From assembly GCA_009746045.1 (NCBI GenBank), contig RPFO01000406.1, forward strand, positions 3,072,872 through 3,136,871: a DNA stretch of 64,000 nucleotides, written 5' to 3'. Below are positions 1 through 64,000 of this stretch, piece after piece (the first letter of the stretch is position 1; each line of letters starts with the position of its first letter). The stretch comes from Mesostigma viride (lineage: Eukaryota; Streptophyta; Mesostigmatophyceae; Mesostigmatales; Mesostigmataceae). Below the pieces are notes generated by a model. It was given only the letters and a program-made list of their open reading frames with translations, did not search any database and had not been told where the DNA came from. Position numbers and translations under genes: made by a program.

Positions 1-1
1 C

Positions 2-1618
2 GCTGTGGTTGCCGCCCTGGCTGCCCTTGAAGTGGCCATGGCGGCCATCAACCTTCGGCTCACCCTCCCCAAGTGTGCAGTCTTTTCGCCCCAGGGGGAC
101 TGCTCTGGCTTCCCCGCGGCTATCCCGGGGGCATTGGCGCGGGCGCGTGGTTTCTCGTGCCTGGGCGTCCCTGTGGGTGACCCTGACTACGTCGAAGAGG
201 AGCTCCGGGCCACCGTGGAACAGCGCACCCATGTCCTCGAGACTTGGGCGCGCCTCAAGGACCCCCAGACCAAAGGGCTCCTCCTGTGGTTTTGCGCCCA
301 CCCGCGGGTGGTTCACTGGCTCCGTGGCGCTCCCCCCCACTTGGTGCGGCTTGCCGCGGAAGGCCATGACGAGCGCATTCAGGCCGCCTTGCAGGTGCTC
401 CTCCCCGGCCCTAGCCTGCCAGCTCACTCCATGCGCTTGGCCACCCTCCCCTGCCGCATGGGCGGGTGTGGGCTCACCCGCGCCGCCCGCCTCGCCCCCG
501 CCGCCTTCCTTGGCTCTGTTGCTCAGGCCTGGGCGGAGATCCGCCGGTTGGTCCCCAGCGCCGTCAGCGCCATTCCCGACTTGGTCACCCCATCCCCCTT
601 CCCCTTTGTGCAGGCTGTGCAGGATTCTTACCTCGGGATCCAGCAGGCTTGCGACCTCGTCCGCCCCGCTCAGGCCGTCCACCGTCGCCTGCCCCGGGGC
701 ACGCCCGGCGTGTCCACTGTCGTCAGTCCTAGTGTCTTCCCTGCCTGCGTTCATGAAAAACAACAAAAGACCTACGCGGGTATACTACACTGTGCCGACT
801 GGATGGGTCTGCATGCGAGCTTGAACGATCAGGGGAAGGCTTGGCTTCACTCCGTTTCCCTTGAGGGGAGCGTGGGGTCCGCATTCCTGCGCGCCCTCCC
901 CATGAGCCCTTTGTTCACACTGGTTCCGGCCCTTTACGCCATCGCTCTCCGCCACCAGCTCTTTGCCCCGCAACCTCTCATCACGGCGGGTGCGTCCTGC
1001 GGCAGCTGCGGGCTTGCTCTGGATACTACTGGGACGCACTACATCGCGTGCATGGGTGGCCAGCAGAACCAGAACTGGTTCCTCTATCTCCATACCGCTC
1101 TCCTCCGGGTGGTGTGTGCCATGGTTCGGTCGGTCTTTCCCCACTCCACCATCAAGTGCGAGGACGCGGATGGGGCCGCCCTCTACTCACCCAACCACCG
1201 CCCCGACATTACCGTGCTTGACTACGACGGGCAGGGTTGCCACCTGCTCATCGATGTCTCCGTGGCTCGGCCGCTTTCCGGTCGCCACATCCTCCGGGCG
1301 GCTGTGGATGCCGGCGCTGCTGCCGCTGTGGCTGAGCGCGACAAGTTTGCCTCCTACGGCAATGTGGGGCCCCACCGGGTCATCCCCTTTGTCCTTGAGG
1401 AGTTCGGGGCCATGGGCCCCAAGACAGCGGAGTTTTTCCACGAGTGCTGCCAGCGCCGTGAAGACCGCCTCGACCTCGAGGGTCAGACCGCCCCGTGGTC
1501 GGCCCGCACGTGGTCCTCGTATTGGCGGCAGCGTCTGTCACTCGCCCTCACTCGCACCGTGGCTGATGTGTTATTCCGCCGCACCCGGGCCGACTTTGTC
1601 GCGACCCATGCGGTCTAG
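2..1618 (+). CDS. Non-LTR retrotransposon polyprotein, C-terminal part (family 1, copy A)
   Basis: Open from the window edge, so the N-terminal part, including most of the reverse transcriptase, is outside the window or was lost. The visible part is the thumb/connection region after the RT core. It is followed by a Cys/His cluster (C-x2-C-x9-H-x3-C, from about residue 332 of the visible frame). Next comes a restriction-like endonuclease motif: R-P-D near residue 399, then the LLIDVSVARP segment. Such endonucleases cut the target and prime reverse transcription in the R2/CRE/NeSL/Utopia-type lineages. A conserved tail (W-S-A-R-T-W-x-S-Y-W) and a 3' UTR of about 220 bp with an AT tail follow. 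The frame has no internal stop, so the copy is young. I cannot tell the exact clade from sequence alone. Confidence 0.8.
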   Translation, partial: AVVAALAALEVAMAAINLRLTLPKCAVFSPQGDCSGFPAAIPGALARARGFSCLGVPVGDPDYVEEELRATVEQRTHVLETWARLKDPQTKGLLLWFCAHPRVVHWLRGAPPHLVRLAAEGHDERIQAALQVLLPGPSLPAHSMRLATLPCRMGGCGLTRAARLAPAAFLGSVAQAWAEIRRLVPSAVSAIPDLVTPSPFPFVQAVQDSYLGIQQACDLVRPAQAVHRRLPRGTPGVSTVVSPSVFPACVHEKQQKTYAGILHCADWMGLHASLNDQGKAWLHSVSLEGSVGSAFLRALPMSPLFTLVPALYAIALRHQLFAPQPLITAGASCGSCGLALDTTGTHYIACMGGQQNQNWFLYLHTALLRVVCAMVRSVFPHSTIKCEDADGAALYSPNHRPDITVLDYDGQGCHLLIDVSVARPLSGRHILRAAVDAGAAAAVAERDKFASYGNVGPHRVIPFVLEEFGAMGPKTAEFFHECCQRREDRLDLEGQTAPWSARTWSSYWRQRLSLALTRTVADVLFRRTRADFVATHAV

Positions 1619-1841
1619 ATCCCTTCCAGGCCTGCATGGTGGGCCGGCAGCGCTGTTGCTGCGTGTAGTTTTGTGATGTATAGTTAGTTGTACCTTGTGC
1701 CGCTGGCGTGATCCTTGGATGTCTGTGTCAGATTACTATTAATTTCTTCAGGGTTATTCTCCCAGTTATCGGGTTTTTCCTTATGTTGCATGCCTATCTC
1801 ACCTCCGTAATCTATCATTCTCAATGAATATATATATTGCT

Positions 1842-3064
1842 GGTCCCGGGCCCCGACCTCCCGCCACATGCTATTCGCATTGCCTCCCTGCCTGCACGGA
1901 TGGGTGGCTGCGGTCTGACTCGTGCCGCCCGGCTGGCCCCAGCAGCATTTTTGGGCTCCGTCGCTCAGTCGTGGGCGGAAAGCTGCCGGCTCCTGCCCCT
2001 TTTGGCAACAGCAGCGCCTGACCTCCTGGACCCCAGCAGCCCTTTGCCCTTCGTCACCGCCATCCAGGAGGCCTACAGTATGCTGAGATCCAGCAGGCCT
2101 GTTCTCCCGTCCGTGCCGCTCAGGCGGTACAGCGCCACCTCCCTCGCGGCACTCCCTCGGTCGCCTCCGTTCAATCTCCCGCCGCATTCCCTGCTCGCGT
2201 CATCGATAAACACCAGAAAACCTACGCGGGTATTCTGCACACGGCTGATTGGATTGCTCTTTTCGCGGACCTCAACGCCCAGGGACGTGCGTGGCTGTTC
2301 TCGCTTTCCTTGCGGAGTGTGGGCTCGGCGTACCTTCGTGCTCTTCCCATGGCCCCCCCATTCGCCTTGGCTCCCAGCCACTACTCGGTGGCGCTCCGGC
2401 ACCAGCTATTTGCCCCGCAGCCTCTTGTTCCGGCCGGGCGGCCTTGTGGTAGCTGTGGGCAGCCGCTGGATCCCACGGGGACTCACTACCTTGCCTGCAT
2501 GGGGGGCCAACAGAATCAGAATTGGTATTTGTATTTGCACACTGTCCTCCTGACGGTGGTGCTCGCCATGATCCGGTCGGTTTTCCCCCACGCGAACATC
2601 CGGTCCGAGGATGCGGATGGCGCTGCCTTCTATTCCCCCAACCACCGGCCTGACATCGTGGTGCTGGACTTTGAGGGGGGTGGCCGGCATCTGCTTATTG
2701 ACGTTTCGGTGGCGCGGCCCTTGGCTCTTAGCCACGTGGCTGGGGCCTCCCTCACGGCAGGTTACACGGCGGACCGGGCGGAGCGGGCCAAGCTCCTGGC
2801 CTACGGCGACGTCGGGCACCATCGTGTGGTGCCCTTTGTCCTGGAGGAGTTTGGGGCCATGGGGCCCCTGACCTCCGCCTTCTTCAAGGAGTGTTGCCGG
2901 CTCCGGGAGGACCGGCTGGACCTGGAGGGCCAGCGGGCCCCATGGTCGGCGCGGACCTGGACGTCATATTGGCGTCAGCGCTTGTCGGTGGCGCTGACTC
3001 GGGCCATGGCTGACATCATGCTCCGCCGTACGCGGGCTGATTTTGCGGTGCAGCAGGGCTATTA
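1842..3064 (+). pseudogene. Non-LTR retrotransposon polyprotein fragment (family 2, copy B), frameshifted
   Basis: The fragment begins in mid gene at the sequence coding GPDLPPHAIR and is almost identical to the matching part of copy C (3760-4965). A five-base insertion at 2074-2080 makes TACAGTA where copy C has TA, and it shifts the frame. The first part is open from 1837 to about 2077, the rest from about 2080 to 3064. The downstream part keeps the Cys/His cluster and the R-P-D endonuclease motif. The five-base change has the form of a cut-and-paste transposon footprint (see findings). The 3' UTR runs to the TA-rich tail near 3205. Confidence 0.82.
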
Positions 3065-3213
3065 GGTTCCTCCCGTTAGGCGTTTCCATTGGTCTTATCG
3101 TAGTATAGAGCTTTGACATGGCTCTGTATATAGGTTTATAGCTGGGCGTTTGCTTTGGTTTGAGTGATTTCACTCTGCTGTAAGTAATTATATTTTTAAA
3201 ATATATATATTAG

Positions 3214-4965
3214 CAAGGGGACCCCCTGGGACCCCTGTACTTTGCCGCCCCCCTCCAGGGTTGCCTCCAAGCGGTCCATGCTGCCCACCCGGCGGTCGCT
3301 ATTCAGGCCTACTTGGATGATATCTACCTTCTGGGCCCTGTGCCGGATGTCACCACCGCGGCTCTGCTGGCACTGCAGACCGCGGTGGCCGACATCAACC
3401 TCCCGTTGACCCTGGCCAAGTGCGCGGTGTACTCGCCCCAAGGTGATTGCTCCGGCTTTCCGCCCCAGCTCTTGGGCCGGGACGAGCGCCTCCATGGGTT
3501 GGATGTCCTCGGCGTTCCGGTTGGCGACCCCGCGTTTGTCATCGCTGCTCTGCGGGCCGCCCTCGAGGCACGCACTGAGGTACTGCCCTTGATTGCGCGC
3601 CTTCATGATTCGCAGACCAAGGGTCTGCTTCTGTGGTTTTGCGCTCACCCTCGCGTCGTTCACTGGCTCCGGGGCGCTCTTCCGGCTCAGGTCCGGCTGG
3701 CCGCCGAGGGCCACGACGAACGCATCCAGTCGGCCTTGGCGCAGCTGGTCCCGGGCCCCGACCTCCCGCCACATGCTATCCGCATTGCCTCCCTGCCTGC
3801 ACGGATGGGTGGCTGTGGTCTGACTCGTGCCGCCCGGCTGGCCCCAGCAGCATTTTTGGGCTCCGTCGCTCAGTCGTGGGCGGAAAGCTGCCGGCTCCTG
3901 CCCCTTTTGGCAACAGCAGCGCCTGACCTCCTGGACCCCAGCAGCCCTTTGCCCTTCGTCACCGCCATCCAGGAGGCCTATGCTGAGATCCAGCAGGCCT
4001 GTTCTCCCGTCCGTGCCGCTCAGGCGGTACAGCGCCACCTCCCTCGCGGCACTCCCTCGGTCGCCTCCGTTCAATCTCCCGCCGCATTCCCTGCTCGCGT
4101 CATCGATAAACACCAGAAAACCTACGCGGGTATTCTGCACACGGCTGATTGGATTGCTCTTTTCGCGGACCTCAACGCCCAGGGACGTGCGTGGCTGTTC
4201 TCGCTTTCCTTGCGGAGTGTGGGCTCGGCGTACCTTCGTGCTCTTCCCATGGCCCCCCCATTCGCCTTGGCTCCCAGCCACTACTCGGTGGCGCTCCGGC
4301 ACCAGCTATTTGCCCCGCAGCCTCTTGTTCCGGCCGGGCGGCCTTGTGGTAGCTGTGGGCAGCCGCTGGATCCCACGGGGACTCACTACCTTGCCTGCAT
4401 GGGGGGCCAACAGAATCAGAATTGGTATTTGTATTTGCACACTGTCCTCCTGATAATGGTGCTCGCCATGATTCGGTCGGTTTTCCCCCACGCGAACATC
4501 CGGTCCGAGGATGCGGATGGCGCTGCCTTCTATTCCCCCAACCACCGGCCTGACATCGTGGTGCTGGACTTTGAGGGGTGTAGCCGGCATCTGCTTATCG
4601 ACGTTTCGGTGGCGCGGCCCTTGGCTCTTAGCCACGTGGCTGGGGCCTCCCTCACGGCAGGTTACACGGCGGACCGGGCGGAGCGGGCCAAGCTCCTGGC
4701 CTACGGCGACGTCGGGCACCATCGTGTGGTGCCCTTTGTCCTGGAGGAGTTTGGGGCCATGGGGCCCCTGACCTCCGCCTTCTTCAAGGAGTGTTGCCGG
4801 CTCCGGGAGGACCGGCTGGACCTGGAGGGCCAGCGGGCCCCATGGTCGGCGCGGACCTGGACGTCATATTGGCGTCAGCGCTTGTCGGTGGCGCTGACTC
4901 GGGCCATGGCTGACATCATGCTCCGCCGTACGCGGGCTGATTTTGCGGTGCAGCAGGGCTATTAG
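3214..4965 (+). pseudogene. Non-LTR retrotransposon RT-endonuclease fragment (family 2, copy C)
   Basis: This is the longest family 2 copy and the one that identifies the array. The open frame starts directly after a stop at 3211 with Q-G-D-P-L-G-P, the conserved reverse transcriptase motif B. Some 30 residues later comes Y-L-D-D (3310-3321), the catalytic motif C. The thumb region, the C-x2-C/H/C cluster and the R-P-D...D-V-S endonuclease motif (around 4546-4610) follow. There is no frameshift through to the stop at 4963-4965. The palm N-terminus is missing, so the copy cannot be autonomous. The 3' UTR (4966-5110) matches that of copies B, E and F. Confidence 0.87.
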
Positions 4966-5150
4966 GTTCCTCCCGTTAGGCGTTTCCATTGGTCTTATCG
5001 TAGTATAGAGTTTTGACATTGCTCTGTATATAGGTTTATAGCTGGGCGTTTGCTTTGGTTTGAGTGATTTCACTCTGCTGTAAGTAATTATATTATTAAT
5101 ATATATATATTATTATTATTTTCACTCTGTTGTAAGTAATTATATTTTTA

Positions 5151-5839
5151 CCCTTTACGCCATCGCTCTCCGCCACCAGCTCTTTGCCCCGCAACCTCTC
5201 ATCACGGCGGGTGCGTCCTGCGGCAGCTGCGGGCTTGCTCTGGATACTACTGGGACGCACTACATCGCGTGCATGGGTGGCCAGCAGAACCAGAACTGGT
5301 TCCTCTATCTCCATACCGCTCTCCTCCGGGTGGTGTGTGCCATGGTTCGGTCGGTCTTTCCCCACTCCACCATTAAGTGCGAGGACGCGGATGGGGCCGC
5401 CCTCTACTCACCCAACCACCGCCCCGACATTACCGTGCTTGACTACGACGGGCAGGGTTGCCACCTGCTCATCGATGTCTCCGTGGCTCGGCCGCTTTCC
5501 GGTCGCCACATCCTCCGGGCGGCTGTGGATGCCGGCGCTGCTGCCGCTGTGGCTGAGCGCGACAAGTTTGCCTCCTACGGCAATGTGGGGCCCCACCGGG
5601 TCATCCCCTTTGTCCTTGAGGAGTTCGGGGCCATGGGCCCCGAGACAGCGGAGTTTTTCCACGAGTGCTGCCAGCGCCGTGAAGACCGCCTCGACCTCGA
5701 GGGTCAGACCGCCCCGTGGTCGGCCCGCACGTGGTCCTCGTATTGGCGGCAGCGTCTGTCACTCGCCCTCACTCGCACCGTGGCTGATGTGTTATTCCGC
5801 CGCACCCGGGCCGACTTTGTCGCGACCCATGCGGTCTAG
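5151..5839 (+). pseudogene. Non-LTR retrotransposon fragment (family 1, copy D)
   Basis: A 5'-truncated second copy of family 1 that starts at the base corresponding to about 931 of copy A. It differs from copy A by only a few substitutions. It keeps the Cys/His cluster and the whole restriction-like endonuclease region, and it is open to its stop. The 3' UTR continues to about 6055 and ends, like that of copy A, in CTCAATGAATATATAT. It is joined tail to tail with copy E. Confidence 0.85.
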
Positions 5840-6204
5840 ATTCCTTCCAGGCCTGCATGGTGGGCCGGCAGCGCTGTTGCTGCGTGTAGTTTTGTGATGT
5901 ATAGTTAGTTGTACCTTGTGCCGCTGGCGTGATCCTTGGATGTCTGTGTCAGATTACTATTAATTTCTTCAGGGTTATTCTCCCAGTTATCGGTTTTTTC
6001 CTTATGTTGCATGCCTATCTCACCTCCGTAATCTATCATTCTCAATGAATATATATATTATTAATATATATTAATAATATAATTACTTACAGCAGAGTGA
6101 AATCACTCAAACCAAAGCAAACGCCCAGCTATAAACCTCTATACAGAGCCATGTCAAATCTCTATACTACGATAAGACCAATGGAAACTCCTAACAGGAG
6201 GAAC

Positions 6205-6656
6205 CTAATAGCCCTGCTGCACCGCAAAATCAGCCCGCGTACGGCGGAGCATGATGTCAGCCATGGCCCGAGTCAACGCCACCGACAAGCGCTGACGCCA
6301 ATATGACGTCCAGGTCCGCGCCGACCATGGGGCCCGCTGGCCCTCCAGGTCCAGCCGGTCCTCCCGAAGCCGGCAACACTCCTTGAAGAAGGCGGAGGTC
6401 AGGGGCCCCATGGCCCCAAACTCCTCCAGGACAAAGGGCACCACACGATGGTGCCCGACGTCGCCGCAGGCCAGGAGCTTGGCCCGCTCCGCCCGGTCCG
6501 CCGTGTAACCTGCCGTGAGGGAGGCCCCAGCCACGTGGCTAAGAGCCAAGGGCCGCGCCACCGAAACGTCGATAAGCAGATGCCGGCCACCCCCCTCAAA
6601 GTCCAGCACCACGATGTCAGGCCGGTGGTTGGGGGAATAGAAGGCAGCGCCATCCG
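6205..6656 (-). pseudogene. Non-LTR retrotransposon endonuclease fragment (family 2, copy E)
   Basis: A reverse-strand copy truncated just upstream of the P-N-H-R-P-D endonuclease motif. The reading frame is intact from the truncation to the stop. Its 3' UTR (6066-6204) abuts the tail of copy D in a tail-to-tail arrangement. The 5' truncation point (GCGCCATCCGCA on the plus strand) later became part of the target site of copy F. Confidence 0.85.
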
Positions 6657-6798
6657 CATATATATTAAAAATATAATTACTTACAGCAGAGTGAAATCAC
6701 TCAAACCAAAGCAAACGCCCAGCTATAAACCTATATACAGAGCCATGTCAAAGCTCTATACTACGATAAGACCAATGGAAACGCCTAACGGGAGGAAC

Positions 6799-7015
6799 CT
6801 AATAGCCCTGCTGCACCGCAAAATCAGCCCGCGTACGGCGGAGCATGATGTCAGCCATGGCCCGAGTCAGCGCCACCGACAAGCGCTGACGCCAATATGA
6901 CGTCCAGGTCCGCGCCGACCATGGGGCCCGCTGGCCCTCCAGGTCCAGCCGGTCCTCCCGGAGCCGGCAACACTCCTTGAAGAAGGCGGAGGTCAGGGGC
7001 CCCATGGCCCCATAT
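6799..7015 (-). pseudogene. Non-LTR retrotransposon C-terminal fragment (family 2, copy F)
   Basis: The shortest coding copy, holding only the last 70 or so codons and the 3' UTR (6666-6798). The whole insertion (6666-7017) is flanked by an exact 14-bp target duplication (6652-6665 and 7018-7031), ATCCGCATATATAT. This shows it inserted at the junction of copy E with the TA-rich tract. Confidence 0.87.
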
Positions 7016-7345
7016 ATATCCGCATATATATAACCACTCATTGAGTGATAGGGCCGTGTGGGGTACCGGGGAGCCATTCTTGAGTGATGATGATTTAGTG
7101 ATAAATTGAGTGATAAAATATTGGATTTCGTATTTATTTACTGAAGCATGTCTCAGATGTGACTCCAGACCCTTGCCAATATTGACTCAAATGGTAACAT
7201 GGCTCATTTCATTGTCAGGCTGAGAGTCGTCACGGCCCTTGGAAAGCTAGGCCAGGGTTTGATTGATATCGAAGTTGCTAACAGTGTCGTAATACAACCA
7301 AGCAAGTTCGTATCAGATCAGGCAACCCATGGAAGAGGGGCGTGC

Positions 7346-7912
7346 TCAATCATTAGCTGTGTAGCCTGATTGCTGCGACCCAAGTGCGAGGTTCTGCCTC
7401 TGGTTGGCGAACTCGTTCTCGTTCTCATTCTCGTCGAGCTCCCGTTTCTTGTCGTTTGACCCGCTCTTGTATGCTGCAAACCCTCTCTTGGCATCTGACC
7501 ACGCGTTGATGAGGGAGAAAGCGGAGATTCCGGGCTGGTGCTTCGACTTCTGGAAAGATTTCATGAAATCCTCGACCTTGTCTACGCAATCAGCGCATTC
7601 GTCAAGGCGTTTCCATTCGCACCGTTCTTCGAGCTTCCTCGGCTTGGTTGACCCCTTTTCGTAGACCCATTCGACAAGGACCTTTGGAGTTTTCCTGTCA
7701 ACGGCATCGTAAGCAGCATCGTGGACTTTTAGCACCTCGCAGGTCGGCGAGTAATCACCGGCCTCGCCAGACGGTGCGACAATGCCTTCTAATTGTTCAG
7801 ACAGGCGAGAAAGCTTGTTTTCGATTGCCGTTTGCTTGTCACAAATTTCGTCAAGTGTTTTCCCTAAAAGCGCAAGCGCTTTTTCACACGGCCCAGCATT
7901 TCGTGACGCCAT
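7346..7912 (-). CDS. Unknown protein, 188 aa, resembling the gene at 23465-24388
   Basis: The only plausible gene in the unique DNA between the array and the gypsy element. The protein has an N-terminal stretch of likely coiled coil (residues about 10-45), a middle region with an L-V-E-W-V-Y motif, and an acidic Glu/Asn-rich C-terminus. The middle can be lined up by eye with residues about 85-160 of the protein at 23465-24388: L-V-E-W-[FV]-Y, then a Trp/Phe-containing block ending in A-W-x-x-A or A-W-M-A-V. A TATA-like CATAAAATT lies about 70 bp upstream of the ATG, the same spacing as promoters in the 24.7 kb element. I do not recognise the family. It may be a host gene or a dispersed relative of the mobile element's gene. 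Confidence 0.55.
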   Translation of the reverse strand: MASRNAGPCEKALALLGKTLDEICDKQTAIENKLSRLSEQLEGIVAPSGEAGDYSPTCEVLKVHDAAYDAVDRKTPKVLVEWVYEKGSTKPRKLEERCEWKRLDECADCVDKVEDFMKSFQKSKHQPGISAFSLINAWSDAKRGFAAYKSGSNDKKRELDENENENEFANQRQNLALGSQQSGYTAND

Positions 7913-8366
7913 GGCTATCTGTTAGCATTCACTAGACTGCAGGTTGGTTCATAATGCATTCTGTCATATCAAAATTTTATGCAAGGTCACGTTACGTCCG
8001 CTTGCATCGACCAGGGCTGCGTGAGTGTCACGTGTTTGTCGGTGGCTGACGGCAGTCTAAGGGCGGTGGTAAACGCGGCTTGTAACAAAAATTTCCTCGG
8101 TGCCGGCGCGGCGCTGGGTTTGACAGGCGGTTCACTGACTTCATCTTCCACTGAACACCTTGCACTCACTTGGAATTTTTACTGACACGCGTCAATGGTT
8201 AGCTATTACTTCCAGACCCTCGCCAGCCTTAAGGCTCAATGGGTCACAGGGCTTTAGATGTCACCAAAACTCTGGCAACCGTCACAAACCACCAACAAAC
8301 TCGTCAATACGCGTGGAGAGGTTCTCGTATGGGGGAAAATTGGCCAGATAATTTGATATAAGTACT
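7913..8366. other. Non-coding flank between the 7346-7912 gene and the gypsy element
   Basis: Unique-looking DNA with no convincing gene. It carries the probable promoter of the 7346-7912 gene (TATA-like box near 7975-7982). It ends at the TGTAAC start of the gypsy 3' LTR. The stretch 7031-7345 on the other side of that gene holds several loose copies of GAGTGAT but nothing else I can name. Confidence 0.5.
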
Positions 8367-8744
8367 TGTAACGACTAAAAATGATCATCAGCATCATCCA
8401 CAGTCCAATATGAAAGATCTTTTACCTGGGTTGCTTTCTTGAGTTGCAGAACTTCAAGTATCCGAGCAACGTTGAGATGGAAATTCCACAGCACGTGATT
8501 TAGGGAATCACAACCCCTTGTAGACACAAAGACAAGCTCGTGTATAGACGACCTCTGTGGAACTGAAGGACGTCTATAGCCAAGGGGCTCTTATGAATGG
8601 ACAACAAAGACAAGCTTTATTATACCATGGTGAATCAAAACCAACGTAGCAACAATGGGGACCCCACGTCCTTGATATCGACGTGCTTGTCGAACTTGCT
8701 CCAACCTTAGCCTGAAGAGAACCAATCAGAACCATGGGATTTTA

Positions 8745-9089
8745 AGTTAAAGCCCGACCGGCTCAGCTATGGCGGTCGGTCACGTTGAGCTTGGGATAAG
8801 GTGAACACAGAGAACTGCTGTCGGAGCTGGCCCACCACTGGTTTATGTCTTAGCCAGCAAACCCTATCCGGTTAGCCGTAACCGTGGGACAAGCTAGCTG
8901 TCCGTACCGACCCGGATAAGGCCCCGGACTGGGGCCTAGGTGGCGCCGGCCCTAGGCGCCGCCCTTAGACCGGTCGACCGCATCGGACCGCCGGATTATA
9001 GCCGGCGGCTTAGCGGACGCTAGCGGAAGGCGTGCGGACGGACATGGGGAACTTAGAGCCAGATCCTAGGGCTCTAGAGTTACTCAACT
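8745..9089 (-). repeat. Copia-1 3' LTR
   Basis: Matches 12550-12861 over 312 bp (8778-9089) and has 33 further bases at its left end that the other LTR has lost. It lies beside a purine-rich stretch on the minus strand (AAAGAACAAAAGAG) that would serve as the polypurine tract. The stretch 9090-9467 between this LTR and the pol stop holds only 3' untranslated sequence. Confidence 0.85.
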
Positions 9090-9467
9090 CCGACATACTC
9101 TTTTGTTCTTTGATTAATTATCAAAATAATTACATCAAATGCAGACCATACAAAACCCTCCAAGGTAGGGAACTCAAGGGGGCCTCAAGGCCGTCAAAAT
9201 CACCACGGTATCGACCCGCGCCCTTGTGATCACACATGAATAGTGATGTAATAAGTATCGAGAAAAAAACAACTATGCCACCAGACAAAAGGTGACCCAT
9301 TTATTAGGACCAGTGACCCGCCGACGGGCCCAAGGCACCGTCCAACGTGGCTAGGGTATGGTCAGGACAAGCAAAAAAAACTACCACCATGATATTCGTG
9401 AATGCTAGCAACACAGGGTGAGTTATGGCTGTATTCATAAAGCGCCCGAGCCGTAACCCTGTGTGGC

Positions 9468-11786
9468 TCACGGGTGTTGCATCGTCATGCGCTTGCGCAA
9501 CACTGCGTACTGCGGGGCAGCCTCCCGCGCCTCCTTGGTGAGTGCATCCGCGGGATTGAGTTCATCCGCGATGTGCTGGAGACGCGTGACGCAGGAGGCC
9601 GCCTCAGCGAGTACGAGGTAATCAACGTCCTGTGACCGCGCATAGGGATTGTCAAGGAAGGCCAAACAACTTTGTGAGTCAGTGTGCACCGTGCTAGTCC
9701 AGTGAAGAGTGAACCCACACGAGCCAAATACCCAACCCAGCAAGTACCGCAGCCACATGCCATGTGAGATAGCTGAAACAATGCCCCGGCATTCAGCCGT
9801 GTTGGGGCTAGTGGCAATGCGGCTGTGCAAGCGCGAGTACCAATCTAACAACATGCCAGGCTGGCCCTCATTGCTGATAAAGAACAGTGCCCCCATGCGG
9901 GCCCGCACTTGGCTGACTGTGCGCGTCTCTAGATTAGCATCCGTCACTATCTCGAGGTGCACCGGCTGTGAGCAATCGAGCCCACGAAGCACAATGCCGG
10001 GCGTCATGGCCAGCTGCCGCCGAACATGAATGGACCCTAGTCCTTCCAGCACATCATCGGGCAGGCGAGCGAGCACTGCCAAATCAGGTGCCACCGTGTC
10101 CGCCAACCACCCGAGCTTGCCCTTAACCGAGGGCCCATGGGTTGCCAACAGCGGGGACGGGAGGTCGGCCAGCAGGTCAACCACATAGTTGCGGCTATCC
10201 TGCATGTGCATGACCCATTCGCCAGAACGCGAATCCCGCTGCAACGTAGACTGCACGCCGCAAAACACCACGGGTTTACCCTCCTCATGATCCACCGCCC
10301 TGCCCAGGGGAAACTTAGCCGCCACTGCAGCAAGAAACTGGGTAGCAAAGGTGCGAGGTGCCACCAGCTTGAAGTCATCGCCATGCCACACGAAGAGGGC
10401 TGGCTCGCCAGGGACGCCGGTGGGGACCACAAAGAAGTTAGGATCCGCGCGATGGTACGTGGCCCCTAAGCTCTGCAAGACCTCCTCCGCGGAAATGCGG
10501 AAGATGATGGGAGAGCTCTGCAGCCCCTCCACCCCTGTCAACAGCTCGATATACTCGCTGCCAATGGTGCCATCCTGCCAGACCACCGGGACCTTCACCA
10601 CGTAGCGGGTGCCTTGCCATGTTTGCTGCGCGACCCCAGCGTCGCTGTGGAGGAATGCCCGCTGAAAGTCACCGCACCACATCCCGTAGTCCTTGCCCGC
10701 GTTCCGCTTGCCCAAGTAGATGACCGTCAGTAGCCGATGCGAAACATGGTTGAGCCCAGGGGTATAAAGATCCTTGGCGTCCAGCGGGGAGGACCCCTTC
10801 GTCTCCGTGACCACGGGCCTTACCCGGAACACCACCGAAGAGTTGGTCTCGTCCGGCTTGTAGGTGAGCACGAACTTCAACCGCAACCGCGTGGCCCCGG
10901 CTGGCACACTCTCCAATCCTCGGTAGACCTCGCGCTCTCGCCACTGCTCCTTGGCTCGAATGAACGCGTCGCGCCACAAAGCAAACTTGAGAGGATCTTG
11001 ACAGTCCAGGACAAGTTGCTCCCACGTCACAGGGCTATCCGCCGCCAGTGAGTGTGAGTGGAGGCCGAAGCTGCGCGGGTGCCAATCCTGAGGCTGAATG
11101 ATGGACTGGACGAGCGGCGGTGTGGAAAACGCCGCCATCGGTAAGCGCCGCACGACGCCGGGCTGCCCGACCACCACCCCCAATGGAGCGTGGTACTCGC
11201 GAAGCGGGATGCTGCCCACCCCCGCGACTGACAGCAAGTCAGCGGACACTGAGAACCCCGGGTATGATACGAAAGGTTCGCCCAGCAAGGCCACATCCTC
11301 GTAGCCATCCACGACGTGAAACGGCGTGTCAATGCCCAACACCGGCAGCACCACCATCCCGGTAACTTGATATGCCGAAGTGCCTGCAAAGTCGGTCACC
11401 GATTTGTACGGCGACTCTAGCACTGGATACAGGGTGGCTGCCCGACGAGAGATAATAGACACGGATGCTTGCGTGTCCACAGCCACCAGCTGCCACGGTC
11501 TACACGTAGGAAACAAGGCTGACTTAACCGGCCTGACCCCCTGTGAGAGAGTTTTGACCTGAGCCACCCCTGATGCAGCTTTCGCTTTAAGCGCCTGAGC
11601 ACGCCACAAGGCCGTGACCGTTGAAGCCAGGTCCCTAGGTGGGCGAGGCGCATGGGCAGGACCCTGACCCTCCGGCGAGGCCACGCTAGGCGGGCCTCCC
11701 ACATTATCCGTGGCTAGCACAGGAGGTGAGTCACTACGTGCACTAGGTCCCGTCAAACCCACCCCATCCTCATCCCACCCATCCAC
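9468..11786 (-). pseudogene. Copia-1 protease-like, reverse transcriptase and RNase H
   Basis: A 772-residue frame. Near residue 104 is a retropepsin-like segment (V-D-T-Q-A-x-V-S-I-I-S, later L-L-G-E-P-F). The reverse transcriptase follows, with the first catalytic Asp in G-D-F-Q-R-A-F-L and motif C as W-H-G-D-D at about residue 467-471 instead of Y-V-D-D. The RNase H has D-A-N, A-E-C and T-D-S-Q-S motifs and the usual copia ending A-D-A-L-T-K. The frame overlaps the upstream integrase frame (11753-11786) but is shifted. A run of eight Gs at 11811-11818 near the overlap is the likely place of the indel. The protease-like domain follows the integrase instead of preceding it; the copia element at 50300 has the same order. 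Confidence 0.83.
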
Positions 11787-12549
11787 GGGGTCATATTGGG
11801 GCCCAGGGGAGGGGGGGGTGTAGCTGTGTCTGCCCCTGGGAGCGACCCGTGGGGTACCACCTCAGATGCTACGACAGGCGCATTATCCTTCACTACCCAC
11901 CCCAGTGCCCTGTTGGCTGCCAGCTCACTCTCCATGCCATCCCCTTGCTTATAGCCTGCCACCGATGCCCATGGTACCCTATACACCCGATCATTCCACT
12001 CTATGTCTATGACCCGCAGCGGCCAGTCTAACTTTGTGATGGCCCCAGGCCCCTGCATGGTGCCCCGTTTGCCGCTGGGCGAGCTCTCCTTGTGGAACAT
12101 GACCAACTGCCCGACCTCAAAAGCGCTAGACAAATCAGGCAGCGTGGCATCCTTGAGCCGCAGCTTGGCGGCGGTATCCTGTAGATGCTGTTGGTATGCC
12201 TCTACTACCTCGGGTGAGTAGGTGCCCGCTGACAGCCCCCGAGGCGTGACTAGCCCAAAGCCCTTGACATCGAGCACGTGCCTATGGTTGCACACATGCA
12301 TGAGCTCCTTGCACCACGCCGTCTTGACCGCGTAGGATTTGCCATGTGGGTTATCCTGTCGCTTGGCTGCCACAGTCTTGACATAGCTTACAGTGCGATC
12401 TATCATGCCCATATTGCCGTGATCCTCACGCCCCACGATGACCACGGCCTCCATCCCCGGCAAACCTTGCACACAGCGGAACTGCTGGTCTAGCATGAGC
12501 TCCACTACGGGATGAAAGAAAGCCAGGCTGATCTTGATAGCCCTGTGCA
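11753..12549 (-). pseudogene. Copia-1 integrase, C-terminal part
   Basis: Residues after the deletion point resemble the end of the integrase core of copia-2. A D-Q-Q-F segment is shared, then R-E-D-H-G-N-M-G-M-I-D-R-T where copia-2 has its catalytic Glu region. The C-terminal domain (G-Q-L-V-M-F-H-K, G-P-G-A-I-T-K) binds DNA in related integrases. The frame continues backwards into the 5' LTR only because of the deletion and has no authentic start. It ends within the overlap with the downstream frame. Confidence 0.75.
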
Positions 12550-12861
12550 GGTCACGTTGAGCTTGGGATAAGGTGAACACAGAGAACTGCTGTCGGAGCT
12601 GGCCCACCACTGGTTTATGTCTTAGCCAGCAAACCCTATCCGGTTAGCCGTAACCGTGGGACAAGCTAGCTGTCCGTACCGACCCGGATAAGGCCCCGGA
12701 CTGGGGCCTAGGTGGCGCCGGCCCTAGGCGCCGCCCTTAGACCGGTCGACCGCATCGGACCGCCGGATTATAGCCGGCGGCTTAGCGGACGCTAGCGGAA
12801 GGCATGCGGACGGACATGGGGAACTTAGAGCCAGATCCTAGGGCTCTAGAGTTACTCAACT
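12550..12861 (-). repeat. Copia-1 5' LTR, truncated at its 3' end
   Basis: 312 bp matching 8778-9089. Its outer boundary is set by the TTTTA duplication. The inner boundary, GTGCAG/GTCACG, is a deletion junction with the integrase sequence. Confidence 0.85.
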
Positions 12862-13181
12862 TTTTATACAAGATCTTCGTATCCATCCTAGTCACACAGA
12901 ACAGAACAACACCGCACACAGCCTGGCAGAATCTTTCATGAGATCCTAAATCTGTCGTAAGCACTGAAGTCCCAAAGGAGCATTTAAGACTCAATAGTAC
13001 CAACTAACAAACTACAACCCCACGTGGATCAGGCCACGACCAATGAGGGCTCCTATCAGTAGTATCAGCCAACAAACTACAACCCTACGTGGATCAGGCC
13101 ACGACCAATGAGGGTTCCTATCAGTTGGTTGACAAAGTATCAGCTCCAAGTACCGTCGTCTTAGAAACCTCATAACTTTCT

Positions 13182-15328
13182 TGTCGCGTCCGTGATCTAT
13201 CACGTCCGCAATTCAGATTTTAGCGTAATTCTGACGTCCGCAGCCTTGTGCGGGTTGCTATACCGCGGCCCGGTACTGACGCCGCGGATCTCAATTGTAC
13301 TCACGCGCCAAGTCCGCTGAATTTGCTGACGGAACTTTTGGGCGGACCTGAATTTCACTGACATTCGTCACAAGGGCAGTTTGCCGAATGCTGGTACGCA
13401 GCAAGCCGGCGAGGCACTGAGCAGATGTGCAATTTCAGGATTTCAACGTGGGACACCAGACACAAATGCAAGGAAGCCCCAGGCGGTGCCTGGCATAGCC
13501 GATAGATTTGCCCTTGTATATTTGTGTTCGCTTGACAGATAAAGCTTGAAGTTTAGCTTGTCGGAAATTAGACAATGTTATGATTGGCTGATGTCTAAAG
13601 TGGCGCTAGTGGCGCCAGCCGCCAGGCTTGAGCTTTGAGCAGTATAGAAGGATGAGCAACGAACCATGGTGGTCGTTGTTCGTCCGTTTCTCTCCCTCAC
13701 AACTGGTTTGTTGTCTTCATGGGGTGAAATAGTTCGAGCAGCCCGGAGCAGCCCCCGTGAGTGGTTGCATGCAGTCAGTTGCCATGAGGATGGACTGACG
13801 GATATGACAATGTATTGGTTTTGTTAAGAATGTGTGTAAGACTGAGAACGAGACAAGGGACAGGGCCTTCGGGCACCCTGGTCGTCGTTGGCAAGAATGC
13901 CAGTAGGAACTAGGTCGGGAACACACGCGCACTGCCGCCACAAGGGGCCTGCAGTGGCGTCAACCAAGGGACCTCACAGCTGCTCTTATAACTACAACAT
14001 TACAACTCGACACTCTTTGTAATTCGTCATGTATCTCATTGGAATTGAAATGTCTTTTGGTTGCTTTAACCCTTGGATGGTGTCTAACTCGTTCCTAAAA
14101 GTAGTCACCAGTTGCACTTTGCACTATAAAGTCCACAAACCAACCTAATAACAATTTTACTATCCATATTGGGACCAAAGCACACACATATATTGAGTTA
14201 CTTGGGGGTCATGTTGGTGGTCATGTTGCAATGTCCTATGGGTACATTTTAAGGACCCCCCCCAGGGGGATCCGCTGGGTGCGAGACATGATACACCTAA
14301 AATGCATTTTATGTGGTTTAAACAACTTTATTGGACCTGGCCTTGGAAAGGCAGTTAAATTGGTAGCCATGCATGGCTTCTAAACACTCACATCACTGGT
14401 TGTCCCAGGGACCCAGCTGTACTATCTAAAAATAACTGGAAGATGACAAGCTAAAAATGAGTGGCAGCTGTGCACCAGGGTACCCCCCTGTACTGTAACC
14501 GTTAATCAGTCCCTGCAAACTTGGTCTGAACATAGTGATGTCCGGTATCAGGGTGTACTACACATCTAGCTCTAGCAGCAGACCTAAAAATATCACGGAA
14601 ATATCTACTGGCATTCGCGCCAGCTCGGTTCTAAAACTGGTCACTATTTGTAGTTACGAGTAAAACTGGTAACTAGAAATAGGTACTAGTACCATCCAAG
14701 GGTTAATGATAAAGCATGGTCTCAAGAATCGGCTGGTTGGGCCGGATTGCCTGTCATGAAGGTGGCGGTGCCATAAAGGACCGCACCTTTCATTCTCATT
14801 TTAAACGGACGAACAACCCATGATGGGTTCAGTCCGGCCAGCCTGGATGTTCCTCCTGCTTCACCCAGGGAAGCACAAGGAAGAGGTTATTGCTTAGCCT
14901 TCAAAAGCATCTGAAGAGGTTAGGCTTTTCCCGGTAAAAAGCCATTGAAGGGGTTATTGCTAAGCCTTTAAAAGCATGCATGTTAAGGTTGTTGCTGATC
15001 CTGGAAAAGCATCTTGGAGCAGCTGGATTTTTTTTTCCTTTTTGCTGCTGCCTGGAATGACGCCCTCTTTGGGCTTCCTTCTTTAGTGTGAGATGCCTTT
15101 CTTTCACTTTTTGCTCTCACGTTGTTGTGAGCTAAATAGTGGGGGGGGAGGTGGCATATCTCACACATGATTACTGCTGATAGTGGATGCATTCCAAGAA
15201 GCGGTAATGACCAGTCTAGGATGATATGGCACGCAAACGCGACAGCTGTCGCGTCCGTGATCTATCACGTCCGCAATTCAGATTTTAGCGTAATTCTGAC
15301 GTCCGCAGCCTTGTGCGGGTTGCTATAC
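13182..15328. mobile_element. Non-coding insert with 82-bp terminal direct repeats
   Basis: Absent from the sister LTR at 48052-48829, which passes directly from AACTTTCT to ACTGATCC with four intervening bases. The first and last 82 bp (13182-13263 and 15247-15328) are identical and begin TGTCGCGTCC. The 1983 bp between them contain no gene I can support, some short A- and C-rich runs, and a possible TATA (TATAGAAGG near 13645). Short identical terminal repeats around non-coding DNA suggest a TRIM-like non-autonomous LTR element. I see no clean target duplication or TG...CA ends, so the class is uncertain. Confidence 0.6.
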
Positions 15329-15407
15329 TGATCCAAAAGTCCTCAAATAAAAGCCAAACATTCACAAAACAAAGGATGTAACAACAAAGTCATTTTTGCT
15401 TGTTACA

Positions 15408-15427
15408 TATCTCCCCCTCAAAACTGG
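15408..15427 (-). other. Gypsy polypurine tract, copy 1
   Basis: On the minus strand, TTTTGAGGGGGAGATA lies directly before the TGTAAC start of the 3' LTR. This is the expected place and composition of the plus-strand primer. Confidence 0.8.
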
Positions 15428-15822
15428 ACCTCCCAGGTCCAATAGCCAACTCTTGAAGGCAGAGGAACATTGAACAGAAATCCACCATCTCTTGGGAAAA
15501 GCAGATGGGTTTTTACATCCCTGGAAACAGGGCCTCCTATCTCCTAAACATCTAGTCACAGGTTTCTACAGCAAACAAGTCACTACCTTATCTACTATAA
15601 AGCCAGATAAACACATCTCATAATACAAGGTCTTCCATTCAGCATCCTGGAACCTGGAACTCTGGACTGGAACATCAGAACTGGACTGGAGCCCCCCCCC
15701 ATCATCCATCCTGGAATCCCCCCCTCACACCACAATCCAAAGCACCTTCCATGCTCTTCCCCCATCCTTCCCCATCCTCTTCCTGCACAGCTCTGTTCTT
15801 CACAGGCTATACCAATCCCCAT

Positions 15823-16952
15823 TCACACCATCCTTGCCCTGGTCCCAAACAAGGGAAACTGCTCCACCATGTGAACCAAGTCTGGCCAGTTCCTGCTGAC
15901 CTGCAGCACCATGCACGTCTCTGCAGCCCCTGCTGCCATCTGGGCAACATAACGCAGGCATGTCCCTGGGTAGGAGAGAAGCACCACAGACTGGCTCTCA
16001 GGATCCATCACCCAAGTAGAAGACGTCTTGTGCCTGCTCACCCATGACCTGTACGCCCACCAGAACTGGAGAAAGGTCTTGACCACTGACCACTTAGCAC
16101 CTATCAAAGGCACCAACACCCTCAATGGGGTCAGACGAACCTTGAGCTCCATGGTGTACTTAGGCAACCCTGGGCTGCAGAAAAGGTTGGATGTCTCCAA
16201 AGGGAAGCACCCCTTGACCGAGCTGGAAGAAGAAGGAGCCAAGTCAAAGTCTCCCTGCTGACTGAAAACTCCAACAACTCCATGTAGGAGGCCTCACCCA
16301 TGCTCACTGGCTGGAACTGCATGAAGGCTCCTTTCAAAGCCTCAGGCAAGGTGGTCAACATATCCTGCCCCTCTGCAGGTCTCATGTCAATCTCAGGTCC
16401 TGGAGTCAAGGCAAACATCCTGTGCAACAGGTGGCCCACAAAAGGAGAGCCAATCTCATACAGGCTGGTGTGCAACTGAGACAAGACCTCCTCCACATAA
16501 CCCTCAGGGCTCACTTCCCCCTCCTCCCTGTTAAGGGCAGCCACTGCCTTGGCCAGCGTCTCACAATGCTCACAAGGTCCCGTGCACTTCCTGTGATCCA
16601 CATAGGCCACCACATTCTTGACAGGTACCACATGACGAGGAATCTGAATGATGGGAGTGCTGCTGGAGCTGAGAGCTATGTTAACACCACTCCCCATCTG
16701 GGGCTGGGACAAGGACAACCCCTGAAGAAGCTCCTGTAGCTTATCCTGCTTGGAGATCACTGAATGCAAGAGCTTGTTAATGGTATCCATCTGCTGACCC
16801 CTCCTAAGGTCACGCCTGACAATACTGTCAAACAGGGATTCCACATAACTCATGGGGTTGGGGTTTCTGGATGCATACCCGTGACCCCTTCCTCCGTGGT
16901 GGCGCCCAGGCCCAAGTTGGGGTACGTGAACTCCTCCTCCATCTGGGACCAC
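15823..16952 (-). pseudogene. Gypsy third ORF (unknown), frameshifted copy
   Basis: This ORF lies between integrase and 3' LTR, where an envelope-like gene can occur. Copy 2 has it intact as 357 residues (49224-50297). Here one base is missing near 16260 and another near 15841, so the frame is split into 16131-16952 and 15823-16242. The protein has a C-T-G-P-C-E-H-C cluster and no signal peptide or transmembrane stretch that I can see. The N-terminal M-S-Y-V-E-S-L-F is the start shared by both copies. Function unknown; it does not look like a classical envelope protein. Confidence 0.7.
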
Positions 16953-16977
16953 ACAGCATGCACGAAGAAACCATTCG

Positions 16978-18896
16978 TTAGTCCTGAGATATAGGAAGGG
17001 GAGCAGTGGTTTTCACCAACTCAGTATACCAAGAAGGAAGAGTGAGCCCCTTCTTTTGGCAATACTCCTGGACCACCTCATGGCAGTGAGTCAAGTCAGA
17101 CAACCACAGCCATGTGGCAGTAGACTCTAACTCTCCTTTCCAGTGCACCTTAAACTGCAGCTGCTTGGTCCTACCCTTTCCTTTGACTCTGTGAGCCACC
17201 AGCTGCTCCACTTCATATATCCTCTCCCCCTCAGTATCCAGCTCAAATGGTAATGGAGCAGAAAGGCGTCCCTGCAAGGTATTGCGTTTATACAGTTTGA
17301 GCTGGGCCAGGTGAAACACATTAGTCTTAAGCCTCCAGTGGGAAGGCACCTGGACTTGAACTACAGTCCCATAGTGGAAGGTGTCCAGGACAGGGTAAGG
17401 TCCCAACCACAAGGGTTGCAGTTTCCTGCATTGCTCCTTTTCAGGTAGCACACGATTAGCCTCCAAGAGCACCAGGTCACCAGGAGCCACAAAGGTGTGT
17501 GTAGCCAACATCTGTTGCCAAGCATTGTTTAAATACTTGTCCTGTGCATGCAACATCTGAGCAGCACCATACTGTGAGCTTCCTGGAAGGATGCTATCAA
17601 CTGGTGGACAGAGGTTAGGCGTCTTCTGAAGGGGCCTTCAGCATCCCTATCAGGTAACTCCAGGTCAAATGGAGTCAAGGGGCACTGGCCATGGCAAATG
17701 ACAAATGGAGACATTTGGTGAGGAGCCAGGGGTGAGTTGTTGATGGCAAACTCTATGAAGGGAAGTTTCTTGTCCCATTCCTTGTTATCATGGGTACAAT
17801 AGTGCTTCTGGCATTCCCGTACAATACGGTTCAGCCTCTCCACAGCCCCCGTGCTGGCACACCTGTATGCTACTCCAAAGGCCAACTTAGTGTCTAGGAT
17901 GTCAAAGAAGGACTTCCAAAACCCAGACATCCACAAGGGATCCTGGTCAGTGATGATTACACGTGGCATGCCATGCAATCTGTACACCTCCTTCATGAAC
18001 AACTCTACACACTGGGCAGCTGTGAGATGGGCATTGCAGGGGATGAGGTGGCACATTCTAGACAGCCTGTCCATCACCACCAGTATCCTGTCATTGCCAG
18101 CATCAGAAACAGGCAAGCCACAAATGAAGTCCATGGTCACACTGATCCAGGGTCGAAGGGGAATAGGCATGGCCATAGGAAAGATAGGCACTGCCTGAGT
18201 CCTAACCTTATTCCTTTGGCATGAGTCACAGGAAGCCACATAGGCTTTGATATCACGAAACATGCCAGGCCACCAAAACCTCTCTTGTACTTCATGGAGA
18301 AGCTTAGCATACCCAGGATGACACGCAGTCACGTCGTCATGGAAGCAATGCAACACAGTGGGAATGGCCATTTCTGGCACATAGACCTTCCTGGTCACTA
18401 CATGATCTGCATCCTGGGTGTGGACATACAGGACTCCCTCCCAGTACTCCACAGGCCTGTTACCAAAGCTTCCTTCCTGAATGGCCTTAGTGGCCAGGTC
18501 CTCAGTTTTAGTGAAGGCCTTAATCACGTCCAGCAGGGCTATACTCATAGGGTTAGGCAGGACTAGCTGTTTGCCAGGTCCTAAAGGCTGCAGCTGCAGC
18601 ACCTCACCCTCCTGCAGGTGACTAGTGACTAGATGCTTGGATGACAGAACATCAGCCACAGGTGTACGTGACTTCCCCTTGATCTCAGCTGCCAATCCTC
18701 TAGACTTGGTCAGCATCCCTGGCTCCAGTATCCACTTCCTGGGCCGTCCCTTCCCCCTCCTAGGATTCTCTGTGCTTGGTTGTGTTGTGAGAGTGGGCTG
18801 GCTACCAGCAGAACCCTCCCTAAGACTGCTCTGCAGTGACTGACCCCCACCCTGGACGCCTGTCGACCCTGGGACAGAGCCCTGGTCAATGAGCAT
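16978..18896 (-). pseudogene. Gypsy integrase and chromodomain, frameshifted copy
   Basis: The integrase part (17529-18896) has the zinc-binding H-x6-H and C-x2-C pairs. It also has core residues in M-D-F-I-C-G, T-D-Q-D-P and the V-E-R-L-N-R segment. One base is missing near 17565 relative to copy 2, which moves the C-terminal domain and chromodomain into another frame (16978-17556). The chromodomain covers about the last 60-80 residues (Y-E-V-E-Q-L-V then H-W-K-G, then W). Chromodomains of this type steer integration towards marked chromatin. The frame also differs from that of RT (see findings). Confidence 0.86.
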
Positions 18897-18916
18897 CTCG
18901 TGACTAAAGCTAGCCT

Positions 18917-21076
18917 CTACAGGGGGTGGCTCAGCTTGGAGGTTTGCTGGTTAGCTGCCTGTGCCCTGGTGACAGCACCACACTCTACTACAGAAACCAT
19001 GGCAGCACAAATATCCAGATCCTCGTGAAATGCTCCCATCAGATCCCTTCTTCTAGAGAGGGCGTCTGGCACCACATTCTGTGATCCTGGGACATACTGC
19101 ACAGAGAAAGGATAGAATCCCCCTAGGTACTCCATCCACCCAGCCATCCTCTTACTCATCCTACTCTGTTCTAGCACGTGCACCAAGGGCCTGTGGTCAG
19201 TCATCAGGGTGATAGACTCTTGCCCTAGCCCATCTGTAGCACTGCTAGCCACAGAAAACTGAGCTCCCTTCAACAGATGCTCCCACTTGTGACATGCTAC
19301 CACTAAACCCAGCAACTCCTGCTCGTGTACAGGGTAGTTACGTTCAGCTGAGCTCATGGTTTTAGACATGTACTCCACTGGCTGTGGTCCATAGCCATGG
19401 TCTTGCATCAGCACAGCACCTATGGCGCCTTGAGAGGCATCTGACCTAACCTGATAAGGTAGATCTGGATTGGGACCCACTAGCACAGGGGTGGATGTGA
19501 GCTTCTGCTTCAACAGGTCAAAGGCCTGCTGACACCTATCTGTCCACTCAAACTGAACATCCTTCTTGATTAACTCAAGCAAGGGGGTGGAGATGGCAGC
19601 CATGTCAGGGATAAAACGCCTGTACCACCCCACCATGCCCAGGAAGGACTTGACATCATGTGCAGACTGCAACACAGGCCACTCAAGGATGGCAGCAATC
19701 TTAGCATTGTCAGGTGTCATACCCAAGGAACTCAACTTGTACCCTAGGAACCCCACTTCATGCCCCCACTCCACCTTAGACCTCTTGACAGACAAGTGGT
19801 AGTGCTGGATGACCTTCAGGACCTCCTCCACGTTCTCCAGATGCTCCTTGAACGTCTTTGAGTGCACCAGGATGTCGTCCATGTAGGCCACCACGCAGGT
19901 CCTGAACACGGGTCTTGCAGGGTCACACAGGTGGGCAATGTCTTTGAACCTGGGATTCCTGAGATCAGGGGAGATCTGAGGCAGAGAGTTCCCTGTCAGA
20001 TGGCCAAAGATAGCATTCACAAACATCTGCATAGTAGCTGGGCTGTTGGAGGCCCCCATGGGCATCACAGTCCACTGGAACTGACCCCAGGGTGTGGAGA
20101 ATGCAGTTTTTGGAATGTCCTCAGTAGCTATCCTGATCTGCCAGAACGCGTGTCTAAGGTCAAACTTGGTGAAGTAAGATGATCCAGCTGTCCTCTCTAG
20201 CAGCTCATCAATCCGTGGCAAGGGATACTTGGACTTCACTGTGACCTTGTTCAGGCCTCTCAGATCAATGCACAACCGCCATCCACCATCATGCTTGGGG
20301 ACAAGCAAACACCCAGAGCTGAAAGGACTATTGGCAGGAAGAATGAGTCCAGCTTCCAACAAGCCTGTCAAGATCACCTTCAGCTCTGCCATCTCAGCTG
20401 GCCCCATCCTGTACATGGGAACAAAGGGAGGCCTGGCACCATCCACAAGCTTGATGACATGAGTGATTGGCCCTTCAGGAGGGTACTGTGGCATTTTGTC
20501 CTCAAAAATGGCAGCAAACCTGTCCAAAAGGGCATCATGCAGCTTCTGCTCCTCCTCTGTGACAGCTGGTACTGGGTTCACAGCATTCACCGTGTGGCCA
20601 TGAGTCTCATCAGAGGGTGAGTTAGGAACCAGATGTAAGAGAAAGACGTGTTCCACTGGGTAAGTAGCCAGGTAAGACAAGGTGTGATTGGCAGACCATA
20701 CGTGCTTAAGTAATGCAGCACGTTTCTCTTCCAGTGAAGGCACCTTGACGTCCTCCTTGGCACCTGCAACCCCTCTCCCATCATTGACAGCCTCATTAGT
20801 AGAACAGCACTCTGTGACTGGTCTTTCTCCCCCCTTAATCACTGTGGTGGCGTCCCACACTGACCCATCCTGAAACTGCACCACCTTCTCAGACCACAAG
20901 ATGGCAGGATTAGCAGACTCCAACCATGGCATCCCCAGAATCACATCAGCAGCAGTGAGTGGAATGACATCTGCTGTGACAGACAAGGTTTGACGTGAGC
21001 ACACTTGAAAAAGCAGTTGCACGTAGCCAGGTGAGTTACTCTGCCTACCATCAGAATATTGGACCTTAACAGGCAC
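18917..21076 (-). CDS. Gypsy protease C-terminus, reverse transcriptase and RNase H
   Basis: A 719-residue frame. It starts with the end of the retropepsin (V-I-L-G-M-P-W). The reverse transcriptase follows, with D-L-R-H-A-F-W and the catalytic Y-M-D-D at about residue 398. RNase H comes next, with D-A-S-Q-G-A-I-G-A near residue 545, a Glu in V-H-E-Q-E-L and T-D-H-R-P-L. The frame is intact here, whereas copy 2 has lost one base near the end. It ends in a stop just short of the integrase frame. A 136-bp overlap with the protease frame suggests a second frame change within protease; both copies share it. Confidence 0.9.
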   Translation of the reverse strand: MPVKVQYSDGRQSNSPGYVQLLFQVCSRQTLSVTADVIPLTAADVILGMPWLESANPAILWSEKVVQFQDGSVWDATTVIKGGERPVTECCSTNEAVNDGRGVAGAKEDVKVPSLEEKRAALLKHVWSANHTLSYLATYPVEHVFLLHLVPNSPSDETHGHTVNAVNPVPAVTEEEQKLHDALLDRFAAIFEDKMPQYPPEGPITHVIKLVDGARPPFVPMYRMGPAEMAELKVILTGLLEAGLILPANSPFSSGCLLVPKHDGGWRLCIDLRGLNKVTVKSKYPLPRIDELLERTAGSSYFTKFDLRHAFWQIRIATEDIPKTAFSTPWGQFQWTVMPMGASNSPATMQMFVNAIFGHLTGNSLPQISPDLRNPRFKDIAHLCDPARPVFRTCVVAYMDDILVHSKTFKEHLENVEEVLKVIQHYHLSVKRSKVEWGHEVGFLGYKLSSLGMTPDNAKIAAILEWPVLQSAHDVKSFLGMVGWYRRFIPDMAAISTPLLELIKKDVQFEWTDRCQQAFDLLKQKLTSTPVLVGPNPDLPYQVRSDASQGAIGAVLMQDHGYGPQPVEYMSKTMSSAERNYPVHEQELLGLVVACHKWEHLLKGAQFSVASSATDGLGQESITLMTDHRPLVHVLEQSRMSKRMAGWMEYLGGFYPFSVQYVPGSQNVVPDALSRRRDLMGAFHEDLDICAAMVSVVECGAVTRAQAANQQTSKLSHPL

Positions 21077-21348
21077 AGGGTGGGGAGCACTGGTAGATGC
21101 AGCTCCTGCACCAAGGAAGTGGAAATGTAGTTACTTCCTGCACCTGAGTCAATCATGAAGAGACATAAAGGCTGAGCCAAAGGGACTGGCACGTTCAACA
21201 GCCTAGCCTGGAACTTCAAGAGTTGACTGGGAATAGGAGGGCCCAATGGGGTGGTGGAATCAGAGGCAGACAAGTTGTTCACAGGACGGACATGCACAGC
21301 AGGCAAACCAGTTAACTCCACCGCTGGACGTAGTCCTGGGGGCTCCAC
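20941..21348 (-). CDS. Gypsy aspartic protease, N-terminal part
   Basis: This frame is entered from gag by a -1 shift at 21351-21357. It carries the retropepsin active site M-I-D-S-G-A-G-S-N-Y-I-S at about residues 90-101. It has no ATG at its start; the first codon read as a start is GTG and directly overlaps the gag stop, so it is not an independent gene. The flap and the L-G-M-P-W end of the protease lie in the next frame (RT). Confidence 0.82.
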   Translation of the reverse strand: MEPPGLRPAVELTGLPAVHVRPVNNLSASDSTTPLGPPIPSQLLKFQARLLNVPVPLAQPLCLFMIDSGAGSNYISTSLVQELHLPVLPTLCLLRSNILMVGRVTHLATCNCFFKCAHVKPCLSQQMSFHSLLLM

Positions 21349-21357
21349 TAGTTTTTT
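21348..21357 (-). promoter_or_regulatory. -1 ribosomal frameshift site at gag stop, copy 1
   Basis: On the coding strand, A AAA AAC in the gag frame is followed at once by the TAG stop. This is the canonical slippery heptamer for -1 frameshifting. After the slip, reading continues through CTA GTG GAG into the protease. Copy 2 has the same site at 62083-62092. Confidence 0.85.
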
Positions 21358-22676
21358 GGCAGCTCAGGAGGATGATCTGAAGACGAGCTCCCCACTGAAG
21401 GCTGCACCTGCTGCTCCTCTATGCCGTCTGCCTCCCCTTCTCCCTCCTCCTCCTCTGCTAGGAGGTGCCACAGGGCGTTGACCATCCGACGCCTGTCTTG
21501 CCTGCTGAAGCCCTTGGGCTGGAATGGTCCCTTGCCCGAAGCCTGGAAGTTGGGTCTAAACCCAGGCTGTGCCCTGTGGTCGCTCTGGCTCACCCCAGGA
21601 GGGAAGGTGGATGGTCTGGTGAATGGAAGAACCCCCTGAGGACCCTTGGTGTCGCCTGGGAACTGGTCTCGCTTGGGGCAATCCCGTGCAAAGTGTCCCA
21701 GCTGGCCACACGTGAAACAGGCTCCTTTGGACTGCTCCATGGCACTGAGCTCCTCCATCACAGCGTTCAGCTGGTTCAGGGGCTTCTTAACAGCAGGCGC
21801 CTGGTTGCCTGCAGCAGGCTCCCACTTGAGGGAAAAGTCAGGGACACGGCACAGCGTGAGGGCATAAGACAGCACAGTATCCCACTTCCACTCGACATAG
21901 TCGAAAGGGGAGAAATGCTTGTCAATATCCACCCTGACTTGAGGGGAGAGCCCATGCAGAAACCTGTGAAGAGCTTCAGAATCAGAGCACTGGGGGATTT
22001 TGGCCCTCAGGTTGGTAAACGTCTCTACGTATTGTGGTAGTGTCAGGCCTGACTGAGTACAGTTGGCCAACGCGTCCCGGTCCAGACGGAGCTGGTCCTG
22101 GGGAAGGAGAAAACGTCGAAATGAAAGCATGAGAGATGGCAAATCCTTGCAAGTATTACCTGCCGAGGATCGTAAAAACTCATCAAACCTGTCGGCTGCA
22201 CTGTCGCTCATTCGCTGTCGAACCATCTTCTTCTGGATGTCCAGGGAAAGTCGTTCTTCCGCTCGTTTGCCGTAGTTAGCAAAGTGGATAGCGAACACAT
22301 CCTGGAATCGAGTAGAGAAATGATCGAAACTGCGGTGGGTTAGATTGGTGAGCGACAGCTTGTCTACGGATTCGATTTTTGGAAATGGCGGGGCGGAACC
22401 TTGATGCGGTGGTATAGTGACGGTCACGGGGACGTCGCTGGCGGGGGTGGTGAAGGTGACCGAGGTCGTCTGCGCTGGATCCTGCCTATCGCTATCCTGC
22501 GTCTCATTCCTCGTAGTAACTGCGGTACTATTAGGTAAAACCCTTCCGTCACCCAACCGAGGAGCCTCTCTCCCCAATCCAGCAACCATGTCACGCATGG
22601 CCGCCTCCTCCTCCTCAATTCTCTGACGAAGTCTTCCCACATCCTGTTCCACCTCCTCCACCATCTTTCTATACAT
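21348..22676 (-). CDS. Gypsy Gag
   Basis: 442 residues with a predicted coiled coil at the N-terminus (M-V-E-E-V-E-Q onward). The capsid-like region is conserved with other chromoviruses (L-P-Q-Y-V-E-T-F and similar). A single zinc knuckle C-F-T-C-G-Q-L-G-H-F-A-R-D-C binds RNA during packaging. The frame is open without ATG for about 90 codons further upstream, and another frame (22711-22950) starts with M-S-E-V-R-R-P, so the true start may lie further 5'. The stop is immediately preceded by a slippery heptamer. Confidence 0.86.
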   Translation of the reverse strand: MYRKMVEEVEQDVGRLRQRIEEEEAAMRDMVAGLGREAPRLGDGRVLPNSTAVTTRNETQDSDRQDPAQTTSVTFTTPASDVPVTVTIPPHQGSAPPFPKIESVDKLSLTNLTHRSFDHFSTRFQDVFAIHFANYGKRAEERLSLDIQKKMVRQRMSDSAADRFDEFLRSSAGNTCKDLPSLMLSFRRFLLPQDQLRLDRDALANCTQSGLTLPQYVETFTNLRAKIPQCSDSEALHRFLHGLSPQVRVDIDKHFSPFDYVEWKWDTVLSYALTLCRVPDFSLKWEPAAGNQAPAVKKPLNQLNAVMEELSAMEQSKGACFTCGQLGHFARDCPKRDQFPGDTKGPQGVLPFTRPSTFPPGVSQSDHRAQPGFRPNFQASGKGPFQPKGFSRQDRRRMVNALWHLLAEEEEGEGEADGIEEQQVQPSVGSSSSDHPPELPKN

Positions 22677-23230
22677 CGCTGCGTGTTGTTCATCGTGTAA
22701 TAATCTGATTTTAGCTGCTGAGAGGCGATCCGCTGCAAGTCTGGTCCCGTCTCTTCCAGGCGTGGTATTTAGCGGGAAAAGAAATGAAGAGATGCACTCG
22801 CACAGGACTCGTTCGCGCGCTTGGAATCCTGGGCGACAGTGACGCTCCTCGACCCACGCCTGTCAGCGATGGCTCGCCTGGTTGGAGACCAGATGCAATG
22901 ACGGAAAACTTGGGCCCTATGGACAACGAGGGCCGCCTCACTTCAGACATAGAAGTACGGTTGAAATCAAGTTGACGCCGTGGAGTACGAGTAGTTGTCT
23001 CAGCACCTTCCCTAGCAATGGGTTCCAGAGATGATGACGGATCGCTCCACCTTGATTAGTAGGGGGTAAAGGTGATTGTGTCTTCGAACTACTCATACTA
23101 CCACATGAAGTCGCGATCGTCTGCCTAGTAGAGACAACGGTTACGGCTGACTTCTAGTGTTACAGAGCAAGACAGTCACATCAGGATGTGTCTCAGTCTG
23201 TAGTAACACCATAAGTTTTCCGCAACTCTA
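22677..23230 (-). other. Gypsy 5' leader, inner part
   Basis: Sequence between gag and the insertion point of the 24.7 kb element. It matches 63411-63963 of copy 2. It ends CCGCAACTCTA, and copy 2 continues at that point with TGAATCTTC, which is found here only at 47955. Confidence 0.85.
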
Positions 23231-23260
23231 CTACAAAAACCTAAAGTGACCCCCTTTTGG
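23231..23260 (+). repeat. Left terminal inverted repeat of the 24.7 kb element
   Basis: CTAC, eight bases, then AAAGTGACCC; partner at 47923-47952. The inverted ends are imperfect but aligned without gaps for at least 22 positions. The DNA up to 23464 has no gene. Confidence 0.75.
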
Positions 23261-23464
23261 AGGGCTGACAGGCATGCACAATAACATGGCATTCCTCGTG
23301 GTAAAGCATGGAAATAAACACATGTAATGATATTTATTAATGAAACAATTCTTTATTCCAGATTATATTGCATGAATGGACTCTGTCACGTGTATTGGTG
23401 CTGCCACCACCAAGAAAAAGCCAGCATGGCTGTGCTGGTGCTGCCACACTACCATCATAGCTGT

Positions 23465-24388
23465 CTAGTGTGCATCTCCCTCGTCATTATCCTCCTCCTC
23501 CTCATCATCATCATCATCACCATCATTGTGCCCATCCTTGGCATCCACGTCCTTAGGATCATCGTCCTTGGGATCATCGTCCAACGGGATTGCATTGTCC
23601 TCGTTGACACCCTCAATGGCTCGCTTCACAGAGGCCTGCCACGCCTCCTTCTCGGCACGGAGTGCTTCCAGCTCGGCCATGATCTCTCGCTGCTTCCTCT
23701 CGCTAGCCTTGAGCTTCATGCCGATGGCCATCGCAGCCCGCTGGGGATCCTCAAACATCTGGCCGTCGCCTGCGCTCTTGGGGTTCTCCCCGCCGAGCTT
23801 GCTTGGAATGGTTGTAGGGGTGCGCTCGCGCGAAACCTGCTCGGTCTTTGTGCGCTTGTAGGCAGGCTCGCTCCCCCCCTCCGCCTGCCCCGCCTTCTCC
23901 TGCATTACAGCCATCCATGCCGTTCTGATAGCAACGTGGTTCGTGCCAAACTTCTTAGCAAACTGGGCGGACTGCGTTCCAGTGAAGGTGTTGCAGAAAT
24001 TGATGATCATCTCGTTGCATCCAGGCTCAAAATTTGAGATGGGCAGCCAGTCAAAACGCTGGAGCGATTTGCCCTGGCGGTTGGCCTTCTGCCTCTCCTC
24101 GTCTGTGTAAAACCACTCCACAAGGAGCTCAACAACATTGTCGACCATCTTTGCATCTATTATTTTGGACACGTCAAAGTGGTCGTACGAGTCATTCTTC
24201 GCATCTTCAGCAGGCGCCCTGCTGCCTGAAGCACGTTTCTTGTCACGATTGTCCGCCCTCACACCCCTCTCTGCAACGTTCATTTCCTTTTCTTTTGTTC
24301 TAACATCCTCGTCCAGGCGCTTGCCTACGAAGGTGGAAATCGTCTCGTAAGACGCCCTATTTATCAGCTGTGCGAGGTTGTCCTTCAT
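23465..24388 (-). CDS. Unknown 307-aa protein with acidic tail
   Basis: The protein has a basic, charged N-terminal third and a middle region (about residues 85-160) containing L-V-E-W-F-Y and W-M-A-V. A coiled-coil helix rich in Glu/Ala/Lys follows (about 230-265), and the C-terminus consists almost wholly of Asp and Glu. The middle region resembles the 188-aa protein at 7346-7912 outside the element. Acidic tails of this kind occur in chromatin-binding and activator proteins, but I do not recognise the family. It is the first gene inside the left end, transcribed towards it. An AT-rich TATA-like stretch (TTTAATAATAA) lies about 50 bp upstream. Confidence 0.72.
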   Translation of the reverse strand: MKDNLAQLINRASYETISTFVGKRLDEDVRTKEKEMNVAERGVRADNRDKKRASGSRAPAEDAKNDSYDHFDVSKIIDAKMVDNVVELLVEWFYTDEERQKANRQGKSLQRFDWLPISNFEPGCNEMIINFCNTFTGTQSAQFAKKFGTNHVAIRTAWMAVMQEKAGQAEGGSEPAYKRTKTEQVSRERTPTTIPSKLGGENPKSAGDGQMFEDPQRAAMAIGMKLKASERKQREIMAELEALRAEKEAWQASVKRAIEGVNEDNAIPLDDDPKDDDPKDVDAKDGHNDGDDDDDEEEEDNDEGDAH

Positions 24389-25048
24389 CTTTGCCTGTCG
24401 ACGGCTATGGAGTTTAATTCATCCCACCCATTATTATTAAATTCCTTTGCATTGCGGCTAGGGGCCGAGCATGCATTGTGCAAGGGCCAATTGGCCCAGT
24501 GCCTAGCGCCGCTCCGTGGGTACTTTGACAGTAATTAGCATTGGTCAAGTGCGCGTACTTTGTCAGTAATTAAATTTGCACAAGTCCCGAGCACCGTGTC
24601 ATACGCCCTTACTTCTGTCGTACGCAGTACCGGCGCGGCGTTAGGCGTGTTTCTGTGCAAAGTCCCGAATTTTCACCAAGTCCTGGGCACTAAGGGGGCC
24701 GTGCTAGTAAGTGTAGCTCCTAAACGGCTAAGTCTTTTTGAATTCTGTCACTTGCACCCTGTTTGGTATGCTCAGTATATGCTACGTACCTATTGCATTT
24801 GTTAATTGGCCTATTTATAATGCATGAGATGTGAGGACTCTTTGTTTACGTAAACGCTTTTATTAGAAAATAAAATACAGTAATCATTTCAACACTCCTT
24901 TTCTCAATGTAGGAGTGGAAGTACTTATGCGTACATCGCATGCGCCTTCTTCCGTTTAGTGATGCCCAAAAAAATGCAGCACTCCCTGCAGCTGACAAAG
25001 CTGTTGGCCAGTTGGCTCCTCCACTCGTCGAACACGCTCTCACACAGG
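24389..25048. other. Gene-free interval
   Basis: Between two minus-strand genes. It holds the promoter side of the 23465 gene, two loose copies of TACTTTG-[AT]-CAGTAATTA near 24510 and 24560, and an AT-rich stretch that would serve as the 3' end of the next gene. No supported coding region. Confidence 0.5.
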
Positions 25049-25639
25049 TTATCCATCTTCTCCATCCGGGGGGGGCGGTGGTGAGGAGCCACGCTTGTCT
25101 CGAGGGCCTTGCGCACCGCCTCCTTCATGCATGAGCTCGAGCCCGTGCTCTTCTGCCGTGCGTTCCTTCTCGAGATCCGGCACGGACTTGATGTACTCGT
25201 GAGCGACAAGGTCAGCGTCGTGTCCGAAGATGATGACAGCCCAGAACATCTTGTCAAACACATTCTGGGCAAGGCACGCCAGATGCTTCCTGTAGCAGTA
25301 GGCCGAGTCGATCCACCTCCTCGCTTGACGGAGATAGATATAGGGCTTGTTGCCACTCAGCAACCGCTTGCACATCTTGAGATCGCTTCCAGTCATGTGG
25401 CGCAGCTCGCCAGCGCTCCTTCGGCGTCTGCGGGAGCGCGTCTGAATCTCCTTCTCAATGGCCTTCAGCAGCTCAGTGGCTTCGATCTTCTTTTCCTCTT
25501 TCACCTTCTCAAACTGGACCTGCGTGGCCTTGTTGATTCCACACAGTTTGGGCCACGAGAGCTCCACGAGGCGGTGCACGATTTCCGCAGGCAGGCTTTC
25601 GAAGGTGGCAGCCATAGCTGTTTTTGTGGAGTCAGCCAT
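25049..25639 (-). CDS. F-box-like protein, 196 aa
   Basis: The N-terminal motif L-P-A-E-I-V-H-R-L-V-E-x-S-W-P resembles the start of an F-box, the Skp1-binding module of SCF ubiquitin ligases. A basic R-rich helix and a Pro/Gly-rich tail follow. The protein is a diverged paralogue of the 37320-37964 product: both begin M-x-A-T-[FY]-E-x-L-P and share W-P-x-x-C-x-I-N-K-A-T-Q. Two ATGs are possible, at 25639 and 25615, within a tandemly repeated 24-bp segment. I chose 25639 because the TATTAA box near 25706-25711 then lies 70 bp upstream, like other promoters here; the paralogue aligns from 25615. CCGTGG sites lie further upstream (25734, 25851, 25884). Confidence 0.66.
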   Translation of the reverse strand: MADSTKTAMAATFESLPAEIVHRLVELSWPKLCGINKATQVQFEKVKEEKKIEATELLKAIEKEIQTRSRRRRRSAGELRHMTGSDLKMCKRLLSGNKPYIYLRQARRWIDSAYCYRKHLACLAQNVFDKMFWAVIIFGHDADLVAHEYIKSVPDLEKERTAEEHGLELMHEGGGAQGPRDKRGSSPPPPPDGEDG

Positions 25640-26122
25640 AGCTGTTTTCGTGGTAGTGGTGGATGGAGAGGAGGATAGCTGCGAGAGTTGTTGCGTCTCG
25701 CGACTTAATAGACGAAGGGATATCCACATCTGCCACGGGATTGGTCCGCGTCCTGTGGATAAGCGCGGCGCGAGCGCGACGCGCGCGTCCTGTGGATAAG
25801 CGCGGCGCGAATACGGAACGGCGCGGCGCGAGTACGGACCGGTGCACGTCCACGGGATTCTGCCACGTGGCACGTGCCATTCCCCGTGGTGACGGCGCCA
25901 GAAGTATAAATATAAAACCGCGCCAAATTTAAATTTTTGCCAAGTCTCAACGGCTAAGTATTATTAAATTTGGACACTTGGGACGTGTGCAATTGTTAAT
26001 TTTACTTTGATTGCAAGCATGGAAAATAAGACATGATGTTCGTGTGAATTGTTTTCGTTAAAAATATAATTACTCTTTAATTGTACACAAGTCCACGGGA
26101 CTAGAGAGATTCTCTGAACTAT

Positions 26123-27400
26123 TTACAGGGCACGCGGGGCGGCCAGTTGGTTCATGACAGCTGCATAGCAGGACTCCGCGGAGTCGTAGCGGAAAAACGG
26201 GAAGCACAGGTCGTGCTTGGAGTCCTTGCCCTCGCAGATGGGGCAGGAGACACTCTTGGTGCCAGCCTCCCGCAGAGTGTCGAGGACGCACTCGCTGCAG
26301 ACGACGTCGTTGTCGATGCTGTGGCCGTTGGCGGTGAAGAGGTAGTGCGCCTTCTTGTTGCACACCTTGCAGGTCTTGGAGGGCACGTCCAACTGGTGGT
26401 TGCAGCCCATCTGCTTGCTGGCAGCCTTGACGCCGCAGAACTTGTTCTTCAGATGCTCGAACTCCTTGGTGCCGGGAGTGACGGTGCTGGTGAGGTTGGA
26501 CTCGGACAGCGTGAAAGAGACGAAGCTGAGGTGGGAGACATAGTTGCGCTTCTCGCACTCCCACTTGATCCTGGAGATCTCCTTGGTGAAGTCGCTCTTG
26601 AAGTTCTCGATGTCGACCTTGGGTTTCTTGATGGCGTCGACTTTCTCGTCGTTGAACAGCCCGCAAGACCTCAGGTAGTCGTTTGTGTCCTCCTGCTTCC
26701 TCTTGTAGCCACCGCGAAGAAAGGGCTGGTCGCGCTCCTCGACCTTGACGTTGACCTTGCCAGGGTCGGTGGGGCCGGTGAGAGCGAAGTTCGGCTCAGA
26801 GACGGTGTAGGTGCCTGGCGTGGGCCACTTGATGAACTCGGCGGTGTCCTCCATATCCGGGTAGATCTTGAGCAGCTCGGGGAACCTCTTCTTCGTCCGC
26901 TCGTGCTCGAATGCGAACTGCTCGAATGCGGGGTCCCAGCAGCTGATGCAGTGCTCGGCCTTGCCGTTGCAGTCGATCTTGAGGAGATCCACACGAGTTG
27001 GCTTCTTGCACTTGGCGCAGTCCTTCGTGGGGATGCTCTTCAGCATGTTGTTCTGCTGAAGGTACTCGCACGAGTCGCAGAAATGGCCGTCGCACGGGGA
27101 AAAGCTGTGATTGTTGCGCATCTTGTAATCCTCGTCAAACTCGCAGAAGTGCTTGAGAGACCTCATCTTGTCGCAGCCGACGCAGCGAATGCGCTTCTTG
27201 TTCATCATGATGTTGCTCGTCTCGTAGTGATCCATCATGTCGTTCACAACGCCGCGAGAAGCCTCAGGAAGGTGGACTTCGCATGCATGCTCGCCGGTGA
27301 CTGGGTGGAAAAGAATGTTGAAGTGGCGAGGCTTCTTGACTTTGGGAGCATTGTGCGGCCCACGCTGGCGAGGAGCAGAGATGGCGGAGGAGGTAGCCAT
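26123..27400 (-). CDS. RING-type zinc-finger protein, 425 aa
   Basis: The N-terminal region has several C-x2-C pairs (C-V-G-C, C-D-S-C, C-A-K-C, C-I-S-C, about residues 72-170) in a zinc-binding array. The C-terminus (about 344-390) is RING-like: C-K-V-C, H near 360, C-S-E-C, C-P-I-C. RING domains recruit E2 enzymes, so an E3 ubiquitin ligase role is likely by family. The ATG at 27400 follows a TATA box (TTTATAC on the plus strand near 27480) by about 80 bp. Gene and promoter face the 28110 gene across a shared array of CCCCGTGG sites. A full-length antisense open frame (26147-27514) is a codon shadow. Confidence 0.8.
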   Translation of the reverse strand: MATSSAISAPRQRGPHNAPKVKKPRHFNILFHPVTGEHACEVHLPEASRGVVNDMMDHYETSNIMMNKKRIRCVGCDKMRSLKHFCEFDEDYKMRNNHSFSPCDGHFCDSCEYLQQNNMLKSIPTKDCAKCKKPTRVDLLKIDCNGKAEHCISCWDPAFEQFAFEHERTKKRFPELLKIYPDMEDTAEFIKWPTPGTYTVSEPNFALTGPTDPGKVNVKVEERDQPFLRGGYKRKQEDTNDYLRSCGLFNDEKVDAIKKPKVDIENFKSDFTKEISRIKWECEKRNYVSHLSFVSFTLSESNLTSTVTPGTKEFEHLKNKFCGVKAASKQMGCNHQLDVPSKTCKVCNKKAHYLFTANGHSIDNDVVCSECVLDTLREAGTKSVSCPICEGKDSKHDLCFPFFRYDSAESCYAAVMNQLAAPRAL

Positions 27401-28109
27401 TGGAGCTGGTTGGTTTTGGTTGCTGAGAGAGCTGGGTGGATGCGAGTGGGATGCGAGGCGAGGTGGTGCAAGTCCTGCATTTATACCCACGGGGCTGCAA
27501 TTCCCGTGGTCTAGAAGAATTCAGCAGATCGACGGCTCGTGGCTCGCCACGAGGTTTGTAACGGGAAACGGTATGACGGTTACGAGAAAAAAATTCCCGT
27601 GGCCATACATTTCGAGCGTTATTTTGCCACGGGATTTGTAACGTAAAAAATCTATCCCCGTGGCAAAAATATCCGACAGTTACTTTGCCGCGGGACTGGA
27701 ATCGGATTTTTTTCTGTCCCCGTGGACGGATATTTTCGAGCGTTGTTTTGCCACGGGATTTGTAACGTAAAAATTCTTTCCCCGTGGCATAAATATCCGA
27801 CAGTTACTTTGCCACGGGGCTCGAATCGGATTTTTTTCTGTCCCCGTGGACGGATATTTCTGACCGTTACGCTGCCACGGGACTTGTAACGTAAAAAAAC
27901 GCGTCCCGTGGATAAGGTTTCGGCGCATAAACGACGAACGCGCTTCCACGTAGCCAGATTGCCCGTGCAAAGACCACGTAGATAGCCTGCCAGCCACGGG
28001 ACTGTCTCGTCAACCAAGGCCTGCGCAGGTATAAAGACCAGACTTCCTCGTCTCCTCGCCACTCGCTCACCTCACATCAGCTCAGCACACAAAAACTCTC
28101 TCACTGGAT
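27401..28109. promoter_or_regulatory. Divergent promoter with phased CCCCGTGG/CCACGGGA array
   Basis: TATA boxes near 27480 (minus gene) and 28031 (plus gene) each lie about 80 bp from their start codons. Between them are eleven 8-bp sites, alternating CCCCGTGG-like and its reverse complement, at 27595, 27627, 27656, 27688, 27718, 27751, 27780, 27812, 27842, 27875 and 27904. The mean spacing is 31 bp. The segment is also a tandem repeat of about 124 bp. Further sites lie near 27487, 27502 and 27993. The regular spacing suggests that a protein binds one face of the helix. Confidence 0.78.
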
Positions 28110-29293
28110 ATGGCTTCCCGCCCCAGATACGCAGCTAGCTACAACTTTGGCCGTGGTGTTACTGGAGCTAGTGGCAGTGGCAGTGGAAGTGGCAGGGGAA
28201 AGCGACGTGCCGCGAGGAACACGGCTACTGGAGAAGCAGGTTTGTGACAAGCCTTTGTTTTTTTGCACCCAAAAGCGCTTTTTCTTGTCGTTTCCGCCTT
28301 TGGTACTCATTTCTTGTTATGTTTTCTTGCCCCCACACACCCGTGCATGCAGAACTGACCGCTGAACAACGGCAGCTCCACAGGGCTAACAAGCCTGTGC
28401 CCGTGCACGATAATCACGGGGACTTCGACACAAGAAACAACGTGTTTCCCTATCTGGAGAACACTTTCAAGGTGGCGAAGCTCGTCCTGGACTTGAGCAA
28501 GATCGAATGCGCCATTTGCGCGGAGGAGAGAGACAAGTATGTCACTCTCATGCTGGAGAACGAGCCCGCGCACGCATGCTCCATCATCATCTGCGACACC
28601 TGTGCCACTACCAAGCTTCACACGTTCAGAAACCAGTGCCCGCAGTGCCGCAAGCCGCTGAGCTCGTCTGGGCAGCTGTTCGTCCCCAACCCGCAGCTCA
28701 ACAGCCTGGCGTCGAGGACGCAGTACCGGGCCTGCGAACACCCCGGCTGCTTTACGATCATCCCAAGCAACATGATGGCGGCGCACGAGGAGGAGTGCGA
28801 GTACAACGTCTACACCTGTGGCAACACCGTCTCGTTCCGCCTGCTGGACAACGAGACGCTTTCTTCCAAGATGTGCTGCGGCTACGAGGGCAAGAAACGC
28901 GCTGTCGAGGAGCACATGGAGACTTGCCCGGAGGCTGAGTCTGCGAAGAAGCTTAGCGCCATGATGGGCGTGTTTGACAAGGTGGAGGCGCTCTCAGCTG
29001 CAATGGAGCGCGACAGCCCAGACGTCTTCAAGCGCATGGCTCAGTTGTTTGGGGTGACCACGGAGAAGGCCAGGCGCATCCTTGCCAGCCTGCCTGGAGC
29101 GAGTGGTGCCGGCCCTTCTTCCCAGCGTGCTCCTCGTCCAGGGGAAGCAGTGGACACAGCAATTCCCGTCGACGCCCCCACTGACCCAATCAGTGATCTC
29201 GTGGACGCCATAGACGCTGACGCTGCTGCACAGGGCGTCGACGACGAGGCTGCAGACCCCACCTGGACTCCGGCTGGCAACGAGGACGACTGA
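28110..29293 (+). CDS. RING and TRAF-type zinc-finger protein, two exons
   Basis: Exon 1 (28110-28239) encodes a Gly/Ser- and Arg-rich N-terminus. Without splicing the frame stops at once after 28239. A 113-bp intron with GT...AG ends (28240-28352) and a T-rich tract restores the frame to 29293, giving 356 residues. The RING is at about residues 96-145 (C-A-I-C, C-D-T-C, C-P-Q-C). It is followed by Cys/His fingers typical of TRAF/SINA proteins (C-E-H-P-G-C, H, C; C-C-G, H, C). By family this is a ubiquitin E3 ligase. The C-terminus is acidic and disordered. TATA near 28031. Confidence 0.78.
28240..28352 (+). other. Probable spliceosomal intron
   Basis: CAG/GTTTGTG at the 5' end, T-rich middle, GCATGCAG/AAC at the 3' end. 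Removing it joins GEA to ELTAEQ in frame and bypasses the TGA that otherwise ends the first exon. Confidence 0.72.
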
Positions 29294-29889
29294 AGAGTTA
29301 CAGATGACAGCATTGGATGTCAAAAACCCCTCTAGTTTAGAGACAAGGGCCATAGTTAGAAACCAGCCCATCCACGGGGGTTAGGTGACAGGCAGTAGAA
29401 GAAACACCCCACGCACTGGGGACTTGGACAGGAAAGATGTGGATGTTTGTAATAAAGATGTGGATGTTTGCAAAACCAGTTTGAAAAAATATCTAAGCTG
29501 CACATTAGTATAAGTATGGTAAGTTTCCAGCAGGCCACGTGGCAGCCACAAAGCCCGATCCCCGTGGTAGCCGGCGCAGTACGGATCCCGTAGGAATCCA
29601 CGAGATATTTCCGAGATATTTTTAGATATTTTAAGATATTTTGAAAATATCACAGGGACCCCGTGGACACCCAGGGGAATCGTAACCGAAATTCGGACTC
29701 GCGGCCGGCGATCGGAGGAGCCACCACGGGAAAATCCCGTTTTTTTTTCGGGTCTGTCCTCAGAACGTCCATGACGAGCGTCAAAGAGTCGAGAAATTGG
29801 GCGATTTCGTTCGTGACCCTCATTTTCGTGCGAGTTGTGAGGTGTTTCGCTTATTCTTGTTTTCTGCTTCTCTTTTATACTAATCTCTC
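29294..29889. other. Boundary of outer and inner modules, short repeats
   Basis: It contains a 22-bp tandem pair (GATGTGGATGTTTG units near 29435-29480), five AGATATTT-like units at 29606-29650 and the last CCGTGG sites of the left outer module (29372, 29560, 29663). A 40-codon frame with a hydrophobic C-terminus (29771-29893) overlaps the next ATG as ATGA. It could be a small membrane protein, but support is weak. Confidence 0.45.
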
Positions 29890-30288
29890 ATGAGCAAAGT
29901 CGAGCCCAAAACCGTCAAGGATAAGCCGGACGTTACAATCTTATCCGCGTGTTTCGGCTCTGCCTTGAAGATCGCTGATATTTTCGTATTCCCACTTATC
30001 TTTGCCGTTTTTACAAATTTCTGGATTCGAGCGATCGCATCCGACGACCAGGAAAAAGATGTAACCGAAATTCTGCAGGCCCAAATCCCCGTTTTTGCGT
30101 CAATGGCACTCAGCGCGGTGATTTTTTTCCCCGGATTTTATCGACTAGGCTTCTTCAAAGGCCTTCTCGCGTTTATGATCGTCAGTTACATTCGTCTCAA
30201 TGTCGCATCCGCATACGCGATCGTCCTCTCGCGTCTCCTCGACGAACCAAGGGATCCGGATAAGAACGAAACCGATCCTCCTCAGTAA
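29890..30288 (+). CDS. Small multi-pass membrane protein, 132 aa
   Basis: Hydrophilic N-terminus (about 18 residues), then a hydrophobic segment at about 25-50 and two more at about 70-85 and 90-115, and a charged C-terminus rich in Asp/Glu/Pro. First gene of the inner module; a TTTATAC sequence lies 12 bp upstream of the ATG. It is followed by two more short genes on the same strand (30374, 30613), with the last two only 2 bp apart, a compact arrangement like that in large DNA viruses. No family recognised. Confidence 0.66.
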   Translation: MSKVEPKTVKDKPDVTILSACFGSALKIADIFVFPLIFAVFTNFWIRAIASDDQEKDVTEILQAQIPVFASMALSAVIFFPGFYRLGFFKGLLAFMIVSYIRLNVASAYAIVLSRLLDEPRDPDKNETDPPQ

Positions 30289-30373
30289 GATTGCGATTCT
30301 CTGGTTCGCTTGTTTCCGAAGCCGCTCCGTACATTCTATTTTGGAAGAATCTCGAAATTGATTCTTAACAGTC

Positions 30374-30610
30374 ATGTCTTTGATAGAAAGATTGCGTTCT
30401 TATCGGATCGCGGGATCCGCCGCTTTTGATTGGGCGGCGACGTTGCTAGCTTCGGTCGTCATCGCCTATTTAGCCGATGGGAGACGATTTCGAGTCCCAA
30501 TCCACGCTCTCTCGTTCGTGTGCTTGGTCGCCTTGGGGCAATTCTTGCATTTCGTTCTCGACCAACACACGCCATTCCTAAAGAAGTTGCAGTCTCTTTT
30601 CGTCGCGTGA
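30374..30610 (+). CDS. Small membrane protein, 78 aa
   Basis: Two hydrophobic segments (about 18-32 and 42-60) separated by a short basic loop, followed by F-V-L-D-Q-H-T-P-F. The pattern F-D-W-[AL]-A-T-L-L-x-x-x-x-I-A-Y, then a second helix and H-[FY]-x-F/L-x-x-x-T-P-F, reminds me of a short membrane protein found in several nucleocytoplasmic large DNA viruses. That is from memory and unverified. Its stop is 2 bp before the next ATG. Confidence 0.62.
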   Translation: MSLIERLRSYRIAGSAAFDWAATLLASVVIAYLADGRRFRVPIHALSFVCLVALGQFLHFVLDQHTPFLKKLQSLFVA

Positions 30611-30612
30611 AG

Positions 30613-30897
30613 ATGCCAAAAGTTTCATCGTCTTCCTCTTTAAAACGCAAATCCATCGAAGAGGCGATCGAAACGCCTTCGGAAGACGGGGCCTTCAACA
30701 AACCAACGACGCCTGAAGCATTCGACGACCTATGGAAAATGCTTCAAGACGCTGTCGAAAGGAAGATCAAAGACGACTTCCGCTACATCGCGATTCGACG
30801 CGAACTCAATTACCTCTTACACGTGAACACAAGAATGACGGACGAGGAAAAACAGCTCAAGAAAAAGAAGCTCGTGGAGGAGCGAGAAAACCTTTGA
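30613..30897 (+). CDS. Unknown charged protein, 94 aa
   Basis: A basic, Ser-rich N-terminus (P-K-V-S-S-S-S-S-L-K-R-K), then an amphipathic helical region ending in a Lys/Glu-rich coil. It starts 2 bp after the preceding stop, so the pair is transcribed or at least arranged together. No family recognised. The interval to 31122 holds two imperfect copies of a 37-bp unit (GCCGAGACT...CTTGA). Confidence 0.62.
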   Translation: MPKVSSSSSLKRKSIEEAIETPSEDGAFNKPTTPEAFDDLWKMLQDAVERKIKDDFRYIAIRRELNYLLHVNTRMTDEEKQLKKKKLVEERENL

Positions 30898-31122
30898 GCA
30901 AAAGCGAAGGAGGCAAACCGACTCATTGAGTGCATGCGTAACGTTCTGAGCTGCATGCGTAAGGCGATGCGCTGAAATCCGCGATGAAAGGCTTGAAAGC
31001 CGAGACTGTCTTGAATTAACGGCTTAAATGCCGAGACTCTCTTGAGTTTAAGACGCTGTAACACCTATTAACGATTTAATAATAAAACTTTATTTTGTCT
31101 TTGCTTAATCATGTAAGTTTTC

Positions 31123-31896
31123 ATGCCCCCTAAACGAAAGCATCAAGAGATGGAACGTCCGACGACTGCGCGTGAGATACGACTGATGGAACGTGAGCAG
31201 AGACAAACGACGTCACGTCCGACAACCGCGCGTGAGATACGACTGTTGGAACGTGAGCAAAGACAATCGAAGTCACGTCCGAAAACCGCGCCTCATGGAC
31301 GTGAGCAGAAACAGTCGGCGGATCCGACAAAACTGACGATAAACGATTTGCCTGCTATCGCACGTGCGCAAATCGCGCGTGAGACAGGAGTATTTATTGG
31401 GAGGGATACGGTTGCAGATGCACTTGCGAAGAGATGGGAAGACCTTGCGCGAACGGTTGAAGAACTAAGACCACAAAAAGATGAGTGGGATATTGCATAC
31501 GCGAAGAGGCGAAATGAAGCCAACAGGCTAAGCAGCAACTGGAGATTGACGCCTGAAGAGAAAATAGCTAGAAGAGCACAGTTAAAAGTGGAAATGGGCC
31601 AATTAACAAAAAAAGCACACTCTTACGTGAATAAGGAAAGAGAATTGAAAAAACATCCAAACAAGACACCTGAAGATGTCCGTAGAGAGGTCGTTGCGAA
31701 GGAGAACAACCGAGCCGAACCCACCGAGTCCAACACCGAGTCCAACCACAACCAACCCGCCGAGTCCAACCACGACCAACCCGCCGAGTCCACTCGAGTA
31801 CGGCGATGCAAGGCGAAGACGCTCGCCAAAAAGAGATGCGAGAACAAGCCTGTCAAGGGCAAGACTGTGTGCCGCTGTCACTCCAAAAAGAAATGA
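31123..31896 (+). CDS. Basic protein with N-terminal repeats and C-terminal Cys/His cluster, 257 aa
   Basis: Three N-terminal repeats of a unit beginning R-P-T-T-A-R-E-I-R-L (third degenerate). A helical middle follows (about 85-190) with K-R-W-E-D-L-A and repeated Lys/Arg/Glu. Next is a short Asn/Glu/Ser repeat (H-N-Q-P-A-E-S, twice). The C-terminus is C-K-A-K-T-L-A-K-K-R-C, 10 residues, C-R-C-H, the same kind of Cys/His cluster as in five other proteins of this module. It probably binds zinc and perhaps nucleic acid. Function unknown. Confidence 0.7.
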   Translation: MPPKRKHQEMERPTTAREIRLMEREQRQTTSRPTTAREIRLLEREQRQSKSRPKTAPHGREQKQSADPTKLTINDLPAIARAQIARETGVFIGRDTVADALAKRWEDLARTVEELRPQKDEWDIAYAKRRNEANRLSSNWRLTPEEKIARRAQLKVEMGQLTKKAHSYVNKERELKKHPNKTPEDVRREVVAKENNRAEPTESNTESNHNQPAESNHDQPAESTRVRRCKAKTLAKKRCENKPVKGKTVCRCHSKKK

Positions 31897-32006
31897 TCAC
31901 AATTGCACTTTTCATCATAACAGTTTAATGCCTTTTAACCATCCTTTATTTTTATATTAATTTCGCGAGGAGTGCATCTACCTCTGCATTCGATTATTAA
32001 AACAAT

Positions 32007-33179
32007 TCAAGAAAGCGCGTCGGCGCTCTTGATCTTTTTCCTTCCCGAAAAATTGAACCTCTCCAGGTTCAGCGGACGGGTAAGAACAAGATCCGTTTTC
32101 ATCTCCTCCTTGTTTTTCTTCACAACCTCGAATGGCGTCGCGCCGGTTGCCTGCACAGTGAAAGGTGCCAGCTGCAACTGGACTTCAACCGCGATCTCCG
32201 TGAAGTCGGCCTCCCTTCCCTGTCTCTTGGCGCGCAAAATCACCTGACGCTTGAAAAACTCGTCGACCGCGAGCTGCTCCTCGTCCATCAGGTCTCTTGC
32301 GCTCCCTTTGTACGCGTTGTTGAGCTCCTTCAGCGCCGCCGTGTCAACCCCCGTCGAAGCTTTGCATCCGCGGTCCGCGACCGTAACCAACGTCTGTCTC
32401 ACGCGTTCTTTTGGCACAGTGGTCGAAACCAAGTCCGCAAGCTTGTGCTGCAGGTCCTTAGAAGCAACGCGCATCGAAGGGGGCGCCGCGCGCACGGGTT
32501 CGACGTAGTCCGGTTTCTTGCGGCCATTGTGGAGTTCCGTGTTCAACAGAACCGTCGTAGTCGTGCCGTTTGCCGCGTCGTGCGCGTCGCGGACGACCTC
32601 TATCATCGTTATGTCGCCAGAAATCAGACGATGGACCCAGCTGGACGCCATCGCGAAAAATTCCGGGCTGATCCACATAGCCAAAGGGACGACTAGCTCA
32701 GGGTGGATCCAGATGCCTCGATCTTCGTTCGGGCCGGACTTGACATCCTCTACGATGGAACAGTGGGTACTGTGTTCCGACCTCTCTCCGATTCCCGACA
32801 ACGGCTCGATGAGGTGGGTACAGTTTTGTTCCGACCCCTCTTCGGAGCCTGACATTTGCTCATTGAGGTGGGTACACTTTTGTTCCGACCCCGTGTCGGG
32901 GATCGACGACTCGAACTTCGATTTTGAGCAGCGTCCGAGTGATGCGATGCACGCCTTTGCACAGTCAAGCCGATACCAACTTTTAAAAAGTTTCTTTCCG
33001 TTGGAAGCCGCCAGCGTGAAGTCGAGCCCCTGAATTTTTTTGTCGCTTTTTCGGACCCTGATTTCTTTCTCCGCATCCACTTTAAAAGTAATCGAAGGCT
33101 TCATGGTAAAAATCCACGTCTTCTCTGTCTCTCGTACAAGACTGAAAAGGGGATGGGAGAACCGATTCGTGGTCGCCAT
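32007..33179 (-). CDS. KilA-N domain protein, 390 aa
   Basis: Residues about 150-190 read G-I-W-I-H-P-E-L-V-V-P-L-A-M-W-I-S-P-E-F, the signature of the KilA-N DNA-binding domain common in large DNA viruses and phages. The domain is unusual because its first half (about 45-90) and second half are separated by three imperfect repeats of a 16-17-residue unit rich in Cys, His and Ser (C-T-H-L, about 92-140). The C-terminal half is helical and charged. I chose the ATG at 33179 (M-A-T-T-N-R); a further 13 codons upstream lack support. Likely a viral-type transcription or replication regulator. Confidence 0.85.
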   Translation of the reverse strand: MATTNRFSHPLFSLVRETEKTWIFTMKPSITFKVDAEKEIRVRKSDKKIQGLDFTLAASNGKKLFKSWYRLDCAKACIASLGRCSKSKFESSIPDTGSEQKCTHLNEQMSGSEEGSEQNCTHLIEPLSGIGERSEHSTHCSIVEDVKSGPNEDRGIWIHPELVVPLAMWISPEFFAMASSWVHRLISGDITMIEVVRDAHDAANGTTTTVLLNTELHNGRKKPDYVEPVRAAPPSMRVASKDLQHKLADLVSTTVPKERVRQTLVTVADRGCKASTGVDTAALKELNNAYKGSARDLMDEEQLAVDEFFKRQVILRAKRQGREADFTEIAVEVQLQLAPFTVQATGATPFEVVKKNKEEMKTDLVLTRPLNLERFNFSGRKKIKSADALS

Positions 33180-33423
33180 GACCTGTGGAAATGCGATTTT
33201 TTTACGCCTCAAAAACACCCATCGTCATAGAACACACGAGAGGGAGATCAGGAATCACAAGACATCTAGAAGAAAAAAAAGACTCGTCGCCCGAGTGCGC
33301 TGACGTCACGAGACTGGCCGTACGGATGGGATGACAATATAGAGGGTCACAAACATAAGAATGATGAAAATGCTTTAAAAAAACGCATACTTGTCATTTG
33401 CGGAGATTACATTATCGAATTGT

Positions 33424-34830
33424 TTAAAACAACTGCTTTTTTGTCTTCTTTTGTTTCGGGTAGTGATTCTTGATGAGTTGAAACAATCCCTCGCTCAACT
33501 TTTGCATTTTTTTATCGCTTGGCCACTTATCAGGATGCAAGCGATTTTTCATAACAAGCATTTTAATAGGCGAAAATTTTTCCTCTAACAGCTCGACATT
33601 GTCTCCTCTCAGCACATTTGATACGAATCCTAACAAATTGGGCGCTTTCATGTCAACTTCCGCTTGTGTCATCCCATTAAGCCTTACAATGTTTGCGACT
33701 TTTGCGGAAATCACCGCTGGCTTTTGTAAAAGCGTCTGAGGAAGATCTTCTATCTTTTTTTGCCTGGCGGCCTCTTTGGCAGCCTGTTCTTCAAGTTCTC
33801 TGATTTTCTCGTGTACCTCGTGAAAATCATATCGGATATTTTCTATCGCCTCTTTTATCGTTTTTTTTTCTACCGGGTCATTTGTTTCTCTAAACATTTT
33901 CTTCAATTCGTTAAAAACATCTTCCAAATCATTCGCTTCCTTTTCGTACAGTTTTTTTTGTCTGATCGCCTCACTAGAATAGCCGGAAGCCGACTCGTTC
34001 AAATCTTCTTCTTCTTCTTTTTGTGGATTAGGTTTTTTAGGTTCCTCCTTCTGATGTCTCCTTTCATCTTCGTCTTTCTTAACAGGATCGGGCTTCATTT
34101 TTCCAGAGTTGTTTACTCGTTCTTTTGGTTTTGATCTCCGTTCTTCTCCTAGCGTTTTTTTTCTTTCAGAAATCTTCTTTCGTAAAAATTCTTGTTCTTT
34201 TCGGTTTTCCTTATTTTCTTTTAAGATGCGTAAGGTCTCTGTTGAATCCTGTGCTCGCTGTAATTCCGACATCAGGCGTGCATTATCATCAAGAACACGT
34301 TGTAGCGACCTTTGATATTTTTCCAATTCGGGATCATTCGCGCGTGTTGTAGGTCGAGGTGGCTGCAGATCCTGCCTTTTTGCCTCTCTTTCTTGACTTT
34401 TCAATTCATATTGTCTCTGAATCTCTTTATTTAAAAACAATGCCGTTGCTTCAGACTCGCGTATTTTTTGTATAAAATTCTGTCTTTGCTCTTCGTCTTC
34501 CACTTTTTCCAAGGCTGACTTCAAGTTTGAAATATGCACACGCGTGTTTTCAAGAAATTGTTTATCTTCCTGCAGCTGTTCTGCATTAAACCTTTGACCC
34601 GGCCCCTCTGACTTTGGCGCTTGATCACCTTTTAGACCATCGTCATCTCTCAACATTTCCTCGCCGTTAGGTTCTCCAAAAGACGAACCGTTTTTGAACT
34701 TTTCGTTTCGAGCTCGGTGTGTCCGAGTCCTGCTATGGACGCCGCAATACTTACGCTTACCCGTACAACAGTTTGAGCACGAACGACCGTCTTTTAGCGT
34801 TCCTTTACATGTCCTCGTTTTTCCGATCAT
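33424..34830 (-). CDS. Coiled-coil protein with N-terminal Cys/His cluster and J-like C-terminus, 468 aa
   Basis: N-terminal cluster C-K-G-T-L-K-D-G-R-S-C...C-G-V-H-S (residues about 8-33). A long, strongly charged coiled-coil region rich in Glu, Lys, Arg and Gln follows (about 70-370). The C-terminal segment contains H-P-D at 432-434 between two helices (I-K-M-L-V-M-K-N-R-L before, L-S-E-G-L-F-Q-L-I after). The H-P-D tripeptide between such helices is the mark of J-domains, which activate Hsp70; similar ends occur in some giant-virus proteins. A TATAAAAA lies about 6-13 bp before the ATG. Exact role unknown. Confidence 0.72.
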   Translation of the reverse strand: MIGKTRTCKGTLKDGRSCSNCCTGKRKYCGVHSRTRTHRARNEKFKNGSSFGEPNGEEMLRDDDGLKGDQAPKSEGPGQRFNAEQLQEDKQFLENTRVHISNLKSALEKVEDEEQRQNFIQKIRESEATALFLNKEIQRQYELKSQEREAKRQDLQPPRPTTRANDPELEKYQRSLQRVLDDNARLMSELQRAQDSTETLRILKENKENRKEQEFLRKKISERKKTLGEERRSKPKERVNNSGKMKPDPVKKDEDERRHQKEEPKKPNPQKEEEEDLNESASGYSSEAIRQKKLYEKEANDLEDVFNELKKMFRETNDPVEKKTIKEAIENIRYDFHEVHEKIRELEEQAAKEAARQKKIEDLPQTLLQKPAVISAKVANIVRLNGMTQAEVDMKAPNLLGFVSNVLRGDNVELLEEKFSPIKMLVMKNRLHPDKWPSDKKMQKLSEGLFQLIKNHYPKQKKTKKQLF

Positions 34831-34902
34831 GCTCCTTTTTATACATACGCGCCAAAAAAAGCGCGTTCAAAACGGAAGGAAAAAAGTGGTGCTAAAAGGT
34901 AC

Positions 34903-34974
34903 GTTCGAGTAGCTCAGTCGGTAGAGCGGCGGTCTTATGAGCCGCAGGTCGCGAGTTCGAGTCTCGCCCCGAAC
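34903..34974 (+). tRNA. tRNA-Ile(UAU)
   Basis: 72 bases fold as a full cloverleaf. Acceptor GTTCGAG/CCCGAAC has one mismatch at the sixth pair. The D stem is GCTC/GAGC. The anticodon stem GCGGT/GCCGC closes the loop CTTATGA (anticodon TAT), the variable loop has five bases, and the T arm is GCGAG-TTCGAGT-CTCGC. No intron and no encoded CCA. The anticodon reads AUA, a codon used more by AT-rich genes such as those of this module than by GC-rich ones. Confidence 0.88.
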
Positions 34975-35001
34975 AAAAATCGCCGCTGTATCTTATACGC
35001 C

Positions 35002-35103
35002 ATGCCTCCCTTGTTGTATTATAGTCACGGCCTGAACAACCACGGAGGGGGACAAACGCGAAAAAAGAAACCCAAAAAGCGAGCCACGAAGAAAAACAAG
35101 TGA
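35002..35103 (+). CDS. Candidate 33-aa basic peptide
   Basis: A short frame just after the tRNA, preceded by CTTATACGCC directly before its ATG, the same TATAC placement as neighbouring genes. The peptide has an aromatic, Gly/Asn-rich first half and a Lys/Arg-rich second half. Could be a small nucleic-acid-binding or virion-type peptide; support is limited to context and composition. Confidence 0.4.
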   Translation: MPPLLYYSHGLNNHGGGQTRKKKPKKRATKKNK

Positions 35104-35140
35104 GTCCGAAGTTTTTCTAGAGAACAAGTAGTATACACCC

Positions 35141-35455
35141 ATGAAGTGCACCGCAAAATGCAAGGACGGCAGCCATTGCAGCAACAGCGCCAGGGCTGGC
35201 TACAAGAGGTGCGCCTCGCACTCGAGGCGCAAGCCGGTTTCTCGCCACCGAGCCGCCTCGTGTGGAATGGCGAACAGCGGCGACATGGTCCAGCCCCCCG
35301 ACGTCCCCGCCACCAACGGCCAGCTGGAATGGATGGACTTGAGCCAGGAGCCAATGCCCTATATGTATCAAAGCTCGCAAACCCATCCAGCGCAGATGGC
35401 GTATCTGAAGCACACCATCAACCAGCGAAGGCATCGCAAGAGCCGGAGGAGGTGA
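35141..35455 (+). CDS. Cys/His-cluster protein, 104 aa
   Basis: N-terminal cluster C-T-A-K-C-K-D-G-S-H-C, nine residues, C-A-S-H, followed by R-R-K. This is the same pattern as at 33424 and 38485. The rest is hydrophilic with a Met/Tyr/Gln-rich middle and a strongly basic end (R-R-H-R-K-S-R-R-R). A TATAC lies 9 bp before the ATG. Likely a zinc-binding, nucleic-acid-associated protein; function unknown. Confidence 0.68.
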   Translation: MKCTAKCKDGSHCSNSARAGYKRCASHSRRKPVSRHRAASCGMANSGDMVQPPDVPATNGQLEWMDLSQEPMPYMYQSSQTHPAQMAYLKHTINQRRHRKSRRR

Positions 35456-35469
35456 AATTACCTTACCAT

Positions 35470-35661
35470 CTAGTAAGATGCTTCCTGTTCTAGTCTCTCA
35501 CACGCGTTGGAACGATCGTGGCCGACGTCACGTGCGTTTTTACGATCCTTTGCCATTATTGACGCCTCGGCGACATCGCGACAGCGGATCCGTATCGAAG
35601 ACGCATTAGGATCGCGATCCTCCCACTCTGTTTCCATCTTGGCGAGAAAACAACCCATCAT
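35470..35661 (-). CDS. Uncertain 63-aa ORF
   Basis: The interval between the genes at 35141 and 35705 is coded on one strand or the other. A minus frame (open 35470-35742, first ATG at 35661) gives a charged protein beginning M-M-G-C-F-L-A-K-M. A plus frame (35478-35609, 43 residues, M-L-P-V-L-V-S-H-T-R-W-N-D) overlaps it. I cannot decide between them; both may be chance. Confidence 0.3.
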   Translation of the reverse strand: MMGCFLAKMETEWEDRDPNASSIRIRCRDVAEASIMAKDRKNARDVGHDRSNACERLEQEASY

Positions 35662-35704
35662 ATGAAGTTCGGTAAGATCATTATTGCGGTACCAGGAAAC
35701 GGTT

Positions 35705-36781
35705 TTACCGAGAAGGCCGGATTTCTTGGAGTTTCTTTGCAATACGCACTTTTTGTATTAGTTCCGCTCTCTTTTCCCTCCAGGCATCCATATACAGCGC
35801 TATCCTTTCAAGGAACTGCGTTTCGTTAAACGGTTCAAGTCCTTTTTTTTTTCTTTCCGCATTCTCGGCGTTCACTGTCATTACCGCTTTCTTTTCCATT
35901 TCATTACTGCCGGTGCCGCTAAAATATTCAGGGTTAGCTTTGATGCTATCTCCCATCAGTTTCAATACCTGATGATATAAGTTTCTGTTGGATGCACCAA
36001 AGTTGCGCAACGATTGCACATCTAAATTCTTAACCATATTGTGTAAAACCTCCTCTGGTAAGTTTTCAAGAGGAGACCTTTCCGCGTTTTCGTCAGGGAG
36101 TGCAACCCCGTGTAAACGGTCGGAAAATACCTTTGGCCGACCAGTTTTTTGCTTTTTGTTTGTATCAAGGTTTATTCCGGGCAGTCGTGGGTCAGGACGA
36201 AAGGATGACTGCGCGGAGTTTCTAGTTTGATTTTTCGCAGGGGGGTTTGAATCGTCAAATTCGTTTGTCACGTTCTTCCCCCTTACATCTGGCAACTCTC
36301 TATAGATTCCCCCGGGAAAATATAAGTCCATCGCGTCAAATTTAGAACCTGCGTCACCGTTATCGAGCGGCTCCTCATGAACCCGCCGATTCTGTGGAAT
36401 CATCAACTCATCCTCTTCCATTTCGGGGTGTAAGATGTAATCAAACAGGGATCCCCTCCGACGAGGCCGGGATCCCCTTAAAAGATCCGAATCAGCACGG
36501 TTTTCATTCGTGCCTGTCCCTTCAGGGGGGGGATTACGTTGTGTAATAATAATCTCAGGACGTGATTGAACCTCATCTTGTACGCCGCTGTTATCCCAAT
36601 TCGAGTTGGCCGATACCATACTATCGGAAGACTGGTCGGCCGTTACAAACGACGTCCCTCTGACTCGGTGTTTGGTCTTGCCTCCCTTTCCGTGGAACCT
36701 GCATCGCTTCTTCTTGGGGTCTGCGACTTTGATCTGACAACGGCCTCCTTTCTTCAACTTGTGTCCGCACTCCTTAGTCAT
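35705..36781 (-). CDS. F-box protein with N-terminal Cys/His cluster, 358 aa
   Basis: N-terminus C-G-H-K-L-K-K-G-G-R-C...C-R-F-H (residues about 5-28), nearly the same as the small protein at 36817. A long polar, low-complexity region follows. At about 236-275 comes an F-box: L-E-N-L-P-E-E-V-L, then N-L-D-V-Q-S-L-R-N-F-G-A-S-N-R. F-boxes bind Skp1 and bring substrates to SCF ubiquitin ligases. The C-terminus is helical and basic. A GTATAC lies 5 bp before the chosen ATG at 36781; 13 codons upstream are open but hydrophobic and unlikely. Confidence 0.76.
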   Translation of the reverse strand: MTKECGHKLKKGGRCQIKVADPKKKRCRFHGKGGKTKHRVRGTSFVTADQSSDSMVSANSNWDNSGVQDEVQSRPEIIITQRNPPPEGTGTNENRADSDLLRGSRPRRRGSLFDYILHPEMEEDELMIPQNRRVHEEPLDNGDAGSKFDAMDLYFPGGIYRELPDVRGKNVTNEFDDSNPPAKNQTRNSAQSSFRPDPRLPGINLDTNKKQKTGRPKVFSDRLHGVALPDENAERSPLENLPEEVLHNMVKNLDVQSLRNFGASNRNLYHQVLKLMGDSIKANPEYFSGTGSNEMEKKAVMTVNAENAERKKKGLEPFNETQFLERIALYMDAWREKRAELIQKVRIAKKLQEIRPSR

Positions 36782-36816
36782 CCAAGTATACGGAAAAGCC
36801 AGAAAAAAATATATTA

Positions 36817-37059
36817 TCATTTCTGTTTCTTACTAGCGTTACCGCCTTGTGTCGAATTTTTTCTCTTCTCGGCCTGGTTTCGATCCGCTTCTGTGGTCCG
36901 TATTATATACTCTTCCCAAGTTTCGATTTCATTTGGTCCAGTAACATTTGGTCCGCGCACGACATGTTTTTTTGCATGAAACCGGCATTTCTTTGCGCCT
37001 TTCACCTTTATGCGACAATGGCCGCCAGACTTCAGCTTGTGGCCGCACGCTGTTGTCAT
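36817..37059 (-). CDS. Small Cys/His-cluster protein, 80 aa
   Basis: C-G-H-K-L-K-S-G-G-H-C, eleven residues, C-R-F-H at residues 5-28, then a polar basic tail. Very similar to the N-terminus of the adjacent F-box protein, so one probably arose from the other by duplication. TATATAG lies a few bases before the ATG. Confidence 0.7.
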   Translation of the reverse strand: MTTACGHKLKSGGHCRIKVKGAKKCRFHAKKHVVRGPNVTGPNEIETWEEYIIRTTEADRNQAEKRKNSTQGGNASKKQK

Positions 37060-37104
37060 TCCTATATACCCTCAAACAACAATTTATTTATTTACAACTA
37101 TTGG

Positions 37105-37347
37105 ATGTCAATGAGACCAGTTGTGTGCAATTCCGCTCGAAAGCGGTGTGATCAGAAGTTTAAAGATTGGTTATTAAGACAGAAACGCGGCAGAAAGATC
37201 CGCCACTCGATGAAACTGTACACGCATCCTCTGCGCGATGCGCTTCTTCCTCCTTTGATAACCACCGTAGAACCTTCCCGCGCAATCGTTATGTGGCCTC
37301 ACGAAACCGAACGCTCTCTCTACGACAACACCCCAACGTTTCGGTAG
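37105..37347 (+). CDS. Small basic protein, 80 aa
   Basis: Arg/Lys-rich first half (R-K-R-C, R-Q-K-R-G-R-K-I-R), then a more hydrophobic region with H-P-L-R-D-A-L-L-P-P-L. Its end overlaps the end of the convergent 37320-37964 gene by 28 bp. No family recognised; the start at 37105 is the first ATG after an AT-rich stretch. Confidence 0.55.
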   Translation: MSMRPVVCNSARKRCDQKFKDWLLRQKRGRKIRHSMKLYTHPLRDALLPPLITTVEPSRAIVMWPHETERSLYDNTPTFR

Positions 37348-37964
37348 TTTTCGCAATGTTTTTCAAGGCAGCGAGACCACCACCCGTTCCAATTCCAGTG
37401 CTCGCTCGTCGTCGATCTCCCGTCCCGCTCCTCCTGGGCCTGTAGTTGGTTGTAAAACTTGGTCATGAAACTGCTCGCTCGGACCGTGAAAGGACTGGTC
37501 TTGCTCGCAACATCGAACAAACGAACCTCGATCCTGTCGTAGGTCCGATTGGAGATGTGCAGGTCCATGATGTTTTCGACGCCTTCTTTCAAGTCGCGAC
37601 AGAGCGCGAAGAGTTTGATCACTTTGACGTGATGCGGAGTGTACACGGCGTCCTCGCATTCCTCGATGCGCTCCAAAGACAATGCTTTCATCACGCCTCG
37701 CAGTTGCTCGTCGGTCCTTTCGGCGAGCTTCGGATTAAGCCAGTTCAGATCGGCTTCTTCGTTTTCTCGGACCGAGAGCTCCGTTCCGATGGTAAGAAAA
37801 AGGTCGTTCACTCGAAACTTTTTGCTTAATTCTTCTCTTTTCGCGACTGCAACGACGTCGTATTCGCGTTGGGTGGCTTTGTTGATGGCGCACCCGTAAG
37901 GCCACGACTCTTTCACGATTTGAGTCAAGACTTCGGGTGGAAGGTTCTCGTACGTGGCTTCCAT
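37320..37964 (-). CDS. F-box-like protein, 214 aa
   Basis: Begins M-E-A-T-Y-E-N-L-P-P-E-V-L-T-Q-I-V-K-E-S-W-P and shares W-P-x-x-C-A-I-N-K-A-T-Q with the 25049-25639 protein, its paralogue in the left outer module. The L-P-x-E-[VI] start is that of an F-box, but the usual second half is replaced by this Trp/Cys block, so Skp1 binding is only inferred. The remainder is mixed alpha/beta in composition. A TATTTTTATA stretch lies about 40 bp upstream. Confidence 0.68.
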   Translation of the reverse strand: MEATYENLPPEVLTQIVKESWPYGCAINKATQREYDVVAVAKREELSKKFRVNDLFLTIGTELSVRENEEADLNWLNPKLAERTDEQLRGVMKALSLERIEECEDAVYTPHHVKVIKLFALCRDLKEGVENIMDLHISNRTYDRIEVRLFDVASKTSPFTVRASSFMTKFYNQLQAQEERDGRSTTSEHWNWNGWWSRCLEKHCENYRNVGVLS

Positions 37965-38150
37965 TGTCGAGAACCGGTGCCTTTGTGACGCTCGCGACCC
38001 TATTTTTATACGTTTGGTTTCTCGAAATCGGTTACAGACCTAGTTGTCGTTACAAACCGGATGATGTCACGAGGCAGATATTTTCCTCCTTGACATCATC
38101 CGCGTTTGTACATATACCGCTTGAGAGAATCAACCTCGCCTCCTTCCAAA

Positions 38151-38333
38151 ATGAATCGCGAAGACGCCAATTACCAAGTCGTTTTCGACAAATCATGGAA
38201 GCAGCTTTTCGCTTCCGTCCCCTGCGACTCGAAACTCGAGCCCCGAGATTTGGAGGATTTCGAAAGGCGGTACGATGAATGGAGAAAATCGTCCGCGGGC
38301 ATAAACGCAATGAACGAAAGCGAGCCCGAGTAA
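38151..38333 (+). CDS. Small protein, 60 aa
   Basis: Acidic helical protein with F-D-K-S-W-K-Q-L-F and R-R-Y-D-E-W segments. The ATG at 38151 (M-N-R-E-D) is preferred over an upstream one because of its Kozak-like context (AAAATGAAT). ATATACC lies about 40 bp upstream. Unknown. Confidence 0.5.
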   Translation: MNREDANYQVVFDKSWKQLFASVPCDSKLEPRDLEDFERRYDEWRKSSAGINAMNESEPE

Positions 38334-38484
38334 TACAGCGTGTGAAAAAAGCACGAAATGTAACAGAAACGACTTTGCAGCGTTTCTAAAGCCGATTCGG
38401 CATGGATGATGATGGCATGTGCCAAATTATTAATAAACGCAACTTTCATCCACACTATCACTTTTAACTGTACTTTAATTAAAT

Positions 38485-38808
38485 ATGCCTCGCTGTGTTA
38501 GGAAAACGAAAGATGGCAGACAATGTCTCCTAACCGCTGCTCGCGGCTGCAAATCCTGCGCTACTCATCTGGCTTGTTCCGCGAGAAGGAGGAACACGCA
38601 TCGAGCTAAGGCGCCATCGCTCGAAGATGGCCCGCCTCTCGCCCCGGGCGTGTGGGACTTAGTTCCGACCGACATCGCTCGCAAAATCGCGAAACAGGCG
38701 GGACAGCCAATGATCGACCCGCGCGTGATGCAGGCAGGAATGAAGGGGTTGCTAAAATTAAAGCAGCAAGAGGTGAAAGAGCCCTTAAGAAAGTTATCTG
38801 AAAATTGA
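38485..38808 (+). CDS. Cys/His-cluster protein, 107 aa
   Basis: N-terminal C-V-R-K-T-K-D-G-R-Q-C, nine residues, C-A-T-H, the sixth member of the Cys/His family in this module. The middle has V-W-D-L-V-P-T-D-I-A-R-K-I-A, reminiscent of a degenerate F-box core, and the end is basic and helical. An AT-rich TTAATTAAAT precedes the ATG directly. Unknown role. Confidence 0.68.
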   Translation: MPRCVRKTKDGRQCLLTAARGCKSCATHLACSARRRNTHRAKAPSLEDGPPLAPGVWDLVPTDIARKIAKQAGQPMIDPRVMQAGMKGLLKLKQQEVKEPLRKLSEN

Positions 38809-38838
38809 AGAAAGACAATTAATTTTTCGCCCGAATCA

Positions 38839-40224
38839 ATGGCGTTGTATAGACAGCTAAAAACAATAAGCCCGTTGTTTGAAAAACTTGATCAGAAGAA
38901 CTACCTCCTGGACGGTAACCGAATGTTACAAGATAAAATTGATATGCGCATGTTTATGGAGCGGGAAAAAGAGCCTAACGACATAAAGACGTGGTTTAAC
39001 CCCAAAACAAAACGTTTTGAAGAGCCGGATCCGAACGTCGAGTATTTCGAGAATGCAACAGCTGGGCTTCTTCCGCATGAATATCCGTTTCAAAACCGAG
39101 AAGAGTTCATACGTGGCAGGGACGAGTATTTGAAGCAGCTGGAACGAGAAGAGAGAAGTCTTTACGACGAACCCCGTCGCAGAGGAGCCCATTTCAACCG
39201 TTTGCCTTCATCGGACACGTTCCTAAAAGTAGACCATTCTCTGAAAACCCTTGACGATCTTCGAATCCCAATGAAAAATGTCGTGAGAGAAATGGAAGAG
39301 AGGTTAAAAAAAAATCGTAACGGCCTCGTGAAGAACGGGAAACTCGACATTAACGACGATGATATTGATATAACTGCTCACGTGCTGAACAAACACATGT
39401 TTGGGGGGGGGTTTCCCATGAAAGATGTCGCTTTCCAGTTTGAACCAGATAGTGTGAAAAAGCATTTTACACAAAACCGTGCTGAACCAAACCACTTTGC
39501 AGTCAACATGCACGATGGCAAATATATCGCTTTGAACAAGAAAGCTTTTTTGGATACATTTGCACCTGCAAACCCGAAATTGAGGACCTATAACGATAAT
39601 ATAAAACCCGAATCTCAAATGGAGTTATTGGCACGAATCATGGCTCACGAAATGGTGCACACGATCCAAGAAAACACGAGAGATAGGGACGGAAACCGCG
39701 TTAAAGATTTCAAGTACGAAAATCACGGTCCCGTGTTTGAAAAGCTAAACCAACTTTATCTAGGAAGTTTGAATCACACAACATTGAATAGCGACATTCC
39801 AGTTTCTCGCGAACAACTGGAAGAGAATAGACGAAAACAGCGAATGAGGATGTATTTTAATCCCAATAATAAAAAAAAAAGATCCACAAAAGAGTACGCG
39901 CAAAATCTTCTTGACGAGGACGAAGCCAGAGCCCAGGCGCTGGGGATACCACAATTTTCCGAAGAACAGAAAGCGCGCAGGCAAGAGCGGAATAAAACCA
40001 TTCCGGCGGAAACCATGAAAGAGAAGTACGGCGACGAGTTTTGGTACCCTTTATCCGGCGGCAAACTGGATGATATCGAGTATACAGGGACGGATGGTTA
40101 CGAGGACGCGGAGGAAAGACAAGAAAGTGACAGCAGTGACGACGAATTTCACGATGCGCCGGCTGGCCAAAAACGAGTGCGTAAAAACGCGCGAACTCGA
40201 AAACGCCCCACCTGCAAAAAATAG
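38839..40224 (+). CDS. SprT-like zinc metalloprotease, 461 aa
   Basis: Residues 270-274 are H-E-M-V-H, the H-E-x-x-H zinc site, preceded by A-R-I-M-A. The third ligand is the His of N-H-G-P-V-F at 296, spaced as in SprT/Spartan proteases, which degrade proteins crosslinked to DNA. Virus-encoded SprT-like proteins occur in large DNA viruses. The N-terminal 200 residues are helical and unlike Spartan. The C-terminus is acidic (E-D-A-E-E-R-Q-E-S-D-S-S-D-D-E) and ends in a basic stretch. A role in clearing adducts or processing terminal proteins during replication is inference. Confidence 0.8.
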   Translation: MALYRQLKTISPLFEKLDQKNYLLDGNRMLQDKIDMRMFMEREKEPNDIKTWFNPKTKRFEEPDPNVEYFENATAGLLPHEYPFQNREEFIRGRDEYLKQLEREERSLYDEPRRRGAHFNRLPSSDTFLKVDHSLKTLDDLRIPMKNVVREMEERLKKNRNGLVKNGKLDINDDDIDITAHVLNKHMFGGGFPMKDVAFQFEPDSVKKHFTQNRAEPNHFAVNMHDGKYIALNKKAFLDTFAPANPKLRTYNDNIKPESQMELLARIMAHEMVHTIQENTRDRDGNRVKDFKYENHGPVFEKLNQLYLGSLNHTTLNSDIPVSREQLEENRRKQRMRMYFNPNNKKKRSTKEYAQNLLDEDEARAQALGIPQFSEEQKARRQERNKTIPAETMKEKYGDEFWYPLSGGKLDDIEYTGTDGYEDAEERQESDSSDDEFHDAPAGQKRVRKNARTRKRPTCKK

Positions 40225-40601
40225 CCCCTTCCGCCCCCCTCGGGCCCCTCCAGCCCCCCCAGGGTCCCCCCAGGTCCCCCTGCGGTGTACCGGCTCTGGG
40301 TCGTCCCGTGGCCCCGCTGGTCGGCCCGTGGTATCGTAACGGCTGGCAGTCGGCGCGTAACCGCCGTTTAGTCCGTCCGTAACCGCGGCCCGGCACGGGA
40401 AGTAACGGTTTCCGGAGGAGACGTGGCGCGTCTCGCGCCCGAAGAAGTGTCCACGGACACGTAACGGAACCTAACCGCCGACCGCGTAATTTTTTCACGC
40501 GGCGAGGCGAGCACCGCGCGGGTATAAAACCCCGCCGCCCTCCTCGTCGCACGCACTCTCGCTCTCTCTCTCACGCTCTCGAACCCTTTCCATTTCCTGC
40601 C
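40225..40601. promoter_or_regulatory. Promoter region of the 40602 gene, module boundary
   Basis: GC-rich interval where CCCGTGG sites resume (near 40305, 40325) with several GTAAC(C/G) units. A TATAAAAC at 40523 lies 79 bp before the ATG, followed by a CTCTCTCT initiator-like tract. Confidence 0.65.
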
Positions 40602-41336
40602 ATGGCGACTGCGGCCTGCCGCGATTGCGGCCTGCGTTTCCCGAAGGACAGCGCCGAGTTCCTCCCCAAGCGCGGTTGCAAGCGCACGAGTCGCTGTTCC
40701 AAGTGCCGCTCCAAACGCCTCGCCAACGCAAAGCGCAACAAGGCCGAGAAGCAGAGGATGGAGGAGGAGCTATGGCAGCGGATGAAGCAGGAAATGGGGC
40801 TCTTCGAAACGCCCCGTGACGAGAACTTCCCGGCCCCCAAGAAGGTGTGCGTTCCCTCCCGCCGCCGCCGCGATTTCAAGCCTCCGCACGACGGGATGGG
40901 CGCCAGAGTCAAGGATCTGCCCAGACTCTCCATGCGGTGCTCCGATTTCTCTCGCGGCAACCCGCTTGCCGCCTGGGTGGTGACTCGCGACGAGATTTTG
41001 GGCCGCGAAAACGCCGCTCGCGAGCTGGAGAATGCCCGTTTGGCCCGGATGGACAGGGAAAATCGCGAGGCCCCCGTTTCTGTCGACCAAGTCGAGCAGG
41101 AGGAGGAGGAGGAGCAGGCTCCTTCCGATCACGAGATGAGCGATTTCGAAGGCTCCGTCCCCTCGTACTCTTACACCTCCTCCGAGGAGGAGGAAGAGGT
41201 GGGGAGCAAGTCCCCCCGCCAGGATCTGGACGTGGATGACACGTTCTTCGGCTGCAACTTTGACGATCTGGACTTGGATGCCACCTTCGATCCGTGCAAG
41301 AGCCTGCACGACATGGCCGCCTCTGTCAAACTGTGA
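40602..41336 (+). CDS. Zinc-ribbon protein with acidic C-terminus, 244 aa
   Basis: C6-x2-C9 and C32-x2-C35 form a likely zinc ribbon (a Cys at 26 lies between), followed by a basic helix (K-R-L-A-N-A-K-R-N-K-A-E-K-Q). The second half is acidic with runs of Glu and Ser/Glu. The last 50 residues alternate Asp with Leu/Phe (F-D-D-L-D-L-D), like an activation domain. A transcription activator is a reasonable guess. TATA box 79 bp upstream, with CCCGTGG sites beyond. Confidence 0.7.
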   Translation: MATAACRDCGLRFPKDSAEFLPKRGCKRTSRCSKCRSKRLANAKRNKAEKQRMEEELWQRMKQEMGLFETPRDENFPAPKKVCVPSRRRRDFKPPHDGMGARVKDLPRLSMRCSDFSRGNPLAAWVVTRDEILGRENAARELENARLARMDRENREAPVSVDQVEQEEEEEQAPSDHEMSDFEGSVPSYSYTSSEEEEEVGSKSPRQDLDVDDTFFGCNFDDLDLDATFDPCKSLHDMAASVKL

Positions 41337-41465
41337 AAACTGTGGGGAATAGGACTCTGTCAGCCCCTCTCTCCTATTTATTAAACTCGTAATCCTATTT
41401 TTAATGCAAACTCGACTTGTGTCTCAAACATGCGTGCCCACAATGAGTCTCCTCTAATTCTGGCA

Positions 41466-42690
41466 TAGGGGGTGGAGATAGTGGAGATAGTGGAGATGCA
41501 TCTCCATACCCCCCCCTCCCTTCTCCCAAAACTTTTCTGGCAGGAAATACTCATGCAAATTCCAATATTGTCCCGTGGAATCCTAACTGTCCAATTATAA
41601 GTATTTTACGCGATGGTGACGAGTGACAGCATAAGAGGGTGCGCGGGGCGGTGGAGATAGTGGAGATAGTGGAGATTCATCTCCATCCCCCCCCCTCCTC
41701 TCGAAAAACTTTCCCGGGCGGTGACGGAGTGGAGATAGTGGAGATAGAGGTGGAGATAGGTACCTCCACGACTTTGACCTTTGTTTTTTGAAAAGGAGAA
41801 GGCTTTTGAAGGAAACGGATAGCGGGATGCGATCAGGCGACTCTCTGGCTTTCCGTGCCCGCCCCTCTCTCGACCCAGTTCCCACCGGGTGAAGAGAATT
41901 CTCGGCATTCGACAGAGTGGAGATAGTGGAGATAGTGGAGATTCATCTCCATACCCCCCCCCTCCCTTGAAAAACTTTTTCCTGGACCAGAGTTCTCGCG
42001 TCTGCCGCCAAGCACTGTCTCTCTGCTGCCCATAAAATTTTGTATATTTACGACTATTTCTCTCTGCTGCCCATAAAATTTTGTATATTTACGACTATTT
42101 CTCTCTGCTGCCCATAAAATTTTGTATATATTCCACGGGAAGTATAAAAGTTTCTCTCTGCTGCCCATAAAATTTTGTATATTTACAACTATTTCTCTCT
42201 GCTGCCCATAAAATTTTATGTATATTCATAGCATTTCCCGGCACCTGCCAGCGCAGAGACTGCATTCCGTTCCAGCCAAAAAAAGTTTTTCGAAGGAAGG
42301 GGGGGGTATGGAGATGCATCTCCACTATCTCCACTATCTCCACTCCGTGGAACCCCGAGGACTGGCTCTCGAGCACCGAGAAACTTGTCATGAAACCCGG
42401 TTTATCAGAATCCTAGAGACTCCCCCGATCCGATCCCGCTGTCCCTTTCCTCCAAAATCCTTCTCCTTTTCGAAACACAAAGGTCAAAGTCGTGGAGGTA
42501 CCTATCTCCACCTCCATCTCCACTATCTCCACCCCGTGCCGGCGTCTGTCACGGTCGCGTAAAATACTTGGAATTGGACAGTTAGGATTCCACGGGACAA
42601 TATTGGAATTTGCGTGAGTATTTCCTGCCAGAAAAGTTTTGGGAGAAGGGAGGGGGGGGTATGGAGATGAATCTCCACTATCTCCATCTC
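41466..42690. repeat. Long imperfect inverted repeat with central 41-bp tandem repeats
   Basis: Left arm 41466-41990 and right arm 42276-42690 are inverted, degenerate copies of each other. The match runs from (GGAGATAGT)n and CCTCCC(T) blocks through a segment containing TTTGACCTTTGT to the TCCAATTATAAG segment. At the centre (42018-42240) the sequence TCTCTCTGCTGCCC followed by ATAAAATTTT recurs five times at 42018, 42059, 42100, 42153 and 42194. The first three are in register at 41 bp. No gene is supported in 41337-42979. Candidates: replication origin, nested hairpin transposons, or hairpin RNA source. Confidence 0.75.
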
Positions 42691-42979
42691 CACTCCACAC
42701 TGCCGCGGGCCTCGTCGCGCTTCTTGCATCTGTCACCTGCCGGACTATGCTCGCATCTGTCACTCCCGTGGACTATGCTCGCATCTGTCACTCCCGTGGA
42801 CTATGCTTGCGTCTGTCACCTGCCTAGGCTGTTTAGGACTTGTGTTTTTTCGCGAAAGTTTGGGTGACTCATTGTTGAGATTGGGCTCATTGTTGGACTT
42901 GTGTTTTTTCATTAAAAAATAAAGGATAGATTACACCCCGTCACGGGGCTAGACTAAGTGTGTACGAGGACATCCTAAT

Positions 42980-44410
42980 TTACACAACCCTGGCCACCTT
43001 GGCGCGAGAACGGGTCACCATCTTCTCCATCTCCCCGCGCTTCCGCGAGGAGCTGCGCAGGATCATCTGTGTGATCTGCACGACCGGCGCCGCCTGCTCC
43101 ACAGCCCGCACCACTGGCGCCTGCTCCTCCTGGCGCCACATGCAGAAGGCGGACGGAATGCCCTCTGCCTTCCTCCTCTCCTCCTGCAACATCTTCTCCT
43201 CGCGCTCCTTCTTCTCCTTCTGCCTCCTCTCCTCCTGCAGCTCCCTCTCCTCCTGCTCAAACAGCCTCGACAGCATCATGGTCTTGTGCATCAAGCGCTC
43301 GGCACGCATTTCTGCGACATCCTCCTCATCCATATATGTTTTCTTCTCGAAGTCCCCCAGCTCCTCCGAGAGTTCCTCCTGCAACCGCGCGTGGTAGACC
43401 GGAAAGTCGTACATGACCCTCTGCTCCAGAGGGATCGCAGCGCGCTCCTTCTTGATATCCGCCAGCACCGGGGTCAGGCACCAAGCGGGCAAGGCCCTGA
43501 ACCCCCTGTAGACCCAATCGGGGACGCGCTCGGAGGCCTTCTCCATCCTCTCGGATTCCTCCGGGTCCCGGCAGGGATTCCGCATGTGCACCTTGAACCG
43601 GATATCCCTCAGCCTGCGAACGACTTCCTCCATGTTCTTGATCGCCGGCTTGATGCTCTCGCTGGTGTCGAGCTGCTCCTCCGAAGGCGCGGACATGTTG
43701 AATTCCATCCTGGACTTGGTAAGCATCCAGATGGGGTTGGAGTGCATCCTCGGGTTGTGGTTCAGGAAGAACTTCAAAGCGGAAGGCCTGCCCCCGTCGC
43801 AGTCGATGGAGTACCTCGACGGAGTGTTCCTGAACTCCATCTTGGCGTCTTCCGCCTCCCTCATCTCGAGCCAGATGCGCCTCTCGTCGAAAAAGTCCTT
43901 CCTGCGCACCAGCTCCTTGATGTCCAGCTTCTGGCCCAGCTTCTCGGCGTCCTTCTCGCTCCTAAAGTGCATAAAGCCGTTCCAACAGATCTCCTTGGTG
44001 GTGTCGCAGAGGAGTTCGATCGTCTTCTCCCTCTGCATGTGCGCCTTCTCCACCAGCTCGTCGTTGAGGCTGAGCTCGATCTTGTCGTTCCAGTTCTTGG
44101 CGTCGCATGACCACGTAATGAAGGTACCCCGCGGAGTGGGCGTGGTGCGGATTTTGGGCGGCTCGTTGTAGAGCTGCACGGACTTCTGGAAAACGCTGCG
44201 AGCCTTCTTCAAGCCGTGAAGGGAGGTGCGATGGCGCTTGAACTTGTCGGTGGAAGGCCTCCCGCTGTACTCGTAGAGGAGAAAAGGGATAGGCTTCTTG
44301 AAATTGCCGAAATGCGCCTCGCCTCTGGCCAGAAAAACTTCGCGCTTGAGGAAGATATCCCGCTCGCACAGGAGGATGGCGAGATCCGAGGGGCCTTGGT
44401 ATTCCGCCAT
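42980..44410 (-). CDS. Unknown 476-aa protein
   Basis: The largest unexplained protein of the outer modules. N-terminal part of mixed composition with L-A-I-L-L-C-E-R-D and L-L-Y-E-Y-S-G-R-P. A middle with many Trp and Arg (about 130-300). C-terminal third a long Glu/Arg coiled coil (E-E-R-R-Q-K-E-K-K-E-R-E-E) and a basic end. No D-D-E, tyrosine-recombinase or H-U-H motif is evident, so I cannot call it a transposase, though its size would allow one. Transcribed from the divergent CCGTGG promoter, TATA near 44492-44500, about 82 bp before the ATG at 44410. A frame open upstream of that ATG passes through the promoter and is rejected. Confidence 0.7.
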   Translation of the reverse strand: MAEYQGPSDLAILLCERDIFLKREVFLARGEAHFGNFKKPIPFLLYEYSGRPSTDKFKRHRTSLHGLKKARSVFQKSVQLYNEPPKIRTTPTPRGTFITWSCDAKNWNDKIELSLNDELVEKAHMQREKTIELLCDTTKEICWNGFMHFRSEKDAEKLGQKLDIKELVRRKDFFDERRIWLEMREAEDAKMEFRNTPSRYSIDCDGGRPSALKFFLNHNPRMHSNPIWMLTKSRMEFNMSAPSEEQLDTSESIKPAIKNMEEVVRRLRDIRFKVHMRNPCRDPEESERMEKASERVPDWVYRGFRALPAWCLTPVLADIKKERAAIPLEQRVMYDFPVYHARLQEELSEELGDFEKKTYMDEEDVAEMRAERLMHKTMMLSRLFEQEERELQEERRQKEKKEREEKMLQEERRKAEGIPSAFCMWRQEEQAPVVRAVEQAAPVVQITQMILRSSSRKRGEMEKMVTRSRAKVARVV

Positions 44411-45130
44411 AGCTGCGAAAGTGTGAGAGGAGAGTGTTGGGTGCGTTGAGCGAGTGGGATGCGAGTGGCGAGACGAGGTGGGGAGGCGGCTTTTATACCT
44501 TGCTGCCACTTCTTGACGAGATCTCCCGTGGTCGAGTGCTGAAGTCCGCATATCGCTTCGTGGCGAGCCACGAGCCGCTAGATAGGCGCGTGCAACCGTA
44601 ACCGTCGTCGTAACCGCGTAAAAGTGTCCCCGTGGACACTGGCGACCACGGGATTTTTTTCTTCTAGAAGCGTAACCGTAACTATCTTGTCCCCGTGGAC
44701 CGTGGAAGGCCACGGGATTTTTTCCGCGGCGGCGTAACCGTAACTATCCGATTCCGTAACCGCGCAAAAGTTTCCCCGTGGACAAAGTAACCGCCGGATA
44801 TTTTTCCCCGTGGCTGCGTGGCCGCGAAAACCCTGTCCCCGTGGACAACGTAACCGCCAGATATTTTTCCCCGTGGTTCCGTAACCGCAAAAACCCTGTC
44901 CGCGTGGACAAAGTAACCGCCGAAAGGTTCTCCCGTGGCAGCGTGGCCGCGAAAACAAATATCCCCGTGGTGGACCGCGGCCCGGTAACGGCCGAAAAGT
45001 GGCTACGTGGCTAATTCAGCACTTTGTAACCGCCCGGCGGCCTGGAAGGTATAAAACCCGGTGCACGACCACGGGGCTCTCACCTCGCTCTCACTAGCAC
45101 CTGATCTCTAACTCTCTCTCTCTCTCAGCT
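44411..45130. promoter_or_regulatory. Divergent promoter with CCCCGTGG sites every 31-32 bp
   Basis: TATA boxes at about 44495 (minus gene) and 45049 (plus gene) each lie about 82 bp from the start codons. Seven CCCCGTGG-like sites in one orientation start at 44774, 44806, 44837, 44869, 44900, 44931 and 44963, spacings 32, 31, 32, 31, 31, 32. Two more at 44628 and 44691 are 63 bp apart, each paired with an inverted CCACGGGA (44646, 44710). Most half-units also contain GTAACCGC or GTGGCCGC, making a 63-bp dimeric repeat. Average spacing 31.5 bp equals three turns of B-DNA. Confidence 0.82.
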
Positions 45131-46012
45131 ATGGCCAACCAGATCGTTTATACAGTGTACCAAGTCCCAGATCTTTACGAACTCCGTGAGAAAACGGATC
45201 CATTTGGTGACTTCTCCGAGTTCAGGGTCTTGTGCGTGGGGGAGTTCGCTGAGGTGGGTCAACTGGTGGCTCAAACCGCGCAAACGGGGATGAGGGCCAT
45301 GACCAAGGTGACAGATCACGTTATGAATCAATTTGCAAAAATGGGGGGCTTTCCAGACTCTTTGGAAATGCTTTTTGCCCACTGCGCGCTCGTTTCCCCG
45401 ACTCAGCTCAAGAACGGCCGTTCTGTGCCCTCTCATGAGTGGACCATGCTGCCCAGGAAAAAAAATGAAGAGCCCGTTCTTCAGAAGACAAGGCCTTTCG
45501 CCTCTGAAGCGTTTTGGCATCATGAATCGGATCCGAATGGCAACCCGATTCCGCTCCAAGTCAACTTCCCCGTATCCGCTAAGCAGCCTCATCCGATTCT
45601 CAAGGTGGGCATCATCTGGGCTCCGGCCTACTCCGTGAAGGATTGGTCTGTGATGTTCAACGTTACCCAGGCGGATATGGTTCCCTCCGCCCCCGGCGCC
45701 CCGAAGACGCGCTTGGAGAAAGTTCATGCCAAGTTTCACCTCCCCATGCCCGGTTCATGGACGCCTATCACCACGTACCTGACTTCCGCTAGCCAGCTCG
45801 AGGAAACCCCTGCAAAAATCAAGGAAATTCAACTCAAGACTCAGGCGGCTCGGGTGGAGATGGAGGATGCTGAGAAACGTGCCTGGCAGGAGCAGTGCCA
45901 GAGGATCCGGGAAGACCACATTGCTAGGATGCAGGCCGAGATGAAAAAGGCTAATCCTTCCACTGAAATTGTCGTTGCTGGAAAGCAAGTGGATGTATCT
46001 CTGGTTCAGTAA
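45131..46012 (+). CDS. Unknown 293-aa protein
   Basis: First 200 residues of globular composition with W-x-M-L-P-R, F-W-H-H-E-S-D-P-N-G-N-P-I-P and G-I-I-W-A-P-A-Y-S-V. The last 80 residues form a charged helix (A-R-V-E-M-E-D-A-E-K-R) ending in a short polar tail. The beta-rich middle could be a small jelly-roll or a nucleic-acid-binding fold; I see no diagnostic motif. Divergently paired with the 42980 gene. TATAAAAC 82 bp upstream and an initiator-like CTCTCT run before the ATG. Confidence 0.7.
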   Translation: MANQIVYTVYQVPDLYELREKTDPFGDFSEFRVLCVGEFAEVGQLVAQTAQTGMRAMTKVTDHVMNQFAKMGGFPDSLEMLFAHCALVSPTQLKNGRSVPSHEWTMLPRKKNEEPVLQKTRPFASEAFWHHESDPNGNPIPLQVNFPVSAKQPHPILKVGIIWAPAYSVKDWSVMFNVTQADMVPSAPGAPKTRLEKVHAKFHLPMPGSWTPITTYLTSASQLEETPAKIKEIQLKTQAARVEMEDAEKRAWQEQCQRIREDHIARMQAEMKKANPSTEIVVAGKQVDVSLVQ

Positions 46013-46396
46013 ATGATCCTTGTGTATTATTTTTATTAATGAAAAACCATTTTCACACAAACTTGAATACCAACAATGAGTCAAACACAATTGCATGCCA
46101 AGTGGCAAATTACTTCAAGTAGTATTTCCGGACGGGTCCGTACACTATCCGTAAATCGTAACTGAAACCCTGTGGATAAGCCCGTACGGCGTCGCGTCGT
46201 TTGTAACCGAATTCCCGTGGATAAGGCCGTACAGCGCCGCGCCGCTTGTAACCGAATTCCAGTGGATAAGTAACTGAAACTCTGTGTCCCCGTGGACAGC
46301 TGCTCCCGAGAGGTACAAAGACTCCAAGTTTGCGACTTGTTTCCCATCTCGCTCTCGTTTTCTCTCGCGCAATCCCTCTCGCACTCTCATCCATCC

Positions 46397-47374
46397 ATGG
46401 CTCCCGCTACCAGGTCCTCTGTTCGCCTCAACAACACCCCGCTGTTCCCTCTCTCCTTGGCAGCCATATCCAAGCGAAAGAAGCACGCCTGCAAGAAGCC
46501 TGTCCTCGTGGAGCACAGCGACGAGTCGAACCCCGTAAAGGACTCCGCTTTCGACTTGGTGAGGCCGCGTATCTGCGACACCTGTTTCCACATGCCGACG
46601 GACTTTTTCTACCTCTTCAAAAACGACCAAGGCTCCGTCGAGTGCAAGTGCGATGGCTGCGTCAAGGCCATCCCTCAAATCGCCGACTTCGTGCACAAGT
46701 ACTCGGATTCGCTCATGCGCTACCGAGTCCCTGAGCAAGATACGCCACCTCGCCGCTCCTATTCGTGCGTGGAGTGCATGTCGTACGTCACTGGAGCTGC
46801 CTTCGTCCACGATACGCCTGCAACGCAGCATATGCGCAACAAGACCACTCTGTGCGAGCCCTGCTACCAAAAGAAGGTCGTGATCGCACTTCGCAAGTTG
46901 AAGGTGGCCGAGAACGAAGTCAGAACAGAAAAGGAGAACGAGCTCGTGCAGAGTTTCGTGAGGGACTGGAAGATGGACACGCAGGCCGGGGAGCAAGGGA
47001 CTTCTCTCTACCTGCAGAACTCGAACGTGGCGAGCTGTTGGCCCCCGAAGGAGTGCTCCACCTGCACGGTGAGGTTCTTGCACGACGTCATGTCTGCCTA
47101 TATTGTCCCGGACCAGTTCTCGGACCAGATCCGCGTCCGCTGCCACAATTGCGCAAGGAACGCGCCCTTCAAGGCGAAGATCCTCTTGGAGGGGTACAGC
47201 CAAGACAACGGCTTGAAGAAGCTCCTGGAAAAACCCAAAGACCAGAGGGACGAGTTTGTCCCCTTGGGAGTCAACTTGCAGCCCATGAACAGAGCCGAGG
47301 AGAAGCAGTTCCTCCGCGGCGTGCTTGACCTTCTCGTGACTGAGGGCAAACCACTGCTTTTTGGGCGCAAGTGA
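46397..47374 (+). CDS. Cys-cluster protein, 325 aa
   Basis: Three pairs of C-x2-C motifs, C-D-T-C with C-K-C-D-G-C, C-V-E-C with C-E-P-C, and C-S-T-C with C-H-N-C, spread over about residues 55-265 and suggesting three zinc-binding units. The first (C-x2-C-x6-F-F/Y-L...C) resembles the N-terminus of the 40602 protein. The N-terminus is basic. CCCGTGG sites at about 46212 and 46286 and a TATA-like TACAAAG near 46313 precede the ATG at 46397 by about 84 bp. Likely nucleic-acid binding. Confidence 0.7.
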   Translation: MAPATRSSVRLNNTPLFPLSLAAISKRKKHACKKPVLVEHSDESNPVKDSAFDLVRPRICDTCFHMPTDFFYLFKNDQGSVECKCDGCVKAIPQIADFVHKYSDSLMRYRVPEQDTPPRRSYSCVECMSYVTGAAFVHDTPATQHMRNKTTLCEPCYQKKVVIALRKLKVAENEVRTEKENELVQSFVRDWKMDTQAGEQGTSLYLQNSNVASCWPPKECSTCTVRFLHDVMSAYIVPDQFSDQIRVRCHNCARNAPFKAKILLEGYSQDNGLKKLLEKPKDQRDEFVPLGVNLQPMNRAEEKQFLRGVLDLLVTEGKPLLFGRK

Positions 47375-47429
47375 TGCAGTATAGGAAACACGATTGAGTG
47401 ATATTATTTATTTTTATAATGAAAAGACC

Positions 47430-47618
47430 ATGATCATTGTGTCCATCATCAAAGCATTATTGCTGTACTATCTCATTTGCGTCAACCTCTCCTTAGCATG
47501 GGAACACTTGTACATGGAACACACGCGCAAATCGTTTGACAAATTCCCTTGGAATAAGCGTATTCTCCTAGTGCTGTTGTTCTCCCCCGTAGTCCCGTTC
47601 GGGTTACTCGGCTTTTAG
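47430..47618 (+). CDS. Small membrane protein, 62 aa (tandem copy 1)
   Basis: N-terminal hydrophobic helix M-I-I-V-S-I-I-K-A-L-L-L-Y-Y-L, then a short acidic/basic loop (E-H-T-R-K-S-F) and a second hydrophobic segment at the end. A tandem duplicate follows at 47662, and the duplicated unit includes about 12 bp upstream of the ATG. Could be a signal-anchored or two-pass membrane protein. Unknown function. Confidence 0.58.
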   Translation: MIIVSIIKALLLYYLICVNLSLAWEHLYMEHTRKSFDKFPWNKRILLVLLFSPVVPFGLLGF

Positions 47619-47661
47619 GCGCAACCCCGATTGACAAAATTATGTCCATTATGAAAAGACA

Positions 47662-47865
47662 ATGATCATTGTGTCCATCATCAAAGCATTATTGCTGTAC
47701 TATCTCGTATGCGTGAACATCGCCTTAGCACACGACCACTTGTACGCGGAACACACGCGCAAATCGTTTGAATTCGACACCTTATCACTGCGTCTTAAAC
47801 TAATGCTATTAATCCCCATCCTAATTCCGGGCATGGTCCTATTCGGAGGGCCTTGGAGGCGCTAA
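47662..47865 (+). CDS. Small membrane protein, 67 aa (tandem copy 2)
   Basis: Shares the first 36 residues with the preceding gene with few changes (L-I-C-V-N-L-S-L-A to L-V-C-V-N-I-A-L-A, W-E-H-L-Y to H-D-H-L-Y). The C-terminal half has diverged but keeps a second hydrophobic segment (L-I-P-I-L-I-P-G-M-V-L-F). Conservation of the reading frame in both copies, with most changes conservative, supports both being real genes. Confidence 0.58.
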   Translation: MIIVSIIKALLLYYLVCVNIALAHDHLYAEHTRKSFEFDTLSLRLKLMLLIPILIPGMVLFGGPWRR

Positions 47866-47922
47866 CCCCCCACCCGCTGGGAGACCACGGGACTTAGCCG
47901 ATTTTCACAAGTCGCGCAACCC

Positions 47923-47952
47923 GGGAAAACGGGTCACTTTCGCGGAGCGTAG
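47923..47952 (-). repeat. Right terminal inverted repeat of the 24.7 kb element
   Basis: Read on the minus strand from 47952: CTAC, eight bases, AAAGTGACCC, then a GTTTTCCC stretch. Partner of 23231-23260. TA at 47953-47954 is the target duplication. Confidence 0.75.
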
Positions 47953-48051
47953 TATGAATCTTCTCGGATGACAGACATCTGATCAACGTTGTACTACCCG
48001 GAAGGTTACAACTTCAAGAGAAACACCAAAGTAGAGATCCTCCGATACCAA
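47953..48051 (-). other. Gypsy 5' leader, outer part, with primer binding site
   Basis: The first 40 bp or so repeat the start seen again at 63962-64000 in copy 2. Next to the LTR, at 48034-48050 on the minus strand, TGGTATCGGAG is one base inside the LTR end (GTTACA, T, TGGTATC). It resembles the plant initiator-Met primer binding site TGGTATCAGAG with one difference. This places the 5' end of copy 1 here. Confidence 0.84.
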
Positions 48052-48829
48052 TGTAACGACTAAAAATGATCATCAGCATCATCCACAGTCCAATATGAAA
48101 GATCTTTTACCTGGGTTGCTTTCTTGAGTTGCAGAACTTCAAGTATCCGAGCAACGTTGAGATGGAAATTCCACAGCACGTGATTTAGGGAATCACAACC
48201 CCTTGTAGACACAAAGACAAGCTCGTGTATAGACGACCTCTGTGGAACTGAAGGACGTCTATAGCCAAGGGGCTCTTATGAATGGACAACAAAGACAAGC
48301 TTTATTATACCATGGTGAATCAAAACCAACGTAGCAACAATGGCGACCCCACGTCCTTGATATCGACGTGCTTGTCGAACTTGCTCCAACCTTAGCCTGA
48401 AGAGAACCAATCAGAACCATGGGATTTTATACAAGATCTTCGTATCCATCCTAGTCACACAGAACAGAACAACACCACACACAGCCTGGCAGAATCTTTC
48501 ATGAGATCCTAAATCTGTCGTAAGCACTGAAGTCCCAAAGGAGCATTTAAGACTCAATAGTACCAACTAACAAACTACAACCCCACGTGGATCAGGCCAC
48601 GACCAATGAGGGCTCCTATCAGTAGTATCAGCCAACAAACTACAACCCTACGTGGATCAGGCCACGACCAATGAGGGTTCCTATCAGTTGGTTGACAAAG
48701 TATCAGCTCCAAGTACCGTCGTCTTAGAAACCTCATAACTTTCTCAATACTGATCCAAAAGTCCTCAAATAAAAGCCAAACATTCACAAAACAAAGGATG
48801 TAACAACAAAGTCATTTTTGCTTGTTACA
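48052..48829 (-). repeat. Gypsy LTR shared by copies 1 and 2
   Basis: Intact 778-bp LTR with TGTAAC...GTTACA ends. A primer binding site adjoins it on the left and a polypurine tract (GAGGGGGAGATA on the minus strand, 48830-48845) on the right. It is therefore the 5' LTR of copy 1 and the 3' LTR of copy 2 at once. Confidence 0.88.
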
Positions 48830-49223
48830 TATCTCCCCCTCAAAACTGGACCTCCCAGGTCCAATAGCCAACTCTTGAAGGCAGAGGAACATTGAACAGA
48901 AATCCACCATCTCTTGGGAAAAGCAGATGGGTTTTTACATCCCTGGAAACAGGGCCTCCTATCTCATAAACATCTAGTCACAGGTTTCTACAGCAGACAA
49001 GTCACTACCTTATCTACTATAAATCCAGATAAACACATCTCATAATACAAGGTCTTCCATTCAGCATCCTGGAACCTGGAACTCTGGACTGGAACATCAG
49101 AACTGGACTGGAGCCCCCCCCCCCATCATCCATCCTGGAATCCCCCCCTCACACCACAATCCAAAGCACCTTCCATGCTCTTCCCCCATCCTTCCCCATC
49201 CTCTTCCTGCTCAGCTCTGTTCT

Positions 49224-50297
49224 TCACAGGCTATACCAATCCCCATTCACACCATCCTTGCCCTTGGTCCCAAACAAGGGAAACTGCTCCACCATGTGAA
49301 CCAAGTCTGGCCAGTTCCTGCTGACCTGCAGCACCATGCACGTCTCTGCAGCCCCTGCTGCCATCTGGGCAACATAACGCAGGCATGTCCCTGGATAGGA
49401 GAGAAGCACCACAGACTGGCTCTCAGGGTCCATCACCCACGTAGAAGACGTCTTGTGCCTGCTCACCCATGACCTGTACGCCCACCAGAACTGGAGAAAG
49501 GTCTTGACCACTGACCACTGAGCACCTATCAAAGGCACCAACACCCTCAATGGGGTCATACGAACCTTGAGCTCCATGGAGTACTTGGGCAACCCTGGGC
49601 TGCAGAAAAGGTTGGATGTCTCCAAAGGGAAGCACCCCTTGACCGAGCTGGAAGAAGAAGGAGCCAAGTCAAAGTCTCCCTGCTGAACTGAAAACTCCAA
49701 CAACTCCATGTAGGAGGCCTCACCCATGCTCACTGGCTGGAACTGCATAAGGGCTCCTTTCAAAGCCTCAGGCAAGGTGGTCAACATATCCTGCCCCTCT
49801 GCAGGTCTCATGTCAATCTCAGGTCCTGGAGTCAAGGCAAACATCCTGTGCAACAGGTGGCCCACAAAAGGAGAGCCAATCTCGTACAGGCTGGTGTGCA
49901 ACTGAGACAAGACCTCCTCCACATAACCCTCAGGGCTCACTTCCCCCTCCTCCCTGTTCAGGGCAGCCACTGCCTTGGCCAGCGCCTCACAATGCTCACA
50001 AGGTCCCGTGCACTTCCTGTGATCCACATAGGCCACCACATTCTTGACAGGTACCACATGACGAGGAATCTGAATAATGGGAGTGCTGCTGGAGCTGAGA
50101 GCTATGTTAACACCACTCCCCATCTGGGGCTGGGACAAGGACAACCCCTGAAGAAGCTCCTGTAGCCTATCCTGCTTGGAGATCACTGAATGCAAGAGCT
50201 TGGTATCCATCTGCTGACCCCTCCTAAGGTCACGCCTGACAATAGTGTCAAACAGAGATTCCACATAACTCATGGGGCTGGGGTTCTCTGGATGCAT
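49224..50297 (-). CDS. Gypsy third ORF (unknown), intact copy, 357 aa
   Basis: The complete version of the ORF that is broken in copy 1. N-terminal M-S-Y-V-E-S-L-F-D-T-I-V-R-R-D. A helical segment with L-L-H-S-V-I-S-K-Q-D-R-L-Q-E-L-L. A C-T-G-P-C-E-H-C-E-A-L cluster at about residues 90-97. C-terminal globular region with several Trp residues (W-S-V-V-K-T-F-L-Q-F-W-W-A-Y-R-S-W). It lies downstream of the integrase with the copia insertion just inside its 5' side, which may have removed its natural start. No resemblance to known envelope proteins that I can see; Gag-like or nucleic-acid binding is possible. Confidence 0.75.
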   Translation of the reverse strand: MHPENPSPMSYVESLFDTIVRRDLRRGQQMDTKLLHSVISKQDRLQELLQGLSLSQPQMGSGVNIALSSSSTPIIQIPRHVVPVKNVVAYVDHRKCTGPCEHCEALAKAVAALNREEGEVSPEGYVEEVLSQLHTSLYEIGSPFVGHLLHRMFALTPGPEIDMRPAEGQDMLTTLPEALKGALMQFQPVSMGEASYMELLEFSVQQGDFDLAPSSSSSVKGCFPLETSNLFCSPGLPKYSMELKVRMTPLRVLVPLIGAQWSVVKTFLQFWWAYRSWVSRHKTSSTWVMDPESQSVVLLSYPGTCLRYVAQMAAGAAETCMVLQVSRNWPDLVHMVEQFPLFGTKGKDGVNGDWYSL

Positions 50298-50299
50298 AC

Positions 50300-50742
50300 A
50301 GTTAGCCTCTAGTCGTGGACATAGGCTAAGTACCAGATAGCAATGTGCTATCTGGGGTTTCGCACGTGTAGGCTCGGTCAGAAGTCCCGGCTATATGTGA
50401 TTCGGCAGGCTAGACTATTCGATAGCCGAGTCCTGGTGACGGACGCCAGTACCCAAGTAGGATTGGCGGTACGGCGTCGCCAGTACCCACTCGGGACTGA
50501 CATTGAGGTGTCGGACGTTGGACTAAGGTCCTGAGAGTCTAGCAGTGGCGTCGCGCCACTCAGGCTGCACCACAGAGCCCAACGGCCACTGTCGGCTGCT
50601 CCAGACGTGGCGGCCAGGCAGAGCGTTGCTTGTCGACAATGCTAAATGCCCTTGTGCACGTTGGGTGCGGGGCTTGTGATTTATTGTAATAAACACATGC
50701 GTTAGGCCATTGAGCATTGAGAGGTCCACTCGTTTATTAACT
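50300..50742 (+). repeat. Copia-2 5' LTR
   Basis: 443 bp, begins AGTTAGCCTC, ends TTTATTAACT. No obvious initiator-Met primer site follows; the adjacent TGAATTAAAGTCG may pair with another tRNA region. Confidence 0.88.
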
Positions 50743-50773
50743 TGAATTAAAGTCGTTTACCATAGACAAAATC

Positions 50774-53700
50774 ATGGGAGATCCTATTATGCCAGGCCTG
50801 AAATTCAAAAAGAAGCGGATAGATGATGCTGGCTGGCAGACGGTGCCAACAGTAGAGGAGAAGGCTGCGGCCAAGAAAATTAAAAAAGCAAGAAGGGCGC
50901 AGGCGGAGCAGGAACAGCTAGTGGCTAGGCAGCTAGCGACAGCGATGGCTCAGCAAAGCGTCAAGGCAGCCGCCCAAGAGCGGCAGCTGGCAGCCCTGCA
51001 AAAACAGGTAACCTCCTTGGCCGAACAGGCCGAAAAATCTGTTTTTTCTAGCCCAGCTAGCTCGCAAAAATCCGTAAGCAGTATGCGGTCCCCCAGCCCT
51101 CAGGCAAGCCCCGCTGACCTCCCCGCTAAGGCACCGTCCCAACCTCCTCAGGAGGAGGGCGGAATAGCCAAAAGCGGTGGAGAACAAGCGGGGGTGCCGA
51201 TCGTCCCCTCATCCGCTCAGAAAGCGGGGGGGTACGAGAGGAAGCTGAAGAGGGACGCATACATGTTCAAAATGCGGACCAAGAAGGTCCCAGGACCCGT
51301 CATCGGCAGCATTCAGCTGTCTGATGACGAGGTCACCCTCTCCCCAGGGGTTTCTGATGGGGAGATTGAGATGAATCCACTCAATCAGGCGGTCGAACAG
51401 GCCGCCGCCCAGTTTGTAGAGGCACGCCGTCTTGCACAGCAAGAGCGGGACCGCAAAAAGACAGCGGCCCGCAACATGACTGCTGAAAAGCAGCTGGCTG
51501 CCATGCAAGCTGGAGAGGTGCTCCATGAGCGCCTCTTCAATGAGCTGGTTGTTGCACAGGGGGACGAGGGGGTCACGCTAACAGCGGACCAACTCAATTC
51601 CCTCCTGTTGCAGCTGACCAAGCTGCAGGAGAAGATGCAGGCAACAGAAACGCCTGCACTCCCTGCACATACCCTCCCCACCCCTGGCACTGATTTGAGC
51701 CAAAGGGTGGTTGGAGGGGCCGTGTCACCAAGGGTGCTGCAGGGCAAGAGCCAGGGCACTGTCCCCAGCTCCCCCAGCAAACCCCCAAGTGACCCGGATG
51801 CCCAGGAGCTCCACCGCCGCAAGGTGGTGGAGAATAAACTCCTAGAGGCCATGATAGCCCGTGAGGGCGGCCTGGCAGCCCAAGCAGCAGCGCTGCAGCA
51901 GCTTGGCCAGGCCAAGGGTTTTCCTACCAGCAGTGGAGTAAGGCAAGGGGAACAAGACCCTGCGCCTGCAGCTGGAACACCACCAGCCACTGCACTAGCA
52001 CAGCAAGCTGGAACACAACCACCTTCTGCGGAGGCCCAGCAGACTGCACCCACACCAGGGCAGTCAGATAAGAGCAAGGCGGTGGCAAAAGGGACCCCAG
52101 TGGACCCAACCCCACCCACCCTTAAGGGGGACGTCCAAGAGCTGCTTGCCATACTCACGGCACAGCTCAAGACCATGGCCACCAACCCCATGGACGACCT
52201 GTCGCGCACCCAGCTGGATGGCCTCCTGGCCAGTATCTCCCAGCTGGAAAGGGGCAGGGCGAACATGGAGGAGGCTGATCTTCAACAAGCAGTCAAGACT
52301 TTCTTGGCTGAAAAGAAGGACCCGGTCAAAGGTACGTTTAACCCAAAACAAAAAGAATCTAAAATAGAAATCCCTGGCTTACCTGAGGGTTACACCCAGG
52401 AACAGGCCAAGGAATTTTTGTTTAGCCTGAACTACTGTTTTGAGTCTCTGAATGTCCAGAACTGGTTCAGTGCCTTGCGTGCATCCACCACCATCCATAG
52501 GTCAGCCCCAGCCATTAAAACCTTGGTCCAGATTTACCAAGAAAAGGCTGGGACACCTAACCTAGCAATTGCATTGTGGCCAGCCTTCATGGATGAGCTT
52601 AAGCACTTGCTGGTGGATAGGACACAGTTTGAATCCATCCGTGGTTTCAACTGGCTTAATGCTTACCAGGTCAACAAGCAAGACTATGCCACTGATTGCA
52701 AGAATTATAGGTTGGCTGTAGAAAAGGACCCTGATCTCAGGGGTCTGCCTGCTAGCTACCTGCTGTATTCATGGTTGTCAAATGCTAACCTGGACAAAGC
52801 TGTGTACGCCACTGTGGTTGCAGGTCTCAAACCTCTGTGGAACGATTTCCGGGCGGGGATGAACCATATCCAAGACTGCCTGACTCCCCTGGCTATAGGT
52901 GCTCCGTCTGCAACCCCAACCCCCAAGGTCCAACAGACCCAAGGGAAGGGGCAAGGAAAAAAGCGCCAGCTAGGGGGGCAGCAGGGCGGCCAGTCCAAGA
53001 AGGCCAAGGGCAACCAGCCCCAAGGCCAGCCGGGACAGCCTGCTCAGCTCAAGCCAAACCAGTGGAGGCGGCCCACCCCCCCCACACCTGCCCCACCCAC
53101 CCCTGCACCCACTGCTCAGCCCCCCCATGCAGGTCCCAAGAACAAGTGCACCCGGTGTGGCACCAAGGGACACCAGCGGGCGGACTGCAAGTGGAACCCC
53201 GCAGTAGGCGACGTGGACCTCTGCTTCGGTTGCAAGCACCCCCGCCATCTGCCCCCCGGCACGTGGTGCGACCGGCAGGACAAGGCTCCAAAAGGATGTA
53301 CGTCCTCACAGCACGCCTATGTGGATTTATATGATCTCATTATCATTGGGGATAAAGACAAGGGACTGCTAGATTTTGAGGCAGCTCAGAAAATCTCCTC
53401 CACGTATAATGTGATACTGCCCTACCTCAAAGCTCTTACCCCAGCTGCTGTTGACACAGTAGACTTAAGGGAACTAGCAACCCAGCTCCACATAGCCATG
53501 GGTCATGAGGTGGTGGCAGAAAAGATTGCCAGAAGAGCAGGAGGTTCACGACTCAGGAATGCTGTCAGGTTGGCTAGAAAACACTGCCAGCAATGTCAGT
53601 TCCATGGCCCAAAACCTCCCAAATGGCATGTCGCAACACCACCCACCCAAAGGGGAATAATTGTGGGTGATGTCGTGCATATCGATGGTGAACAATATCT

Positions 53701-54160
53701 GATCCTAAAAGACACATGGTCCAGATTCACTGTCATGGAACCCCTACCTGGAATGGCTAAAGAGCAACTGCGTGCAGCACTTGTGATAGCATTGCCCAGA
53801 TTCTACCCAGTTGACACTATACTGCTTGATCAACAGTTTAGCTGTCTGGCTGAGTGTGAAGGATGGGATGCTAATATTGAGATTGCTGGATTGCAAGATC
53901 ATGAAGGGCAGGGTGTCATTGAAAGAACCATCAGGTCAGTCAAAACTTTAGTGGCGAAATCCACTGACCTGAAAGCCACATCTGGAAGCTATGCTGACAG
54001 AGCACTGTGGTGCAGTGAAATCTGTGCTACACTTAACCTTAGACCTGTGTTGCATGCACCATGGGGGGAAATCCTTCCCATTGGCTTACAGGCAGGTGTG
54101 TACCCTCCAGAGGTATTAGCTCTGTATAACACAGTAAGGCTAAAGTGGCTGATAAGCTAG
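50774..54160 (+). CDS. Copia-2 Gag and integrase
   Basis: 1128 residues. The first 480 are low-complexity Gln/Ala/Pro-rich with coiled coil. A capsid-like helical region (about 530-710) follows. A basic Pro/Gln-rich linker leads to a zinc knuckle C-T-R-C-G-T-K-G-H-Q-R-A-D-C near 792 and a second Cys cluster (C-F-G-C...C). The integrase begins without an intervening protease: H-I-A-M-G-H and C-x2-C zinc pairs at about 900-945. Asp 971 (V-H-I-D-G), Asp 1019 (L-L-D-Q-Q) and Glu 1050 (V-I-E-R-T) are the likely catalytic triad. The frame stops at 54158, and the rest of integrase continues in the other frame. Confidence 0.85.
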   Translation: MGDPIMPGLKFKKKRIDDAGWQTVPTVEEKAAAKKIKKARRAQAEQEQLVARQLATAMAQQSVKAAAQERQLAALQKQVTSLAEQAEKSVFSSPASSQKSVSSMRSPSPQASPADLPAKAPSQPPQEEGGIAKSGGEQAGVPIVPSSAQKAGGYERKLKRDAYMFKMRTKKVPGPVIGSIQLSDDEVTLSPGVSDGEIEMNPLNQAVEQAAAQFVEARRLAQQERDRKKTAARNMTAEKQLAAMQAGEVLHERLFNELVVAQGDEGVTLTADQLNSLLLQLTKLQEKMQATETPALPAHTLPTPGTDLSQRVVGGAVSPRVLQGKSQGTVPSSPSKPPSDPDAQELHRRKVVENKLLEAMIAREGGLAAQAAALQQLGQAKGFPTSSGVRQGEQDPAPAAGTPPATALAQQAGTQPPSAEAQQTAPTPGQSDKSKAVAKGTPVDPTPPTLKGDVQELLAILTAQLKTMATNPMDDLSRTQLDGLLASISQLERGRANMEEADLQQAVKTFLAEKKDPVKGTFNPKQKESKIEIPGLPEGYTQEQAKEFLFSLNYCFESLNVQNWFSALRASTTIHRSAPAIKTLVQIYQEKAGTPNLAIALWPAFMDELKHLLVDRTQFESIRGFNWLNAYQVNKQDYATDCKNYRLAVEKDPDLRGLPASYLLYSWLSNANLDKAVYATVVAGLKPLWNDFRAGMNHIQDCLTPLAIGAPSATPTPKVQQTQGKGQGKKRQLGGQQGGQSKKAKGNQPQGQPGQPAQLKPNQWRRPTPPTPAPPTPAPTAQPPHAGPKNKCTRCGTKGHQRADCKWNPAVGDVDLCFGCKHPRHLPPGTWCDRQDKAPKGCTSSQHAYVDLYDLIIIGDKDKGLLDFEAAQKISSTYNVILPYLKALTPAAVDTVDLRELATQLHIAMGHEVVAEKIARRAGGSRLRNAVRLARKHCQQCQFHGPKPPKWHVATPPTQRGIIVGDVVHIDGEQYLILKDTWSRFTVMEPLPGMAKEQLRAALVIALPRFYPVDTILLDQQFSCLAECEGWDANIEIAGLQDHEGQGVIERTIRSVKTLVAKSTDLKATSGSYADRALWCSEICATLNLRPVLHAPWGEILPIGLQAGVYPPEVLALYNTVRLKWLIS

Positions 54161-56796
54161 CTGAAAAGGACATAACACACCCCAGAACAGTATTCCAACT
54201 GGGTGAACAAGTCCTATATTTCAAAGAAACCAAACATGGCAAGACAGGCATGTGGTATGGTCCGTGCACTGTTCTAAGAATGACCAAAAAAGGAAAAAAT
54301 ATGGATATTCGAAGTTTGGAAACAGGGAGAAAACACAGGGTGAGCAGTCATAGAGTTAAGAAGTATTTCCCTCCTTTGGCAGACGTGCCAGGGGAAGAGT
54401 CCTTGAACATGGATTCCCTCCTTAACTCTGGTGAGCAAGCAGAACCACCCAGCATTCCAACACCAGGAGCTGATGATGGCACTACCACACCCTCTGTCAT
54501 TCCTCCACCCCTCAGTGAGGTACGTGTCACCCCACAACCTGGTGTAAGTCCCTCTGGGCAGAGTTCAACCAGGCATGAGGTACCAGAGCAAAACAAAGGC
54601 AATCCAGCTGAGTTCAAATCCAAGCTAGAAAAAGCCCTGGCAGCTCTGCATAAGGCTCACAAGAGCAAGGCTAAACAAGCCTCAGGTTTGGCCAAGGTCT
54701 CTGCTGTGTGCTCCGATTATAGCCAGGAATCCTGCATCCTAGCTGTGGACACTCAGGCACAGGTCAGTGTGATCAGTGCACAAGCCATTCCTGGTCTGCA
54801 ACTTGCACCCTCACCATGGACACAGGTGCAAGATTTTTCAGGCAAAACAACCTTAGATGTGTTGGGTCAAGTAATGATCCCCATACTTGGCATCCAGACA
54901 CCTTTCCAGGTAGTGGAAGGGTACATGGGCAATGCTTTGTTGGGAGAACCCTTTATCTCTTACCCAGGTGTCACCATCACTGCTAGCCAGCTGCGTGTGA
55001 CTGGGGTAGGAGCCATTCCCTTGGATCACTACAAGATTCCATTGTCCCAACTGGTTCATGGATTAGATGCCTATATCAAGGCCATTAACATCAAATATGG
55101 GCCAGGTGAAATCCCTGACCTAGAGAAAAAGGTGCACAATCAAAGGCCACACCCGCAGTCCTTTGGGGTTGGAAAGTGGGACTTAGCCATGCACTCTCCT
55201 CACAACTATGATGCTCTAATCCAACAATGCAAAACACAAAAAGGGTTTCAAAAATGGATCCAAGCCATTAGGCACCAAGCCCGCGAAGAGTGGGTGCTGC
55301 CAAACCCTAAGCATCCTGACTATAAGCCACCTGTCACTCCTGTCTGGGAAATTCCAGAAGGTGCCAAAAAGTTGAGACTCAAGTTTGTGCTAAAACACAA
55401 GGCACAGCCAGTAGGCTCACCTATATATCATGCTAGGCCATGTGTGACAGAATTAAAAGGCATGTCAAAACTGTCCAAGGGTGAACTCTACACTCCTGGG
55501 CTGCAGCAAACATCCCTCAGGATACTGCTCTCTGTCTTCCTCCACCATCTCAATGCTGGCCAAGATTATGCCTGCAAAGCTACTGATATCAAAAGGGCTT
55601 TCCTTAGAGGGGACCCTGATAAAGCGCAAGATGTGTGGAAGGGTCAGGTCTATGTGGTTCCCACCCCTGCTGCATGGGCACATGATATTGATGAGCCATA
55701 TCTACTCCTAAATCTAGGGGTGGAAGGTTTGCAAAGTGCTCCCACTATCTTCAGAAAATCAGCAGAAGAGGTGTTCAAGAAACTTAATGCCACTTATGAT
55801 GATCTGGACCCTTGTCTCTTTGCTGTGCCCACACCCTCTGGCTTGCTCCTGTTTGTGTGGCATGGTGATGACCAACTGATTTGTGGACCAAGAGCTGAAG
55901 TTGACAAGTTCATTCAGCAGGTTCAGCAGTCATATGAGATTGGAAAGCAGACAGAGCTGGGGCCAGAACCCCTACAGTTCTGTGGCATAATGCTAGCACT
56001 GGAAGAGCAACAGGAACAGTGGGTGTGTACTCTATCCCCGCCTGCCCAGTACTTAGAAGAATGCCTAGAGCTGCTTGATATTCCGTGCATTCCTGCTCAC
56101 ATGTGTGCTACTGTCAAAGGAAAATTAGGGTGGCTGAGTGCTATCTGTGCACCTCATCTGGCAGTGGTCAGCAGGATTGATGACACAGTATTACAAACCA
56201 TGAAACCTAAGGATCTCCAGAAGCTACTAAAGGCTGGACCTTCCCTTGTCATTCATCCACTCAACCTCATGGAAGATATTCACATTAACTGTCTGATGGA
56301 CAGCTCCATGGAGAGTAGGGTAATAACAAAAATGGATGCCAGGGAGGCTGGGGTGTTCTTCCTTACCAACAAGGGAGACTATATGTCCATGGTGTCGTGG
56401 TACAGCAGATTGCATCGCAGAAAAGCTGTTGGCAGTAACTCTGCTGAGTGCCGTGCTGTGGTGTCTGCTGTGCAGCATGCTCGATCCCTTCAGCACATAC
56501 TAACCTGGTTGCAAACTCAGGCTGGCAGCAAGGCTGATGTGCATGCTCACTTACACACTGACAGTCAGTCAGTCATTAGTTTCCTTAACAAGAAATCTGT
56601 GACTGCTGCTGTGCATACTGATCTGGACTGGGTGATTTTGAAACAGGAAACAAGCTATTTTTCCAGCTGGCAGCATCTGCCAGACGAGGAGAACCTGGCT
56701 GACGCATTGACCAAGATTCCGTCATTAGCAGCAACCCAGTACCAGCTTCTGTGTGATGCAATGAATCCCTATCTGTCTAGTCAGACAAATGGATGA
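54130..56796 (+). CDS. Copia-2 integrase tail, protease-like domain, RT and RNase H
   Basis: Open from 54130; the first start-like codon is a GTG at 54145, so this is the continuation of the preceding frame after a frame change within 54130-54160. Numbered from 54145, the integrase C-terminal domain (G-E-Q-V-L-Y-F-K) occupies about residues 1-80. A retropepsin-like segment V-D-T-Q-A-Q-V-S-V-I-S is near 202, with A-L-L-G-E-P-F later. RT has D-I-K-R-A-F-L and W-H-G-D-D (His at 573). RNase H has Asp 719 (M-D-S-S), A-E-C-R-A-V and T-D-S-Q-S, and the A-D-A-L-T-K ending. The protease position after integrase is unusual. Confidence 0.84.
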   Translation, partial: HSKAKVADKLAEKDITHPRTVFQLGEQVLYFKETKHGKTGMWYGPCTVLRMTKKGKNMDIRSLETGRKHRVSSHRVKKYFPPLADVPGEESLNMDSLLNSGEQAEPPSIPTPGADDGTTTPSVIPPPLSEVRVTPQPGVSPSGQSSTRHEVPEQNKGNPAEFKSKLEKALAALHKAHKSKAKQASGLAKVSAVCSDYSQESCILAVDTQAQVSVISAQAIPGLQLAPSPWTQVQDFSGKTTLDVLGQVMIPILGIQTPFQVVEGYMGNALLGEPFISYPGVTITASQLRVTGVGAIPLDHYKIPLSQLVHGLDAYIKAINIKYGPGEIPDLEKKVHNQRPHPQSFGVGKWDLAMHSPHNYDALIQQCKTQKGFQKWIQAIRHQAREEWVLPNPKHPDYKPPVTPVWEIPEGAKKLRLKFVLKHKAQPVGSPIYHARPCVTELKGMSKLSKGELYTPGLQQTSLRILLSVFLHHLNAGQDYACKATDIKRAFLRGDPDKAQDVWKGQVYVVPTPAAWAHDIDEPYLLLNLGVEGLQSAPTIFRKSAEEVFKKLNATYDDLDPCLFAVPTPSGLLLFVWHGDDQLICGPRAEVDKFIQQVQQSYEIGKQTELGPEPLQFCGIMLALEEQQEQWVCTLSPPAQYLEECLELLDIPCIPAHMCATVKGKLGWLSAICAPHLAVVSRIDDTVLQTMKPKDLQKLLKAGPSLVIHPLNLMEDIHINCLMDSSMESRVITKMDAREAGVFFLTNKGDYMSMVSWYSRLHRRKAVGSNSAECRAVVSAVQHARSLQHILTWLQTQAGSKADVHAHLHTDSQSVISFLNKKSVTAAVHTDLDWVILKQETSYFSSWQHLPDEENLADALTKIPSLAATQYQLLCDAMNPYLSSQTNG

Positions 56797-57163
56797 TGAA
56801 ATAGGGCACTCCAGACTAATGGTGCAGACTATGGTCTTTCCCAGCTGGTGGCAACTTGGCAACAAACATAATAATTTCTTGATGTGCCCCCTGGTTTTTC
56901 CATAGCCACTCATCACTCCACTGACTTGTACAAACAGGGGATCCTAGGTTCAGAAACCTCAAAGACACTGTCAGATTTAAAGGCAATGGGGTCTGTGGGC
57001 GCTTTAATTCACAACGTCCATTGTGGTCTGATATGAGTTTTCCTGTACCAATGTCTTATTCATGATATTGCCAAGTACCTGAAAAAAACAAAAAGGAATA
57101 AAAACTGGAGGTGCAGCACTGATGCCTTAAAAAAAAAAAAAAAAAAAAAAAGAATAAAACTGG
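56797..57163 (+). other. Copia-2 3' untranslated region and polypurine tract
   Basis: No coding content. It ends with a partial duplication of AGGAATAAAA-CTGGAG and AGAATAAAA-CTGGAG around a run of about 24 As, directly before the 3' LTR. The purine run is the likely polypurine tract. Confidence 0.6.
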
Positions 57164-57606
57164 AGTTAGCCTCTAGTCGTGGACATAGGCTAAGTACCAG
57201 ATAGCAATGTGCTATCTGGGGTTTCGCACGTGTAGGCTCGGTCAGAAGTCCCGGCTATATGTGATTCGGCAGGCTAGACTATTCGATAGCCGAGTCCTGG
57301 TGACGGACGCCAGTACCCAAGTAGGATTGGCGGTACGGCGTCGCCAGTACCCACTCGGGACTGACATTGAGGTGTCGGACGTTGGACTAAGGTCCTGAGA
57401 GTCTAGCAGTGGCGTCGCGCCACTCAGGCTGCACCACAGAGCCCAACGGCCACTGTCGGCTGCTCCAGACGTGGCGGCCAGGCAGAGCGTTGCTTGTCGA
57501 CAATGCTAAATGCCCTTGTGCACGTTGGGTGCGGGGCTTGTGATTTATTGTAATAAACACATGCGTTAGGCCATTGAGCATTGAGAGGTCCACTCGTTTA
57601 TTAACT
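57164..57606 (+). repeat. Copia-2 3' LTR
   Basis: 443 bp, no difference from 50300-50742 seen on reading, which marks a very recent insertion. Confidence 0.88.
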
Positions 57607-57745
57607 CATACCCGTGACCCCTTCCTCCGTGGTGGCGCCCAGGCCCAAGTTGGGGTACGTGAACTCCTCCTCCATCTGGGACCACACAGCATGCACGAAG
57701 AAACCATTCGTTAGTCCTGAGATATAGGAAGGGGAGCAGTGGTTT

Positions 57746-59632
57746 TCACCAACTCAGTATACCAAGAAGGAAGAGTGAGCCCCTTCTCTTTTGGCAATAC
57801 TCCTGGACCACCTCATGGCAGTGAGTCAAGTCAGACAACCACAGCCATGTGGCAGTAGACTCTAACTCTCCTTTCCAGTGCACCTTAAACTGCAGCTGCT
57901 TGGTCCTACCCTTTCCTTTGACTCTGTGAGCCACCAGCTGCTCCACTTCATATATCCTCTCCCCCTCAGTATCCAGCTCAAATGGTAATGGAGCAGAAAG
58001 GCGTCCCTGCAAGGTGTTGCGTTTATACAGCTTGAGCTGGGCCAGGTGAAACACATTAGTCTTAAGCCTCCAGTGGGAAGGCACCTGGACTTGAACTACA
58101 GTCCCATAGTGGAAGGTGTCCAGGACAGGGTAAGGTCCCAACCACAAGGTTTGCAGTTTCCTGCATTGCTCCTTTTCAGGTAGCACACGATTAGCCTCCA
58201 AGAGCACCAGGTCACCAGGAGCCACAAAGGTGTGTGTAGCCAACATCTGTTGCCAAGCATTGTTTAAATACTTGTCCTGTGCATGCAACATCTGAGCAGC
58301 AACCATACTGTGAGCTTCCTGGAAGGATGCTATCAGCTGGTGGATAGAGGTTAGGCGTCTTCTGAAGGGGCCTTCAGCATCCCTGTCAGGTAACTCCAGG
58401 TCAAATGGAGTCAAGGGGCACTGGCCATGGCAAATGACAAATGGAGACATTTGGTGAGGAGCCAGGGGTGAGTTGTTGATGGCAAACTCTATGAAGGGAA
58501 GTTTCTTGTCCCATTCCTTGTTATCATGGGTACAATAGTGCTTCTGGCATTCCCGTACAATACGGTTCAGCCTCTCCACAGCCCCCGTGCTAGCACACCT
58601 GTATGCTACTCCAAAGGCCAACTTAGTGTCCAGGATGTCAAAGAAGGACTTCCAAAACCCAGACATCCACAAGGGATCCTGGTCAGTGATGATTACACGT
58701 GGCATGCCATGTAGTCTGTACACCTCCTTCATGAACAACTCTACACACTGGGCAGCTGTGAGATGGGCATTGCAGGGGATGAGATGGCACATTCTAGACA
58801 GCCTGTCCATCACCACCAGTATCCTGTCATTGCCAGCATCAGAAACAGGCAAGCCACAAATGAAGTCCATGGTCACACTGATCCAGGGTCGAAGGGGAAT
58901 AGGCATGGCCATAGGAAAGATAGGTACTGCCTGAGTCCTAACCTTATTCCTTTGGCATGAGTCACAGGAAGCCACATAGGCTTTGATATCACGAAACATG
59001 CCAGGCCACCAAAACCTCTCTTGTACTTCATGGAGAAGCTTAGCATACCCAGGATGACACGCAGTCACGTCGTCATGGAAGCAATGCAACACAGTGGGAA
59101 TGGCCATTTCTGGCACATAGACCTTCCTGGTCACTACATGATCTGCATCCTGGGTGTGGACATACAGGACTCCCTCCCAGTACTCCACAGGCCTGTTACC
59201 AAAGCTTCCTTCCTGAATGGCCTTAGTGGCCAGGTCCTCAGTTTTAGTGAAGGCCTTAATCACGTCCAGCAGGGCAATACTCATAGGGTTAGGTAGGACT
59301 AGCTGTTTGTCAGGTCCTAAGGGCTGCAGCTGCAGCACCTCACCCTCCTGCACGTGACTAGTGACTAGATGCTTGGATGACAGAACATCAGCCACAGGTG
59401 TACGTGACTTCCCCTTGATCTCAGCTGCCAATCCTCTAGACTTGGACAGCATCCCTGGCTCCAGTATCCACTTCCTGGGCCGTCCCTTCCCCCTCCTAGG
59501 ATTCTCTGTGCTTGGTTGTGTTGTGAGAGTGGACTGGCTACCAGCAGAACCCTCCCTAAGACTGCCCTGCAGTGACTGATCCCCACCCTGGACGCCTGTC
59601 GACCCTGGGACAGAGCCCTGGTCAATGAGCAT
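57746..59632 (-). CDS. Gypsy integrase with chromodomain, intact copy
   Basis: 628 residues in one frame. N-terminal Ser/Arg-rich linker. Zinc-binding H-D-D-V-T-A-C-H-P-G and C-D-S-C. Core with M-D-F-I-C-G-L-P, V-I-I-T-D-Q-D-P-L-W and G-A-V-E-R-L-N-R. C-terminal domain with G-D-L-V-L-L-E-A and G-P-Y-P-V-L-D. Chromodomain near the end (Y-E-V-E-Q-L-V...H-W-K-G-E-L...T-W-L-W). A 2-bp insertion near 57785 (CTTCTCTTTT instead of CTTCTTTT in copy 1) changes the last residues. The copy shows the natural length of the integrase that is split in copy 1. Confidence 0.89.
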   Translation of the reverse strand: MLIDQGSVPGSTGVQGGDQSLQGSLREGSAGSQSTLTTQPSTENPRRGKGRPRKWILEPGMLSKSRGLAAEIKGKSRTPVADVLSSKHLVTSHVQEGEVLQLQPLGPDKQLVLPNPMSIALLDVIKAFTKTEDLATKAIQEGSFGNRPVEYWEGVLYVHTQDADHVVTRKVYVPEMAIPTVLHCFHDDVTACHPGYAKLLHEVQERFWWPGMFRDIKAYVASCDSCQRNKVRTQAVPIFPMAMPIPLRPWISVTMDFICGLPVSDAGNDRILVVMDRLSRMCHLIPCNAHLTAAQCVELFMKEVYRLHGMPRVIITDQDPLWMSGFWKSFFDILDTKLAFGVAYRCASTGAVERLNRIVRECQKHYCTHDNKEWDKKLPFIEFAINNSPLAPHQMSPFVICHGQCPLTPFDLELPDRDAEGPFRRRLTSIHQLIASFQEAHSMVAAQMLHAQDKYLNNAWQQMLATHTFVAPGDLVLLEANRVLPEKEQCRKLQTLWLGPYPVLDTFHYGTVVQVQVPSHWRLKTNVFHLAQLKLYKRNTLQGRLSAPLPFELDTEGERIYEVEQLVAHRVKGKGRTKQLQFKVHWKGELESTATWLWLSDLTHCHEVVQEYCQKRRGSLFLLGILSW

Positions 59633-59774
59633 CTCGTGACTAAAGCTAGCCTCTACAGGGGGTGGCTCAGCTTGGAGGTTTGCTGGTTAGCTGCCTGTGC
59701 CCTGGTGACAGCACCACACTCTACTACAGAAACCATGGCAGCACAAATATCCAGATCCTCGTGAAATGCTCCCA

Positions 59775-61811
59775 TCAGATCCCTTCTCTAGAGAGGGCGT
59801 CTGGCACCACATTCTGTGATCCTGGGACATACTGCACAGAGAAAGGATAGAATCCCCCTAGGTACTCCATCCACCCAGCCATCCTCTTACTCATCCTACT
59901 CTGTTCTAGCACGTGCACCAAGGGCCTGTGGTCAGTCATCAGGGTGATAGACTCTTGCCCTAGCCCATCTGTAGCACTGCTAGCCACAGAAAACTGAGCT
60001 CCCTTCAACAGATGCTCCCACTTGTGACATGCTACCACTAAACCCAGCAACTCCTGCTCGTGTACAGGGTAGTTACGTTCAGCTGAGCTCATGGTTTTAG
60101 ACATGTACTCCACTGGCTGTGGTCCATAGCCATGGTCTTGCATCAGCACAGCACCTATGGCGCCTTGAGAGGCATCTGACCTAACCTGATAAGGTAGATC
60201 TGGATTGGGACCCACTAGCACAGGGGTGGATGTGAGCTTCTGCTTCAACAGGTCAAAGGCCTGCTGACACCTATCTGTCCACTCAAACTGAACATCCTTC
60301 TTGATTAACTCAAGCAAGGGGGTGGAGATGGCAGCCATGTCAGGGATAAAACGCCTGTACCACCCCACCATGCCCAGGAAGGACTTGACATCATGTGCAG
60401 ACTGCAACACAGGCCACTCAAGGATGGCAGCAATCTTAGCATTGTCAGGTGTCATACCCAAGGAACTCAACTTGTACCCTAGGAACCCCACTTCATGCCC
60501 CCACTCCACCTTAGACCTCTTGACAGACAAGTGGTAGTGCTGGATGACCTTCAGGACCTCCTCCACGTTCTCCAGATGCTCCTTGAACGTCTTTGAGTGC
60601 ACCAGGATGTCGTCCATGTAGGCCACCACGCAGGTCCTGAACACGGGTCTTGCAGGGTCACACAGGTGGGCAATGTCTTTGAACCTGGGATTCCTGAGAT
60701 CAGGGGAGATCTGAGGCAGAGAGTTCCCTGTCAGATGGCCAAAGATAGCATTCACAAACATCTGCATAGTAGCTGGGCTGTTGGAGGCCCCCATGGGCAT
60801 CACAGTCCACTGGAACTGACCCCAGGGTGTGGAGAATGCAGTTTTTGGAATGTCCTCAGTAGCTATCCTGATCTGCCAGAACGCGTGTCTAAGGTCAAAC
60901 TTGGTGAAGTAAGATGATCCAGCTGTCCTCTCTAGCAGCTCATCAATCCGTGGCAAGGGATACTTGGACTTCACTGTGACCTTGTTCAGGCCTCTCAGAT
61001 CAATGCACAACCGCCATCCACCATCATGCTTGGGGACAAGCAAACACCCAGAGCTGAAAGGACTATTGGCAGGAAGAATGAGTCCAGCTTCCAACAAGCC
61101 TGTCAAGATCACCTTCAGCTCTGCCATCTCAGCTGGCCCCATCCTGTACATGGGAACAAAGGGAGGCCTGGCACCATCCACAAGCTTGATGACATGAGTG
61201 ATTGGCCCTTCAGGAGGGTACTGTGGCATTTTGTCCTCAAAAATGGCAGCAAACCTGTCCAAAAGGGCATCATGCAGCTTCTGCTCCTCCTCTGTGACAG
61301 CTGGTACTGGGTTCACAGCATTCACCGTGTGGCCATGAGTCTCATCAGAGGGTGAGTTAGGAACCAGATGTAAGAGAAAGACGTGTTCCACTGGGTAAGT
61401 AGCCAGGTAAGACAAGGTGTGATTGGCAGACCATACGTGCTTAAGTAATGCAGCACGTTTCTCTTCCAGTGAAGGCACCTTGACGTCCTCCTTGGCACCT
61501 GCAACCCCTCTCCCATCATTGACAGCCTCATTAGTAGAACAGCACTCTGTGACTGGTCTTTCTCCCCCCTTAATCACTGTGGTGGCGTCCCACACTGACC
61601 CATCCTGAAACTGCACCACCTTCTCAGACCACAAGATGGCAGGATTAGCAGACTCCAACCATGGCATCCCCAGAATCACATCAGCAGCAGTGAGTGGAAT
61701 GACATCTGCTGTGACAGACAAGGTTTGACGTGAGCACACTTGAAAAAGCAGTTGCACGTAGCCAGGTGAGTTACTCTGCCTACCATCAGAATATTGGACC
61801 TTAACAGGCAC
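59775..61811 (-). pseudogene. Gypsy reverse transcriptase and RNase H, copy 2, frameshifted at end
   Basis: Same protein as 18917-21076 up to D-A-L-S-R. One base is missing at about 59787 (CTTCTCTAG instead of CTTCTTCTAG), ending the frame 41 residues early. The catalytic Y-M-D-D and RNase H motifs are intact. Confidence 0.87.
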
Positions 61812-62083
61812 AGGGTGGGGAGCACTGGTAGATGCAGCTCCTGCACCAAGGAAGTGGAAATGTAGTTACTTCCTGCACCTGAGTCAATCATGAAGAGACA
61901 TAAAGGCTGAGCCAAAGGGACTGGCACGTTCAACAGCCTAGCCTGGAACTTCAAGAGTTGACTGGGAATAGGAGGGCCCAATGGGGTGGTGGAATCAGAG
62001 GCAGACAAGTTGTTCACAGGACGGACATGCACAGCAGGCAAACCAGTTAACTCCACCGCTGGACGTAGTCCTGGGGGCTCCAC
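61676..62083 (-). CDS. Gypsy aspartic protease N-terminal part, copy 2
   Basis: Same as 20941-21348: the active-site D-S-G-A, entry by -1 frameshift at the A AAA AAC heptamer (62086-62092) next to the gag stop (62083-62085). Confidence 0.8.
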   Translation of the reverse strand: MEPPGLRPAVELTGLPAVHVRPVNNLSASDSTTPLGPPIPSQLLKFQARLLNVPVPLAQPLCLFMIDSGAGSNYISTSLVQELHLPVLPTLCLLRSNILMVGRVTHLATCNCFFKCAHVKPCLSQQMSFHSLLLM

Positions 62084-63410
62084 TAGTTTTTTGGCAGCTC
62101 AGGAGGATGATCTGAAGACGAGCTCCCCACTGAAGGCTGCACCTGCTGATCCTCTATGCCGTCTGCCTCCCCTTCTCCCTCCTCCTCCTCTGCTAGGAGG
62201 TGCCACAGGGCGTTGACCATCCGACGCCTGTCTTGCCTGCTGAAGCCCTTGGGCTGGAATGGTCCCTTGCCCGAAGCCTGGAAGTTGGGTCTAAACCCAG
62301 GCTGTGCCCTGTGGTCGCTCTGGCTCACCCCAGGAGGGAAGGTGGATGGTCTGGTGAATGGAAGAACCCCCTGAGGACCCTTGGTGTCGCCTGGGAACTG
62401 GTCTCGCTTGGGGCAATCCCGTGCAAAGTGTCCCAGCTGGCCACACGTGAAACAGGCTCCTTTGGACTGCTCCATGGCACTGAGCTCCTCCATCACAGCG
62501 TTCAGCTGGTTCAGGGGCTTCTTAACAGCAGGCGCCTGGTTGCCTGCAGCAGGCTCCCACTTGAGGGAAAAGTCAGGGACACGGCACAGCGTGAGGGCAT
62601 AAGACAGCACAGTATCCCACTTCCACTCGACATAGTCGAAAGGGGAGAAATGCTTGTCAATATCCACCCTGACTTGAGGGGAGAGCCCATGCAGAAACCT
62701 GTGAAGAGCTTCAGAATCAGAGCACTGGGGGATTTTGGCCCTCAGGTTGGTAAACGTCTCTACATATTGTGGTAGTGTCAGGCCGACTGAGTACAGTTGG
62801 CCAACGCGTCCCGGTCCAGACGGAGCTGGTCCTGGGGAAGGAGAAAACGTCGAAATGAAAGCATGAGAGATGGCAAATCCTTGCAAGTATTACCTGCCGA
62901 GGATCGTAAAAACTCATCAAACCTGTCGGCTGCACTGTCGCTCATTCGCTGTCGAACCATCTTCTTCTGGATGTCCAGGGAAAGTCGTTCTTCCGCTCGT
63001 TTGCCGTAGTTAGCAAAGTGGATAGCGAACACATCCTGGAATCGAGTAGAGAAATGATCGAAACTGCGGTGGGTTAGATTGGTGAGCGACAGCTTGTCTA
63101 CGGATTCGATTTTTGGAAATGGCGGGGCGGAACCTTGATGCGGTGGTATAGTGACGGTCACGGGGACGTCGCTGGCGGGGGTGGTGAAGGTGACCGAGGT
63201 CGTCTGCGCTGGATCCTGCCTATCGCTATCCTGCGTCTCATTCCTCGTAGTAACTGCGGTACTATTAGGTAAAACCCTTCCGTCACCCAACCGAGGAGCC
63301 TCTCTCCCCAATCCAGCAACCATGTCACGCATGGCCGCCTCCTCCTCCTCAATTCTCTGACGAAGTCTTCCCACATCCTGTTCCACCTCCTCCACCATCT
63401 TTCTATACAT
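62083..63410 (-). pseudogene. Gypsy Gag, copy 2, frameshifted
   Basis: Identical in outline to 21348-22676 but one base is missing near 62785 (GGCCGACTG instead of GGCCTGACTG). The coiled-coil/capsid N-terminal part (62778-63410) and the capsid/zinc-knuckle part (62083-62886) are therefore in different frames. Confidence 0.85.
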
Positions 63411-64000
63411 CGCTGCGTGTTGTTCATCGTGTAATAATCTGATTTTAGCTGCTGAGAGGCGATCCGCTGCAAGTCTGGTCCCGTCTCTTCCAGGCGTGGT
63501 ATTTAGCGGGAAAAGAAATGAAGAAGATGCACTCGCACAGGACTCGTTCGCGCGCTTGGAATCCTGGGCGACAGTGACGCTCCTCGACCCACGCCTGTCA
63601 GCGATGGCTCGCCTGGTTGGAGACCAGATGCAATGACGGAAAACTTGGGCCCTATGGACAACGAGGGCCGCCTCACTTCAGACATAGAAGTACGGTTGAA
63701 ATCAAGTTGACGCCGTGGAGTACGAGTAGTTGTCTCAGCACCTTCCCTAGCAATGGGTTCCAGAGATGATGACGGATCGCTTGCACCTTGATTAGTAGGG
63801 GGTAAAGGTGATTGTGTCTTCGAACTACTCATACTTCCACATGGAGTCGCGATCGTCTGCCTAGTAGAGACAACGGTTACGGCTGACTTCTAGTGTTACA
63901 GAGCAAGACAGTCACATCAGGATGTGTCTCAGTCTGTAACACCGTAAGTTTTCCGCAACTCTATGAATCTTCTCGGATGACAGACATCTGATCAACGTTG
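63411..64000 (-). other. Gypsy 5' leader, copy 2, uninterrupted
   Basis: Contains the reference empty site for the 24.7 kb element: CAACTCTATGAATCTTC at 63956-63972. A frame of 109 codons (63503-63832, starting M-S-S-S-K-T-Q) lies upstream of gag in another frame and may be part of a longer Gag, but copies 1 and 2 differ by one base at its end and neither joins gag. Confidence 0.75.

Follow-up and report, generated by a model that had tools for sequence, protein, structure and literature searches.

A 24.7 kb insert in a gypsy copy of Mesostigma viride is probably a cut-down giant-virus-like provirus

INTRODUCTION

In the basal streptophyte alga Mesostigma viride, the leader of one gypsy copy is split by a 24.7 kb insert, which a preliminary description had taken for a complete mobile element with large-virus-like genes, inserted at TA in the Tc1/mariner manner. 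The locus raises the question of whether this insert is complete in itself or the remainder of something larger. Here, we compare its ends, genes and internal structure with those of related insertions elsewhere in the genome; the results suggest that it is probably a cut-down provirus and not a new kind of transposon. Among the excerpts of openly licensed PMC articles (CC0, CC BY or CC BY-SA), no paper was found on endogenous giant viruses of Mesostigma, nor on deletion derivatives of giant proviruses joined at a palindrome centre as described below.

RESULTS

The insert and its gypsy target

In the window, the whole 64,000-nucleotide stretch of DNA that was analysed, the insert occupies positions 23231–47952 with exact ends and TA on both sides; its flanks are CAACTCTA (left) and TATGAATC (right), and the second gypsy copy carries the empty site GCAACTCTATGAATC, uninterrupted, near 63963. 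The insert ends are inverted, with the motif CTAC N8 AAAGTGACCC (Table 1, L and R termini). The two gypsy copies are 99.4% identical over 6362 bp, and therefore the insertion is young. The preliminary description was thus right about a discrete, double-ended and recent insertion with inverted ends.

Table 1. Features of the window and partners of the joins at the palindrome centre
Feature	Coordinates	Strand	Remarks
Gypsy copy 1 (target)	16874..23230	-	interrupted by the insert, resumes at 47953
Target duplication, 2 bp, left copy (TA)	23229..23230	.	empty site near 63963
L terminus	23231..23252	+	CTACAAAAACCTAAAGTGACCC
Unit A, L end to palindrome centre	23231..29768	+	outermost 6.5 kb of the presumed provirus; followed directly after 29768 by its reverse complement in larger copies
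Cys-rich ORF, 324 aa	28319..29293	+	sub-threshold RING/Sina zinc finger
AACGT, left-over of palindrome centre AACGTT (telomere-like axis)	29764..29768	+	CGT common to the B side of the join
A–B join	29768..29769	.	joined only in the window copy among candidates scored
Unit B, presumed provirus sequence inward from R end	29769..47952	+	in larger copies, extended by different sequence (C)
KilA-N protein, 390 aa	32007..33179	-	Pfam PF04383, E 4.4e-11, over cut-off
ORF, 468 aa	33424..34830	-	short N-terminal Cys/His cluster; no Pfam match over cut-off
tRNA-Ile (tat)	34903..34975	+
ORF, 371 aa	35705..36820	-	Cys/His cluster and sub-threshold F-box
ORF with HEMVH, 461 aa	38839..40224	+	possible metalloprotease, from sequence
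ORF, 244 aa	40602..41336	+	weak PHROG endonuclease VII-like match, E 7e-4
ORF, 523 aa	42980..44551	-	no relative found among 7995 candidates scored
R terminus	47931..47952	-	CTACGCTCCGCGAAAGTGACCC, reading inward
Target duplication, 2 bp, right copy (TA)	47953..47954	.
Gypsy copy 2	57607..63963	-	acts as empty site
Partner of centre join, window	29769		in B
Partner of centre join, C1956	42239		in B
Partner of centre join, C2100	40573		in B
Partner of centre join, C1580	37763		in B, via 49 bp filler
Partner of centre join, C1073, C1527, C1106			R-side sequence of divergent copy type
Partner of centre join, C1912			matched to no known part

Genes carried by the insert

The large-virus-like gene content that had been proposed was borne out in part. 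The tRNA is present, and the KilA-N gene scored over its cut-off (Table 1), with relatives of 46–49% identity in Mesvir1 gene models and two more, derived from contigs, at 44–46%; the RING (16.5 bits, cut-off 27, E 0.0076) and F-box (13.1 bits, cut-off 20.5, E 0.099) assignments, however, fell short of the curated Pfam thresholds. The gene described as SprT-like has the motif HEMVH in a 461-aa ORF but no Pfam match; its AlphaFold model, built from 2 sequences, is too poor to judge the fold (mean pLDDT 38.8), and the sole relative found, at 58% over 36%, was a Mesvir1 gene model. Viral contigs yielded no relatives of this protein or of the KilA-N protein. Among the 19 element ORFs scanned, there was no capsid, polymerase or packaging gene and no Tc1/mariner DDE transposase, and the window ORFs scanned gave no match to a retroviral-like DDE integrase.

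Related insertions share their ends and a 2-bp duplication

A genome search for further copies with the same termini found them: the L end gave 40 scored matches (4 partial) out of 63 candidates and the R end 40 out of 61, the window included in each case, and the ends of these copies did not speak against an element. An outward L end and an outward R end, paired only L with R, could be assigned to one locus in 11 cases, with insertion sizes of 12.4–229.6 kb. The flanks of these pairs were identical at exactly 2 bp in 11/11 and at 3 bp in 0/11 (permutation p = 1.8e-5). For C1956, the right flank was retrieved once the left was known, and the two match (TA/TA). Inverted end motifs common to the copies together with a duplicated 2 bp in every pair correspond to the terminal inverted repeats and target duplication of punuiviruses. 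A 5–6 bp duplication of the Polinton type was seen in none of the 11 pairs except two lying in simple repeats (C1668 and C1073), nor was one fixed dinucleotide, as in phaeoviruses, present at both junctions throughout: the duplicated dinucleotide was TA in 6/11 pairs and GA, GT, AA, TG or CA in the others, six different dinucleotides in all. Aligning the flanks across copies thus upheld the common ends and a 2-bp duplication but not TA as its fixed sequence. Because the duplicated 2 bp can be of any sequence, TA-specific insertion of the Tc1/mariner kind does not apply; this or any other TA transposon was rejected because 5/11 duplications are non-TA and none of the ORFs scanned encodes a transposase.

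The sole L/L' pair tried (C1912:3954651 and 4007264) had unmatched flanks, AA versus TA, and the L end expected near 94,978 of C1527 was not found. C2210, C730 and C1668 share one L-end flank; in some cases a single locus is represented by more than one contig.

Capsid and recombinase genes in larger copies

The NCLDV capsid profile (PF04451) was matched over the cut-off by 150/150 of the candidates scored, out of 507 in the genome, and in 0/14 control genomes. By coordinates, and with 150/507 candidates scored, 2/11 paired insertions hold a capsid match (C1535:712070 and C1668:858074), which could be nested; they are the two largest, of 212 and 230 kb. Since these insertions have the same ends as the window copy, a window copy without capsid fits a deletion derivative. 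An A22-type resolvase had 33 matches in the genome (72/72 candidates scored), 0 in the paired insertions and 0/14 in controls, and the telomere resolvase PF16684 had 0 candidates in the genome. Of the 150 tyrosine recombinase matches scored, out of 824 candidates, one falls inside a paired insertion, at C1668:854682 and ~3 kb away from the capsid match there. It is similar to a dispersed family but may be a viral tyrosine recombinase. No integrase of the L/R insertions was identified among the ORFs scanned and the tyrosine recombinase matches scored.

The insertions might alternatively be a large non-viral, cellular mobile element, into some copies of which DNA of a capsid-bearing giant virus was inserted. 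Such an origin would suit the 19 scanned ORFs that lack capsid, polymerase and packaging genes and the confinement of capsid to two pairs among the candidates scored. We nevertheless consider it improbable, given common ends at sizes up to 230 kb, the KilA-N and Cys/His-cluster genes, and the enclosure of capsid, by coordinates, in the two largest insertions.

Two units, a 13 kb palindrome and a 49-bp spacer

The insert consists of two units, A and B, joined at 29768/29769. Among 56 matches (40/58 candidates scored), this join was spanned by one, the window copy itself; 18 covered the B side only and 37 the A side only. In six copies (C2021, C1535, C2067, C730, C2191 and C874), A is followed at the base corresponding to 29768 by its own reverse complement, which gives a palindrome of 13 kb without gaps. 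In larger copies, this palindrome leads to a 49-bp spacer, which is conserved, and on to the R end. The palindrome is centred on AACGTT, a candidate linearisation site, and the window element has the order of the outer ~26 kb of the presumed provirus after cyclic permutation. Seeming breaks of A in C1668 (at 26680) and in C446 were discounted as edges of missing sequence, the cores of C2067, C1668 and C446 being covered in part.

The preliminary view of the insert as a complete mobile element is not supported: insertions with the same ends contain capsid matches, and the join is confined to the window copy among the candidates scored. A complete new TA-specific transposon with terminal inverted repeats would account for the TA duplication and inverted ends of the window, yet we regard it as extremely improbable: other dinucleotides are duplicated at 5/11 loci, the ORFs scanned contain no transposase, the join recurs in no other scored copy, and larger copies share the ends.

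R-spacer-L junctions occur at 13 loci by coordinates, 9 of which were read. C1657 contains the L'-spacer'-R' junction twice, both pointing the same way, which fits a concatemer or a circle. The spacer and R end lie on one side of the palindrome in seven cases, read or by coordinates (C2021, C1535, C2067, C1657, C257, C1502 and C1912), and C1413, C1414, C2096, C2102 and others have a palindrome without a spacer or R neighbour among the matches listed. Unit A was also considered as a separate transposon with 13 kb inverted ends; this was unsupported, as spacer and R end adjoin seven palindromes and the L/L' pair is mismatched.

Within a copy, the palindrome arms are 99.94% (C2021), 99.73% (C1535) and 99.97% (C2067) identical. 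No other copy compared comes closer to C2067 than 98.8%, indicating that the two arms of C2067 have been kept similar to each other, as expected from copying round a hairpin. In C2021 and C1535, the similarity between the arms does not exceed that to the nearest other copy (C2191, 99.94%, and C730, 99.70%, either of which may be a duplicate contig), and the arm-identity argument for a hairpin holds for C2067 only.

Missed adapters in long reads can produce false inverted repeats; the published host assembly was built with PacBio reads, and some of its contigs duplicate one locus, as the L-end flank common to C2210, C730 and C1668 illustrates. That the palindromes and joins are assembly artefacts is nonetheless very unlikely, as 16 palindromes (by coordinates) turn at one same base and the copies are bounded by 2-bp duplications.

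Eight joins at the palindrome centre

In the window and in C1106, C1073, C1956, C1527, C1912, C2100 and C1580, unit A is joined to other sequence about -1 to +6 nt from the centre AAC^GTT, shared bases allowed for, and the sequence beyond the centre differs in each of the eight (Table 1). Starting at the R end (47954), C1956 keeps the order of the window as far as 42239 and then continues into A.

The main rival to a copy cut down before insertion is a full-length provirus that entered the gypsy copy and then lost its interior in place, one of the breaks having hit the 13 kb palindrome at its unstable centre. Because larger copies hold both A|A'-spacer-R' and B, one deletion suffices for the window structure; the 3-bp CGT common to both sides of the join is typical of end joining, the join is unique to the window copy among the candidates scored, and deletion at an unstable palindrome would give much the same structures. 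Against this, eight loci are broken within a few bases of one centre with the arm kept up to it, and the youth of the insertion leaves little time for two steps at the gypsy site; on these grounds, we think deletion in place unlikely, if less so than the other alternatives.

DISCUSSION

We lean, by a small degree, towards the insert being a cut-down copy of a far larger giant-virus-like provirus, made by joining a hairpin end to an internal break to give a small circle that inserted at its own attachment site with a 2-bp duplication. The palindrome centre would be the predicted hairpin telomere of a linear viral DNA; a hairpin end, once opened, would be joined to a broken internal point of the viral chromosome, yielding the putative circle. 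R-spacer-L would be the attachment site of the virus, at which the circle would be cut for insertion, the spacer being lost; a DDE-type integrase supplied from full-length copies may do the cutting.

Defective, internally deleted DNA transposons and viruses retain both ends and lack the interior, their mobility presumably coming from full copies. The Mesostigma elements likewise keep both ends without the interior; they differ in that each of the eight joins seen has one of its breaks at a common palindrome centre, and in the cyclic permutation of their order.

As far as the excerpts of the cited articles go, the nearest parallels are other integrated viruses. Phaeovirus proviruses of Ectocarpus (EVEc) are integrated algal giant viruses with a circular form, an attachment site and an internal 6-bp palindrome inside a larger inverted repeat, for which the role of a telRL-like covalently closed telomere site has been proposed; phaeoviruses insert at a fixed CC (GC/CG in Feldmannia virus), probably by a tyrosine recombinase, and EsV-1 and FsV-158 share a conserved gene for a telomere resolvase (PMC13236599). 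The Mesostigma insertions resemble EVEc, as excerpted, in integrated giant-virus-like DNA of an alga with a putative circular form, a candidate attachment site and a palindrome as candidate telomere, but differ from phaeoviruses in that the flanking 2 bp vary, PF16684 resolvase candidates number 0 and the palindrome extends over 13 kb. Punuiviruses of Chlamydomonas, integrated giant viruses of a green alga, have large terminal inverted repeats and target duplications and are thought to use a DDE integrase (PMC13236599, PMC12993054). The inverted ends and target duplications are shared with Mesostigma, whereas the 2-bp length, the 49-bp spacer between the ends, the deletion derivatives with a common join at the centre and the failure to identify an integrase set its insertions apart from punuiviruses as excerpted. 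Polinton-like viruses, inserted viral elements of ~20 kb with inverted ends and 5–6 bp duplications (PMC12747079), are similar in kind and, against 24.7 kb, in order of size; in the available text they are distinguished from the window copy by its 2-bp duplication and its lack of capsid, polymerase and integrase among the ORFs scanned.

More tentatively, and as a plausible rather than a probable picture, we propose that a giant virus is lysogenic in this alga, with hairpin-telomere linear and circular forms, and that its telomere-proximal fragments circularise and integrate alone, even in retrotransposons, as giant-virus MITEs, the virus-derived counterpart of non-autonomous transposons. If true, this would be a further integrating system of giant viruses besides the punuivirus and phaeovirus types of the excerpted literature, characterised by a target duplication measured at 2 bp and by a likely attachment site that includes a spacer of 49 bp. 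The terminal palindromes may record the construction of viral DNA ends. Through the joins at their centre, genome reads would become a means of testing for hairpin telomeres in an uncultured virus; these joins also suggest a way in which fragments of giant viruses may multiply as repetitive sequence in a genome of the plant lineage.

Exact ends and further copies of the element

The preliminary description had proposed a discrete insert in one of two nearly identical gypsy copies, with the target uninterrupted in the other, and our analysis bears this out. The ends of the insert (23231-47952) are exact, with CAACTCTA as left and TATGAATC as right flank; its left (L) end reads CTACAAAAACCTAAAGTGACCC and its right (R) end, inverted, reads CTACGCTCCGCGAAAGTGACCC. 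Gypsy copy 2 reads GCAACTCTATGAATC, and gypsy copies 1 and 2 share 99.4% identity over 6362 bp. Elsewhere, window positions 930-7012 hold a retroelement-like repeated unit with long open frames in several copies, some direct and some inverted, that are 97-99% identical.

The proposed search for copies with the same termini was carried out in the genome assembly that contains the window, 439.9 Mb in size with 2243 contigs (G000). The L end (201 bp) gave at least 40 scored matches (4 of the 40 partial) from 63 candidates and the R end (200 bp) at least 40 from 61, the window included in both. Some ends adjoin unrelated flanks; elsewhere an R and an L end face one another across 49 bp (R-GTAG, 49 bp, CTAC-L). 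These R-spacer-L junctions occur at 13 loci by coordinates, 9 of them read in sequence. Locus counts are counts in the assembly, where duplicate contigs are present: the common L-end flank of C2210, C730, and C1668 marks them as duplicate contigs of one locus. C446 (L021) and C874 (L028), with the same L-end flank (GGTCGCG) and copies 99.4% identical, are also a duplicate locus; their outer 1.6 kb has diverged (83% identity to the window) and represents a second subtype of A, the left part of the element (23231-29768). Throughout the element there are tandem repeats whose cores are CCCCGTGG/CCACGGGG-like (e.g., 27610-27898, 44625-44956, and 42726-42819), and a similar core lies in the 49-bp spacer.

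Insertions carry a two-base target duplication

Insertions were paired when one L and one R end on the same contig both faced outward into non-spacer flanks; many ends have no partner among the matches listed. The two bases adjoining the ends were identical in 11/11 pairs and a 3-bp match was seen in none, with the target sites of C1073 and C1668 lying in simple repeats and two candidate L ends with similar flanks on C1413 entered as one. Shuffled pairing gave a mean of 3.7 matches in 11, and the exact chance of 11/11 is 1.8e-5. For C1956, the left flank was known first and the right flank, then retrieved, matched it. The TA duplication claimed for the window holds there and in five other pairs; the remaining 5 of the 11 carry other dinucleotides.

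Paired insertions, with positions where available, lengths, and duplicated dinucleotides
Locus	Position	Length (kb)	Duplication
Window	23231-47952	24.7	TA
C1956		12.4	TA
C2100		14.5	AA
C1073		15.8	TG
C1106		39.4	GA
C1413		65.0	TA
C335		72.3	TA
C2067		103.7	GT
C1657	681774-837949	156.2	TA
C1535		211.8	TA
C1668		229.6	CA

On C1912, one pair formed by two L-type ends has differing dinucleotides (AA vs TA), and C1527 was left unpaired because the expected L end was not found. The L end on C1413 occurs at 1568753 and 1584463, 15.7 kb apart with near-identical flanks, which may reflect duplication in tandem of the element end together with host flank. The L/R-bounded insertion on C1657 contains two L'-spacer'-R' junctions (primes denoting reverse complements) in the same orientation, as if it were an integrated concatemer.

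Larger copies hold a palindrome, and the window copy is a permutation of their outer part

In C2021, C1535, C2067, C730, and C2191, A runs directly into its own reverse complement, turning at ...CTCAGAACGTTCTGAG...; in C874 the inner part of A does the same. Within a copy, the two arms share 99.94% identity in C2021 (0 mismatches), 99.73% in C1535 (6), and 99.97% in C2067 (0), and A of other copies is 95.8-97.7% identical to that of the window. Between contigs, A is 99.94% identical in C2021 vs C2191 and 99.70% in C1535 vs C730, possibly duplicate contigs; for C2067, the identity of A to any other copy compared does not exceed 98.8%. Therefore, only for C2067 is it shown that the arms are more alike than the copies.

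Past A' come the spacer, the R end, and then B (window 29769-47952) running inward to a point equal to window 29766, beyond which C2021 and C1535 have common further sequence; for the middle of B in C2021 (16001-28000), collinearity is taken from the two ends of B and its length. Read from the palindrome centre, larger copies thus have the order A', spacer, R', B'. The window copy instead has the centre end of A joined to the inner end of B (CGT common to both sides), with L and R as the outer ends and the spacer absent. Compared with larger copies, it has the outer ~26 kb in cyclically permuted order. When the window join was probed with 200 bp, the 40 of 58 candidates scored yielded 56 matches. 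One of these, the window itself, spans the join; 18 cover just the B side and 37 just the A side, the latter comprising both arms of 16 palindromes (32 matches) and 5 lone arms.

The palindrome centre is joined to varied partners

The centre is joined to window-equivalent 42239 in C1956, which between there and the R end (47954) remains collinear with the window, and to window-equivalent 40573 in C2100; in C1580 (L024), 49 bp of other sequence lies between window-equivalents 37763 and 29768. The partner in C1073 and C1527 matches the interior of C1106, and that in C1106 is a further point in its own interior; we call these partners R-side sequence of a divergent copy type. In C1912, the partner is sequence without an identified source. 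With shared bases allowed for, the eight joins (that of the window among them) all fall about -1 to +6 nt from the centre; the join probe reaches breaks up to about 100 bp short of it. Target duplications were seen at five of the eight loci (window, C1106, C2100, C1073, and C1956). In V(D)J joining, off-centre hairpin opening leaves short palindromic extras, and those at the present joins would fit such opening.

Viral genes and recombinases

Nineteen element ORFs, picked from 57 of at least 80 aa in the region and taken without introns, were scanned against Pfam; a twentieth protein was the gypsy gag. KilA-N was a clear match, RING and F-box fell under the cut-off, and the SprT-like assignment had no profile support. 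As first described, no capsid, polymerase, or integrase was detected among the 19, nor any transposase. Two of the proteins have relatives among jgi/Mesvir1 gene models (a label we take to mean Mesostigma viride): P0001 for a 461-aa ORF (58% over 36% of the ORF) and P0002 and P0004-P0008 for KilA-N (46-49% over 95-96% of the protein), with two more KilA-N relatives (44-46%) on short contigs.

A profile search of G000 for the NCLDV capsid (PF04451) gave 507 candidates, and all 150 scored exceeded the cut-off, compared with 0/14 control genomes. These matches, at least 150, are scattered over many contigs. The genome has a very large load of giant-virus DNA, well past the L/R-ended family. Paired insertions contain two of the 150, one at C1535:712070-712633 and the other at C1668:858074-858637, and these could stem from nested insertion. 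Of 824 tyrosine recombinase (PF00589) candidates, 150 were scored, and one of these falls in a paired insertion: C1668:854682, within the 230 kb insertion and some 3 kb away from the capsid match there. In score and span it is similar to a dispersed family, but it may be a viral gene. A22-type resolvases gave 33 matches in G000, none in paired insertions, and the telomere resolvase PF16684 gave none in G000. The strongest PF00589 matches (E to 1.2e-44) are bacterial-type and on C2011, which suggests a bacterial contig; a 'Ca. Megaira' genome is described as assembled from M. viride NIES-296 reads (PMC9098888).

A proposed cycle and its relation to known integrating giant viruses

From the features observed (target duplications, common ends, palindromes, spacer junctions, and centre joins), we infer a cycle in which linear viral DNA is predicted to end in hairpins at the palindrome centre and to carry terminal repeats that each bear one attachment site, R-spacer-L. 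A circular form would have its ends joined as A|A', and integration, by cuts on both sides of one spacer, would leave a single end of each type, L and R, like those of the 11 pairs; the 2-bp stagger would be most like a DDE enzyme. In a terminal fragment, an opened hairpin joined to an internal break would give a small circle with one attachment site, whose integration would yield exactly a window-type copy. The chief alternative is deletion in place at the palindrome.

As far as the published accounts describe them, phaeovirus EVEc combines a circular form and an attachment site with a 6-bp palindrome resembling telRL; its core is a fixed CC, its recombinase is probably of the tyrosine type, and a gene for a telomere resolvase is conserved in EsV-1 and FsV-158 (PMC13236599). 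Punuiviruses show target duplications as well as large inverted repeats at their termini, and their integrase is probably a DDE enzyme (PMC13236599, PMC12993054). On the tests made, the L/R-ended family fits neither fully: its insertion ends are most like those of punuiviruses, as these are described, whereas its palindrome is like that reported for phaeovirus EVEc.
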